From Undaria pinnatifida (Eukaryota; Sar; Phaeophyceae; Laminariales; Alariaceae), in contig JABAKD010000009.1 in assembly GCA_012845835.1 (NCBI GenBank), positions 4,254,904-4,318,903 of the forward strand: a DNA stretch of 64,000 nucleotides, read 5' to 3'. Shown here piece by piece: positions 1 to 64,000 of this stretch (its first letter is position 1; every line of letters begins with the position of its first letter). A model generated the notes under the pieces. The model was not told where the DNA came from. It saw nothing but the letters and a program-made list of their open reading frames with translations, and did not search any database. The translations under genes were made by a program, and so were the position numbers.

Positions 1-1
1 A

Positions 2-796
2 CAAGATCTGGGAAACGTCCTGAAGAATGAACCGGGTAGCGGTGTCGACTACACCGGCAACTTTAAATTCTGTAGTACCTGCCCACTCGGGAATAGCGCA
101 CAACAACCTCACCCCGAGCAGGCCACCCACAATGTTCTACGTCGTTTCGAGCTCGTATCCGTCGACACCCTCGGCCCCTTGACGCCAACAGCTCGGGGAG
201 GGTTCAAACACGACGTCAAGTTCGTTGACCAGCAAACCAAGAAGAAGGAGGTAGTGCTCATGAAGGACAAGACCTGCTCTGTGGACGCCCTTTTTTTGTT
301 GGTCAAAGAAACCGTGATTCCTGCCGGCGAGCGCATCCATACCCTCGGCGGCGACCGCGGCATGGAATCCACGAGCGCGAAGTTCCTTCAGTACTGTGAA
401 GACGTCAGCATCAAGCTGGAGTTTGCTTCTCCGAACACTCCTCAGCAGATCAGAGCGAACGAGCGTGCAGGCCGGACGATTTTGAACATCGTGCGCTGTT
501 TTGTCCCCCACACGACACTTCCCAACTTCCTTTGGGGGGAGTTGATGAAGATGACCGTCTACCTGAGAAACCGGAACACTGACGCAGCGTTGCAAAACGG
601 GACGCCGTACAAGGCGCTCTACGGCAAGGATGGATATCTCGGCCATCTCCGGGTGATCGGGTCCCAGGCGTTCGTGCACGAAGAGACCCACACCCATAAG
701 CTGGAGAAGTGTGCTTCGGAAGACCAGCTCGTCGGATTCAGCGAGGAAAGCGAGTCTTACCGGATCTACAACTCCGACACGCGACTGTGCGGGTGA
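2..796 (+). pseudogene. Ty1/copia polyprotein: gag-pre-integrase and integrase core (5' truncated by window edge)
   Basis: The frame is open from base 2 and has no start because it enters from outside the window. A zinc-binding CSTC motif (about base 68) precedes the integrase core. The integrase catalytic triad is readable: Asp in SVDTLGP (base 164), Asp in GDRGMES (base 353) and Glu in ANERAGRTI (base 461), with the copia-typical TPQQ just before the last. The frame ends in TGA at 794-796, but homologous-looking sequence (SNVIFIETP, the usual end of copia integrase) continues at once in the next frame. This is therefore a frameshift and not a natural end. Copia integrase joins retrotransposon cDNA to chromosomal DNA in the nucleus. 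This copy is dead. Confidence in the family is high. Confidence 0.9.
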
Positions 797-1560
797 GTCA
801 AATGTTATCTTCATTGAGACGCCTTCTGTCGCGGCCTCGTTGGACGCGCGCGGTTTTGACGACGGAGAGTTCACGTACGACGACCACGAGGACATGCCAA
901 GAGACTTGCGAAGCCGCACTTCCAACCACTCGGCTGATTCGCTCTCTCGTGAACGTACCGTAGGGGATGCCGTCGGGATCTGTCTGCGATCGCGCTCCTC
1001 GAAAAAGTTAATGAGACAACCAACAGTGATCTTGGACTTGCACCTGCTGGATCTACGCCTGCCAACGATACGCCTCGGACGTCTGGTGGTGCGCCTGAGG
1101 AAGATAGGCTTGCCCCGCCCGGGGGAGTCAGTCCCCCGGTTCCGGAAAACGAAGCGTCTTCTCCTGGATCGTGACCTGGTCCGGCGCCGCCGCTTGGTTC
1201 ATCGACCGTTGGTTCTGCTCCGTCTGGTACTGCGCGGCAGGGTGGTTCTGTGCATGAACGCGGTTCGTCTCGTGGTCAACGAGGCTCCGCTCCGACGCCT
1301 GCAGTCACCAGGTAAGCCTCGCGTGGTGAATCTGCGCGGAAAAGCATCACGCAGCGCGGTGGACGTGGCAGCGGGTCTTCACGTAGACGTGATAGATACT
1401 CGTGGTGGACGAGGTTTTACTTCGCCCCCTGCAACCACCAGGTCTGCTTCGAGCGTACCCACTACGAGGACCATCAGAGAGCTTCGTTGCCTCTCTTAAG
1501 CGTTTTCCATGAAGGGGGAGTTTTCCGACGCCGCCCACGCGGACAACATATTCATCTTCA
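797..1560 (+). pseudogene. Ty1/copia polyprotein: integrase C-terminus to reverse transcriptase linker
   Basis: This continues the preceding integrase after a frameshift and stays open to the stop near 1499. It begins with NVIFIETP and then becomes Arg/Leu/Ser-rich, as the poorly conserved linker between integrase and reverse transcriptase often is. A further frame change is needed at about 1500 to reach FSDAAHADNIFIF, which joins directly to the reverse transcriptase start beyond the short element at 1561-1801. No domain is visible in the linker itself, so assignment rests on position between two clear copia domains. Confidence 0.65.
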
Positions 1561-1801
1561 GAGATATTCCACGGTAGGGGTTGCAGGTTTAGCGTCAAAA
1601 CGTCCCTGGGCGATCGAGTTCCTAATGTGAGGAACTGCCGGTCAATGAAGTAATTTCACGAATACATGGTCGGGTTTTATCCAAGGAAGCATGGTGGGGT
1701 TGTGCGAACAAATGCCTTCGAAGTCATTTATCAGGTGAGATGTGGAGTTCCTCATATGAGGAGCTCAGGAACGTTCTGCTGCGACCCTATCATGGGATGG
1801 C
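1561..1801. mobile_element. MITE family A, copy 1, inserted in copia
   Basis: A 241-bp non-coding insertion flanked by a perfect 6-bp direct repeat TCTTCA (1555-1560 and 1802-1807). Removing the element and one repeat joins two copia segments in frame across the linker/RT boundary, which supports the boundaries. Its ends are imperfect inverted repeats (left TTCCACGGTAGGGGTTGCAG; right, read inward, GCCATCCCATGATAGGG). Two internal palindromes of the type AGTTCCT..AGGAACT lie at 1617-1637 and 1745-1767. A second copy in the opposite orientation is at 20968-21222. No coding capacity, so it would need a transposase supplied elsewhere. Confidence 0.8.
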
Positions 1802-2087
1802 TCTTCACGGAATACGCGTACGCTGTTGGAACAACGCAACCGAATGTTCCACGGACGATGAAGGAAGCGCAGCTCAAGCCCGAAGCCGCCCAGTGGAACG
1901 CAGCGGCCGAACGCGAGATCGCGAGTCTTAAAGATCGTCAAGTTTACAAGCTTGTTCCGCACTCTGCCGTTCCCGCTGGACGGAAGCGAATCAATTTGAA
2001 ATGAGTGTTCAAGCGCAAGGCGGACGGCCTCTTCAAGGCTCGTGTAGTAGCTAAAGGTTGGAAGCAAGCTTCTGGCCTTGCCTCCGG
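1802..2087 (+). pseudogene. Ty1/copia reverse transcriptase, N-terminal part
   Basis: The frame reads PRTMKEAQ, QWNAAAEREIASL, LVPHSAVPAGRKRI and then VFKRKADGLFKARVVAKGW, the standard opening of copia reverse transcriptase. The conserved Trp just before VFK has become TGA (2002-2004), a nonsense change at a position that is nearly always Trp in this family. The frame is interrupted at 2087 by a second short element and resumes in the matching phase at 2345. The enzyme would copy the element RNA to DNA inside a virus-like particle; this copy cannot. Confidence 0.9.
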
Positions 2088-2338
2088 ACTGATTCTACGA
2101 TAGCCCCCCCCAAAACCAGCGATTTTCTTTTAACGAACGTTTCATGGCTACTCGACGCGAGGAAGGATGCTATGAAATGTAAAATCATCACATGTTTTCT
2201 CGATTGCGAAGGACGGTCGAATGCTGACGTCGGGGGGGCAAGGGGCACCGTTTTTCAGGATATTCGGCCAGGAGCTGGTTTGAAAGCCGTCAATTTCGTT
2301 AAAGAAAAGTTGGGGGGGGGGGCTACCGTAGAACGACT
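2088..2338. mobile_element. MITE family B, copy 1, inserted in copia reverse transcriptase
   Basis: A 251-bp non-coding insertion flanked by the 6-bp direct repeat CTCCGG (2082-2087 and 2339-2344). Removing element plus one repeat restores the copia reading frame exactly. The ends are inverted repeats: left ACTGATTCTACGATAGCCCC, right (read inward) AGTCGTTCTACGGTAGCCCC, each running into a C/G tract of 8 or more. Two related copies flank the inverted-repeat structure at 28382-30537. It encodes nothing, so any movement must have used another element's transposase. Confidence 0.85.
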
Positions 2339-3721
2339 CTCCGGCAGTATTTACGACCCAGTGTTCATGATTCAGAGCGTGCGGATCATATGTTGCAAAG
2401 CCGTGCACTTCGGCCTGCTTCTACACCAGATGGACGTCTCAACTGCCCTCCTGTACAAGGGAATTCATTAGCTGGTGCTTTTCGAGCAGCCGCCTGTCTT
2501 CGAGGCCAAGGACAAGGACGGAGGTGAGCTAATGATGCAGCTAGAAAAGAGCCTGCCCAAAGCCCCGGGAACTGGTTCAACATCATCGATCCCACCCTTG
2601 TCGAGATCGGCTTCGTTGCGCTTCTGTCCGACACGTGTGTCTACTTGTACGATCACGATGGTGTTCGGATCTACTTGACCCTCTACGTAAACGATCTCCT
2701 TCTGGCCAACAACAACTCTGACGCCATGGCGATGGTGAAAGAGAAGTTGGAACAGCGTTACAAGATGACCGACATGGGAGCGATGTCGCTCGTCTTGAGC
2801 ATGGAGATAAAGCGAGACCCTGAGTGTGGCACTCTCACGATCCCACAAGACGCTTACTCCAAGTCCATACCGGAGAGGTTCGGATTGACGGAATGCAAGC
2901 CGACCAACACGCCGGGGTACGGTCCCGAACTCTCCAACCAGCAGCCTGCCGAGCCTCAGCTGGACCAGGAAGAAACGAAGCGCTACCAGGGCATCGTGGG
3001 GTGCCTGATGTATGCTGTGCAAGTGTTAAAGTACCACATCATGTATGCCGTTGGTCAACTGGCTCGCCCGATAGCGAAACCAGGCAAGATCCGTGTGGTG
3101 GCGGCGAAGCACGCTCTTCGTAACCTCGCAGGGACAACCGACTTTAGCATTACGTACAAGAGGGGACGCTTCAAGCTTGCCTTCTTTTCAAACTCCGAAT
3201 GGGCCAATAACCTGGACAACGGAAAGTCCACCTCATGCTACTTGTCGATGCTGTGCGATTCGCCGATTGCCTTCAAGTCGGGGCTGCAAGGTCTGACTGC
3301 CACGCCGGCCATCTAGGCGGAGCTGGTTGCGGCGGCGTTGGCGATGAAGGAAGCACCGTTCTACTCGAACATGCTGACTGAGCTTGGGTTCGGCAAGGAC
3401 TTCGCGAAAGTGCCCTTGTACTGCAACAACACAGCGACGGTGCACGCGCTGGGAAATCCTTCCTTCAGATCGAGGACGAAGCACATCGCGCTGCGCTTCT
3501 TCTTCATTCTTCAGCTCGTGTCGGAGGGAAGGATGTCCATCTTCTACATCCCAGCAGACATCAACCCTGCGGACAACGGCACGAAGCACCTGAACAAGCA
3601 TCGCTTCAGGAACCTGCCGGGAATCATCAGCAACTTCAACGTGAACGACTTCATCAATAGCCAGTTCATCATCAACAGCCTGTTCAATAAGTCGTATTAT
3701 ATGTTTGTGTGTTTGTTTTGA
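2339..3721 (+). pseudogene. Ty1/copia reverse transcriptase C-terminal part and RNase H
   Basis: Resumes with HQMDVSTALLY (the palm motif with catalytic Asp), then a TAG stop at 2469-2471 where the family reads on into FEQPPVFEAKD. A frameshift near 2570 leads into VEIGFVALLSDTCVYLY. The catalytic motif normally YVDD is YVND (2684-2695), so the first active-site Asp is lost. RNase H follows: RYQGIVGCLMYAV, then FKSGLQG, a TAG stop at 3314-3316 in the conserved stretch before AELVAAALAMKEA, and finally TKHIALRFFFI and IPADINPADNGTK. Three kinds of inactivating change (stop, frameshift, active-site loss) make this a clear pseudogene. Confidence 0.92.
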
Positions 3722-3996
3722 ATCAGTTCTGTTTGTGCGAGTCAACTTGCTCTTTCGGTCATCGACATTCAGCCTCGCACCATCACTGGTTGAACGAGCC
3801 ATATAGGACTGCAAGTCATGGTAGTCTGGTTTGTGCAGTAGCAGATACTCTTGAGCAAGCGCATGAATGTATTGCTGCACGTATCGGACTGAATTATCAC
3901 GTGGTACGTTCGTGGTTAAAACGCATGAAACGGAAATACTTGCCTGAATTAATCATTGGTTTGGTACGAGTTAGAGCAGCTTCGACTGAGGGGAAG

Positions 3997-4700
3997 TGTT
4001 TTGGAAAAGTTAGCACATAGCCATTATGAGCCGATGTTCAGTAGCATTGCACTTGTGTATCGTAGATTTTTTTTGTGTCGGTTCGAGTGTAACGTACGTA
4101 TGTGTGCGTAGGAAATATTCCTGTGGGATTCTCAGCTTGATATCAGGGCAGCTCACTCTCTTGTGTGGCCCTCTCTTGTAGATCTTTCCGCATCATAGCT
4201 GTCCTGGTCATCTCTGGGCAGCAGCCGTCGTCTAGTCTCCTGCAACTCTGCGGATAATATCTATGTGTTGGCCAGGTTAAGCGCCACCGTTGTACTAGCC
4301 AGCACCTTCTTTACATCTCGTAAGCACTTCGTCTTGCAGGCTATCCTCTCGCACCGTGCCATCACTTTGGCTAACGTCGACGGCACAGCATCTCAAACCA
4401 CCGTGCCAGGGTATCACAAGTTATCCATGACAATGTTACCCGCAAAATCTACAAGCTCGGGTATACAGATGCTGCTTTGTAAGCACATTTACTGCTCCAC
4501 ATCATCACGTTGTAACAAATGTCCCGTCCTAGGTGTTTACTTCTCAATCATTTCATAATGATTTCTTTTCTGTCCCGTGTCTCCATGCTCTAGCCCAACC
4601 CAACACAATTCTCCGCATTCATCAAACATGATTATCAGCAGAGTCCTCAAAACGTTTTGATTTGTTCCCATCAGTTACGCACATCATCAACAGCCGTTGA
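3997..4700 (+). repeat. Probable 3' LTR of the copia element
   Basis: A purine run GAGGGGAAG (3988-3996), the usual polypurine tract, is followed directly by TGTT, the usual LTR start, about 275 bp beyond the end of the RNase H frame. No matching 5' LTR lies in the window, so the right end cannot be fixed. The bound given is only an estimate near the CATCATCAACA-rich stretch. Confidence 0.4.
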
Positions 4701-5780
4701 GCACATCATCAACAACCGAGGGTGACAGAAAATTGCGCCGCAGTCACCTACACAGCAGCAACACAGCAGCCTCTACGCAGTCGGTAGTCAGCGCCGAGGG
4801 TGGAAACCGGTTGCTGGGCTCCCTGCCATGTATAATGATACCCTGCCGTTATGTTCGCTGCGGTGCGATTTCCCGTTCTGCAAAAACACCTCTTGTTCAC
4901 ACTCCTAAACTTCCCCAAATCGTTAACCAAAAACTGCAGCACAGCCGACAACATAACCAGAAGATCGATTGTTATGTGTGTTGGATACACGTGGCGTCCG
5001 TGCATAATATTCTTTCTAGAGACATACTCGTACAAACTATGTGTGAGACAGGATGAACAAAACAACACATTGATTAATCAATGTTAGGCAAGTGAAATGC
5101 CGTTGTACCGGGCACAACAAAACGAGCCAGACCATAACACAAAAACGACAAATAAACAAAGAAAACACAAGGGGCTCTGACGAATGTGATTCGTGAAACT
5201 CAGAACGGCTGAAATAGAAACAATGTAGGTGCTTATGAAGAGAAACAGCTAACTGTTGCACAGACAAAACGGCAGGAAGAAGAGGAAGATACCGGCATAA
5301 GGCTGGTGGGGAGCGAAAACAAGGAAATACAGAGAAAAATAACACAAAGGACAAAACAAAGCAAGCAAGACAACATGTGTCATTATTGCCGCGTTCGCGC
5401 TCCCCCCGTTGAAATCGATGAATACAAACAAAGCATTACACTGCCGCTTACTGTAAGGTTAGGGCTATATTGTACTTGAACACGCTCCATATATTAGTCG
5501 AACAGCTACCTTCTTGCACAATGTACTATTTCGTTTCATTGTTCGTCCACAGCTGTATCGGTACGCCCTCCCCCCCCCTCCAATTTCCCCTTGTTGCTGT
5601 TTCTGGCGTCTACTGTTGCATGGATTGGCCAGCTCTTGCCTCCTCGCCCCTGCGCCGTTTCGTCATGAAGCGGCCCGCCGCGTCGACGACCCCCCAGTAT
5701 CAGTTTCCACTCTTCTTAGCAGTCCTCGACCATAGCACACTCTCTACTTCCATCATCAAAAATGGGTTGTCCGTTGACCC
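4700..5780. other. No gene recognised
   Basis: AT-rich to neutral sequence with only short frames in several phases. Nothing resembling a conserved domain, RNA gene or repeat of the families described elsewhere was seen. Confidence 0.5.
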
Positions 5781-6428
5781 CTCCGTGGCCTTGAATGCTT
5801 CGATATCGTAACCTACAGATTAGGCCCAGTTCTTTCCTGGTCAGCCTAGTCCCTGGTTGTCCGCACACCTACCATCGTCCCAAACATCACACGATGCGTC
5901 AGCCGCTCTTTTGTCGTCCGTCGTACGGCTGTCGCAAAGAGACGGTGACGCTTGCGGGTGGTCGTCTCAACGCTCTCACGTGGTGTTGAGGGCCTTGGCG
6001 GTCGATACGTGGTGGTCGGTGCGTTGTCGGCGCTGGAAGCTATTATCCGTTTGGAAGAGGCTTTAATGTGCCGTTGGGAGATCAGCGAAGAGCTCCCGGC
6101 CGAAATTTGGAGCCACACGTCCGTACAGCAGGGTGTCCATCACCTCGGTCCTTAGCAGGCGCAGCTTTAGTGTGAACGAAGCATCTTCCATATGATACAG
6201 CTCCCGCTTGAAACGATTGTAGCAACCCCACGCGAGTCAGGTCCGTCGTTAAATTATGGCGTAATCTCGGCGGCTTGCGTTGATAAGACCGCGTCCACAG
6301 GTGCAGAAAATCATCGTCTTCATATATACCTCTAGCCCGTCGCTTCGACAACGAGCGGTGGGACCGGGAGAACCTTGTTGAATGTTCGGAGCAGCGTTAT
6401 CTCCGTTTTCGTTTCGGGCACGGTGAAG
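5780..6428 (-). pseudogene. Non-LTR retrotransposon (LINE) reverse transcriptase C-terminal remnant
   Basis: On the minus strand, broken pieces line up in order with the better preserved plus-strand remnant at 6724-7806: ETKTEI (equivalent to AKTEIMCL), LKLRLLRTEVMDTLLYG (LKVRWLKAEVFETLLYG), ESVETTTRKRHRLF (ESVEAIVRKQRILF) and KERLTHRVMFG (EERLPQRVMFR). Several frame changes and stops separate them. The polymerase catalytic core is not visible. The two copies point away from each other, so this is a head-to-head pair. Confidence 0.65.
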
Positions 6429-6723
6429 CTTGCTGATTCGGAAAGGGGTACATCAGTTTGATGCTGGCGCAAATATAATTACGAGCCAACTAGACCGGCC
6501 GGCACCACATATATGTTGCAGAGTGATATCCTCGATCGTGAATCGGCTACCATCTGCGGAGAGTTCATATAAGATCACATCATACATCGCTTTGAATCAA
6601 AGTGATATATATGACAACATGGTGCAGCTCCATCGAAAGGAGGAAGGCGAGAAGAAGGGCACTTCACGCACAGGCAAAGTCGACGGACGGAGGGGGAAGG
6701 AGGGGGAGGGGGTGCAGAGATTG

Positions 6724-7806
6724 AGGGGTATGCTGTACGCGAACGATGTGGGCATCGTATCGCGATCAGCAGAAGGGCTGAAAAGGATGATGACGGCGAT
6801 CGTGACTGCGTGCTCGTCGTTCGGGCTTACAGTATCCGGGGCAAAAACAGAGATAATGTGCCTGGAAACCAAAAGCGGGGGGAAGGTGTCCTTCACGATC
6901 AATGCAGCCGGCCAGGTTTACAAACAAACAATCCAGTTTGTATACTTGGGCGGGGCTATTACCGAAGACAGAGACCTTAGCATTGAAATAACGCGGCGTC
7001 TTCCCAGGGCCTGGGCGTGCTTCCAGCGGTACAAGATGGAAATCTATGATCGCCCGGGTGTGCGCTCACGGTTGAAGGTGCGGTGGCTGAAAGCTGAGGT
7101 GTTCGAGACACTGCTGTACGGGTGCATGACGTGGAGCCCGAAGAAGCCTGACAGGCTACGACGGGTTCACCGCTACATGCTCCTCCGATGCCTTGGATGG
7201 CAGAAACGAAAGCGCGACGACCACACCCTATCGTACGCCGACGCGCTTGCCCATACAGATTCCGAGAGCGTTGAGGCGATAGTGCGCAAACAGAGGATTT
7301 TGTTTGCGGGATTCGTGGCACGTATGGAGGAGGAGCGCCTGCCACAGAGGGTGATGTTTAGGGATTTTGTTGGGGGTAAGGGCTACTCAGGGGGGCAAGA
7401 GAAAGACTGGATGCATCACCTGAAGGAGGATATGTCGGTCTTTGGAATGAAATTGGAAGGATGGCGAAAGGCTGCTCAGAACGCTGGCAGATGGTTTTGA
7501 AGAGTAGAGGAGGGAGCCGAGTTGTTCATGCGGAATTGGCATGAAATGGAGAGACGCAAAGCTGCAGAGCGACGCGGTAAGGCTGCGGCAGCGCCATCCA
7601 CCGTTGGCATCTCTAAGCGGCCGGGGGGAGGGGGAAGAGGGGGGGCGGAGAGGGGACTGCGGCAGGGGGGGAGGGGGGAGAGAGAAAGGGACGAAGGGGG
7701 GAGGGAGTTGAGGGGGAGCGTCATGCCCAAGAGACTGAAGTCTGGCTTTGTCCATCATCGTATTGAAAGTTGTGGGCCGTCTAATGGCCGTCACAAGATA
7801 CCATAA
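6724..7806 (+). pseudogene. Non-LTR retrotransposon (LINE) reverse transcriptase, C-terminal half
   Basis: The conserved part begins at GMLYANDVGIVS, the polymerase motif C with the usual YADD changed to YAND. It continues through FGLTVSGAKTEIM, FVYLGGAI (motif E region), ETLLYGCMTW, LRCLGW and RILFAGFVARMEEERLPQRVMF, all typical of the palm, thumb and C-terminal part of LINE polymerases. A TGA at 7498-7500 interrupts the frame. The same phase then continues as GAELFMRNWHEMERRKAAERR, so the stop is probably a mutation. The N-terminal half, including any endonuclease, is missing, as expected of a 5'-truncated copy. The upstream 6430-6723 is open but shows no domain. Confidence 0.85.
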
Positions 7807-8450
7807 GACCGCCCTGACATCTTCGCCATGTTGCGTTCTCTCCCAGGTGCCATTGATGATGGACGTCATACGCTCTGTTAGCCCAATGCCATCCTTAGCC
7901 AGTTCCTAGGGTCTGCTAGTGTGACATTTTTCTTTCTTTCCTTTTTCTTTTCTTTTTTTTCATTTTTTTCTCTTCTTCTTCTTTCCTTGCTTTCTTGTCT
8001 TGTCTTTTCTTGCTTTTCTTGTCTTTTTCTTGTCTTTGCTCGTATTTTTCGCTTTGTTTCGTTTTTCTTTTCTTTTCTTTCCTTTCCTTTATCTTCTTTT
8101 CTGTTCTTTGTTTCTTTTTCTCCAATTGACTTATGACTGTCGTGCGTATGCGGAGTGATAGATACTACGTGTAATATATACGTGGTAGTCTACCTTGGGT
8201 GGCAATCGGAATATTTGGTTTGTCCAGGCGTGAGTAGGGAGACGTATGCACCGGCCTGGACCTGGGACATCGTAGACTGACTCCCGATTTCACTTTTATA
8301 TGTTTCTGGTGGAGGCATGAATTGCGTCAGCTGTGATTTATGCGTGTACCACCTTGGGTTGTGTGTGTTTTTTCCTGTGGTGTTCCTCAGCTCTAGAGTG
8401 ACTGGCGCATGTCCTGTGACCACGGACTTGATTTTGCGAGTTAATGTGAG

Positions 8451-8482
<32 letters not shown>

Positions 8483-8484
8483 CT
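7807..8484 (+). mobile_element. LINE 3' untranslated region ending in an (AAC)n tail
   Basis: Downstream of the LINE frame come a CT-rich tract (7921-8135) and about 345 bp of unique sequence, then eleven or so AAC repeats (about 8450-8484). The unique part and its AAC tail recur at 48966-49333, there without the LINE coding region. A 3' end in a short tandem repeat is usual for several LINE clades that prime on microsatellite-like tails. Calling this the 3' end of the LINE just upstream is inference from position and orientation. Confidence 0.6.
7921..8135 (+). repeat. Polypyrimidine (CTTTT-type) tract
   Basis: About 215 bp almost entirely C and T, mostly TTTTC and TTTC units. Long open frames on both strands here (Phe/Ser-rich and Lys/Glu-rich) are artefacts of the composition. 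Confidence 0.9.
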
Positions 8485-10317
8485 TGATTCACAACATCCC
8501 CTCCATCTCTGAACGGGGTTTGTGACATGTTTGAGGTATATATTGCTTACTATGCACTTTACTAGATTTTCAGAGCAAACGTTCGATGCAAACTATTTAC
8601 AAAACGAAGAGAAACATCCCACGGGGTACCACAGTTCATGGGCAAATGACCCGCGGGTATGGTCGAGAGAAGGATGCTACGATAGACGTAGAATTTTTTT
8701 ACTTTCATGTTTCTGAATGATGGGGTTGCGTCACCCAAATTCGTCGGAAACAGACTGCGTTCTCTGTTTGATTCTTGTTGAGTGCCGCAAGCCATGGCCA
8801 TTTTCATCCCGTATCAACAATTTGTATTTTCTCGAAATTTGGTTTGTGGGAGAGGTCTTGAGCTTCCATATTTCGGGGTAGTATTAGAAACGAAGTGTTG
8901 CATCTTTATCGTACCATGGGTCTGAATATGGATATAAACAAAATCGTGAGCCTGGTCAGTTTTTTTCACACATCACAGATGGAGAGGTCACGCGATAGGT
9001 AAGGTCGAGGCAGCACCTTGTCGCTAATAATTACGTCTTGTGAATGACGGGGCCCCTTAGCCCGTAACCGTCAACTGAAAAGAGTCGTCGGAAGGTATTT
9101 CATGCTTGATGGAACGTTTTTTGTAAAACCTGGGCCATACGAATGTTCGTCAGCCGTATAGAACTTCAATGGTTTCTCCAAGTATGTTTGTGCGTGAGGT
9201 ATTGAGTAGTTGGTCACATGAGGAGCCTTAGAAACGAAAAGGTGCATCACCACCGTAGCGCGTTGCCGGGGTCGTTCAGCCTGACCCGACCTGAGCCGAC
9301 CCCACGCTGCCCGACCCGCGATGAATGATCGGGCACGCGAGACGTGACCCGACCCGTAAAAACCCCTGCAATAGCCAACGATTTCAGTGGCTGATTGGGT
9401 GGTCAAGGGTAAGGGTTGGGGCCCCGGCAAATAAAAGGATTCTGTTGAAATCGCAGAATCAACAGACGTATGCCACGGTACAGACACACCAACATGTTTA
9501 CGACGTTCCTCACGAGGAAAGCTCTATACTCTACACAAAAAAAAAATATTTGGAGGAAACATGAATTTGCTATCCGCGGATGAAAAAGTGCATGACCTAC
9601 GAATACGCACGGGAATAGTGCGAAATGAAAATTCACGTGTACGAACTATTTTGTGTGAAAAAGACGTTAAGGATGCCTGTCATTCAGAAAACGTGTATCG
9701 TAGATGGCGACAGGGGTAGGATTACGTCTTGGCTCAGGACCACGAATTGCGCCTGCATGATACGGTAGACGAAATGTCCGTCACAAACAGTCTATTTACC
9801 TCAAGGATAGCTGCCCCCGGTGGTTTCACCAATTCGAGGGTAAAAGAGGGTAAGGCATGGCAGAATGAGCAGCGAGGATGAACTGTACGCGAGTTGGATA
9901 TGAATGTGTTGCAACCCCGGAAGTTAATCAATAGCGGATCAAATAAATCAACCTGGTCAGACACAGATACGCACATGGCGTGTGCATCGACGTCAGTGCG
10001 TACGTTGAGTCCACGGGGTTAGGGTCGGGCTTTCAGTGGAGAATAACCAAAATATTGAGTACTTGGCGCCGTTCATTGCGCAAATCAATCATCAGCGACA
10101 ACAAAACGAAGATACACCGAGATGTAGCCACACTGCCACAGAGCATCTGTCGGACCTGTCTCCCTGCAAAGGTCACCTGCGAAATATTGACCGCGCTGGA
10201 TACATTGTGCTTTAATGGGTATATATTTTGAGATGAATTCTACAATAAAGCGACAACGAGAGGAACAGCAACAGTTTTGCTCAATGTTCCCGGTCTCCGG
10301 CACTACATGCATTTTGC
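8485..10317. other. No gene recognised; faint internal duplication
   Basis: No domain-bearing frame was seen. Segments around 8700-8960 and 9030-9290 share weak similarity in the same order (a TTAGAAACGAA block followed by GGTGCAT or TGTTGCAT), suggesting an old direct duplication. A short CCCGACC-rich stretch lies at about 9270-9360. Confidence 0.4.
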
Positions 10318-10319
10318 GT

Positions 10320-11075
10320 GGAGGCTCATGAAAGCTTCCGTGGAAGCTTTCACCGCTTTTATGTAAGCTTCATGGAAGATATGGAAGCGATGGAAGCTTC
10401 TACGGATACTTCCATGGAAGTAATTGAAACAGTGGAAGCTTCCATGGAAGATGTGGAAGATATCAAAACTTCCACGAAAGTAACTTCCACGGGAGCTTCC
10501 ACGAAAGCTTCCACGAAAACTTCCATGGAAGTAACATCCACGAAAGCTTCCATTGAAGCTTTCATGAAAGAATCAAGAACTGAAAGATTCCACCGACGTA
10601 ACGTTCACAACAGTGTCTACGAAAGCTTCCACGAAAGCTTTCTTGGAGGTTACTTCCACGGACGATTCCATGGAAGCTTTTATGGAAGTAATGGAAGCTT
10701 TAGCGGAAATAATAGAAACTTCCATGGAAGTAACTCATGGGTAGAGTTAGGGTTAGGGTTTGGGTCAGGGTTAGGTTGCTTCCGTGGAAGCTTCCGTGAA
10801 AGTTTTCACGGAAGAAAGTTTTCACGGAAGCTTCCGTGGAAATTGTTTACGTGGAAGTTGCTTCCGTGGAAGCTTCCGTGGAAGTTGTTTCCGTGGAAGT
10901 TGCTTCCGTGGAAGCTTCCGTGGAAGTTTCTTTCGTGGAAGCTTCCGTGAAATTGCTTCGGTGGAATCTTTCGTGAAATCTTCCGTGGAAATTGCTTCCG
11001 TGGAAGCTTCCATGGAAGCTTTTATGGAAGAAATGAAAGCTTTCATGGAAGCTTCCACGAGCTTCCACCAAAAAA
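10320..11075. repeat. Palindromic minisatellite, GGAAGCTTCC-based array
   Basis: About 750 bp made of 10-12 bp units on the theme TTCCRTGGAAGC. Most units are perfect or near-perfect palindromes centred on AAGCTT or CCATGG. The left part favours CCATGG and the right part CCGTGG. The rhythm contains few stops in most phases, which produces artefactual open frames on both strands (Glu/Ala/Ser/Thr-rich, Gly/Ser/Phe/Arg-rich). The array could fold into long hairpins on either strand. Confidence 0.9.
10746..10776 (+). repeat. Interstitial telomere-like repeat inside the palindromic array
   Basis: Four near-consecutive TTAGGG/TTTGGG units (GTTAGGGTTAGGGTTTGGG, then CAGGGTTAGG) lie exactly where the palindromic array changes from CCATGG-type to CCGTGG-type units. 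A single shorter match, TAGGGTTAGGGTTA, is at about 17006-17019. Confidence 0.7.
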
Positions 11076-11410
11076 ACAGATAGTGCAGGTGGCCCAATGT
11101 TCTTTCTGACTGACGAGATTCTTCCTCAACCAACACCTACGCTGCCACTGAAACTTTGCCGTGATTGCTTGTGGCGCACGTTGAAAATCAAGGAGATTTC
11201 ATGTTGGTGGAAAACAATGCGTTTGTCGTTTCATAACACTCAAAAAACACAGCTGATGGATTCAACGTAATGGGGTGCATTCTTTGTTGAGAAGCCCCGC
11301 CGATCACTTCCTGCTTGACCCAAATGTTCGTTTACCTTCAGCGTATCACGCGCCGATGCATAGCATTGAATGCACCCGCTGACGCACGACATTAGTCGGT
11401 CCTCTTTTGA

Positions 11411-11502
11411 ACATTTAAATTGCTATCGAACTCTCTCTGACGAGGGCCGGAATCATACATTTAAATTGCTATCAAACTCTCTCTAACGAGGGCCGGAATC
11501 AT
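11411..11502. repeat. 46-bp direct tandem duplication
   Basis: The block starting ACATTTAAATTGCTATC and ending in GCCGGAATCAT occurs twice head to tail with a 46-bp period and only a few substitutions. Confidence 0.85.
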
Positions 11503-12670
11503 ATATTGTCGGACTAAGGTGTTGTATGACGAGGGTGAAACCAAAGCTACTGATACTGCTTGTACTTACCTTATCTCATGCACATGCAATGGTAGGGGGG
11601 TGGATCTCTCTATAAGGGACCTTTCTTTTCAGCGGCTCTCGGGGTCACTGGCGAGAGTAAACCCCCCGTGCCATGCGCTCATAGGCCTTCGTGCTGTTTA
11701 ATTTTTCGATATGAATCCGCAATGGAATGGTAAGCCGCTCTGCGATAAATCAATCACCAAAATATAGTCAACTTTTTAACCCAGTGGTGAAAATGGGGGT
11801 ACCCCTCTACCGTAGCCTTGATCCTCAAACAAGAACCCCGGCAGGTACATAACATTTCACTGGCTGCTTACCTCCCAATGACCCCGCGGTGTTAGCGTTA
11901 AAGTATGTGCTGCCTCGGAGATCGATAGAAGAATCCGAATTTACGGAGACAGCACCTGTTCAACGACGACGAACCTTTGAGTGAGCGTTTTCAGACGCAA
12001 GCTACGGTAGAGGAGCAAGACTATTCTGAGGTTGGGGACACGAAGAGCTTAATACCTAACGAAAAACCTGATATATCTAGTTAACTAGGGCCGGCATCAT
12101 CTATCGTAGGCATAAGATGCTGTTCGACGCTAAACAATCTAAAGCTACTGACGCCGTTTGAACTTTCCATATCTCAAACACGAACCCCGGAACGGACATA
12201 TTGTTTTGATTACCGCTTACCTCCGCTTGACTCCGCTCTGTTGCCGTAGAAGTGCGTGGTGCCTTGAAGATCGATAGAAGTGGCAGACAATAAGGAGACG
12301 GCACCTGCGCAGAACCGACGGACGTTTGAGCGATCGTTCTCATGCGCATTACAATTCTAAGGTTGCCGACATGAAGAGCTCAACGCCTAACGACAAACCA
12401 GATATATTGAGAAATGCCAATGTGATACCCGATGGGTAGTCTCATGGCCTTGGTTTGAAACGAAACAGCTCGCAAAACAAGAATAAAATTGGGACCATAT
12501 CCGGGTTGAAGAGCCCTGCCATCCAGAAACCGTTTGAGGCCGAAAGTTCTTTTCGTATCGCCGCACAATTCCTCCGCTCTCTAAAGATGACACGACGATG
12601 GCACATCCGCAACTACTGTGAACCCGTTTTCAGACGCACAATACGACAGGAGACACGAGCTCAAGTAGAA
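11490..12670 (+). repeat. Degenerate direct repeat of about 330 bp, two clear units and a weaker third
   Basis: Unit 1 (11490-12085, interrupted by the MITE at 11579-11823) and unit 2 (12086-12420) share, in order: GGGCCGG.ATCAT, AAAGCTACTGA, GAACCCCGG, TTACCTCC, GATCGATAGAAG, GGAGAC.GCACCTG, ACGAAGAGCT/ATGAAGAGCT and CCTAACGA.AAACC. A weaker third unit runs from about 12470 to 12670 (CCCGTTTTCAGACGCA). No coding frame is conserved between units. Confidence 0.6.
11579..11823. mobile_element. MITE family C, copy 1
   Basis: A 245-bp insertion flanked by the 4-bp direct repeat CTCA (11575-11578 and 11824-11827). Comparison of the two direct-repeat units around it independently supports the boundaries, because the neighbouring unit lacks exactly this segment. 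Right end is GGTAGAGGGGTA-type when read inward, left end a decayed GCAATGGTAGGGGGG. It matches the copies at 50671-50945 and 62757-63025 in its internal blocks (CGGGGTCACT, AATCCGCAATG). Non-coding. Confidence 0.75.
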
Positions 12671-12679
12671 GAGGCACGG

Positions 12680-15400
12680 TTTGACTTAAATGGCTTCAGA
12701 ATGGCGTGTCTCCTTAGCTCAAACCTACCCGGCATGGTTCTTCTCGTCTTGCAGTACGGTTAGTTGTATAGCTAGGGGCCATGAAGATCATTCATCTTGG
12801 AAAAGGTTTTCTTTTCCAAGTCAGTTGCTGCGTGAGGTTATGCGGCTCTTTAAGTCAGGAGTTACAAAACACACACATATATATATGGTGTGCTCCTCCA
12901 CCGTGTTACGTACCAAGTGCCCATAACGTTCTGTTACTCGTAACCTGACGAGTTGTATAACCCTCATCCCCCAACCCTCTTTTTCGAAGAACAACCCAAG
13001 CCATGATCGATACACGTTCTCGTTGGCTGATTTCCATAGAATGACATGGTAGACCGCACATACGCAAACTACGGTCGGAGGGTTTCCCACATGTTCACTA
13101 CCGAGTAACGTACAATTCCAATATCGAAATGATTTCAACCTTGGTTTTGGTGCCACTGAGAAATAGTACCGCTTCCGTGGATTCGTCTCTCTGAATCCCT
13201 GACAGAAGTATACAAGTTGTAACCCATATGCCATAAACTTACTTCAGACAACCATGTTACAGCATTTTTTTTGTGCTTGATACATCTTTTTGTAGGCAAC
13301 CGAGGTGGGGATCGAGTTTCATCACACGGTTACTCGCGCAGAATGCCTAAGATCTGACCTGCCTGTCTTCCAAATTTTGCAGAGTCCAGCTCAAAACTGG
13401 ATTCTACGCCCTAACCTAACCAAGCCATTAGAAGAATATATCGCATTTACCTAATATTTATCGACAAAAAAATGAATAAAGTGCCCACGCTGTTTTTGAG
13501 AGATAAGAGCTTGAAATTTTGAACACAAGTTCAATATGCTCATGCCGTCGTCCAACCCCCTGTATTTGTTTTGCTGTTGTTCGCCAAATATATTTTTACT
13601 ATAATAAGGAGGTCCACAATTCACAAAACAAAAATATTGACTTAGTCTAGAGCAAGGCAAAAAACTGATCAAACAAAACTTAATCAACTAAAACAGCAGG
13701 TGGGGTCTTCGCAAGGGCTCGTAGAAGACATGCACGAAAAACTATATAAACTGAAAGAGCAGGTAGGTGAGGTCTTCGCAAGGACTCATGGAGGACATGC
13801 GCAAACATTTACGGGCTGTATAGAAAAGACGGCGCGGACATTCGCCGGGGAACACATTTGGAGTTTTAATCGTGAACCAGCCTGCATCATCCGTCAATCT
13901 AGCTGTACCTTGCCTTGAGTACTACGCATTGTATGATGGGGGGTTACACTTTTGAACCGAATGTTGTTATGGTCGGCAGGGCTCCTGACGTGAGGAGCTA
14001 GCCAGTACCGTTGCTGTATACCCTATCTCATTGATGGTTGTACAGGCACGCGGCCATGGGCTTGTTTGTGTTCTATTTTTCGTTGTCGTCAATTTTTTCT
14101 TGTTTCAGTCGGGCCTCGAAAAGTTTACTCGTTGGAGATATCGGGTGCAAGGCTTCACGTGATGCGGACACCAGCTACAGATTGGCGTTTGTTTCGGTAA
14201 CGGTTTCCATTTCCTTAGTGCTCGTACGAGTGAGACTGCTACTAACGCAAGCGATACACTGGTGTTCATTCATGACGCGTGCAACGAAAACGACAGCAGA
14301 TTTCGCTCAGACCGGTTTATTTTATGGGGTTTGCTCAACAAAATCAATCACTGTAATGACTACGTCACTTCCCTGTATCGTTTGAAAACCACGATTTATT
14401 TGTGTCATATGTATCATAGGTAGGACATATTGCAATTTTCATCCAGGTAAACTCTCAGTTTTACCTAGAAGTCATTTTTGGCGAGGAATGCAGCTCTTCT
14501 GTTACCAAGGTGCACATTAAGGCCCTGGCTCTTCCGCTAGAGACAAGAGCTGCAGAGGTGGCACCCAAGTGCATGTGCAAATCGCTTGCAACGGGGAAGA
14601 AAATGAGATTGTTTTAGAAAGTGGAGCTTACGTCTAAAGGGAGAAAACCAAGGAGGAGAAATATTTCAAAAGGAGAATAATGGGAGACACGGAGAAGAAG
14701 GAGGACTGAAGGACTGTACGAGGTGGGGTGATCGTCATCTGACCCTCACGCAATGATGCCCATGCTACGGGCAGACGTACTCTACAGCTTGTCGTTCTAG
14801 CCGACAGGCCATCCCATATTAAAAAGTCTGGCAATATTCTCATCGACGTGTACCCCGATACTTATGGCAGCAAGAAATTTACCACTTACAAGTAATATGC
14901 ACCGACGGCAAGAAAAAAAACGAGTTTCTCCGGATATTGTAGTCATCCTCGTCTAGAATTTTATACTTAGTGCACTCAGGTTAGTGCCTGCAAATAAACT
15001 AGATAATAGTGCACTGCGGAGTTCTTGTTCCGATACGCCCTTTTGCTAACAAGTCAGTACCTAGAGAAATGTTACATTCTCGAAAGAATGATCACAAATG
15101 GTACGCGATGGTCAGACCCGTGTATGAGCCGCGGCAACATGAGTGTACCCATTTTACTCGGACAATTAGAATACGAGTTGAACAACGAATCCAGATACCC
15201 GTTATATGAATGGCTGTCATATATAAATATGCATATCATTAAACGATACCCGTGGAGTACTAACCTGTGAGAAAAACGCTAGAAATGAAACGCAAACCAG
15301 TCTTTGGGGTATTCAACACGCCCCATGAGTTGACACATAGAGCTACATTAGATCATCCAGAGTAGAAAACTATGGCCATTGGTCCGGTACAATGAAAAGG
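12680..15400. other. No gene recognised; small repeats only
   Basis: Short frames only. Seen: a perfect 10-bp stem hairpin at 12796-12820 (CTTGGAAAAG, 5-nt loop, CTTTTCCAAG); a roughly 35-bp block containing GTCTTCGCAAGG repeated about 64 bp apart at 13699 and 13763; and a lone palindrome CTCCTGACGTGAGGAG near 13981 similar to those in MITE family A. Confidence 0.4.
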
Positions 15401-15417
15401 CGTGTTATTCAGTAAAA

Positions 15418-17577
15418 CTATGTAATACATAATGAAAAGTGGTAAAATCGCATTATTATGACATCGCATGCCCAGCTCGCCTGCTGTATTTGTAAGATGT
15501 ATCTCTGTCTTAGAATTGGCGACCTCAGATCATGGGCGTGAAATGGTATATTTGATACAATATTGATTTGAAAAGGAAGCACAGGCAGATATGTTAAATT
15601 GCGGTAAACCACATTGCCAACCCATTACGTAGGGTATTTCGTGCATACCGTCCGCATGATCGCCTCCAAACCTATGCTAAGCGAAGTATGACTAACGAGG
15701 TAACGTAATTGAGCGCGTGTACACCAAGCGTTCCTAACGAGGTAACGTAACTTAGCGCGTGTACACAAAGCGTTCCTGTCGAAACACTGACGATTCGCAT
15801 TTCTCCCGCTCGTGCTCAATGGCGGTGACATTGCATGACCACATCACCTCGCATGTTGTATTTGGCAATATGTATATCTTTCTTATAATAAGCGACATCG
15901 GAAATTAACGGTAACTACATGATGGCGGTGACAGTGCATGACCACATCACCTCGCCTGCTGTATTTAACAATATACGTCTCTCTTTCTTATAATTCGCGA
16001 TATCAAAAAATATTTGAGAAAATATGAGTTTCGACAAAATATTCGATCTCAAAGCCGTGAAGTGTATTTTCATTTTTAATTTAAAAACGGTAACTACAAA
16101 TATTCTATCTTTTGATCCATGTACAATAACAATTATGCAGATTTAACACGTTGTTTACTACACCTAAACACTGGGTTGCATACTGCATGTAACATCAAAC
16201 CTTCTAGAATCGTAAGCATTACCAGGCAGATGATATAAATGGATGTCTTCTTGCTACAACCGTTAGATTTGTCCTCTTAAGGATATATAGTTTTTGCGCA
16301 CATACCGAAATGTCCCGCCCCCCCTCCCCGTCCCCCGATCCCTCTTGTTCAAACATCCCTCCCTCCCCCCCCTCCCCCCCACCCTCTCCCGATCCCTCCC
16401 CCATCCCCCCCCGCCATATTTTTTTTCTGCCCAGTTTGTTTAAAAGCCCCCCTTAAAATCGATATCGGCCAGAGTAAGAAACACCTCTACGCAGTTGATA
16501 TCACGTCATTCTCTTTCTAACCATCCACGACGAATTTTTCATTCTTTACCGCCCCCCCCCTCCAACGCCCCTTTCTTTCCCACCACCCGCACGATCGCCC
16601 AGACCTAGCACCACGTGTATAACAAGCCCCTACCTCTCTTTGATCTCACAGCCGGAGTGTATTACAATATTATAAGTGACCTAAACCTCCTAAGGCCCCC
16701 CCTCCTTCCCTCATTTTTTTTTTTTTCGGTCTCCCTTGCTCAAACGCCCCACCTAATATCGAAATCCGCAAGAGTAATAAACACTTAACGCGCTGGATAT
16801 CACCTTACTATCTTTCTAGAGCCACACATACCACGGTCCCCCCCCCTCCCGCCCCCCGCCCTCCCCCGCCCCGAACGTCCCCTCCTTCCCCACCACCCGC
16901 AATATCGCGAAGACCTAGCATGACACGTATAGCAAATCCCCTACATCTATGCCACCTAAAGCCCTTTCCACCTCCCCTCCCCCCCCCCCTCCCCCACGAC
17001 CCACTAGGGTTAGGGTTACCTACTGATTGTACGACTTACAAGATATACATGATAAGCTGGTGCATTATTTACAAAACCGTCACATACATGTATCCCCTTA
17101 AGGAATGTATAGTTTTCTCGCACGGATAAAGCTGCCCCACCCGCCCCCTCGCCCCCCCAATAATAGTTTCCACGCACAAATTGAGTTGCCCCCCCTCTTT
17201 TCTTGATTCCCATCTTGAACCCCGCTCGCTTTTGATCAAAACCAGGCCCCCACGTCCTCCAAAACTCGGCCCTCCCCTCACCGGCTATTCGACGTACAGG
17301 ATTCACTCGATAAACAGATGCATTTTCTTCTACAGCTTTCAGATTTTTGTCCGCCTCAGAAACGGGTTTTATAGTTTCCGCGCACAGACTGACTAAAATC
17401 ACCCTGTTGACCCTGATAGCTACACTGTAGTTGCAAGGGGAGTTGCCGACCTATATCCTAGATTAGGACACACAACCCGTAACACGCGCGATCGGAGTAT
17501 CACACACAGCTTGCAAAGATGAGTTTCGACGAAGTATGCGATCTCACAGCGCTGGAGTGTATTTTCATTTTTTTAAA
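15418..17577 (-). repeat. G-tract dispersed repeat, copy 1 (minus)
   Basis: The reverse complement of the element seen most fully at 31868-34790. The head block (containing GAGATCGAA and CATCTTTGCAAGCTG) is at the right end and the tail block (ACACGCGCTCAA, CTTCGCTTAGCATAGG when read on the minus strand) at the left. C-rich islands stand where the plus-strand copies have G tracts. It abuts a plus-oriented head at about 17585, giving a head-to-head inverted junction. No coding frame is shared between copies. Confidence 0.8.
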
Positions 17578-17584
17578 TATTAAA

Positions 17585-17880
17585 AAAACAATGATACACT
17601 TTCCAGCTGTGAAATCGAAGACTTCGTTGAAGCCCATATTTGCAAGTTGTGTGTGATAGTCCCCTCGCGCGTGTTTCTCCGTGTGTATCTTCACGACGGA
17701 CATAGGTCAGCCACTCCCCTGAGATACACAGTTTAGATTGCACCAGGGTCGGCAAGGCGATGTCAATCAAACTGTGCGCAGCACTAAAGGCCGTCTTTGA
17801 AGGGAGAAAAATCTCACAGCTTTGGTATGCACCAGTTTATTTTGTTCATCTTGTAGTCGTATGCTCGGTGAGAGGAGGGG
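17585..17880 (+). repeat. G-tract dispersed repeat, copy 2 (head fragment)
   Basis: Carries the head block in plus orientation (ACACTTTCCAGCTGTGA, then CGAAGACTTCGTTGAA) more diverged than other copies, ending in GGTGAGAGGAGGGGAT. It is a 5' fragment facing away from copy 1. Confidence 0.7.
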
Positions 17881-18035
17881 ATCGCGTATAATAGGGGAGA
17901 CAGGTCAGGTAAATGAATAGGACGTTGCTGCACGCGCATTAATAGTGGGAGGTGGTTGGGCCGGCGGGCCAGGGTGTGGGGATAATTGAATTCTGAATAC
18001 AATATTAGTGAGCTGGAGGTCCTGCATGGGTGGTT

Positions 18036-18190
18036 CAAAAAACAAAACGAACACATCACCTGTCTCGTAGTGCTTTAAATTCAGCTGATTTTTTCTTTTG
18101 GGTTGAAGGGGCTCAAAAAACAAAACGAACACATCACCTGTCTCGTAGTGCTTTAAATTCAGCCGATTTTTTCTTTTTGGTTGAAGGGAG
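18036..18190. repeat. 78-bp direct tandem duplication
   Basis: Two units starting CAAAAAACAAAACGAACACA at 18036 and 18114, nearly identical. No function visible. Confidence 0.9.
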
Positions 18191-18399
18191 GGGGGGGGAG
18201 GAGGGAAGGAAGGGAGGTTACTGGGGGGCGGGGGTTACGGAGGTGGGTGGATGCAAAGTATTCTACCTGCATGCTGAATGCAGATGCCCACTAGTGTAAA
18301 GAAGATCTGTAAGGTGGTTGGGAGCAAACTGTACGTCGAGCTGTTTTCACGTTAATGGTGTACATATTAGTGGTTTTTGATTCCGTATACGATGTATCT

Positions 18400-20195
18400 A
18401 TCATAAAAAATTATTACACACTCCAGCTGTGAGATCCAATATGTTGTCGAAACTCATCTTTGCAAGCTGCGTGTGATACTCCTATCGCGCGTATTACGGG
18501 TTGTGTGCCCTCATTAAAGGTATATGTCGGCGACTGCCCTAGCAACTACTGTGTAGCTATCAGGGTCAACAGGGTGATGTTAGGCAGTCTGTGCGCGGAA
18601 ATCACAAAATCCGTTTCTGAGAGGGACAACATCTGCCAGATGTGGAAGGAAATGCATTCATTTGTCAAGTGAATCCTGTACGTCGAATAACCGGTGAGGG
18701 GAGGCCTGGAGGTGGGGGCCTGATTTTGATTTATAGGGGGCGGGGGGGACGGACGGGGGGGGAGGACAGGTGTGGCAGCTCAAAATGTAGGTAGAAACTA
18801 TATATCCTTTTTGTGGGGAAGGGCGGGGGAAAGGTGAGGGGCGGGGGTGGGGGACTTCAGGTCGCATAGATGTAGGGGTTTGCTATGCGCGTGGTGCTAG
18901 GTCTAGGCGATGGTGCGGGTGGTGGGGAATGAGAGGGCGTTGGGGGCGGGGGTGTGTGGGGGAATTGCAGCAGCGGTATGGACGGCTCAAAATATATATT
19001 GAGGTGATATCAAGGGCGTGAAAGTGTTTATTACCTTGGCGGATTTTGATATTAGGTGGGGAGTTTGAGCAATGGAGAGCGGGGCGGAAAGGGAAGAGGG
19101 GGGAGGGTTTTCAAGAGGTTTAGGTCACATATAATTTTAAAATACACTCCAGCTATGAGATCAAGCATTTAGCCGAAACTCATCTTGGCAACATTGTGTG
19201 TGATACTCCGATCGCGCGTATTAATCATATATCTAGAGGCTTGCTATACGCGCGGTGCTGGGTCTAGGCGATTCTGCGGGGTATGGGGAAGGAGGGGGCG
19301 TTGGAGGGGGAGGGGGATGAATGAAAGCTACGTCATGGGTGGCTAGAAAGATCATGACGTGATATCAATTTCGAAGAAGTGTTTGCTACTCTGGCCAATT
19401 TCGATTGTAAGTGGGACGAGTGAACGAACTGGAGGGGAACGAAGGGGGGGGCGGGGTGGTTGAGGAGGGCGGAGATGAGTTGGAGCTACGGCATGGGTGG
19501 CTATGAGGATAATGAGATGATGTCAGCTGGCTGGTAGTGTTCACCACTCTGGTAGGTTTGATTTTTGGTGAGGCGTTTGAACAGGAGGGGTCGGGGGAGG
19601 GGGGGGGGGGGGGGATTTCAATATGTGCGCGAAAACTATAAACCCGTAAATAGGAATAATCTGACGATGGTAGCAAGATGACATCCCTCTACATCACCCG
19701 ACTGGTAATGATTATTTTTCTAAAAGGTTTGATGTTAGATGTAGTATGCAACCCAGTTTTAAGGTGTACTAAACAACGTGTTAAAAGCTTCATAATTTGT
19801 TTTTGTACAATCATGTAGCTACGATTATTCTCTGACATCTCTATTTTAAAGAAAGAGATACGTATTGCCAAATACAACAGCCGAGTTGATGTGGTCATGC
19901 AATGTCACCGCCATCGAGCACGCGAGTGAGAAATGCCAATCGTTAGTGTTTTGAAAGGAACGCTTAGTGTACCCGCGCTCTATTACGTGATATGTGTTAA
20001 AATACGCTTCAGCTGTGAGATCGAAGATTGCGTACAAACTCATTTTTGCAAGCTGTGTGTGATCCTGCGATCTCGCGTGTGTGTCCCCACTGTGAATATT
20101 GGTCGGCGACCCCCCTTAGACCTAGCTTGTATCAGGGTCACTAGGTTTACGTTAGTCGATATGTACACCAATACTGTATAACCTGTTTTTTAAGG
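18400..20195 (+). repeat. G-tract dispersed repeat, copy 3, followed by a further head
   Basis: Head block from about 18410, G-rich islands near 18735-18760, 19290-19315, 19445-19460 and 19590-19612, each between conserved blocks. A tail runs to about 19984. A second head block (TTCAGCTGTGAGATCGAAG) starts at about 19990, so two units lie head to tail. Internal sub-units repeat the phrase CTGTGAGATC (or CTATGAGATC), G tract, CATGG.TGGCT, TGATATCA. Confidence 0.8.
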
Positions 20196-20429
20196 GGAAA
20201 GAATCGGACGGCCGCAGGATGCACGAGTTTAATACGAATTACCCTGTAGTTGTATACCGTGAAGACCGAGGGGCTAGCCGTTTGATTCTTGACTTAGCTG
20301 TTCGACTATTGACTACCAATCCCTTTTGACGCGGCGCCCCGTTCCTACTTCCAATCGCGACACCTCCAAAATTTGGGCGCTCACTGCGTGTTTTCATACA
20401 CAGTTTGCTCATCTTTGGCCAACATCTAC

Positions 20430-21840
20430 CTTATAGGATGGATGGCGATCGTTTCCTCGCTACTCTCTGTTAATATTCAACGAATGTGGTCATTTCACAG
20501 TAACATAATTTCCTCAAATCCATCTTTTAAACTTCCGGGTCCTCCTTCAATGTTTCACATTTTCCTTCTATGTCAGTCCTACACCTCATTGGTGTGCCAC
20601 ACGAACATATATGTGCATGTAGCTCCTCGTCCTTCTGACAAATGGAGCAAGTATATTTGTATCTCCTATCATGTAGGTCTAGGTCCTCTAAACAAAACCG
20701 CAGTGTCAGATTTCGCGTAGTCCATTGGGCCCTGCAGATACCTGTTCATTGCAATATCTTCCCTCAACTCCCCGTATATCTCTAGATTATTCTCCCCTTT
20801 CGACAAATTGTTTAACGCTAGACTTTCCGTTTCTCTTAGAATTAATTTTTTACTCTTGTCTTGGACACGCCAAACGTATCCATATACAGTACATCTTATT
20901 GGTCTCCCGCTGAATTATTCCGTTTTTCTCGATTACGGCATCCCATCATATTGCAGGTCGATATTGAGCCATCCCACGGTACGGTTGCAGTATCATCAGA
21001 TCAGTCCCTGAGCTCCCGACATGAGGAACTCAATATGTCACCCGAAAAAAGACATCGAAATCAATCGTTCGCACAACCCGACCACGCTTTTATCCCTTAG
21101 TCCTAAAAACAAATGTACTCGAGAAATTACTTCAGTGACCGGCAGTTCCTCACATGGGGAGCTCAATCACCCAGGGAATTTCTTACGCAAACATACAACT
21201 GCAATCCGTACCGTGGGATGACTCTAGTTTTTTTTTCTCTCACATAGCCCTATCAGCTCTGGCTGGCAGCCTCGTTTCAGCCATAATCCTTACATTATAT
21301 TTTTATTTCAACTTCCTTGCCTCTCTAGCTGTTTTTAATTGTTACCTTACTAGTTCTGCTCTTGGTACTATATTATAGTCATCACGGTACTTGAGCACTT
21401 CCTGTAGTACATTTTTAGCTGCTGCCATCTGCACTGTTTCCAGTTGTTTGACAGCCCTCTTGGTCCCTTCCCATACATCTATTTGCATACTCAAACTTTG
21501 TACACAACAACATTAGTCAGAATACATTATTTTTATTCTAATTTCAAGGTGCGAGTCTGCTAGGATGGCATCCATCCTGCCTACTTGTGATTTTTATATT
21601 TCCTATCACTTTCGCTATATGTGTATCCCAAGTGGAGTGTATTGAAATTTCTACGCCAATGTACGTTCAATGATCTACGGTGGGTAGGTCATCTTCTACC
21701 GACTTCCTTATGAACGTTTCAAATATACGTGAATAGAACTACTGCACACCATTTAACGTTCGCTGCCATTCTCCACTTCTTAGTGTGCTCTGGTGCGTTC
21801 TCTATCTGTTCCTGCAATTCTTCCGGTGTTTCTGAGAAAG
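20430..21840 (-). pseudogene. Non-LTR retrotransposon (LINE) C-terminal remnant, split by a MITE
   Basis: Minus-strand fragments in order from 21840 down: ETPEELQEQIE and KKWRMAANVKWCAVV (region before the YLG motif), AVKQLETVQMAAAKNVL (thumb region), RIMAETRLPARADRAM, then, beyond the insert at 20968-21222, SLALNNLSKGENNLEIYGEL, LDLHDRRYKYTCSICQKDEELHAH and CSC (the Cys/His cluster common near the LINE polymerase C-terminus). Stops and at least two frameshifts separate them. The catalytic core is not present. The lineage differs from that at 6724. Confidence 0.65.
20968..21222. mobile_element. MITE family A, copy 2, inserted in LINE remnant
   Basis: About 255 bp with inverted ends: left GCCATCCCACGGTACGGTTG, right (read inward) GTCATCCCACGGTACGGATT. 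Internal palindromes at 21011-21032 and 21142-21164 (GAGCTCC..GGAACTC type) match those of copy 1 at 1561-1801, in inverted orientation. No clear target duplication could be read (flanks TATTGA and TCTAGT). Confidence 0.75.
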
Positions 21841-21876
21841 GGGGACGGGGGATAGGTCGCATAAGTTAGTATGAGC

Positions 21877-22200
21877 TTACTGCGTGTATGATGCTAGCAG
21901 GCGACAGTGTGGGTGGGCTACATTCCGTTTGTGCATGGCCGCAGTCGCATGATCATAGACCCTCGCAGCCTTACTATGCCGGGAAAGAGCAGGTCGGGTT
22001 TTCACCAACAGGGCCAACATTGCTTGCATCAAGCGTGAAGCGCCGTGATGTGTTCGATGAGTCGCATGAAGGATGATCGACATCCTGCCAAAAACAGCTC
22101 GTAAGATCGACTTCGGCACCTTGTGCTTACTTCCTTGCTTATAGATGACGGCGCCCATGAGTTGCTTTGTTGTCTGGTATGACCACTTCAGATACAGCCG
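21877..22200 (-). CDS. Hypothetical protein fragment
   Basis: A minus-strand frame that reads as ordinary protein: basic, with YLKWSYQTTKQLMGAVIYK upstream of the first Met at 22158, then VPKSILRAVFGRM, LMQAMLALLVK and a His/Arg-rich end. A TAG lies upstream at about 22210. A GTAAGT sits 20-30 bases further upstream in the same direction, which could be a splice donor. No domain recognised. It may be part of a transposable element. Confidence 0.25.
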   Translation of the reverse strand, partial: RLYLKWSYQTTKQLMGAVIYKQGSKHKVPKSILRAVFGRMSIILHATHRTHHGASRLMQAMLALLVKTRPALSRHSKAARVYDHATAAMHKRNVAHPHCRLLASYTQ

Positions 22201-22499
22201 CGGGTATTGCTATGCAACTGCCTCGTGGGTGACTTACCATATTCACACTACGTGATCCTATCATCCCCTTTGTGCGAAGTTAGGGTTCTCCACCCCGCAC
22301 AATATGATCTACTCGATATAATCGTTCTGGTGACCTCCAAAAATATATTAATGTCGGTACCCTCGTTGTCTAGCTCACGCAGTTATTGGCCTGTTTCACA
22401 GTGCCTACGCCAGCCACCGCCACCCCCAATATACATGTAAAATGTTTTGCAGCCTTCGTTGGTGCCAACCGAGGCCAACTACTATAGATATAGTCTAGT

Positions 22500-22760
22500 T
22501 TAGAGGGGGGGGGGGGGGGGGGGGGTTAATAGCAGCTTGAAGATACGTGATGTAAATAAATTAGCGCGATTGGACTGATGATTCGAAATGTAGGTAGATT
22601 ACATCACTTGTCCGGTAGTTTTGGTAACTCTGGCGGATTTGGAGTTTCATGGCGCGAAGTGAGAGGGAGACGGAGGGGGGGGGTGGGGGTGCTAGTTGGA
22701 TGGAGGGGGGTACATGCGGGAAAACGATTCTAGTGTACAGGCAAAATGCTAATGCCAAAA
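22500..22760 (+). repeat. G-tract dispersed repeat fragment
   Basis: A run of 21 G (22505-22525) is followed by blocks matching the internal unit of the G-tract repeat (CTCTGGCGGATTT.GAGTTT, then a G-rich island near 22673-22690). Confidence 0.6.
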
Positions 22761-24500
22761 ATTAGTAAAAGAGATAACGACGTATGTCTTCGAAATAGTT
22801 GTTTTTCGAATACATGTTGTACGAGAATAAGCGCTGGTGGGTGTAGTCGTGCCAATCATACTCGTCGTCAGGGACATACCTAGGACATGCCACGGTGTGC
22901 TGGCGCACGTGTTTCGCATATTCCACTTAGCGCATCACATTCAGAGTGCATGTAAGACTTGCCGTACCCCCGTTTCTTTGTGCCGAACCGTTTTCCACTG
23001 CAGAAGCATACACTCGTGAGGCGTCACTTTTGCTGTAGGCATGAAAAAGTTTCAGCGGTAATCGAATTTGTTTTGTTGCCATTTCGCCGTAGGGGATGTT
23101 ATGAGGGTCCATTTCGCCGCGGTCGTTATTATTATTGTGCGGTTTTCAATCGGCAAAAAATTGTTTAGGCTGTATGCCGACGCCCAGGCGATTTTTTATC
23201 CTTGAAATTCATGACGTACCGTCTTCGTCGCACGTGGTAGCATGTGTAAGGCCTCATTTTTCCCATACATATGCTCGACACTCGCCACGCTGACTCGAAC
23301 CTCCAACCAGTCAGCATCAGTTCGGGTGTAGCACAGGCTTAAACTTGGAGTATTGCAGGTTGATGCTTCGGGGGTGAAACGGACCCGATGCTGCTGCTGT
23401 GAAACGCCGCACAGCGTGTCAGTCTGGCTCTTGTTCTGAATGTGACGGCGGGATTTTGTCTCGATGTGCTCTAGTACAACTGTGCTTCTCTCACAAGTGT
23501 CTAGCGAATGAAGGCGATTGGGTGTTTGAGCGATGCTCGCCCTGAGCTAGGTGTTCGTCGACGACCAGTCGACCAAGGATTACTTGTTTTATTTCTCGTT
23601 ATCATTTTTTGTGTTTCCGTCGTAATTTATTAACCCTCCACCAACTCGTTTTAGCATTTCTGTACAATAGAAATTGCCTAACGTCCGCCTACAACCAGAG
23701 GGTAAACGGAGCGTGTAAGACGAATAGATTAGCGCAATATCTAGGCATACAATGTCCGAACTTTGGAGCCGGCTCGTAGCTCGAGCCTGCACCACTGGCC
23801 GGAAGGTTAGGTACAACCCTGCTCATGGGCCTATCACGTTAACCACCGAGTTATATCCAGTAATAAGGAACGACCAGCAGGTACCTGCTGTATGATAATA
23901 GCGGCCATGTACATTCCCGCCCGTCTCTAAAGATTCGCGAGAAACACAACGACGGAAAGTTAAACTCCTCAGGGAACGGTATCAAACCATTATTGTGGAA
24001 CAATGTCCCATGATACGACCACAGCGGTACAGCACTATCCAAAATATCACCCCGGGCAACCAATGACAACTTGGATCTGACCGACTAGCTTCGATACACA
24101 TAGGTTTCCGCACGTTAAGCGATCATAAAGTCCAACCATTCGTGGTGAGGTTCGTCATGATCGAACAGCTATCGCGCTTAATGGCCGTGAAGAAAATATT
24201 TTTCTCGGCCGCATCGTCATCTATACCTCTTCTAGCAAACCACGCACCACGCGTCGCACGTTGCATTGCGCATGAAACCTGCCGAAACCCAGGCCACACA
24301 CGGAATGTGTACTCCAGTGCAACAGCAAATCGAAAATGGAGGGATCACATCTGGACATGTCCGGTGCAGTCACAGCCTCGGCGATGAACCGCCAGCTGTG
24401 GCTGCTTCAGGAACTATCGGCACGCCAGGCAGAAAATCTAAGTCACATGTATATTTCTAACGTGCCACACGTCTACAGGTATTGTATCGTATGTTCTACA
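22760..24500. other. No gene established
   Basis: Mostly unassigned sequence. At 24290-24460 the plus strand reads well in one phase (AMNRQLWLLQELSARQAENL, helix-like) but it is short and unsupported. It ends just left of the OTU-element copy. Confidence 0.35.
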
Positions 24501-24562
24501 AGATTCCCCTTCGGGAGGTGGACACGTGCCTCCCGGGGGCGACGCAAGTCGAATGACTACAA

Positions 24563-25185
24563 CTAACTGATGATGATGAAGTATTTATGCAGAAGGTGTA
24601 TATCGGAGGGATGCGTAGTGGAAAGAATGTGGATAATATAATAAGATATCACCAGCTGGATATCACAGACATTTGGAGGAGGAGGGTTGGGATATTGCTG
24701 AGGCTCGGTGTGATAAGTTATTCGAAAGTCCACTCCGTATAACTGCGTGGCAGCAACTAATTCTACGTTTGTAGCATATGCGTAAGGCTGTGACATGAAG
24801 TGGAGATACTCTTCAACACTCGAATATGTGGTAGGTTGAGATCCAGCGACTTCCACAAGTTCTTGATTTCCTCCAGCTAAGATGCTGTCGTGGAAAGTGT
24901 TGAAACCTGATCCTGGGATAACGGTGTACAAATTGGTTGTGATGTGGGCAATAATATGTGCACGGACGATGTGATGTTAAGCTGGGTTGTTGTGCACACG
25001 ACGCGAGATACATCTTAATAAACATGCACCATCACCAATCTCGGGAATAATAATGGACCATTGACCAGAATTGTTATTGTTGCCGCTGTTGTTGTCTTGA
25101 TCATTTTCGCTGTCTGATGGGGTTTGTACTGCTGCTGTCGCTGCTGTTAGAGGAATCATTGGTGTAGATTTGTTGTGTGTTTTCT
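24563..25185 (-). pseudogene. OTU-like cysteine protease frame, copy A1
   Basis: Reads PEIGDGACLLRCISRRVHNN (OTU catalytic Asp/Cys motif D-G-x-C), then a TAA at about 24977 where copy B has Leu, then GSGFNTFHDSILAG, YSSVEEYLHFMSQ and ATNVELVAATQLYGVDFRI, which follows the OTU pattern of a Tyr..EYL..M block and a final EL.A.A.L....I strand. The catalytic His region near YHTEPQ is uncertain. One substitution separates this frame from the open one. Confidence 0.65.
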
Positions 25186-25514
25186 GTGTCCAGTATTTTT
25201 CCCCGCGCGCTTATACCGATGTTTGTTGCCGATATGGTCTGTTGTGTCCACATCGTTACTTTTGCTTGAGTTGTGTTGCTACTTTATATCTCTTTATACA
25301 GGTTTCGCTACTGCTGTATGGTAACCACCGTGTCAATTGTGAGGGAGAACTCACAGTAAACTTAGAGTCTATGGACTACGTGCTGCTTGCTGGTGGTGCT
25401 GCTGACGGAACTTTGCAAGACAAACGGAACTTTTTCGGGCACGTTGGCGTTGTTTGTTCCGTTCAGAAAAATATATTGTCTACACCGACAAATGATTCTT
25501 TATTATCTACATGA

Positions 25515-25900
25515 CCTTGATTTGCTCCAGCTAAGATGCTGTCGTGGAAAGTGTTGAAACCTGATCCTGGGATAACGGTGTACAAATTGGTTGTGATGTG
25601 GGCAATAATATGTGCAAGGACGATGTGATGTAAAGCTGGGTTGTTGTGCACACGACGCGAGATACATCTTAATAAACATGCACCATCACCAATCTCGGGA
25701 ATAATGGACCATTGACCAGAATTGTTATTGTTGCCGCTGTTGTTGTCTTGATCATTTTCGCTGTCTGATGGGTTTGTACTGCTGTCGCTGCTGTTAGAGG
25801 AATCATTGGTGTCAATTTGTTGTTTGTTTTCTGTGTCCAGTATTTTTCCCCGCGTGCTTATACCGATGTTCGTTGCCGATATGGTCTGTTGTGTGCACAT
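25515..25900 (-). pseudogene. OTU-like cysteine protease frame, copy A2 (C-terminal truncated)
   Basis: Open from Met at 25900: a Ser/Asn/Asp-rich leader, then PEIGDGACLLRC and HIIAHITTNLYTVIPG, up to SILAGANQ, where the internal duplication junction replaces the rest of the domain with unrelated residues. It retains the Asp-Gly-Ala-Cys motif but lacks the second half. Confidence 0.6.
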
Positions 25901-26278
25901 CGTTATTTTTGCTTGGGTTGTATTGCTACTTTATATCTCTTTATACAGGTTTCGCTACTGCTGTATGGTAACCACCGTGTCAATTGTGAGGGAGAACTCA
26001 CAGTAAATGACATAGTTCACGTCGTTGCAGCGGGTACATATACACCGCGCCTGCGGGAAAATTCTCTCGCAAATACATTTTGATGCCACCCCGATGTACG
26101 TGCGAGGACTAAAGTTCCACCGTGTGTGTAGTAGACGTATTTAAGCCTGACGATATGCCTATATTTTAGGCTCTAAACCAAATTAAGCCATATCGTGTTT
26201 TACATGTCTACAAAATAGGTCTATTTTATCCACCTAACGACCACGGCAGACCACGGTGAGATGATGTGGATTTTCCCA

Positions 26279-26318
26279 AAATATGCACTTGGGCACATTT
26301 TGGCCCAAGTGCATATTT
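26279..26318. repeat. Perfect 16-bp inverted repeat with 8-nt loop
   Basis: AAATATGCACTTGGGC (26279-26294), loop ACATTTTG, then the exact reverse complement (26303-26318). In copy B the left arm has gained TTGG at about 41231. It lies in the non-coding right part of the OTU element and could be a terminator-like or processing hairpin; function unknown. Confidence 0.85.
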
Positions 26319-27134
26319 GAAGCAATTTTCCGAGTATTTTCCAGCAAACAACAGCATTTCAGACGACAAAAGCTCGAGGAAACATCAGACGGATGCCTAC
26401 ATTTCGAGGGTGGAAATTGAACCGGGTTGAGGGCCAGTCCTGCTGTGCTGCTGTACTGACTGCCACACTGAGGCACACCGAAGGCGGCAGACGCCTGCGA
26501 GGTATCCTACATATGAAGCGAGTATGGAGTACGAAGCACTCAATAATCTTGCCAGGCACCAGTTATTTGTTTTGGCCGTTTGTTCAAGCTCGCACAGCAT
26601 GGGCAGGGGAGGGTCTTTCTCGAAGTTTCCACCCACTCATGTGCTGACTCATGACCTAAATACTTGTCTTGCCATCTGCGTCTGGAGTAGTGCAGAAATA
26701 TCATAGTCTATTTTCAAGTAGTTTGATCTTTCCTCGGCTTTTCTTTTTATGCGTACTGACTGAAAGAGACCACTATTTCCAGTTTTAGACATAATATGGT
26801 GTTTTTTTTATGCGTTTAAGGTCGAAATATCGAATGGCCTAGTAGCTCTTCCAGTTGGAAGTACTTAAGACCTAACCTCGAGGCTTAAATACGTCTAGTG
26901 TGTGGTTGCCCGGGGACAGAAGTGTCTCATACCCCGCAAAATAGAGCCAGTCTCGGCGGCTTTCCGCGGCCATACCTCGCGCCACGGACGTCCCATGAGC
27001 CCGGCACACGGCTGATAATATACCGACGGGTAGTCTGATCGCATTGCAGAAGAAAGCACACAAAAAAACTCTGCGCCGGCGGAGAAAAAGGGACGGACTA
27101 GGCAAAAAAATCGAAATGGTACATATGCATATTC

Positions 27135-28381
27135 CAACTACAATATGCAGCATGAGCTTCAGGAAAGAATAAACCAAAGTGAAGAACCATCCTCAGTCAA
27201 ACAATGGGGTTGTGAAAATCCTTTAGTTTGTTTTTCATACCGCCTCTGGTGTATCCAAAACAAGACGAAAAGCAAAAAGAGTACGCCCGGCACTGGTTCA
27301 CATGCGTTGCCGGCTAATACAGGTGCGCATATGATATAGTCGAGTTAAGTGGAGAAACGATGAAGCTCTCGGCTGTGTTGGTGCAACAGATTTGTGGCAA
27401 GGTCGACTTTCGTGGGTCAGCGGTGCCCTGCCATTACCTGCCAGAGGTTTTGCCGGAGTTTGAATTCCCGATGAACTAGATGTTTAGTTTGCCGGCGCCG
27501 AACGACTGGCGAATCGAGCTAGCGAAATTCGCGATCAATGAAGCGAAAAGGGAATGCTGCCACCCCAGCGGGGAAAAAAAAAAATGGCACGCGCTGGGGA
27601 GGAGATGGGAAGGCAAGCGTTCGACCACGGCTTGTCTACCGCATGGAAACAAATGCGTGGCGCGTGCAGAGTGCATATCAAAGTTGACACAAATCGATAA
27701 ACATACACAATAAACGATCGGGCCATGAACACGCGCTTCACCATGGGTAGCACCTAAACTTCGCAAGAGCACCCCTATAGCTCCTCCAAGCACTGACTCT
27801 GAGATAAAATGATTTTGCAGCCTGACTGTCGAAGGATATCAAAGCACTGATTGTGAGAAAAAGGAAAGGGTAGCTTGATGAACAATCGCACGGCCTACTG
27901 CAGGTCAAACACAAGAACTACCTTCGAACGGTATCGAGCAGTCCCCGTGCATGGATTACTCCAACACCACGGTAGAGGCTAAGCAGCGACGTTTAGAGGA
28001 TCACCACGTGAGGAGGTCTACCCCTAATCAGTAAAGTACGTGCATCAAAATTAGAGTGCAGTACGATGAAAAACGGTCTAGAAAAATACAAAAAAAAACC
28101 TGCGGAACAAGAACAACGTTCAAACAATTTGGGTTGAGGACACCAGTCGACACCAAATGAATCAGCGATATTCTACACCTACCTATCAACGTAACACGCG
28201 TTACAGTTCTAAGGCGGTCGAAATCGTATAGCCTGCCCACTACCGACACTACAACTAGTTACCGCAGAGCATCTAAACATAATATCACGAAATAGTTTGC
28301 TTAGGCCTTGTCACCCACGCTATATTTTAAACTGCAGTCAGTCATCCCTCAGTCGAAGATATCCGTACATTCTCTTGTGAG
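27135..28381. other. No gene recognised
   Basis: Only short frames. No domain, RNA gene or member of the repeat families was seen. Confidence 0.45.
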
Positions 28382-28626
28382 AGACGTTCTACAATGACCC
28401 CCAAATGTTTCTTGAATGAAATCGCCGTTTTTGAAACCAGTTCCCGGCCGTATCTTCTGATATGCGGCAACTGTTGCCATCCCGACGGTCATCGTTGGAG
28501 GGATTTTTGCAAACAGGAAAGTATATGAGGATTACGTTTTTATTCCACTCTTAATAGTACCGAGAAGTCGATAAACCTTTGGTAAAACAAAACGCTGGTT
28601 TTGGGGGGGGCTATCGTAGAATCAGT
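28382..28626. mobile_element. MITE family B, copy 2
   Basis: 245 bp; inner end GGGGGGGGCTATCGTAGAAT, outer end AGACGTTCTACAATGACCCC. It is inverted relative to copy 3 at 30288-30537 and to the copy in copia at 2088-2338. Confidence 0.8.
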
Positions 28627-28727
28627 CGTAAAGCGGGGGTACAGTATACCTAAAAATATACAGAACGTCTGACCCGCGGTCTACAAATCTTTTGTGGGAC
28701 AGGACGGTGCAGCATATACTAACTTCG

Positions 28728-28985
28728 TCATAAAGGGTCTCGAGTGTTTCGAATCTCCTGAGATCGCCAACCTGGCTTTCGTATCACTCTGTTGCTTGCT
28801 TGGCGCAGTGTACTGATATACCGGAAATCTTTTTTATGCCTAAGAGCGGCACAAAGTGGAACATGACAGCCGTAATGCAATCGGACATTTTCAAGGCCGT
28901 ATTCACCTCCCATCAAATCGGCCGAGTTTCCGACGAAAGAAGTGTTCCCGTCGACAGTGACCGCAGAGTTTGATTCGATATACAT
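28728..28985 (-). pseudogene. Fragment with polymorphic-membrane-protein-like repeat, in left arm
   Basis: The minus frame begins MYIESNSAVTVDGNTSF, then VGNSADLMGGEYG, the pattern (S.v.v.GNT.F.gNsA...GG) of polymorphic outer-membrane-protein repeats that build right-handed beta-helices. Only one repeat is present; the rest (LRHKKDFRYISTLRQ) is not recognised. The right arm carries the same segment in the other orientation from about 29932 with two stops (YIE*NSAVTV). It looks like a gene fragment caught inside the inverted repeat, not a working gene. Confidence 0.5.
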
Positions 28986-29772
28986 TGCCCCTGCGAACAG
29001 GAAGCGGGAAACGCGTGGTTGGGGGACGCGTGCGACGTCAAGGGCAGAATTTTCGTTAGCATTTGTTTACGGATTGACGGGACCGTTGCACCGCAGGAGC
29101 TAAATCATATACTAGAACCCAAATCGGAAAATAGCTGCGATGCAAGCAGCCCTTTTAGGGCAAAGGGTTCCTGATTGATCTACTGGGTACTGGACTAATA
29201 TCGTCGGAATACCATTGAATGGTGTCTTACACCTACCGCCGAGTGCCGTGGGATTACACGTCCAGTGGTTTGTTAAAGGTTTCCCAATATCAATGACGAT
29301 GCGGTGAGGTACAACAATCCTCACCGTAAAGAGCCTCAGAAACTGTAGATTCCAGAACATTATCGTGGTGCGACATGTGCGAACTTCACAACGTTTATCG
29401 TAATGTGCCTTATCATGGGTGTTAGAACTCGGGGTTTAGCTTACAGTGTTGTTGTCAGCGTTGGTTGACACGCTACCAACAGAGTACCGTAAATGCGCAC
29501 TATCTACTACTAGGTTTTTGGAAGCTTCTCGAACTGTGAGGAGTTATTACGACTTCTCGAACTCGGAGAAGTTCTACGAGTTTACCTCACCTGAACAACA
29601 GCATATTAAAGCGAACTGAAAACAGATCCATGGCCTTGGTTGGCAAGCAGAGAATTGCTGCGACACAACAATGACAGCCGACAGCTTCGGGTTGATGCGC
29701 CCCGCGTTTCTTATGATGACTTTAGCTATAGGGTGTTACCTCTAATGCGTCAGGGGTCCTTTTGTGTCTAGC

Positions 29773-29964
29773 CTATATGCATCGAAGGTTTGGGGTGCGG
29801 ATTCTCCAGCGTCCGATCTCAATCAAAAAGGGCATAAAGCTCCTAACATTATCATGAAGGTTTTTATGGAGTCTAGATGCCGCCTTTACCTTGGCATATG
29901 TCGCAGTTGCCATCGGCTTACCTACTCTACTTATATCGAATAAAACTCTGCGGTCACCGTCCAC
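29773..29964 (-). CDS. Unassigned short frame in the inverted-repeat centre
   Basis: 63 codons, protein-like (VLFDISRVGKPMATATYAK, NVRSFMPFLIEIGRW), overlapping the inner end of the right arm. No domain recognised. Could be a leftover of a captured gene or element. Confidence 0.2.
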   Translation of the reverse strand: MDGDRRVLFDISRVGKPMATATYAKVKAASRLHKNLHDNVRSFMPFLIEIGRWRIRTPNLRCI

Positions 29965-30287
29965 GAAAACACTTTTTTCGTCTGAAACTCGACCGGTTCA
30001 ATCGGAGGTGAATACGGCTGTGAAAACTTCTGATTGCATTACGGTTGTCATTTTCAACTTTGTGTGGTTCTTATGCATGAAAAGGATTTCCGATATATCA
30101 GTACACTGCGCCAAGCAAGTAACAGAGTGATACGAAAGCCAGATTGGTGATCTCAGGGGATTCGGTACACTCCGGACCGTTTATGACGAAGTTTGTATAT
30201 GCTGCACCGTTCTATCCCACGAAAGAAGTGTAGACCGAGGGTCAGACATTCTGTATATTCTTAGGTGTACTGTACCGCCGCGTTACG

Positions 30288-30537
30288 ACTGATTCTACGA
30301 TGGACCCCTAAAAAACCAGCGTTTTTCTTTAACAAAGGTTTCTAGACATCTCGGTACGAGGAAGAGTGGTATGGAAACGTACTCTCCTTATACTTTCTTA
30401 TTTGCAAAAAAAAATATCTATCAATGACCATCGGGATGGCAACGGTCGCCGTTTATCGGGAGTTACGGCCGGGAGCAGGTTTCGAAACAGGCGATTTGGT
30501 TGAAGAAACGTTGGGGGGGGCTTTAGTAGAAATACAT
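30288..30537. mobile_element. MITE family B, copy 3
   Basis: About 250 bp; inner end ACTGATTCTACGATGGACCC, outer end GGGGGGGGCTTTAGTAGAAA. Same order of internal blocks as the copy in copia (CCAGCG.TTTTCTTT, GAGCAGG/GAGCTGG). Confidence 0.8.
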
Positions 30538-30539
30538 CA

Positions 30540-31865
30540 AACTCGAGGTAGCTGGTTTTGAAAACAAATCCCGAATAAAACGTGAACACCTCGAGAGCCC
30601 ATTTCAATGGTAGCGCCGGTCAAGCCATTCGAGAATTCCGACATGACCAGTGACCAGCGCAACTCCAGACAAAACATATGAGCTGCGCAGTCTCAACTCC
30701 AGGCCGCAGAGATACAACGCAGCGCTCGGGTATCTTGCGATTGAGTTCCGGAGGCGAAGCTCATGCAACCTACAGTATTGGACAGCCACGTTAATGGACA
30801 ATATTCACATCAACGTTGGCAGGGCGGGCGTTATCGTGTTTTGACTGAGGTACACAAAGAGAGACAAGTACATTATTAAGATATATATATTGGTGGAGCC
30901 GAAAGAAGGAGCCGGAGGAACCGACGCAGCCGATTCAGATAGCGCGGTTGCGGCCACACCCGCCGATCGAGGACGCTGGCGGGGATAACCAGGTAGAACA
31001 GTCTGAGAGGTAGATGGAAGTATTCGTCAAGATGTGAGGTTGTCGTTAACGAGTTGATGAAGAACTTAGACGCTGATGAAGAGATTCTCGCGCTGATGAA
31101 GAGAGGAGCTGGACATGCGACATCGTGAACCAAGACCAGCTGCAGCATCATCAGCAGCAGCCGGCGGCGTCAGCACAGCGCCTGCAGTAACCATCAGCCC
31201 CCCTCCCCCCCCGGCGTCCTGCCCGCTGCCGCAGTCGTCTAATCAACGGGCGAACGACGACAGATGCCTGGTAGTGGGTAGTAGAAATTGTGGTGGGTGT
31301 GGAAATAATGATGTCGAAGGATTAGTCGCAAGATGTTTTCTTCCCCGGTCTGCGTGATGGAGTGACTATGGAGCGAGGAGATTTGAGCGGCAGTGCTTCA
31401 GATGGTGTTGTGTGGGAGCGAGCAGAGATAGGTACTGTGTGGTCGTGTGGCAGCGTCTTGGGCTGGGCTTGTTAGCCGGCTGGTCGACGTCTTTCTTGCC
31501 CAGGGAGGGAGCGCGTTTTGACAAAAATATCAAAATCATGTATTCAAGGCAGAGAGTTACTATCACGAGGCACGATTTTAATGATAGTTTACCGAACGGT
31601 TTTGCGTTGAATATGCCCAAAGAGCTTATGTTATATTATACTCCCTGCATGACCCATACAAATACAATATATGGTGAGGCATATGGTAGTATATGGTAGT
31701 TGATAAATGAGGTACCAGGTGTAAAAAAAAAATATGATCCGAAAAGTGCACGACTAGAGTGTTTGCGAGAAGCGTTCTTCGGAAAAAATGGATTCCTTTC
31801 GCAAAAACATGTGAATACCCCTCCCATCATGATTTTGTTGACTTTGAGTTGGAATTATTGTAAAA
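30540..31865. other. No gene recognised
   Basis: Several short frames without domain. An Ala/Pro-rich stretch at 31115-31357 reflects GC-rich triplets (CAGCAGC, CCCCCC). Confidence 0.4.
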
Positions 31866-31867
31866 AT

Positions 31868-32158
31868 TAAAATACACTCTAGCTGTGAGATCGAAGATTT
31901 CGTCGAAACTCATCTTTGCAAGCTGTGTGTGATACTCCGATCGCGCGCATTACGAGTTGTGTGTCCTCATTAAGGATATAGGTCGGCGACTCCCCTTACA
32001 GCTACAGTGTAGCTATCAGGGTCAACAGGATGATTTTAGTCAGTCTGTGCGCGGAAACTATAAAACCCGTTTCTGAGGGGGACAAAATCTGACAGCTGTG
32101 AAGGGAAAAAAAGTGGGGGGCCCGGTTTTGATCAAAAGCGAGCGGGTTTGGAGGGGGG

Positions 32159-32190
<32 letters not shown>

Positions 32191-32793
32191 AGGGGCAATT
32201 TGTGCATGTAAGCTATAAATCCTTTCGAGGGGATAAATCTGACGGTTTTGGCACCAGTATATTATTGGGGGTGGGGGGGGGGGGGGGAGGGGGGTTGGGG
32301 CGGGGGGGGGGGGGGGGCAGCTCGATATGTGTCTGGAAACTATACATTATTTTGAGGGGATAAATGTGACATTTTCGGAAATAATACATCAGTTTATCAT
32401 GTATATCCTGGGGTAAGTCGTACAATCAGTGAGTAAAGAGAGGGTGGAGTGTTCGAGGGGGTGGGGTTGGGATGGGTTGGGGGGGGAAGAAGGGGGCGTT
32501 CGAGGCGGGGGGGGGGGGGGGGGGGGGGACACAGCGGCATGGATGGCTCTCGAAAGATATCCTGTGCGTGAAGTGTTTATTTATGTGGCGGATTCCGATA
32601 TTTGGTGGGGCGTTTGAGTAAGGGAGAGCAAGAGGGGGGGGGGGGGGGGGGGGGAAGATTATTGAGGGGGTTTAGGTGACGAATAATATTCAAATACACT
32701 TCGGCTGTGAGATCAAAGATATGTATCAGCTTGTTATTACGCGTGGTGCTAGGTCCAGGCGATCGTGCAGGTGGTCGGGAAAGAGGGGGCGTT

Positions 32794-32824
<31 letters not shown>

Positions 32825-34790
32825 AACACAGTGGCATGGATGGCTCTCGAAAGATAATGAGGTGATATCCTGTACGTGAAGTGTTTATTAATGTGGCGGA
32901 TTTTGATATTTGGTGGGGCGTTTGAGCAAGGGAGAGCAAGAGGGGGGGGGGGGGGAAATTTTAGGAGGTTTAGGTCACAAATAATATTCAATTACACTTC
33001 GGCTGTGAGATCAAAGATATGTAGCAGCTTGTTATACGCGTGGTGCTAGGTCTAGGCGATCGTGTAGGTGGTCGGAAAAAGAGGGGGCGTTGGAGGGGGG
33101 GGGGGGGGGGGGGGGAATATAATTGAAAACTACGTCATGGATGGTCAGAAAGATAATGACGTGATATCAACTGCGTATAGGTGTTTATTACTCAGGCCGA
33201 TTTTGATTGTGAGTGGGGCGTTTGGACAGACTAGGCGGAAGGGGGGGGGGGGGGGGAATCGGGGACGGAGGGGCGGGGGGGGGGGAGGGGGTTGGGGTTT
33301 GTTGTGAAAAAGAGGTCAGTAAAGGGGGGAGGGGAGGGGGGGGGGGGGGGGGGGGGGGCGGCGGGCGGAACATTTCAATATGTGCGCGGAAACTATAAAT
33401 TCTCAAAGGGGACAACCTGACGATTGAAGCAATAAGACATCCCTTTATATCATCTGGTTTGTAATTTTTACTATTCTAGAAGGTTTGATGTTAGATGCAG
33501 CATGCAACCCAGTGTTTACGTGTAGTAAATAACGTGTTAAATCTTCTTAATTTGTTGTTGTATGATACATCGATCGAAAGCTAGAATATTTTATAGAATA
33601 TTTGTAGGGTACCATTATTTTCTGATATCGCTAATTATAAGAAAGATATACGTATTGTCAGATGCAACAGGCGAGGTGATGTGGTCATGTACTGTTTTGT
33701 CACCCTATCATACAGTCCCCATTATTATCGGACATCGCTAATTATGCCGCAAGAGATACGTATTGCCAAATACAGCATGCGAAGGAGATGTATGTGGTCA
33801 TGTGCTGTCTCCGTCATTGAGCATTAGAGGGAGGGATGCGAGTCGTCAGTTTTAAAGGAACGCTTGGTATACATGTGTTCCATACGTTACCTAATTAGTC
33901 AACTTGGTATACACGCGCTCAAGTCACGTTACCTCGTTAGTAATACTTCGCTTGGCATAGGTGGGGAGGGCGATCATGCAGACGGTATGTACGAAATACC
34001 CTAAGTAAATGGGTTGGTAAGGTTGTTTACCTCAATTTTAACACATCTGCCTGTGCTTCCTTTTCCAAATTATTTTTGTCTCAAATAAATGTACGATTTC
34101 ACGCCCATGATTTTTGTCGACGTGGGGCTCTGCGGTCGTCAATTTTAAGTCAGAGATACGTCCCACAAATACATCAGCGATGGTGGGTATGTGATGTCAT
34201 GTGATGTCATCACTATTGATCGCGAGGGTGATTTCTACTTCGTGAGGTAAATGGTACTGTGTTTCGTAGAGGTCGTCTCAGGAGGGTATGCGATGGGTCG
34301 GCAGTGTATCACGTCTGCTTGTGCTTCCCTTTTCAACTTATTATTATAAAATTGACTTATTATTGTCTCACAATGTGCGATTTCAACGTCCATGATTTTT
34401 ACCGTGCCGCTGTGGGCTCTATGAGGTCGCCAATTCTAAGACAGAGATACATCTTACAAATACAGCAGTTGAGGTGGGCATGCAACGTCATATATATGCG
34501 ACGTCACTACTATTGAAGGCGAGGGTGACTTCACTTCGTCAGGCCTATGCTACTGCGTTTCGTAAAGGTTGTCTCACGTGGACGTGCGATGTCACCATAT
34601 TAAACGCCGAGGGTGACTTTACTTCGTTAGGCATATTCTACTGCGTTTGGAATATGAGAGGTTGTCAGGCAATCATGTAAGCGGATGGAGGCAACGAAAT
34701 ACCCTGCGTAATAGGTTGGTCGTGTGGTTTACCGCAGTGTTAACATCCCTGTCTGTACTTACTTTCCACATTATTATAGACTATATATAG
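31868..34790 (+). repeat. G-tract dispersed repeat, copy 4 (fullest)
   Basis: Order: head block (31868-32110, TAGCTGTGAGATCGAAG to CTGACAGCTGTGAAGG); G-tract islands at about 32150-32190, 32270-32315 and 32500-32530; two internal tandem units of about 297 bp starting with CATGGATGGCTCTCGAAAG (32536 and 32834) plus a diverged third at 33137; a tail (33360-33960) with TGTGGTCATG blocks; and terminal sub-repeats with CTTCC.TTTTC.AA (34060, 34325 and a weaker one at 34757). Longest G run 29. No conserved frame; glycine- or proline-rich frames here are artefacts. Confidence 0.85.
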
Positions 34791-35394
34791 TGTACACTTA
34801 TACGTCCTGTTTTTCCCCACTGTCGTCGAAGATGTTGTAGTCCTGTAGATGTCGCGTCATGTCTGGTGCTCTTGTTAGTGTGTGTTCATGAAAACATGCC
34901 CTAACATGTAGTAGATGATCGCTCAGTGGTGCTTTCCTTTACATCAAGCCAGGTAGTATATGCCAACGCAACCGCTTGCTTGAAAAATGACAAAGAAATT
35001 CCTCACACACTGACACAGAGAAGACGCAGCCCGAAGATTGTTCAGTATACCGACGGTCAGGAACAGGTTATCGAACAGCGCACTTGATTTTTACTACCGC
35101 TCCTCACTCCACCTAAGACACACGGGCATGCGTTGGACACAGTTCGCTGATGCCCAAAACCAATCAAGGAGGTGATGTGGTGGGCGAATGCTATAATGAT
35201 TTGCGCTGCTTCGAACCCTGCCTCTCGTTCTGTTTGTTCTTGCGTTCTTGATGAACTGTCATTTGGCAACGAGCAGTGTGATCATTTTTAGGTTGTGTGA
35301 AGACTTATGTGGACTATGTGATGTTTCAGTCGTAGGGACCTCATTGGAACCAGGGTATATGGGTTCACCTTTGATGGTGTTCATAGGACGTATA
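34790..35394. other. No gene recognised
   Basis: Nothing identifiable. The adjoining GT-rich minisatellite starts gradually at the right. Confidence 0.4.
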
Positions 35395-35770
35395 TATGGT
35401 TCTAGTGTATCGCATGTCCGCGTGGTTTTTGTTTATGGGTTGATATTCTAGACTTGGTTATCGTATTGTTTCAAAGTGGTGCTTTCCGCGTTTTTGATGT
35501 TACACGTATATGTTTTGGTTTATGTTCTAGACTTTGTATCGTGTTGTTTCGGAGCGGTATTTTCGAATACATGTCATTTTGTAACCACGTAGTTTTTGCT
35601 ACCGTGTACGTTTTGGTTGATGTTCTAGGTTTCGTTATCGTATTGTATCAGGGTGGTGTTTTCGAAACGTATTATTTGTCTTGTGGTTTTGCAACACGTG
35701 GTTTTGTTGATGTTCTAGAGTCATTATGTATTGTATCGAATCGGTTTTCGAACATATATTGGTGTACATG
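35395..35770 (+). repeat. Degenerate minisatellite, unit about 80-95 bp
   Basis: Four units with the phrase GTTCTAG followed by GTATTGT.TC and GTGGT.TTTTCGAA, at about 35445, 35523, 35619 and 35711. It ends at a G tract (about 35773-35793). Confidence 0.75.
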
Positions 35771-35805
35771 GTTGGGGGGGGGGGGGGGGGGGGAAGGGGG
35801 GTGTT

Positions 35806-35940
35806 GTATATATCTGCAAAACGTATTTTAGTACGCCGAGAAACTGCTTCGGGGGGCCTAAGACGAAGTTATGTATATATCTGCAAAAGTATTTTGTACG
35901 CCGAGGAAAACTGCTTCGGGGGGCCTAAAAACGAAGTTGC
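35806..35940 (+). repeat. 67-bp tandem duplication beside a G tract
   Basis: Two units from GTATATATCTGCAAAA to GGGGGGCCTAA..ACGAAGTT at 35806 and 35873. An imperfect inverted repeat (GCGAGGGACGTT / AACGTTCCCCTCGC) follows at 35939-35978. Confidence 0.85.
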
Positions 35941-36038
35941 GAGGGACGTTTGGAATTTCAACGTTCCCCTCGCGGCTTTGTCAAGTATGGTCAAATGCAT
36001 ATTTATCCTGAAGATAGACATGCAGTAACCAGCCTTGA

Positions 36039-36092
36039 AACTATGGGTTGTAGCGGTATCATAATGCACTTATGATACCGTTACTCATAGTT
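36039..36092. repeat. Long imperfect hairpin
   Basis: Inner stem GTAGCGGTATCATAA / TTATGATACCGTTAC with a 5-nt loop and one mismatch, extended after a short internal loop by AACTATG / CATAGTT. The fold is about 54 nt long. Could be a small MITE remnant or a transcribed hairpin; no evidence of expression. Confidence 0.7.
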
Positions 36093-36277
36093 CGGCTATG
36101 TGTGTATTATGATTCGCTACACAGTGTACGGAGTGAGGTAGGGTTAAGAAGAAGGGGAGGGGGGGGGGGGGGGGGGGGAATTTACAGGAAAGCGTGGTAT
36201 GTATAGGTAGTTTGCTTATTGAGTATCCCGCCATGTGGGTGGGTGACATGTGATGAGTTGTGGGAGGTTTGGGGTTT

Positions 36278-36578
36278 CGGCGACTCCACTTGCAACTACA
36301 GTGTAGCTATCCGGGTCAACAGGGTGACGTTAGTCATTCTGTAGACGGAAACTATGAAATTCGTGGAAGGTAATGCATCAGTTTATCAAATGAAGTCTGT
36401 AAGTCCATTATCTGGTGAGGGAAGGGTGGGGGGGGGGGAAAAAGCGGGGGCCGGGGGAAGGGGGGTGAATTGCAGCAGCGGGATCTCCAGCACGTGGAAG
36501 TGTTCAATCCTCTGGCGGATTTCGATGTGGGTCGTGAAGGAAAGTGCGAGTGCATTCAGGCGTGATTTGGACTCAGTA
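36278..36578 (+). repeat. G-tract dispersed repeat, copy 5, cut by the assembly gap
   Basis: Contains the head-block end (GTGTAGCTAT.CGGGTCAACAG), a G island at 36428-36438 and the internal GGCGGATTTCGAT block, then runs into N at 36579. Confidence 0.75.
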
Positions 36579-37078
36579 NNNNNNNNNNNNNNNNNNNNNN
36601 NNNNNNNNNNNNNNNNNNNNNNNNNNNNNNNNNNNNNNNNNNNNNNNNNNNNNNNNNNNNNNNNNNNNNNNNNNNNNNNNNNNNNNNNNNNNNNNNNNNN
36701 NNNNNNNNNNNNNNNNNNNNNNNNNNNNNNNNNNNNNNNNNNNNNNNNNNNNNNNNNNNNNNNNNNNNNNNNNNNNNNNNNNNNNNNNNNNNNNNNNNNN
36801 NNNNNNNNNNNNNNNNNNNNNNNNNNNNNNNNNNNNNNNNNNNNNNNNNNNNNNNNNNNNNNNNNNNNNNNNNNNNNNNNNNNNNNNNNNNNNNNNNNNN
36901 NNNNNNNNNNNNNNNNNNNNNNNNNNNNNNNNNNNNNNNNNNNNNNNNNNNNNNNNNNNNNNNNNNNNNNNNNNNNNNNNNNNNNNNNNNNNNNNNNNNN
37001 NNNNNNNNNNNNNNNNNNNNNNNNNNNNNNNNNNNNNNNNNNNNNNNNNNNNNNNNNNNNNNNNNNNNNNNNNNNNNN
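36579..37078. other. Assembly gap, exactly 500 N
   Basis: 500 N. The right edge is a run of 25 C, and G-rich islands lie left of it, so the gap lies inside G-tract repeat sequence. The round number may be a placeholder or an estimate. Confidence 0.98.
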
Positions 37079-37267
37079 CCCCCCCCCCCCCCCCCCCCCC
37101 CCCTCCCCCTTTTCTCCCCTTTTTTCAAAACTCTTATATCGATCTATTCCCGTAAAAGGTGGTTGTTCATTCCTCTATGACACTTTGTAAAAATAAACGT
37201 TCGAGGGACAGGCGAAGTGGCCGTTCCCATAAATCATGTGTAACTTCTGTAATTTAATCGTTCATTC

Positions 37268-38415
37268 CTAAAAACCATGTAACGTACAAAGACGTACCCA
37301 CTCCTCACTCAGCAGTCTATCATGCCCGGGTGCTTGACCTTCCCTTTCGATACATTTCCAAACTCCTTCAGTGACCAACCACCAATACTTCTCACGTACA
37401 ACCGGGTCATGCACTCTTTTAATAGTCGGCTTTATTGGTGAGTTTTTGAAAAATGTTTGGCGGAAATTGTGGAGTTTGTTCCTCAAACGTTCCTTGGTAT
37501 AACCATGTCTAATCATGTCCGTCATCAACTTAGCAGCTGCTACTTGGAAGAAATGGATTTCCGAGCACCTAATTGCAAATCGACAAAGTTGGCAATAGAG
37601 GGTCGCATACAAACACTTTTTTGATAATCGTGTTTCAATGTGGGGGTATCTACGGTACTGCTTCAGTGTCTCCATGTGGTCCCGCTTATCATACATTCGA
37701 ATTTGCGATACTCCAGCAGTACTTTGAAGAATTTCCATATCCAGGAAATGCACTGTTTGCCCTCTTTGTTCCTTGGTGATAGATACAGGGTTCGCAACCT
37801 GCTCACCCTCGTCATCCAGGATGTGTTCTGGGTACATTCCACCATACACCCCTCCCTCCCCTCCTTCCCGCTTGATAATTTGTTCAAACGTAGGGCCTTT
37901 CCTACTTGGTAAGCCTGGTGCTACCGTAAGTATGTCATCTATGAATCTCTTAGTGTTACTACCGTACTGTTCAATAAACTCTAAAGGGTAAAGAGGTTCA
38001 ATGTTGTTTCTCGTATCGAGCAAATATCTATTTATCATAGTTTTTAGGAAATTGAGTTCATGCATGAACGCAAAATCGTTCGCTAAATCGGGTGCGGGTG
38101 CAGTGCCCATGAATATGCCCGATGATTGCTTATATATCGCTCCTCCAAATTGTACAAAACCTTCGTCTAATACGAAGTTAATCCATTCACACAGTTTAGC
38201 TTGACCAACATTAAATTCCCTTTTGTTGTTGGTTGTTCCATTAGCATTTACAGGAGGGTTGAGAGACCAGTGTATTTTGTTGATCTTCGGTTCCTTTTCA
38301 TTATTTTTGAACCCATACTTAATGTACATCGATTTGGAACCGTCTTTTGCTTCTTGGTATGTGAATACCAAGTCCAGTAACTCGCCCATGATACGTTTAA
38401 GACATGAGTTGGAAT
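37268..38415 (-). pseudogene. Penelope-like reverse transcriptase, 5' truncated
   Basis: The open frame extends from 38506, but recognisable protein starts at about 38415 (CLKRIMGELLDLVF). Counting from the first Met: YKQSSGIFMGTAPAPDLAN (about residues 125-143) is the motif B type GxxMGTxxAPxxAN; RFIDDI (187-192) is motif C with both catalytic Asp; HFLDMEI (about 253-259) is the downstream FLD motif; a basic thumb-like region follows (YDKRDHMETL, RYPHIETRLSK). This pattern fits Penelope-like elements best. Motif A and everything before it are missing, and no GIY-YIG endonuclease is seen after it. The stop at 37268 gives a plausible natural end. Confidence 0.7.
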
Positions 38416-38619
38416 TATGAGATATATTGCAGGCGACGCGTCCAAAATTGAGGATGGAGAAGGGATGTGTTGGCAACGAAACAAGAAACAAGAAGTAAAG
38501 AACCACGAAAACCTAAAGAAAGCAAAAAACAGCGTGACAGGTATGTGTAGCAACGGCAGCCAAGCAACGGGGGCGACGACAAAGTTGGCCACAGTGCCAC
38601 CATCGATATTCCACCACAT

Positions 38620-38992
38620 CGAGCAGCACCACAACTACCTGCAGCTAGCAGCAGCATCCGTTTTAGGAAATATAAACACGCTGCACCAGCACCAGCACCG
38701 GTAACAGCAACACCTTTTTTTTTTCCACGTTTGGGCGTATTTCGCACTCTTCTCGTCGTGTGCTGCTGCCGCCACCAACGCAGCTGCTGCTGCTGCTGCT
38801 GCTGCTGCCTGCTGCTGCTGCTGCTGCTGCTGCTTCCTGCTGCTGCTGCTGCTGCCTGCTGCTGCTGCTGCTGCTGCTGCGCTCAGCGTGCGTCGCAACC
38901 CCGCAGAGGTGCTCAGCCCCGAACACGCCCGGCGCCCGAAACCTAGACCGCGGTGACCTCACACCGCGCTGCTGCTGCTTCTGCTGCTGCTA
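38620..38992. repeat. CAG/CTG triplet-repeat cluster
   Basis: CAG-type triplets on the plus strand at about 38622-38712, then CTG runs at 38782-38881 (broken by CCT and TTC interruptions) and 38969-38992. Open Leu-, Ala- or Gln/Ser-rich frames here are by-products. The opposed CAG and CTG blocks could pair. Confidence 0.9.
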
Positions 38993-39289
38993 CCACTGCG
39001 TGTTTAAAATAAAAAGATACATGAGCTGTCCTGTTGTCACGGTGTAGTGCATTATTGGACTATAATACATATCGTATAACACGTGAGAAAGCACACCACG
39101 GTGACATTTTGGTGTAAAAAATATATTAGGACCCCGTGTGCTGTTGTGGGTGTGCGCTATCTAAGGCACCTCCGATGATAAACACCATGAACGCAAGGCC
39201 TGCAGCCAGGGGCTGTGGATATAGAATGTGAGTGCCAACGACAGGGCATCAGTGGTTGATAATGGGAGTTGCAAGATCCCGGCCGGATT

Positions 39290-39745
39290 TCAAACTTGTT
39301 CACGTTTAAACGCCAGTTTTCCATATATATGTTCTCTGGCTAATGTTCTTCGGGGGCTTTGAAAAGAGGGCTTCCACACGTCGTATTCCTGCCACTCGTG
39401 GCACACACCGGGGAGCGTGGTCTGGTCGCCTGTTGCAATTGTATTAGCTGGCGATTTGCCTGCTGCAGACGGGGCCTCAGGCCCTTTCCCTGTCGCATTG
39501 GGCGTTGCTGCAAGAGCTACTGGTGTTTCGCCGGTACCGGTACCGGTACCAGTAGTCAGGGCTTGGGACACGGTGGACATAGGAGACGAAATAATGTTAG
39601 TGCCAGTGCCGGTAAGCACCTGGTCCCAAACAAAAATTACATGGTCGTTGCCCGAGGCGCGGCAGCAGCCGAATGCGGTCGAAGCCGCAAACCTGTTCGG
39701 GCCACTGTGAAGGGGCGGAGCAGTGGCCTTTGTGCTGGTGTTCAC
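39290..39745 (-). CDS. Hypothetical protein, Gly/Thr-rich centre
   Basis: 151 codons on the minus strand: a SGNDHVIFVWDQVL segment, a (TG)n stretch from a tandem GGTACC repeat at about 39535-39552, then an Ala/Thr/Pro-rich part and a charged end (EYDVWKPSFQSPRRTLAREH). It lies just downstream of OTU-element copy B on the same strand, but outside the part shared with copy A. No domain recognised. Confidence 0.3.
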   Translation of the reverse strand: MNTSTKATAPPLHSGPNRFAASTAFGCCRASGNDHVIFVWDQVLTGTGTNIISSPMSTVSQALTTGTGTGTGETPVALAATPNATGKGPEAPSAAGKSPANTIATGDQTTLPGVCHEWQEYDVWKPSFQSPRRTLAREHIYGKLAFKREQV

Positions 39746-39779
39746 ACCGGTGCGGGTAGATTGTATATAGTGAATGATA

Positions 39780-42070
39780 CAAGGTTCCCCTTCGGGAGGT
39801 GGACACGTGCCTCCCGGGGGCGACGCAAGTCGAATGACTACAACTGATGATGAAGTATTTATGCAGAAGGTGTATATCGGAGGGATGCGTAGTGGAAAGA
39901 ATGTGGATAATATAAGATATCACAGACATTTGGAGGAGGAGGGTTGGGATATTGCTGAGGCTCGGTGTGATAAGTTATTCGAAAGTCCACTCCGTATAAC
40001 TGCGTGGCAGCAATTAATTCTACGTTTGTAGCATATATATGCGTAAGGCTGTGACATGAAGTGGAGATACTCTTCGACACTCGAATATGTAGTAGGTTGA
40101 GATCCAGCGACTTCCACAAGTTCTTGATTTGCTCCAGCTAAGATGCTGTCGTGGAAAGTGTTGAAACCTGATCCTGGGATAACGGTGTACAAATTGGTTG
40201 TGATGTGGGCAATAATATGTGCACGGACGATGTGATGTAAAGCTGGGTTGTTGTGCACACGACGCGAGATACATCTTAATAAACATGCACCATCACCAAT
40301 CTCGGGAATATTGTCTTGATCATTTTCGCTGTCTGATGGGTTTGTACTGCTGTCGCTGCTGTTAGAGGAATCATTGGTGTCAATTTGTTGTTTGTTTTCT
40401 GTGTCCAGTATTTTTCCCCGCGTGCTTATACCGATGTTTGTTGCCGATATGGTCTGTTGTGTGCACATCGTTACTTCTTTTGCTTGAGTTGTGTTGCTAC
40501 TTTATATCTCTTTATACAGGTTTCGCTACTGCTGTATGGTATCCACCGTGTCAATTGTGAGGGAGAACCCACAGTAAACTTAGAGTCTATGGACTACGTG
40601 CTGCTTGCTGGTGGTGCTCTATTGTAAAACCGCTGTGTATGTTCTTTTGATGAGAGTAAACGTCTTGTGTATTTATTCTCCTCGGTCCATCCAGAAAAAA
40701 ATCCCGTTCTCAATAAAATTTGATTTTTTATGATCTATATATTGTTGCCGCTCTCTGCGGTTGCTTGCTGCTGCTGTGATCGTAGACAGTTCATACCGAT
40801 GTTTGTTGCCGATATGGTCTGTTGTGTGCACATCGTTACTTTTGCTTGGGTTGTGTTGCTACTTTATATCTCTTTATACAGGTTTCGCTACTGCTGTATG
40901 GTAACCACCGTGTCAATTGTGAGGGAGAACTCACAGTAATGACATAGTTCACGTCGTTGCAGCGGGTACATATACACCGCGCCCGCGTCTAGCAGTGCAG
41001 GAAAATTCTCTCGCAAATACATTTTGATGCCACCCCGATGTACGTGCGAGGACTAAAGTTCCACCGTGTGTGTAGTAGACGTATTTAAGCCTGACGATAT
41101 GCCTATATTTTAGGCTCTAAACCAAATTAAGCCCTATCGTGTCTTAAATGTCTACAAAATAGGTCTATTTTATCGACCTAACGACCACGGCAGACCACGG
41201 TGAGATGTGGATTTTCCCAAAATATGCACTTGGTTGGGCACATTTTGGCCCAAGTGCATATTTGAAGCAATTTTCCGAGTATTTTCCAGCAAACAACAGC
41301 ATTTCAGACGACAAAAGCTCGAGGAAACATCAGACGGATGCCTACATTTCGAGGGTGGAAATTGAACCGGGTTGAGGGCCAGTCCTGCTGTGCTGCTGTA
41401 CTGACTGCCACACTGAGGCACACCGAAGGCGGCAGACGCCTGCGAGGTATCCTACATATGAAGCGAGTATGGAGTACGAAGCACTCAATGTTTTTGCCAG
41501 GCACCAGTTATTTGTTTTGGCCGTTTGTTCAAGCTCGCACAGCATGGGCAGGGGAGGGTCTTTCTCGAAGTTTCCACCCACTCATGTGCTGACTCATGAC
41601 ATAAATCCTCGTCTTGCCATCTGCGTCTGGAGTAGTGCAGAAATATCATAGTCTATTTTCAAGTAGTTTGATCTTTCCTCGGCTTTTCTTTTTATGCGTA
41701 CTGAAAGAGACCACTATTTCGAGTTTTAGACATATGGTGTTTTTTTTTTGCGTTTAAGGTCGAAATATCGAATGGCCTAGCTCTTCCACTTGGAAGTACT
41801 TAAGACCTAACCTCGAGGCTTAAATACGTCTAGTGTGTGGTTGCCCGGGGACAGAAGTGTTTCATACCCCGCAAAATAGAGCCAGTCTCGGTGGCTTTCC
41901 GCGGCCATAGCTCGCGCCACGGACGTCCCATGAGCCCGGCACACGGCTGATAATATACCGACGGGTAGTCTGATCGCATTGCAGAAGAAAGCACACAAAA
42001 AAACTCTGCGCCGGCGGAGAAAAAGGGACGGACTAGGCAAAAAAATCAAAATGGTACATATGCATATTCA
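39780..42070 (-). mobile_element. OTU-protease element, copy B
   Basis: About 2.29 kb, aligned with copy A (24501-27134) with high identity apart from indels. It has one OTU frame and two copies of the 150-bp block (40428-40580, 40796-40939). The 340-bp stretch between them differs from copy A. See copy A for boundaries and the uncertain class. Confidence 0.75.
39920..40468 (-). CDS. OTU-like cysteine protease, transposon-associated
   Basis: 182 codons from Met at 40468. A low-complexity Ser/Asn/Asp leader (residues 1-52) precedes the OTU core: PEIGDGACLLRC with D-G-A-C at residues 59-62 (predicted catalytic Asp and Cys), then a long helix (NNPALHHIVRAHIIAHI), FNTFHDSILAG and SSVEEYLHFMSQ. 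After AYIC the frame diverges from copy A1 because of an added ATAT at about 40030, so the final strand with the expected His is read out of phase. OTU enzymes are ubiquitin-directed cysteine proteases. OTU domains are known in some mobile elements (for example Dualen/RandI LINEs and some Helitrons). Activity is unlikely without the C-terminal strand. Confidence 0.6.
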   Translation of the reverse strand: MCTQQTISATNIGISTRGKILDTENKQQIDTNDSSNSSDSSTNPSDSENDQDNIPEIGDGACLLRCISRRVHNNPALHHIVRAHIIAHITTNLYTVIPGSGFNTFHDSILAGANQELVEVAGSQPTTYSSVEEYLHFMSQPYAYICYKRRINCCHAVIRSGLSNNLSHRASAISQPSSSKCL

Positions 42071-42550
42071 TCCACCAGGTAGTGTGATAGTTATGGAGTT
42101 TGACTCTTTTTTCCGGCCTAGATAAGTAGGGGGTGTGTCATCCAAAGTAACCCCGGTAATAAAATGACGGCACAAAAACGAAGTAGAATAATTATGGCCG
42201 GGTGTGCTCATGTGTAGGGCGGGCGTTATATAACGAGATTGTGCTTTGTACCGTGTCATACGGTTGTATACCACATTGCAATTTGGGCTGTACAGCAGCC
42301 TTCGAATGAGCTGTCGCTCAGGCTGGAAGTCCTCGGCATCGCCTCGGTAGCCAGCATCTAGAGAAATCACCATGGAGCCAGCGTATATCGCTTTTTGCGC
42401 CCACCCCGAGGCATGAGATGGAGCATGACCGTTCTGACGAGCTCCTCTCACAGGGCTGGCCAAGGGGTTTCCCAGGATCATTCCGGTTCTCTGATACACC
42501 ACATGGTTCTGGAGATAACGCTTGGTTCTAATTTTAGGCTCCGTTCCCAT
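42068..42550 (-). CDS. Hypothetical protein fragment
   Basis: 160 codons, protein-like composition (YLQNHVVYQRTGMILGNPLA, GWAQKAIYAGSMVISLDAGY, ERQLIRRLLYSPNCNVVYNR). It begins directly beside the right end of OTU-element copy B. No domain recognised and no start or splice context to judge by. Confidence 0.3.
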   Translation of the reverse strand: MGTEPKIRTKRYLQNHVVYQRTGMILGNPLASPVRGARQNGHAPSHASGWAQKAIYAGSMVISLDAGYRGDAEDFQPERQLIRRLLYSPNCNVVYNRMTRYKAQSRYITPALHMSTPGHNYSTSFLCRHFITGVTLDDTPPTYLGRKKESNSITITLPGG

Positions 42551-42594
42551 TTTTCTGAAAACTCTGTTATCATTGAAAAAAATATCTATTTATA

Positions 42595-43193
42595 GTGGAT
42601 CCCCGCGCGAGCAAATCACAAAAAATAGTGTACCTCGCGAACCACCTGGCTATCGCACAACGAATTCAGAGTGGCTCACCGAGGGCGGCCGCTGCAAATT
42701 CGTCCTTGAGCAACACAACCTTACTTTCATTGTCGATCATATATTGTGGGAGGGGTTTACCCGACAACCACCTACTAAAAGTTCCATTCGAAAAAAAACA
42801 AAAATGTTTGCCTAGACTAACTGCAAGATTAAACAAACAAGAGCCTTTCCCGGGCGAAGTAACCGGTTTAAAACAAATAAACACGCGGCGAGACTCTCCC
42901 CTCCACCCCTGCCGACGCGCACGACCTTGGCGCGATAGCCCGAACAACCAACCTATGATATCTGCGGTGGGTGCAGGAAGGAGGAGGCAAAGCAGGGTCG
43001 TCCTATAAGCAGGCTTCGCTCAAGAGTCACTGCCATAGCCAAGGCCGTGGTGAAGATCACAGGTGGATTTGCCGGCGTGGGAAAGTCTTCGAGGATAGCT
43101 CGGCTATCAGATTCGACGTGGGCTCGGAGAAACAATCAATTGAAACTAAGGGTAGTAACTCATCCAGGTCCATCTCGGGCAGTCATTTGAAGG
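42595..43193 (+). pseudogene. Broken frame with Walker A (P-loop NTPase) motif
   Basis: In the plus phase starting at multiples of 3, the sequence reads YDICGGCRKEEAKQG (a CxxC pair), then AKAVVKITGGFAGVGKSSRI at 43035-43097: a hydrophobic strand followed by GGFAGVGKSS (43062-43091), matching GxxxxGK[ST]. A motif like RVVTHPGPSRAV follows before TGA at about 43191. Two TAG codons (42813, 42927) interrupt the same phase upstream, while a neighbouring phase is open from 42595 to 43008, so at least one frameshift is likely. The layout recalls superfamily 1 helicases, including those of RNA viruses and some mobile elements, but no later helicase motif remains. Confidence 0.4.
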
Positions 43194-43249
43194 TCAATAT
43201 CTGGTACCGCAAGGTTTATATCTGGTACCATTCAATTGTTTAGAATATC

Positions 43250-44828
43250 CCTGTTTTAATGGAACCAAAGGCAGTTATTGTTTTTTGATAGCCGCTTCTC
43301 TATGCGTACAAACCGGTATAGTGTTGTTGTAATTTGACTGTGCAGCCCATTAGTATATGTTTGACTCGTGGTCACGATTTTGAGTACACAAAGCATCTTA
43401 ATTTAGATGCAGAGCAATACAATGTGCGGGGAATCTCAGTGGTATGTTGTTATTCAAGTTGTTGTTGTCGTTTCACCAAGAGTATCTGAGAACGTTGCAG
43501 AGAATGTTCCAAGGAAGTTTACTGTAGGGCGGTTTGTCGGTAAGTACAACTATCCGTAGAGTACATCTGCCCGTAACATGGGCATTGTGCCATTTTCATC
43601 AGGTGACGGACAGCCCCACTTTGATCACTCTCTACACCTTTTTCTCCCTGCACCTCTTTTCCTCTTCTCTTCTCCTTACACCTTCCGGGTTCTCTCTTTC
43701 GCTTAAATGTTTTGGCCATATAAGCGCCACTTACGAACTATCCTCGTTCTTTTTCTTCACAAGTAATCCTAACAGACACTTTGGTGCCACCTTTGCATCT
43801 CTATACACTGAGGCAGAGCCTCAAGACGTGTCAGTGATCCGAGTGTAACATCGACGTGGCTGAAAACTGCTGAAAGAGGTGTTGTTTGTTTGCATTGTGG
43901 TCATGTGGTGTCGGCTATATAGTCTTCGCAATGCCTGGATTGGGACTTTCAATCAGGCACGCTCTTAAAGGGAGGGCAACTTCAACATTGGCATCGACTT
44001 GCATCGATTGCATCGCCTATTGAAGTACACAAAGTTTGGCATCTCTCAGCCTCTGATTGTTACAAATCTGGTTAGCTGATTTTCCTGTATGCTCAAACTC
44101 CAACACTTTATAGTCCAGATATCAGCAAATATCACAGCCACCTTGTCTACCGTCTGGGTCCCGTCAAAGCTAGCTGGCATCGCCCATCCAGCACGCAACT
44201 GAATCGCGCTGCGTCACACGCCAGGCTGCACACCGTATGTTGGGTTTTCGCTTACTCAGCGGTATTCTGGTATATTCTCAATCAATCGCAATCGATGTCA
44301 AATCGATTGAAAATAAACGCATCGGGAAAGCTGTACTGTACGAAGCGCACAAGCTCGGGCAAAAAAACATTTGAAGTTTTTCACCACCGGTAAAACGAGG
44401 ACTTCGAGAGAAAAAAATCCAGGGTTTCCCCCATTCCCGGCCTACCAAGGAGAGGGTTCCAAAGTCAGTTTTTGTTTTTTGCGCCCCCTCGGATCACCCA
44501 AAACAAAATGCTCGTGGCAACTTGACATTAGGTTTTGTAAATGTTTTAACCACGAACTTGTGCCCGGAATACTATATTCGGTGATTCACGGAAGTAATTG
44601 GCCCCTGCGACTAATGGGGCAAGTCCGATGCCCGAGTAGACATCGTCAGAACTTGGAGTTACTTACAGATAACAACTTAAAATCAGCTTTCTCGGGCCGA
44701 ATATGTAACCATCATATCAGATTACGACCTCGTACAAGCCAGAGGAAGATTTGGATTAGTCTTCGATGTTGAGCTTCCTACGATAGGTACGAATTCATAC
44801 CTGGCTATTCGCACCTAGATATGCCCCT
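43250..44828. other. No gene recognised
   Basis: Short frames only. Small clusters of ATCGATT/CATCGATTG near 43995-44020 and 44285-44310 are the only pattern seen. Confidence 0.4.
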
Positions 44829-45480
44829 TTGTTCCTTGTTCGCTGGTATCTGGTGCGATGTTTCATAAAATGTCTCTGTTTTGTCCATTTCCGCCACAAT
44901 TTCGTACCAATGTCGCTGGGTAAGTTTTATCTACCCACTCCCGCTCTTTCGGCTTTTTTCTTGTACGATATGGACGATTTTAGGGCACGCTCTCGTTCAA
45001 TTTCGCTCTTTCGACAATGTTTGGTGCGGTATACTTTCCAGGGTCGCCGCTTATGCCTGTTTCTGATACATAATCGTACCTATGTCGCTGCGTTATCTGT
45101 TCCCGTTCGAATTTGTTCCAAACGTCGCTGCATTTGCGTGTTCCTGGTGGGTTTTCGAACGGATGTCCCTGGTTTGCATGTTTTCCGTACGATTTTGTAA
45201 AAAGAAATGGAGTTTATCTTCGTTCTTGTTCGATTTGGTTCAAACGTCGATGTTCCTGGTGTTTGCTGTACGATTCCGTACGAAAGGTCGGTACTGTTTT
45301 TTTTTCGCTCTCGTACCGATGCCTTTGTTTCCTGCTCAAGTTTCTGGTACGATTTCGTACAAAGATCGACATTTTGTCGACGTCATATACGATTTCGAAC
45401 AAATAACGTTGTTAGATGTGCCTGTTTCTCGCTCGACTTAGTACTGTTTTCAAACTTTTGGTCCGAGATCGTTCCAGAAA
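44829..45480 (+). repeat. Degenerate minisatellite with GTACGATTTCGTAC theme
   Basis: Roughly eight to ten loosely spaced copies of a 60-80 bp unit containing GTACGATTTCGTAC-like palindromes, followed by AAA.GTCG and TGTTCCTGGT. The Cys/Phe/Val-rich open frames (for example 44829-45200) follow from the repeat. Confidence 0.65.
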
Positions 45481-46071
45481 GGTGTAAACCAGCGATAACA
45501 GGTAGGTCATCCCTACGGAAGTAGATGAAAAGGCGACGTGAGTTCGAAGTCGTACTACTAGCAACTGCCTAGCGGTACGAAATCCTACAAGAACTATTTC
45601 GAAACACCGACACTTTAGTACGAAGCCAAAGAGCGACATCGTCGCGAACTATACGTGCTGGTCAGGTTGTAAAGCTGACATATACCTGACTAGCCTAACT
45701 AGTGAACAGTAATGAATTGGGCCGTAATACGCGTGCCCTAAAGACCAGTCAATCAACGCACGGGTCCAATTCAGCTTTTCTCCTGAATCCCAAACGTAAA
45801 TCAAGTAATTTAACATGTCATTAATGAAATAGTTTGCTGACTTGAAAAAAAATAACTTTTATACCACATTTTAGAGGAAATACAGCTAGACTTCTCAAAA
45901 TCAGGTATATGACGTATTTTCAAAAATTCGCAGCCACTGCATGTCCATTGCACAACGGGGGCAGGCCCTCTAAGCGTCGTGAACTTATCTTGTGTTTCCC
46001 TCAAACCCTGCCCGTCGTTTCTGAAACATCGGAAATATATTTATCCAGTAGACTAGTCTATAAATATTTTC
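45481..46071. other. No gene recognised
   Basis: Nothing identifiable beyond short frames. Confidence 0.4.
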
Positions 46072-46235
46072 AAAATTAAAATACACTCCAACTGTGAGAT
46101 CGAATATTTTGTCGAAACTCATCTTTGCAAGCTGTGTGTGATACTCCGATTGCGCGTATTACGAGTTGTGTGTCTCACTAAGGATATAGGTCGGCGACTC
46201 CGCTTGCAACTACAGTGTAGCTATCAGGGTCATAT
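46072..46235 (+). repeat. G-tract dispersed repeat, copy 6 (head only)
   Basis: AAAATACACTCCAACTGTGA through CTATCAGGGTCA, close to the head of copy 4, ending abruptly before any G tract. Confidence 0.8.
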
Positions 46236-46365
46236 TTGTCCCATTTAATATACTTCCACTACTTTCGCACTCCATCCCAGTAGCAACTCATATCCGAGGT
46301 AACATACCGGGCCCGTCTCCCCCCTCCCCACCGCCGTACTTGCTGCCTTCATTTTTATCGCGACA

Positions 46366-46740
46366 TGAATTCAGCATTTTACTCCCTGAGCCTGGTCGAC
46401 TCGCGTCCAATTGTGCCCACCCACGGTGCTAGACGCACTCAACAGTTGATCCTTCTTTTCTGGCGTTGTTGCAAATATATTCAATATCTCACCACACACA
46501 GTGGGAATGGATCAAAAGGACGAACGCTTGTAACCACTATTCTAAGCGTAACCACTATTTTGACCACAAGGGGGACCATTACATGCCATTCATGATGTTC
46601 GCACTACTCACGCGCCCCCCTACTACGGCACGTGCCTTAATTTTAACAGTGAGAAGAGGAATTCAGCATTTTCTTCTCTCATCGACTCGCGTTGAGCGGT
46701 TGTGCCTAACTACGCTGCTAGATGCTCTCGACAGACTGTA
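46366..46740 (+). repeat. Diverged direct repeat, spacing about 294 bp
   Basis: AATTCAGCATTTT...CGACTCGCGT...TGCTAGA.GC.CTC occurs at 46366-46445 and again at 46660-46738; weaker similarity continues for about 80 bp after each. Confidence 0.6.
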
Positions 46741-46887
46741 TTAGTTGAATTTTTGTTTTTGCACTTTAGAAAGTATATTCAAAAATTCACCGTGGGAACC
46801 GAACTGAATGATCAACGCTATTTACAGTAGCATACGAGGGTAACCAACAACAAACAACCGGGGCGACCGGTTATATCGATCTATTCC

Positions 46888-47100
46888 GTTGTATATTATG
46901 ACTTTCTATTGCTTGGGAGGGAGAGTAGCTAGCTGACATGTCTACCTCAGTATCCAACGCTATCTCATACCCACATGTCTTTGCTAATATACACATAAGA
47001 CTATCCTCCCCTCCACTGTCTGGGTTCTACTGTGCGAATTCTCGGACGACTGAGGCATCAAATGGTCCAACGCCATTGACTTCTCCACACAACATCTCCT
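46888..47100 (+). repeat. Dispersed repeat, copy 1 (partner at 52515-52715)
   Basis: Shares GTATATTAT, GCTTGGGA.GGAGAG.AGCT, CTGACATGTCT, TACCCACATGT, CACTGTCTGGGTT and GCGAATTCTCGGACGACTG in order with 52515-52715. Non-coding. Confidence 0.75.
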
Positions 47101-47653
47101 AGAAAACATAAATATATATCAAATCATTCCTTGAATATCAAATCATTCCTTGGTGCCATGTACTTTGGTCAGGAGTTTTTTGTCTCGGCCTAAGTATGCG
47201 ATTCGCGGAACTGGATTTCTCGGTCGAATATAGCTTCGTTCGAGCGCCGCCTTTGGGGGGCGGCTCCAACGCCCCTCGCCCTACCGTGTCCGTTCCGCAC
47301 ATCGACGTGAACGCGGACGGGTGCCGACCGAGACGAGCGAGTGTCGAGGAGGAATTTTAGAAAAATTGTTGAATATTAATGGCTGCAACGGCTTCATGAT
47401 TTACAAAATTGGCATCATTTCCAAACAGTACGTGATAATGTTTGGAATTTTGCGGTGGCATACTCTCGAGCGTTCGTTTCTTTGATGTACTTTTTTACTA
47501 TTAATAGTTCGTTTGGGTTCTTGCCGCGCCTTTCCATTGTTTTTGTTTCTACTCGTTTTGCCAGCTGGAAATTTATATTTTTTTAGTGTGGGTTTACCTA
47601 AAACGTGACACTAACCATGGAATCATGACATATTCATGTATGTAACACAATTT
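47101..47653. other. No gene recognised
   Basis: Nothing identifiable. Confidence 0.4.
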
Positions 47654-48570
47654 CGAGACAAAACCAAGCAGGTAATACCGTCTCTTCGGCCTTTGGCCCT
47701 GGCTTTAGCATGGCCGCTGACACTCCAGGCAGCCTCTGCTGTAGGCATGAACGAGTGCGGTTGATTCGCAGCGAACTATCCCGCTGTGCTCGCTTCTATG
47801 TGGCCATTGTCCACGCCATTTCATGTCACCTCCCGTCTGTTTTGAGCTCGTCGTCGTGCCGTACAGGTACGAGGAAACCCGTACGCACCGGGTGAGAACA
47901 GCAGTATGTACGACGAGCATGAACTCCAACTGACAACATTGGCAAACACACAACATCAGGTGCAGAAGCAGTAGCCGAAGGGCGAAACTTCTAGCACATA
48001 CTGCAACAACCAGTAGCAACCAGAGCCACAGCAGATAGCTCAAAGTGCAGCACGAGTGCAGTTGGCAAGTTTAGTCGTACACGCATCACTCTGTCTAATA
48101 GTCTAAATATAACAGAATCTCGAGACAAAACCAAGCAGGTAGAGCCGTCTCTTCGGCTTTGGCCCTGGTTTTAGCACGGCCGCTGACACTCCAGGCAGCC
48201 TCTGCTGTAGGCATGAACGAGTGCGGTTGATTCGCAGCGAACGATCCCGCTGTGCTCGCTTCTAAGTGGCCATTGTCCATGCCATTTCATGTCACCTCTC
48301 TTCTGTTTTGAGGTCCTCGTCGTGCCGTCGAGGTACGAGGAAACCCGTACGTACTGGGTGAGAAGAGCAGAATGTACGACGAGCATGAACGGTAACTGAC
48401 AACGTTGGCAAGCACACAACATCAGGTAGGTGCTGCAGCAGTAGCCGAAGGGCGAAACTTCTAGCACATGCTGCAGCAACTAGTAGCAACCAGAACCACA
48501 GCAGATAGCTCAAAGTGCCGTACGAGTGCCGTTGGCAAGTTTAGTCGTGCACACATCACTCTGTCCAATA
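47654..48570. repeat. 467-bp tandem duplication
   Basis: Two units, starting CGAGACAAAACCAAGCAGGT at 47654 and 48121, about 90 percent identical by eye. An indel in the second unit shifts the minus-strand frame that is open in the first, so the shared frame does not look protected. Confidence 0.9.
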
Positions 48571-48965
48571 TATAACAACCGTTTTATGTTCATATTGATG
48601 GAGAAAAAAATACCAGGTATTACATTTTCTGTAAGAATGATACGTCGTGCGAGCGCACGTTTTGATTCTGGTGCCGTGAGACCATCGAGCACACCGCATG
48701 TTTTACCCAAACAAGAGCCAACAAGAGGCAGCGCACAGGGGCCCCCAACACAGAGACACGTGACAACCACGGCCAGCTGTCGATCGCGTAATTCGCCGGC
48801 AGTCCGTGCCTCGGTGGGTGTATCGGAAGTCGTTCGTAGTACTGCTGTGGATCGTCGAAAAACCACGTGGCATCATTCTGGTGGCAGACTCGCCAGTAGA
48901 CCCCCCAAAATGTATTTACCTTTTCTTTTTCTTGGCCCCATACCCCCATTTCCTTTCCTTTCTCT

Positions 48966-49333
48966 TCTTTGTTTGTTTCTTTTTTCCAATTGACTTGCGT
49001 CTGTTGTGCGTATGCGTAGTGATGGATACCACGTGTAATATATATATGGGATAGTTTTCCTTGGTGGGCAAGCGGTATAGTCGGTTTTTCCAGGCGCGAG
49101 TAATGAGACGTTTGCACCGGTATGGATCTGGCACATCGTAGACTGACTCCCGATTTCACTTTTATATGTTTCTGGTGGTGGCATGAATTGCGTCAGCTGT
49201 GATTTATGCGTGTACCACCTTTGGTTTGTGCTTTTCCCTTAGGGTATTCCTCATCTCCAGAGTGACTGGAGCCTGTCCTGTAACCACGGACTCGATTATG
49301 CGAGTTAATGTGAGAACGACAACAACAACAACT
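48966..49333 (+). mobile_element. 5'-truncated LINE 3' end copy with AAC tail
   Basis: Matches 8104-8484 in order (AATTGACTT, GTGCGTATGCG, the exact block GACTGACTCCCGATTTCACT and its continuation to GTGTACCACCTT, GCGAGTTAATGTGAGAAC), ending in a short interrupted AAC run. No coding part. A CT-rich stretch precedes it, as in the other copy. Confidence 0.8.
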
Positions 49334-49483
49334 GAAATATTGCCTGTTTCTTGACCTCTCAGCTGCTTCCTGCAAATTTGGCCTTTCTGCCAAGACAATT
49401 TTGAACGTTTTCGCGATTTTTTCATCCTTTATGTCTAGTAAGTTGAACTTCCTGCTGCCGCTAATTTGCCGCCTGTGCATTAG

Positions 49484-50116
49484 TTGCGGAACGGTCCAGC
49501 CTTAGCTTTTCTTCGATTCGCACCATTTGGTTTGAACTTGACGAAGCTTCATCGGCTGAGATCTGAGCTTGGCTCATCAGCTCGACACCGCCCAGCACCC
49601 CATCGGAGCGCTATAGCTTACAGCAACGAAGCGCCGTGCAGTGCCCTGCGATGCCCTGCGGCTCAGCTCAGCAGCGCACCGCTAGCTCAGCAGAGCGACG
49701 CGCTATGCTTTGCCGTGCTGTGCCGTCGCGGTCGTTCGTTATTCATGATATCTTAAGCTCCGCGTACGCTGATATTTAGGTATTTGTCGCGCATATTCTA
49801 TACATATCGCGTCAACCATCGTAATATCATACAATATGGGGGAGGGAATGTAATCTCTATGCAAAGATCCTGTTTTGATAATCAATTGCCAGCCGGCCGC
49901 CCTCGTGGTCTATTAAAAATAGTGGTTTTACCCTCGAATTCTACTAACGTTTGGTTGTCCTTAAGTTCGACACCCACCACGACAAGATTTGACAATATTT
50001 TCAAAAATGCAACAAAAAAAATAACAGGGATCAACTGCTGAGAGCGCCTAGCAGCGTGGGTTGGTTCGACGCGAGTCGACGAGGGAAAAAGAAGCTGGAT
50101 TCTCCTCGCGGTAAAA
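49484..50116. other. No gene recognised; GC-rich GCGC/AGC stretch
   Basis: 49600-49740 is rich in imperfect GCTCAGC and TGCCGTG units; open frames there look compositional. Confidence 0.4.
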
Positions 50117-50632
50117 ATGAAAGCACGTGGCGAAGTGGGGAGGGAGGAGGAGGGCCCGCTATTGACCCCGGATCTCAGTTACTGCTGGGAGGGAGCGCGA
50201 GAGTGGTGCGGGGATAATAAATTGGATGAAGAAAAAAAATGTTGCAAAGGTACATTATTATTACTACCAGTAAATAATATGTCAGTCTCTAGGAAATACG
50301 CACGGCACTATCAGCAGTCGTCATGGTACAGACTCTCCGGATATTATGCATTGATGGGACGCGTCCAATTTCGACAACGTGAAAGCCCCCACGAAGAAAA
50401 GACAGCAGACACACATATTCCGCCTTCCCGAGGAAAAACAAAAAAGAAGCGCTACGCAAACCTCCTGTACGAGCAAAGCCACCCCCGCACCAATTTTAGA
50501 CAACGCCGCCTCAACGAGAGATCGCCTTCCTCTTCTACGTTTTCCTCCTCGCCCGCGACCACGCAGACCAATCAATGCGACAGCCTTCACGTAACAAACA
50601 AAGCAATCTTTTCCAAAAACCTCGCCGGCTGA
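50117..50632 (+). CDS. Hypothetical protein, 171 codons
   Basis: A fairly long plus-strand frame of mixed composition (YCWEGAREWCGDNKL, SWYRLSGYYALMGRVQFRQR, then Ser/Thr-rich). No domain recognised. An overlapping minus frame (50321-50635) is nearly as open, which lowers confidence. Confidence 0.2.
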   Translation: MKARGEVGREEEGPLLTPDLSYCWEGAREWCGDNKLDEEKKCCKGTLLLLPVNNMSVSRKYARHYQQSSWYRLSGYYALMGRVQFRQRESPHEEKTADTHIPPSRGKTKKKRYANLLYEQSHPRTNFRQRRLNERSPSSSTFSSSPATTQTNQCDSLHVTNKAIFSKNLAG

Positions 50633-50670
50633 CATGTCCTCATGTCGACGTTTGATGCAAACCCACTTTG

Positions 50671-50945
50671 GACCCAGGCTACGTACGTTAGGGGGGTCCC
50701 CTGTTTTGGGCTTTTTATTTCAGTGGCAAGGGGTCACTCGCGCGAGTAACCCCTTAGTTACTATGCAATCTTTCGTTTTCTTTATGTTCTACATTGACGA
50801 AATCAATCCGCAATGCAAAGGTGATCTAAGCTGCGGCAAATCAAGTTCCTAGACCATCTTCATCCGTAGGGTACAGAGCTACTCGTGCGAGTGGCTCAAA
50901 TACATCAGTGAAAATGGGCGTACCCCCCCTACCGTAGCCTTGGTC
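50671..50945. mobile_element. MITE family C, copy 2
   Basis: 275 bp, flanked by the 4-bp direct repeat TTTG (50667-50670, 50946-50949). Ends: left GACCCAGGCTACGTACGTTA, right (read inward) GACCAAGGCTACGGTAGGGG. Internal palindromes CACTCGCGCGAGT and CTACTCGTGCGAGTGG. Opposite orientation to copy 3 at 62757-63025. Confidence 0.88.
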
Positions 50946-51341
50946 TTTGCATCCTGTCGACTTCGAACCTCCATTGCCACGGGGACAGCAGTGCAGTCTC
51001 TTCATTAATGCCAAGTCCTCTTTTGTTTCGCCTAGAGGCGACGCAGGTTCTCAATAATGCTATTTTTGGTATTTTTATTTGATAGACGCCAACCTTTACT
51101 TGACGGCGCATTTTACATAATTTGTTTCGCCTATCCTTGCCTTCTGTGTTGTATAATATTACGTTTTTTTCTCGTGTCAAAGCATGACTTTCATAATCCC
51201 ATGTTCGTATTTAACTCTTGGCATTACTTTAAAGTTCAATAGATGCCAAATTGGACAGCTACACCTTAAGTTGTCCAAGTGCTGCCCTGCCCTACCCGAA
51301 GCATTCGCCGGCGCCCATGCGGAGCCCTTGTATACTATAAA

Positions 51342-51985
51342 AATTAAGATACACTCCAGCTGTGAGATCGAATATTATGTTCAAACTCATATTTGCAAGC
51401 TGTGTGTGATACCCCGATCGCGCGTGTTACGGGTTGTGTGCTCTCGCTAAGGATATAGGTCGGCGACCCCCCTTGCAACTAACGTGTAGCTATCAGGGTC
51501 AACAGGGTAATGTTAGGCAGTCTGTGCGCGTAAACTATAAAACCCGTTTCCGAGGGGGACGGAATCTGACAGCTGTGGAAGGAAATGCATCACTTTATCA
51601 ACTGAATGCTTTAAGTCGAATATCCGGTGAAGGGTGGGCAGGGTATTTATGGCCGTGGCGGCCTGATTTTGATCGAAAGAGGGGCGGGAGGGGGGGAGGG
51701 GGTGGAGGGGACGGGGGGGGCAGGTCAATTTGTGCGTGGAAACTATAAATCCTTCTTGTGGGGGAGGGGGGGTGGGTGTGGCGGGGGGGGGGGGGGGGGG
51801 TGGGGGGGAGGGCTTTAAGTCGGACAGATGTAGGGGTTTGCTATACGCGTGTTGCTAGGTCTAGGCGATGGTGCGGGTGGTGAGGAAGGAGGGGACGTTG
51901 GGGGCGGGGGGGGGTTGGAATTGCAGCAGCGGCATGGAAGGCTCTAAAACATATACCGTGATATAAACCCTCACATGCCAATGAA
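51342..51985 (+). repeat. G-tract dispersed repeat, copy 7
   Basis: Head block, G islands near 51680-51720 and 51762-51810, then TAGGGGTTTGCTATACGCG and GCAGCAGCGGCATGGA blocks, truncated before the later internal units. Confidence 0.8.
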
Positions 51986-52039
51986 TAAAAGAAAAGAAAA
52001 TGAGTACCTATACTTGTTTTATTATTTTTATTATTTATT

Positions 52040-52092
52040 TTTTTTTATCCTCCGGCGGATGGGGGAAAAAAAAGCTTTAGCTCACCACACTT
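52040..52092 (-). mobile_element. Retroposon 3' end (minus), partner of 55441-55501
   Basis: On the minus strand: AAGTGTGGTGAGCTAAAGCT, a T run, CCCATCCGCCGGAGGAT, then an A-rich tail. Same terminal sequence as 55441-55501. It is a 5'-truncated tail only. Confidence 0.6.
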
Positions 52093-52205
52093 CCACATAT
52101 TTTCATACAGTTTGTAAATATACGTAGTTTTACGAGAATAGCACCTACATCCTCATAATATCTGCATCCCCTCACCATCCAAATAAAAAGGGTGGGTGGG
52201 CGGGA

Positions 52206-52425
52206 TAAATCGCGAATTGTCTGGTCCTCCAGTGAGCGACCGGTGTCTAGCAGCAAATAACAACTCTGTCTGTTCGCGTGTTCTACCAGTCTGCCAGCCC
52301 CGTCTCGTGCGGTATCCACTTGGTATCTCCGCAAGGGCGACCAATCAAACAATGCCAGCTGCTGCTGTCAAAGTGAAAGCTACGTACGTACTCCGTCAAA
52401 CAAACAACGAACCATAACGCCGGAA
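52206..52425 (+). repeat. Dispersed repeat, copy 1 (partner at 58563-58775)
   Basis: Shares CCAGTGAGCGACCG.TGTCTAG, GTGTTCTACCAGT, GCGGTATCCA, AATGCCAGCTGCTGCTGTC and TACGTACGTACTCCG with 58563-58775, same orientation. No conserved frame. Confidence 0.8.
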
Positions 52426-52514
52426 TAGCCCTTTAATGCAAAGAATATATACATCTTGTCGGTTGTCAATTCCTAATATAGTTTCTCTTTGTTATATATA
52501 TATCTTTCAAATTG

Positions 52515-52715
52515 CATTGTATATTATCATTTTCTGTGGCTTGGGATGGAGAGCAGCTGGCTGACATGTCTCCCACACTATCTCACTCCGCCGCATACCC
52601 ACATGTTATTGCCTATTAACACGTTTCTTTCCCTGCACTGTCTGGGTTTTGCGATGCGAATTCTCGGACGACTGCGACACACCGAATGGCCCAACACCAT
52701 TAACCCGATGGATAT
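52515..52715 (+). repeat. Dispersed repeat, copy 2 (partner at 46888-47100)
   Basis: See the entry at 46888; same orientation, about 5.6 kb apart. Confidence 0.75.
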
Positions 52716-52821
52716 ATTGAATCGAAGCTAGCTTTTTCGAAATGAATCCGGCTTGATTGTCCTCTGACGCACGACACCAAGCAGCGAAATCAATCTAAGC
52801 CTACACTTGGCCTCCTCGGAC

Positions 52822-54396
52822 TCACATGGTCGAAGATACCGGTCCTGTGCGGTTAACCCACGAAAAGTGCACCATAATAACCGGAACCCGACGCGGATAT
52901 TCTATCAAACTAACTCGCATCTGATCGACGGAGGTACTGGTGCCTAAACCTCCCGTACAAAGATCTACACCCGCTTGCCGCGAGTTCTGCTCCAGGTTGA
53001 GAAAACGACGATAATCTCGACTGTCCAAGCTACACGTCATCCGGTGGAACCCGAGCTCGTTCGTTCGACAAAGTTGGCCCCGCCAGCTGACGGGACCCTC
53101 ATCCCATTTCGTCGTCAACCTTGGACAAATTGGCGGATCTTCACCTTTTCCTCTCCGTCTCCGTCTCCCGAAGCTGAAGCGCTCGGTACCGTGCGAACAC
53201 CAGATTTGGGTTTGTTGCGTGCGTCCCCAATGGCGCCTCCTCATGCATTCATTCTTTTCCCTAGATTTGTCGGCCAGATCGTGGCGGTACTTGCACGGAT
53301 ATCCATTTCGCTTGAACCGGCATCCCGCCAGGGAGGCCCGACCGAAGCACGGAAGCTGAGCGCAATCTTAGTCCTTGCGCGCTCGTTTGACCCCACGCCT
53401 TTATTTTTCACGAGGTGCAACCGATTTCTTTTGAACGTCGACGTGCTCTAGCCCACCACCGTCAATAGAGGAGCGAAACTTTGCCCTGACGGGAACCATC
53501 GCTTCTTGCATATCGTGGATCCCCGGCGGCTCGTGCCAGTTAGACTTAGAATAGTTAGCTGCGTCGAGAATCCGCGGTCGACCAATCCTCTGGATCTTTG
53601 TTGATGAAGCGGGCTGTTCTCATCTTGTCGACCGTCATTTGAATCGCTTGGGGTTTTGCTTCGCCGTGTGACTTCACCATGACGACACCGTCCTGGAATG
53701 CCGCGCGTAGCTTCTCCACCCGCGTCTTTCCCCCAACTGAAGTAATGTCCGATGACGAGAAGCAACCCCTTCGACCAGAATGGCGAACTGCTTTTCAATG
53801 CGATGGTGCCAACAGTGCCCAGTTCCGCCTCACGCGGCATAAATCGGTGACATCATGCCTCGCTGAAGAGTTGACCTGTTCCACTGACGCAAAATATGCC
53901 AAGGCTGTGTTCTTGCATACTGCTTGCATCTGGACCATCGACGATTCACACTCCTTTGCCTTCTCACGACAAAATATCCAAAACGCCCGAAGGTTGTGGA
54001 TCTTCCAACCTGTGATCCTCTCCTTCAGCCACAACTTGTTGACATGCTGCCGCGAGCATAAGCCGCACCGATATTTGGGCCCTGGTTACTGTTCGGCTAG
54101 TCAGCGTCTTGGTTGTCTCGATGTCATCCAGCGCATTCTGGAGGTGCCCTAGCACGTCCTCAATCTTTTGGAATTGCCCCCCGTTCTCGGCGGTAGCACC
54201 CTCAATCTTTTCGAGCCGCGCCCCCGTTCACGACCGCATCGGCCTCCATCGCATGAAGCCGGTCGTTAACCGCCTTGCGGTGCACAGTGTATTCAGCTTG
54301 ACGCACTGAACGTTTGCCCGCGTTGCTGCTAGCACCACGGGATCGGCTGTTCGCACCACTCAGCTTGCCGCTCATCGTAGTCGTCTCTGACCACAC
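52822..54396 (-). pseudogene. Ty1/copia gag and protease region (decayed)
   Basis: From Met at about 54372 on the minus strand: MSGKLSGANSRSRG and RQAEYTVHRKAVNDRLHAM (gag start), then in shifted phases ITGWKIHNLRAFWIFCREKA, a VDKMRTARF-type segment, a Cys/His-bearing basic region (CRFKRNGYPCKYRH) and finally GGLGTSTSVDQMRVSL with VPVIMVHFSWV, resembling the copia protease region and the block that follows it. Several stops and frameshifts. Integrase and beyond are absent at the left edge, near 52820. It may belong to the same family as the int-RT-RH remnant at the window start, but lies in the opposite orientation 50 kb away. Confidence 0.5.
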
Positions 54397-55440
54397 CGTG
54401 TCTTTGAGTCGAAATCAATCCTCTATATGAGGAACAAATCAACCCGCGAACGTGATACTAGGTCAGCATTCATAGTGAGTGCAAGTTGTAAAAGGCCGGC
54501 CATAACTTTACAGGCGGCCACAACTTCGCCTGTGGAACCAGGGTCGCTTGCCATCACTTCATATGCGGAAAATAACGTATTTTTTGCTCATTTTTGCTCG
54601 AGCAGCCAGCATGGGCACACACGTATATCATATTTTTGTATGTACTCCTTTGGTCATCAGGCGAGTTGCTGTGTGGTTACCACTGCCTTGTTGCGAACTG
54701 GTGTTTCAGCGAGGAAGTCAGTCAATTCGATTCAGATTTTTAAATGTTTTGTCACCCCATCACAACCACGGAAGGGGTGTCCGCAAAACATATTATATTC
54801 CCTGTCTGACAACCACTATCACCAACACAAGGCAAATCACATCGAGAAATGCAATCGTACTGCATTTCCATCGTCGTCGTTGCCACGACGACGACATCAC
54901 GTGTATTCATGTACCTGCTCCGGTGCAATACTGGCGGAGATTAATTGATCGTTTTTTTTTTTCACGTATGTATGCCATTTTTGTTTTGATAATGTTGTTC
55001 AGTTAGGAAACAGTGTGAAAATTTTAATCTGCGCCCCATCGCGGACGCGTGAGAGGTACCAGCAAGATTATCCAGTAACACCGAGGACCAACGCCCGAAT
55101 GGGTAGGGTGGACCGTAACTGGACCAAGTCCGGCGGAAGGCCATCTCCCATGGCCAGGGGTTTTGTTAGTGAGTGAGCTTGCGCAAGCCCCACACTACCC
55201 GGAAAGATGACATTCCGGGTGGCTATCTCAACCGAACGTGACCCTCAGGGTACAGGCCGGGTCGACATACACACACATCCGTATACAACGGCAGCTTGCG
55301 CTGCCGGGGTTGGAGCGAAGACCACTGATGGGGACTGCTTACGCTATACCTACAATGGGACCCGAAGGGTGCGCCAGCTAGCGTTGGGCTGTGAAAGCAA
55401 CCGAGTTGAATCGACACACGACGCGTATGAAAATACGCGA

Positions 55441-55501
55441 AAGTGTGGTGAGCTAAAGCTTAATTTTTCCCCATCCGCCGGAGGATATCAAAAAAAAAAA
55501 A
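55441..55501 (+). mobile_element. Retroposon 3' end with poly(A) tail
   Basis: GTGTGGTGAGCTAAAGCTTA, a T run, CCCCATCCGCCGGAGGATAT, then 12 A. Repeated in inverse orientation at 52040-52092. The body to the left (about 55030-55440) carries no recognised frame, so LINE versus SINE cannot be told. Confidence 0.6.
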
Positions 55502-55773
55502 GACACGGACAGCTATTTAAATCCAGCATATGCGTACTGCTTTTGAGCAGACAAGATAATGTGATCACTTTGAAACATTGTGGTGACCAGCCGGAATAAA
55601 CAGTTTCACTATAATACCCAGTCGAAATTTAGCGATGTAAGATTTTGTCGTATTGCCGCGATCTGTGAATTCACTTATTCAAGTTTTTTTTCATCCAACA
55701 CGACGCAATTTCTGCCCTTGCGGTTGACTATCTCTACACGTATCCACGCTGAAGACCTCTCGAGCGTTAGGCT

Positions 55774-56080
55774 GTGAAGATTGTCTGTCACACAACCATG
55801 CGGGTGGGAAGTAATTCTTTCATATTGCCACATTATGTACTTGTGCTCGCGCAAAAGATCCCTCGAGACAATCGTTTTGCTGTGAAGTTTATCTCTCACC
55901 CAGCAGTCCGCATGGGGCATCACCCTTTCTTTCATTATGCCGCATATCATTCTCGTGCACATATGATCGTTTATCTGTGAAGATTATTTCTTGCTCAGCA
56001 GTCCGCATGGGGAACCACTTGTTCATTATGCCACATAATATACATCGTGCGCGTACACGTCGATCTGAAATAATAATCTG
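55774..56080 (+). repeat. Three-unit degenerate tandem repeat, about 100-bp unit
   Basis: GTGAAGATT, CA.CATGCGGGTGG/CAGTCCGCATGGGG and CATTATGCC.CAT recur at about 55776, 55880 and 55977. Glycine/His-type frames on either strand follow from the repeat. Confidence 0.75.
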
Positions 56081-56432
56081 CACCCCACCGCCAAAGCGCG
56101 ATGGGTGCCAGCAAGATTTTATTCAGTTTCTCTGGATGAGCGAAGACTTACACGTGCAATGTTTTTGCGACGCCTTGCGGCAACGTATGAACTCCACTGC
56201 AATAATAGGTAAAGTATGACATCACGACTCACCCAACAGCAGCGTAATATCACGACGCACCAAACATCTGTAACATGGAGCGGATTTTGTGGTCAACTTA
56301 CAGAATACATGAATTTGTCCGCGCCCAACGTCACGTGAATCCATCTTCAGTTGCTACACAAACCACCTGCTGCTGAGCCTTTTATAATTATTTTGACTGC
56401 AACATGTGATCGAATGGCGGAAACATCGCTGA

Positions 56433-56562
56433 CGTTTCAACCAACAGCAATCCAACACGTTTGTCTGCGGGTCCTTGTGTTCAAACACACCATGTACGTT
56501 TTAACCAACAGCAATCCAACGCATTTTTCTGCCGGTCTTTGTGGTAAAACACACTATGCACG
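56433..56562 (+). repeat. 65-bp tandem duplication
   Basis: GTTTCAACCAACAGCAATCC and its near copy start at 56433 and 56498. Confidence 0.85.
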
Positions 56563-56589
56563 ATATATAACCCCTCTTGTTCAAACCAT

Positions 56590-58010
56590 CCACTTAAAAT
56601 CAACAACTAACAGAGTAGTAAACCCCACCAGCCAGCTGATATCATCTTTTCAACCTTTTAGACATCCATGCCGTAGCTCCAACTCATCTCCGCCCTCCTC
56701 GCCCCCCCGCCCGCCCCCCCTTTTGTTCGCCGCCCAGTTCGTTCAAATGCCCCACGAACAAACGAAATCGGCCAGAGTAATAAACACTTCTACGAAATTG
56801 ATATCACGTCATTATCTTTCTAGCCATCCATGGCGTAGCTTTCATATATCCCTCGTCCCCCCCTCCAACGCCCCCTCCTTCCCCACATCCCGCACGATCG
56901 CCTAGACCAAGAACCGCGTGTATAGAAAGCCCTAACATATATGATTAATACGCGCGATTGGATTATCACACACAATGTGGCCAATATGAGGTCCGACTAA
57001 ATCCTTGACCTAATAGCTGCGTTACCCGCCTTACGCCGCTACTCCTCACTGCTGCTGCTGCTACTGCTGCTTCTGTCGAGTGCCAAGTGACATGCCGGCG
57101 TAAATTGTAAGGATCGTTTGAATATTATACTAGTACAAAAACGGTCCTTATGTTTATTTCAGATTGGTGTGCTTCCTACGCATACAGTTCCCTATTTTGC
57201 ACAGAGCACCATGCTATGATCCTGCCGCCCAGCAGCAGCCCAGCCCAATAGCCGGAGTGTAGTTCAACATAACATGCGGCCTAAACCTCTTGACCCCCTC
57301 CCCCACCCCACCCCCCTTGTTTTTCCTCGCTCTCTCATGCTCAAACGCCTCACCTAATATCGAAATCCGCCAGAGTAATACACACTACTACGCCCTGGAT
57401 ATCACCTCATTATCGTTTTCGAGCAGTCCATGCCGCTGCCGCAATTCCCACACACACCCCGCCCGCAACGCCCCCTCCTTCCCCACCACCTGCACCATCG
57501 ACTAGACCTAGCACCACGGGTATAGCAAACCCTAACATCTATGCGAACTAAAGACTCCCCCCCCCGCCTCAACATCCCCCGCCCCCTCCCCCACAAGAAG
57601 GATTTATAGTTTCCACGGACAAATTGAGCTGCCCCACCGGTCAATCCCCCCCTTCCTCTCCTCCCGCGGATCTTTTGACCAAATTCAGGCCCCCACGTCT
57701 TTAAAAACTCCGCACACCCCTCACCGGTTATTCGACATAGAGGATTCACTTGATAAACTGATGCATTTCCTTTCACAGCTGTTTGATTTTGTGCCTCTCA
57801 GAAACGGGTTTCATGGTTTCCGCGCACAGACTGACTGACATCACCCTGTTCACCCTGATAGCTACACTGTTGTTGCAAGGGGAGTCGCCAACCTATATCG
57901 TAAATGAGGACACACAACCCGTGATACGGGCGATCGGAGTATCACACACAGCTTGCAAAGATGAGTTTCGACACAATATTCGATCTCACAGCTGGAGTGT
58001 ATTTTTTTAT
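56590..58010 (-). repeat. G-tract dispersed repeat, copy 8 (minus)
   Basis: Reverse complement of the internal and head blocks of copies 3 and 4; the head ends at about 58004 (CTCACAGCTGGAGTGTATTT). C-rich islands mark the G tracts. Interrupted at 57018-57246 by a separate insertion. Confidence 0.8.
57018..57246. mobile_element. 229-bp insertion with 6-bp flanking repeat
   Basis: Splits the phrase equivalent to CATAGCTGGAGTG in the G-tract repeat. AATAGC occurs at both edges (57012-57017, 57247-57252). It contains CTG triplets and a GGATCGTTT..AAACGGTCC stem. No terminal inverted repeat was found, so its class is unknown. Confidence 0.5.
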
Positions 58011-58562
58011 TTTTATCATACAAGTGCATTTTTGGCACCAAAGATGTTTCTTTTGTCATCTGATGAACTGCCCGAACGTGATACGAGATGCCATACGTGC
58101 TCGAAATGTCGTCGTGTACTCACCCCCAGGCTGCCGAGTTTACCACCAGACACGATATTTCACACCATTACGAGCATGATTGTATCTTTGCCTTGATCGG
58201 GGGGAGTGTCCGATGATATCTCGTTGCAGCGATCTTTGGTGGGCATGCGCTTGATCATGATGTTGAATTTGTTGCTATTTCCCGGTTTTTGTTTAAGTCG
58301 TTTTCGCGCAAGCAACAGAACTCGCTCTAACCGTTCTTAAACGCACACACGCTGTCGGCCCCCGGTATTGGGAATGGAGGAGACAAAAGTTATAACAACC
58401 CATATCTGCACGTAATATCATACCGGTCAAGGCGAGGCCCGATGCCGACGCTTCCGCGCTGGCTTCCTGTTCTTTGTATTAAGCGCTTCGCCTTCGATGT
58501 TGCTCCTTGCTCTCGCTAATTTCCAGATTCGCCGTCTAGCGATGAATTCGAGAAACACGAAA

Positions 58563-58775
58563 TCACGAATTATCTGGGCCAGTGAGCGACCGCTGTCTAG
58601 TTGTAAACAACAGCTCTGTCTGTTGGCGTGTTCTACCAGTTTTCTAGAACCGTCCCATGCGGTATCCATTCGGTATCCCCACAAGCGCGATCAACCAAAA
58701 AATGCCAGCTGCTGCTGTCGAAGTAAGGTACGTACGTACTCCGCCAAAAAAAACTGTGAACCATAATGCCGAATT
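58563..58775 (+). repeat. Dispersed repeat, copy 2 (partner at 52206-52425)
   Basis: See the entry at 52206. Confidence 0.8.
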
Positions 58776-59650
58776 ATCTCTATGAACAACAAACAACTTG
58801 TTATTCAACAAGGTTTTAACGGATATTTTGGCAAATGTACTTTTCTCTTTTATATACCAGCCATATGTTCAGTTTTTTCTTTCTAGTTTGGTCAGCACTT
58901 GATAATTTAGTCAACCCTGTTATTATCTCCATGTAAATATTCTTGTCGAAACTCGCAAAACCGTACTGCGAGAACTCGTTGCGTTTTTGCGTCTCATTCT
59001 AAACCGAACCAGCTTGTAAAGGAGATACGTAAAACAGCGATATCACGATCAAAAATGTAGCGTTGGTACAGAACAAAATATAAACAGCCGAACAGGGTAC
59101 AGATTCGTACCAGCAGTTATATTGCTGTTAGGCAATGCTTCTTCAGTAATCCCTGACATCGACTCGTTTTCGGCGTGTGCGATATCTCAACAACCACCAA
59201 TGATTTCCCATTTGTGGTGCGGGATCGTACCAACTAACTCTAATTTGCCCCTGTCTCCTACGAAACAGTACGATGTATGCCAGATGTTTTACATGAGGCG
59301 CCCACCTGACACACTGATATTTTGTATTGTAACCAGCCAGTTATATTTTGGGTCTTCCACTCTGCATTTTTGTTTTGCAGTCCACCAGCATAATACATCA
59401 TAGATTACATTATACTATATAATACTGTAACGACGTCAACTGTGAGTACGACGATTTTAGTCTGTCGCCCGTCTATATTAAGCTTCATAAATCAAAACCT
59501 AACAAACAAACGATGACATTGTATTCTGGTCAACTTTTCTACGGTATATACTTAATAGTATACTTTGTCTGCCCACGAACCACTGCAAACACATATCTGG
59601 TGCGCACGGGCTTCTGAAGACAATGAATGGCGGATCGCGAGCGCCCTTTG
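58776..59650. other. No gene recognised
   Basis: AT-rich, short frames only. Confidence 0.4.
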
Positions 59651-60658
59651 CTAGCACACAGTAGAATTACGCGCAGAGCCCCGCCACGGACGCGTGCGGT
59701 GTCCGGTTGTTGGCCCTAGTTCGTTGGTCACTGCGTTTCGCGGAGGTCTGAGCGCAATATCGAGCCAGGTTTTCGCTTCCGGCATCACACGTCGCGGCTT
59801 AATGAAGCGGGTCCCATACCTTACGGGTCGATGACACGAATCCTTGAATGTGTCCCAGTCAATTAGAGCCATCTGGTGTAACGCTTGTCGATGTAAGCTT
59901 GGCGGGAAAACTCTAAAATTGCTAGCTAAGACGCAATCGATCAGCTTAGGTTTGCGAGGCAGTCGAGGTGTCGCGCGCGATGACCGTTCGTCAAACGAGC
60001 ACGGCAAGCAGTAGATAAGCAACATGCCGTGAGGGGAGTGTGTCCTGAACAAATAGGGCCGCATGGCGAAGCGCTTGTCCATGAAACCTTTTCGGTGGAT
60101 GCTAGAGGACGCAACCGTGTCACGTAGGTTAGCGACGGAATTGGGCTACCCCACGCCCTAACCGTTCGTCAAATGCGCACGTGAAGAAATAAGCCAGAGG
60201 CGTGCCGTCAAGGGTACATCTAATAGCGTGTGCAGTCCGGAATTGCGGCATATGTTTCGCAGGACGAAAACAAAAAGACGCATATCTTGGCGTGAACGAC
60301 GGGTCAGGTTTCGTAGCAATGCCCAGATAAAGGTTATGTCCCTAAGTGCCTGTTCGGACGAGGTCGTTCCTTGGGACGCAAACACATCGTGCCCGATACA
60401 CGTTTTGACGACAAGACGACGCCACGTTTTCGACGGCAAAAGCTAGTTGAACTGGTTGGCAGTGCCGTCAAAGAGACAAGGCAGATAGAGGTCTGAGGCC
60501 GCTAATTCTATTTGGAATAAAGTTGAGGCAGGCAGCGTAGTGTCATGACTACCAAACGAGGTCAACGGAGCACGACGGGGATGCTTTCGGACGGTGGCAA
60601 CGTTGCTATAATGGTTGTATGGTTGTGGTGCTACTCCCTTTCCCCCGAACGCACCCAC
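59651..60658 (-). pseudogene. Unidentified decayed protein frame
   Basis: One minus-strand phase stays open for about 336 codons apart from three stops (after NQFN, and two close together near 60150), and reads as ordinary protein (WRRLVVKTCIGHDVFASQG, HSPHGMLLIYCLPCSFDERS, HRPVRYGTRFIKPRRV). Two internal segments are similar at DNA level (around the two CGTTTGACGAACGGT / CATTTGACGAACGGT sites at about 59985 and 60165). No domain recognised. A decayed element protein is most likely. Confidence 0.35.
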
Positions 60659-60871
60659 GTTCCCTCGTACCAGAGTAAGAGGAAAGAGATGTAACGGGAT
60701 GATACGGCAAAATATTAACTCGCCTAGAGATCTCGCCGGACGTTGGGGGGAATCCCAGAGTAGTGTTTTCGGTATGAAAGGGTCATCGGCGCTAGCGACG
60801 GGGGAGCCGTTAGGTTCAAAGGACTAAAAGCAAATGACGAAGGAGGTCGGGCGCATACAAGGTACACACAC

Positions 60872-61312
60872 GTGTCACAAGAACGAGGACGAGAGTCTGG
60901 TATGGCGCAATCAGGAGGAAATAGGAAGGGGCCTCAGAGGCGACGAGGGCGTGGAACGGTCTGGGGTACCCTGCAACGGTATCAGACGACTTCGGATACG
61001 AAAGAGTTTGGATGGCCGTGGCCATTTTGGGGACTTGGTCTTTCGAGACCGTACAGTAGGCACCAGTTCACGGGGGCACGGCAGGGAGTGAATGGATTAT
61101 TACACGGAATAAAAACGCTATTGAATGGAGCAATAGTAGGACACTTGCATGAATCCATGTCAGAGCTGTTGCATAGACCACATGGAACAATAGCAAAATT
61201 TCGTGAGGACACGGGGATACCGTCCGTGCCGTCGATACAGTGGCAGGCCAGCGGAAACCCTCTTGCACCTCTCAGAGGAAAACGAACAACGAAAACCCAA
61301 TTCGACAGATAG
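60872..61312 (+). CDS. Hypothetical basic protein, 146 codons
   Basis: Open from Met to TAG: an Arg/Gly/Gln-rich start (MSQERGRESGMAQSGGNRK), an aromatic stretch FGWPWPFWGLGLSRPYSRHQ, then helix-like GVNGLLHGIKTLLNGAIVGHL and a basic tail. An overlapping phase (60615-61091) is also mostly open. No domain recognised. AT-rich sequence follows the stop. Confidence 0.3.
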   Translation: MSQERGRESGMAQSGGNRKGPQRRRGRGTVWGTLQRYQTTSDTKEFGWPWPFWGLGLSRPYSRHQFTGARQGVNGLLHGIKTLLNGAIVGHLHESMSELLHRPHGTIAKFREDTGIPSVPSIQWQASGNPLAPLRGKRTTKTQFDR

Positions 61313-61319
61313 ACAACCA

Positions 61320-62756
61320 CTACTTGAATGATGGAAAAACTATTTTTTTTTATTTTATCTTCTTGGTATATGAGCGTTTTTAGCTTCGTTCAGTTATGGG
61401 GATGATATTGAAGTTGAGAGAATTTTGCGATAGTAATCATGAACAATATATATCTACTGTGCCAAAAATTGGCTCTCCTATTTTTTTCTGGTTATAGCTG
61501 CTTCGTCGGGAAGACTCAATGCTACCGGAGAGACGCATGAAAAAGCCAAGAAAGTTAAGTGTTTTACAATACATGTCTGAGACATGAATTTTGGTCATGA
61601 AAGCGTGTTTTAGGTGGTTCAGAATTCGATGTAAAAAGTCGCTATCATGACTGTGAAAACAAGCAGGGGAATACGTTTGACTATGCTGCCCAACACGTCT
61701 GATACTACCCGGTGTGTGGTTCGCGTAATCGTACCCTTGCGGAGATGTGGTGGAACTCAGGATTCCCCCAACGGCTCAATAACTCGGCACTTGATCGTGC
61801 CTCGGGGGTCAGTGACAACACCTACGTCAGTACGTTAGTTTACATCAATGGCGCTTTATATTCCTCCCTTAATTCACCCCGCCTAATGAAGTTCCTCTGA
61901 GTGTAGGAATCCCAGTGTCCCGGAGCTAGACTATACCCTGTATCTGTTTTATCCATTAAATCTCCCCTACATGGCACATGTTTGTTATTACTGTTGATAG
62001 GCATCTATTGGTTTAAAGCAAGGCGGTAACACCAATAAGTTTTCATGTTCAACGTATATAGCTTGGAGAATATTCGGAGGGTTGTGGCATTTAAATATTT
62101 ACCAACTCCTACTGGTTTAAAATAGTAATGTTGTGTTATTCTACCGAGAGACGGTACATCATTGATGGGATTTTAAGTTATGTGAGCTGTTGGATACAAT
62201 GTTCAATAGTATGTTCGATATACGCCAACTGCGAGTTTGTGTAGATCGAATTAACTGTTGATACTCATCTTTGCAAGCTAGGTTAAACTGCAGTCGTGCG
62301 TTTCTACCCTTTAAAAATGTATGAATCTCCTGGACTTTTTGTGCGGCGCGCTCAAACCATAGACTAGACACTGAGCTCGTCGTTGGTTTTTTTTTGTATG
62401 ACGCGTGCTTCGACACTTGCATCCGTCGTTGGTCAGTGGGATGTCTGAGGGACTGAGCAAGCTAACTCCATGTGTTACGAAGTATATCAATTTTGTTTGG
62501 CATGTTGTTCGGTGAGTACCTATTAATGGCGCATGGGTTTTTTCGTCGGCTTGGGCATTCAAAGTTTATGTACTGATGTGACCGGGTGGGGCAGTGGGGC
62601 AATTCACGGGAGGAGCCACAGAAAAGCCAGTCTTGCCTTTGCCGTAGCTTACGTCCTCTTACAGACGCCGACAACTGCAAGAAAATACGAAATAGCCCAT
62701 ACATGCTCAATGCTTGAAGCACAGATGGCGACTGCAGATTAAAAACACTTAGTATT
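61320..62756. other. No gene recognised
   Basis: Only short overlapping frames on both strands; nothing identifiable. Confidence 0.4.
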
Positions 62757-63025
62757 GACCAAGGCTACGGTAGGGGGGGTACCCCCATTTTCAGTGGTGT
62801 GTTCGAGCCACTCGCACGAGTGGCTCTGTACCCCACAGATGAAGATGGTTTAGGCACTTGTTTCGGCGCAGCTTAGATCACCTTTGCATTGCGAATTAAT
62901 TTCGCCAATGTAAAACATGAAGAATACGTAAAATCGCATAGGAACAAAGGGGTTACTCGCGCGAGTGACCCCTGGCCACTGAAATAAAAGGCCCAAAAGG
63001 GGACCCCCCTACCGTAGCCTGGGTC
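62757..63025. mobile_element. MITE family C, copy 3
   Basis: 269 bp, flanked by the 4-bp direct repeat TATT (62753-62756, 63026-63029). Ends: left GACCAAGGCTACGGTAGGGG, right (read inward) GACCCAGGCTACGGTAGGGG, a nearly perfect inverted repeat. Internal palindromes CCACTCGCACGAGTGG and CACTCGCGCGAGT type. It is the reverse complement of copy 2. Confidence 0.9.
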
Positions 63026-63029
63026 TATT

Positions 63030-64000
63030 TGAAAAGCATTCACCGTGTATGATGAATAAACCTCGGACAGGCAAAGGAAGGCGCCCCTTAAGACGCGTCC
63101 CGGGAACTTTATAGAGAAAACTAATCCGCCACTGGTTATATGCGTTGGGGCGGTTTCGATGCGCATACATGAACGCTGTAGATACTTTTGAATCAATTAT
63201 CCGTCCGCAAGCTGCTCGATGTCGCAAAGCTTATTGCTTTTTGAGAAAATTATGCGTATGGGCGAACACATTACTTTTAAACCCTGTTGTAACTCCGAGG
63301 ACGAACTACTTGAAACAAACTGGCGGGTACAGCATCGCTGTAAGAAGTTTTTTGAATCCGGCCGGATAGCTGATGCGTCCGAACACCTACTATATGCTGA
63401 ACTGCGCAAAACTTGTGCACCATGAAGATGCCTAGTACTCTGTTTCGCGGTGTTCCTTTTGTAAGTGGCAATGGTAATGAGGACCCATGATAAACAGTAA
63501 AAACAACTTAATCAATTATATTTTTTGAGACTATTTGCATCTCATTACTATTAAACGTGCACGCTTAACAGATGTTTGATACGATCGCAAGCTTGGTTTT
63601 GTTGTCGCGGCGGATGGGTCACGGGTGGGTTAGAGAAAAGGCATGTCGCACGTGAAATGGTATACCTCACCGCCGTATCCGGTTGCTGTGTTGTTCGAAA
63701 AGACGGTATCGCCGCGGATGAACACCACGGACGACTCGGCATATATAGCACCTGACAGTAACAGCGAAGAGGCGTGTAGAGCACAACACCCAGAACGAAA
63801 CAACGTGATTTAGTTTTATATACATTGCAGTAGTAGGTGATTCAACACGACTCTAAGCCCAGTCGGAAAGCAATATAATATTGAACATAACATTATACAT
63901 GATAGTTATTGTAATGCCAGGTTCTTGGAATACGTTTTAGCATATTTTGAGTTCATACAGACACGGGCAAGGGTATGATGAATCGTGGCTATATGGTTAT
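63030..64000. other. No gene recognised
   Basis: Short frames only. Confidence 0.4.

Follow-up and report, generated by a model that had tools for sequence, protein, structure and literature searches.

Penelope-like elements of the Chlamys type, described by Craig et al. in 2021, reportedly encode a GIY-YIG endonuclease N-terminal to a telomerase-related reverse transcriptase (RT), with a CxC motif in the linker. They are also said to be 5'-truncated with a common 3' end, to form tandem and inverted insertions (pseudo-LTRs), to be biased toward microsatellites and to lack the canonical hammerhead ribozyme. In 2025, Chlamys-type elements were reported from the brown alga Ectocarpus, with three PLE/Chlamys families, 4,782 copies and 27 intact copies; this was the first report of Penelope-like elements in the TSAR branch (excerpt of PMC12477816). 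In Penelope/Poseidon elements, both target strands are cut and extended in vitro (excerpts of PMC11167929 and PMC3846280). Quadruplex motifs of Drosophila telomeric elements lie on the template strand, the HeT-A 3' UTR holding one of them, and Athena Penelope-like elements are reported without G4 potential of their own (excerpt of PMC10088271).

We analysed a window of 64,000 nucleotides from the kelp Undaria pinnatifida (contig JABAKD010000009.1, positions 4,254,904 to 4,318,903), for which an initial annotation had described a long non-coding repeat with G islands and a layout that it could match to no named family. We find that this repeat forms no stand-alone family but belongs to a coding retroelement, whose 3' region it shows backwards. 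Judged from sequence, it is most likely (probability about 0.88) the long non-coding 3' part of a Penelope-like retrotransposon, a named kind, probably of the Chlamys type with the endonuclease ahead of the RT.

Results

The repeat is linked to a gene

Self-comparison of the window recovered one repeat family with ordered blocks, as first proposed. Its copies and their parts are as follows.

15435..17577, plus (coding sense): copy B, 5'-truncated, older (self-comparison)
16020..16090, plus: head-only insertion within copy B, with no counterpart at this place in copies A and D
17581..17824, minus: copy C, a diverged 3' block whose 3' end faces that of copy B (sequence comparison)
18405..19988, minus: copy D, 5'-truncated (self-comparison)
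19997..20212, minus: copy D3, a diverged 3' block behind copy D (sequence comparison)
31846..31858, no strand: target-site duplication, copy at the 3' end of copy A, GAGTTGGAATTAT, an exact 13-mer with only two window occurrences on either strand
31859..38405, coding strand minus: copy A, a 5'-truncated retroelement of 6.5 kb including a 500-N gap, colinear with the C26 copy
31859..32108, minus: conserved 3'-terminal block of copy A, first annotated as the "head" (genome matches and a 31-sequence alignment)
32109..33508, minus: G-tract zone of the copy A 3' region, including 298-bp sub-repeats, with G on the plus (antisense) strand
33509..36578, minus: remaining 3' non-coding region of copy A up to the gap, including 36278-36578
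36579..37078, no strand: assembly gap inside copy A, adjoining a C run; about 526-548 bases here in other RT loci
37268..38404, minus: C-terminal piece of an RT-like gene, an open frame in copy A (other genome copies; RT motifs by eye)
38406..38418, no strand: second occurrence of the 13-mer GAGTTGGAATTAT, the target-site duplication next to the truncated 5' end of copy A
46062..46232, minus: copy E, 3' block alone (self-comparison)
51333..51968, minus: copy F, 5'-truncated (self-comparison)
56576..58020, plus: copy G, 5'-truncated and containing an internal stretch of unrelated sequence (self-comparison)

The copy first drawn at 15418-17577 contains the head-only insertion at about 16020-16090. 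The one placed at 22500-22760 was a weak match (45 bits), and a comparison with the entire element at E≤1e-5 did not recover it. What had been listed as separate copies, 31868-34790 and 36278-36578, is one element extending to 38405 across the 500-N gap. The window's assembly gap itself falls within the retroelement tail, beside the C run.

The RT-like piece of copy A has at least 113 matches in its own genome (101 of 395 candidates scored); the second to seventh best are 97-98% identical and carry zero stops. A 412-aa ORF listed for the window (37268-38506, minus) starts in DNA flanking copy A, and 8 of the 9 next-best genome matches to it start at residue 34-36. A second copy, in C26, follows the window colinearly over two stretches, 31862-36535 (gapped in the G-tract zone) and 37088-38405. 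Of 11 other RT loci, 10 have the proximal 3' region downstream of the gene, the exception being L037. Predicted 3' ends were fetched for four of these loci; the 3' region was present in all four and the family terminus in three, the 3' end of L049 being interrupted. The 3' non-coding region is about 5.4 kb long and lies on the strand opposite to the original reading. "Non-coding" holds for the repeated stretch alone, in which two ORFs inside copies (17019-17450 and 57405-57797) had no Pfam match.

The 3'-terminal block had 42 matches in its own genome, 40 of them near full length at 95-100% identity, and we fetched 20 of the 39 near-full-length matches outside the window. In most of the fetched copies the G-tract region stands by itself, as would be expected if nested insertion had made neighbours of an element with an RT and a non-coding G-tract repeat unrelated to it. 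Order and spacing are identical in the window and C26, the association recurs in the other RT loci and at the fetched 3' ends, and a single duplication encloses both parts of copy A, which makes two separate elements highly improbable.

Copies share a 3' end and favour TA-rich insertion sites

All 20 fetched loci have the 3' block, for which they were chosen, their right ends vary, and the window copies behave alike. The annotated "head" is the 3' end of the element and truncation occurs at the opposite end, a common 3' end with 5' truncation as in Chlamys elements. Truncated junctions fell within ATAT/TATA in 10 of 15 clean copies, compared with 4.3% of background 10-mers, in line with a microsatellite insertion bias; the right junctions of L015, L021 and L022 were not TA-rich. 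Perfect 13-bp target-site duplications flank copy A. In 15 copies, flank matches beyond (TA)n were no better than those of permuted pairs (P=0.43), and flank duplications of the 8 in-window copies scored no better than shuffles (P=0.50), in a test that misplaced the far end of copy A at 34814. Target duplication, raised in the initial annotation, is found at copy A and is not supported as a general rule.

Several copies adjoin one another, matching the tandem and inverted insertions (pseudo-LTRs) of Chlamys elements: the C26 copy abuts another in tandem and in equal orientation, outward inverted pairs make up 2 of the 20 loci fetched (L020, L029), and in L018 and L024 copies lie 3' end to 3' end. 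Such outward pairs, together with the internal sub-repeats (2.1 copies of a 298-bp unit, close to the 290 bp first estimated), could suggest a satellite, a foldback element or a Helitron without coding part. We consider this very unlikely, given dispersal over many contigs with one fixed end, the TA-rich junctions, the duplication at copy A and the linkage to coding sequence. A satellite would form long arrays in which one unit repeats head to tail with no insertion junctions, unlike the dispersed copies and the duplicated insertion site seen here, and the foldback element and Helitron, both early candidates, do not fit the single fixed end. A DNA transposon with long inverted ends, considered for the F/G pair, does not fit that end either; the eight ORFs between F and G had no transposase domain.

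A GIY-YIG domain precedes the RT-like part

At another place in the 511-Mb genome, a contiguous frame of 1,100 aa has a GIY-YIG endonuclease domain at its start (residues 99-188 within the N-terminal 243 aa tested; Pfam E=6.6e-8; 33.2 bits, the cutoff being 22.6), and the C26 piece contains GIY-YIG at E=1.8e-5. The coding region that follows this domain in the 1,100-aa frame matches the RT-like piece of the window. On sequence grounds, the endonuclease would therefore precede the RT, provided that the second part is an RT. RT motifs were recognised by eye in this part of about 860 aa; it had no match in Pfam, PDB sequences or NCBIfam, and a weak match to an unnamed PHROGs family (E=0.034). Between endonuclease and RT, L040 and L039 carry QCICGN, a short CxC-type motif that may occur by chance.

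Could the element be a LINE of the classical kind whose 3' UTR is long, 5'-truncated by target-primed reverse transcription with an enzyme of a different lineage? The common 3' end, the variable 5' truncation and the 13-bp duplication are LINE-like, but GIY-YIG is the sole endonuclease domain found, with no AP-type or restriction-like one, and the tandem and inverted copies follow the Penelope pattern. GIY-YIG-type nucleases have also been named for some LINE-like elements (cf. excerpt of PMC1564403), so the domain alone does not decide between LINE and Penelope; overall, we regard a LINE as improbable.

G-tracts occupy fixed positions on one strand

In 24 copies (20 fetched genome loci and 4 window copies), G runs of at least 6 were found at 63 of 73 sites after "island" anchors and at 28 of 627 other sites, and run lengths in copy A correlated with mean run lengths across the 24 other copies (Spearman 0.93). 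The islands keep their positions in these copies, as annotated, and tract length varies beside conserved blocks. The outcome that the initial annotation had named as refuting it, G runs at unrelated positions, did not arise in this sample. The window contains 37 G/C runs of at least 8, of which 25 fall inside copies as initially drawn (expected 5.6), all 25 on the G-rich strand of the family. Twelve such runs lie within the final 1,650 bases before the 3' end of copy A, with G on the plus (antisense) strand. Runs of 10-29 had been ascribed to each copy, but the longest run is 9 in copy G and 30 in copy A, and no run of at least 8 occurs in copies E, C and D3. G runs in the family reach 35 bases. 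The recurrent head phrase also stood, the word CTGTGAGATC having 19 matches with at most one mismatch against a chance mean of 3.25, as did the G4-type motifs, which lie on one strand.

G-tracts lie almost exclusively on the strand destined to be first-strand cDNA. Among the copies examined, old and young ones alike retain the slots. Breakpoints were not enriched in G (P=0.44) at 15 of the 20 fetched loci, L020, L023, L025, L027 and L029 being omitted for inverted, gapped or compound ends; G-tracts as truncation hot spots are thus unsupported.

The RNA fold of the 3' block gave z values of -1.67 and -2.15; a conserved fold was not supported (covariation term +0.76; 4 of 59 pairs with double change). 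At the Rfam gathering score the window had no match, which agrees with the lack of a canonical hammerhead ribozyme in Chlamys elements, and 31840-34840 gave one chance-level match to another family. Viral, phage, plasmid and prokaryote collections yielded a single exact match of 18 bases (L001), around which no further similarity was seen by eye.

Discussion

The order of endonuclease before RT, the 5' truncation and the tandem and inverted copies fit a Chlamys-type Penelope-like element. What had been an unnamed "non-coding G-tract repeat" becomes the probable tail of a Penelope-like element, one that looks recently active in Undaria. In this genome, 36.1% is classed as 'Unknown' repeat (excerpt of PMC7058681), part of which could consist of 5'-truncated tails.

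How might the copies arise? The GIY-YIG nuclease would nick TA-rich DNA, where the RNA 3' end (...TATAATATA) may pair with the target, leading to reverse transcription. Synthesis would mostly halt early and leave 5'-truncated copies, chiefly of the 3' region. Because truncated copies consist mainly of this region, the repeat looks non-coding to anyone reading the sequence unaided. Slippage probably accounts for the drift in G-tract length. Where two copies meet at their truncated ends and their 3' ends point outward, priming of cDNA from both target strands would fit. More speculatively, the phased G-tracts may be a working part of the retroelement that folds on the growing cDNA and pauses, protects or joins it, the outward inverted pairs being traces of both-strand-primed cDNA joined at truncated ends, as the in vitro both-strand activity of a Penelope-like enzyme suggests; we hold this proposal as tentative and rather unlikely. 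If the G-tracts are functional, the element would let the role of G-rich structures in reverse transcription be tested in a natural setting.

The family resembles Chlamys elements in having a GIY-YIG domain before the RT-like part, in its strong 5' truncation, in its tandem and inverted copies, in targeting microsatellites and in its brown-algal host. It may differ in its 5.4-kb 3' region with phased G-tracts. Penelope/Poseidon elements, in the excerpts of PMC11167929 and PMC3846280, likewise occur in tandem and inverted arrangement, with junctions that show short duplications or microhomology and with AT-rich target cleavage, but have a C-terminal endonuclease, on the opposite side of the RT, and pLTRs of a few hundred bases. 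Finally, the one-strand bias of quadruplex motifs is shared with the telomeric HeT-A, TART, TAHRE, GilM and GilT (excerpt of PMC10088271); these are telomere-associated, whereas the Undaria family is dispersed, with G runs of up to 35 bases.

Repeat Family and Other Features of the Window

Self-comparison of the 64 kb revealed a dispersed repeat family, most copies of which share a common starting block (AAAATACACTCCAGCTGTGAGATC...) and stop at differing distances from it, their unique blocks being set apart by G runs. The copies as first drawn contain 25 of the 37 G/C runs of at least 8 in the window, every one of the 25 on the G-rich strand of the family. G runs of 21 and 9 bases were also seen at 22505-22683, outside the recognised copies. 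A single 500-N gap occupies 36579-37078, and the window holds several other features:

Other features of the window
2-3721: Copia-type retrotransposon remnant, with an integrase-associated SH3-like domain in 179-796 and RVT_2 in 2645-3316 (Pfam)
6430-7500: reverse-transcriptase frame, LINE-like by eye, its RVT_1 match weak and under the cutoff (E=0.00019)
10318-11072: tandem repeats, short and degenerate, of GCTTCCGTGGAA and related sequences, containing a 210-aa frame
24497-27134 and 39778-42069: two copies of a second repeat, main parts 90-96% identical (self-comparison)

Frames of this second repeat appeared OTU-protease-like by eye (GDGACLLRCISRRV), and no Pfam match was found among those tested.

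The G-Tract Repeat Is the 3′ Region of a Truncated Element

We searched the genome (511,146,479 bp, 68 contigs) with a 248-bp block and found at least 42 matches, a lower bound because 40 of 850 candidates were scored. At least 40, including the window's own, were near full-length at 95-100% identity, and 20 of the 39 outside the window were fetched. One of these, on contig C26, adjoins a second copy that is colinear with the window over 37088-38405 and, interrupted by gaps within the G-tract zone, over 31862-36535. A single element, copy A, thus takes in 31868-34790 and 36278-36578, listed as separate copies in the initial annotation, together with the gap and the minus-strand ORF at 37268-38506. 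The ends of copy A are flanked by the 13-mer GAGTTGGAATTAT (31846-31858 and 38406-38418), which occurs nowhere else in the window. Because the gene lies on the minus strand, the shared block previously taken as the start of the unit is its 3′ end; it is the 5′ side of the family that is truncated.

Scoring 101 of 395 candidates gave at least 113 genome matches to the RT-like piece of copy A. Of the nine rows that follow the window's own match, eight align from residue 34-36 of its ORF onward, no more than a few residues from where copy A is truncated (38405). Identity in rows 2-7 is 97-98% and these rows are free of stops, suggesting from sequence that the element moved recently. Contig C22 carries a contiguous 1,100-aa frame whose opening region matches Pfam GIY-YIG (E=6.6e-8); a second copy, on C28, is truncated within the GIY-YIG region, beside TA-rich sequence. 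The remainder of the frame shows putative reverse-transcriptase motifs by eye (among them FDFVAMYTNIP, GTAPAPDLAND and RFIDDIL), and library searches (Pfam, NCBIfam, PHROGs, PDB sequences) gave no confirmation of this part.

At 10 of 11 other RT loci the gene is followed by the proximal 3′ region, which spans element positions of about 3940-4720 when numbered from the 3′ end; L037 is the exception. At four of these loci, whose predicted 3′ ends were fetched, the 3′ region was always present and the family terminus (...TTTTTATAATA) was reached at three; one of the four, L049, has an interrupted 3′ end.

G-Tracts Occupy Fixed Positions

Across 24 copies (the 20 fetched and window copies B, D, F and G), a G run of at least 6 followed the island anchors at 63 of 73 sites, versus 28 of 627 sites that follow other anchors; run length in copy A correlated with mean run length in the 24 copies (Spearman 0.93). 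Thus, the central observation of the initial annotation, G islands at fixed positions, extends beyond the window. Of the G runs of at least 8 in copy A, 12 lie within the final 1,650 bases before its 3′ end and another three fall at element positions 3021-4720; the gene piece has none. Its G4-type motifs number 12 antisense and 2 sense; the last 1.4 kb of three RT-linked copies has 7, 8 and 8 antisense and 0 sense.

What is the origin of the tracts? A plain account is that a few ancestral tracts were spread by internal duplication and altered in length by slippage. G enrichment at truncation points was not found (P=0.44).

Junctions and Comparison with Penelope Elements

Young copies end in TATTATAAAAATTAAAATACACTC or near variants, often behind (TA)n. 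The 3′ terminus varies among the 20 fetched loci (AAAAATTAAAATACACTC, AAAAAATGAAAATACACTC, some with GCTAGCTG doubled), which suggests, at the sequence level, that the family has subfamilies. ATAT/TATA stands at the truncated junction in 10 of 15 clean copies versus 4.3% of background 10-mers. Longer duplications were not found as a rule: matches between the flanks scored no higher than those of permuted pairs (P=0.43), and duplications at eight in-window copies were no better than shuffles (P=0.50). At two loci (L020 and L029) a pair of copies meets at the truncated ends, with the 3′ ends outward; at two others (L018 and L024) the layout is the opposite, and the C26 copy adjoins another in tandem.

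Among the CC-licensed papers listed, no title or abstract opening described a Penelope-like element from either Undaria or Saccharina, or G-tracts in the 3′ region of such an element, a weak negative. Chlamys elements are reported in Ectocarpus (PMC12477816). Penelope elements are described with 5′ truncation and second copies in tandem (PMC8969392), and with inverted pLTRs, duplications of 8-10 bp and microhomology junctions (PMC3846280); in vitro, Penelope cleavage at AT-rich DNA with extension of both strands is reported (PMC11167929).
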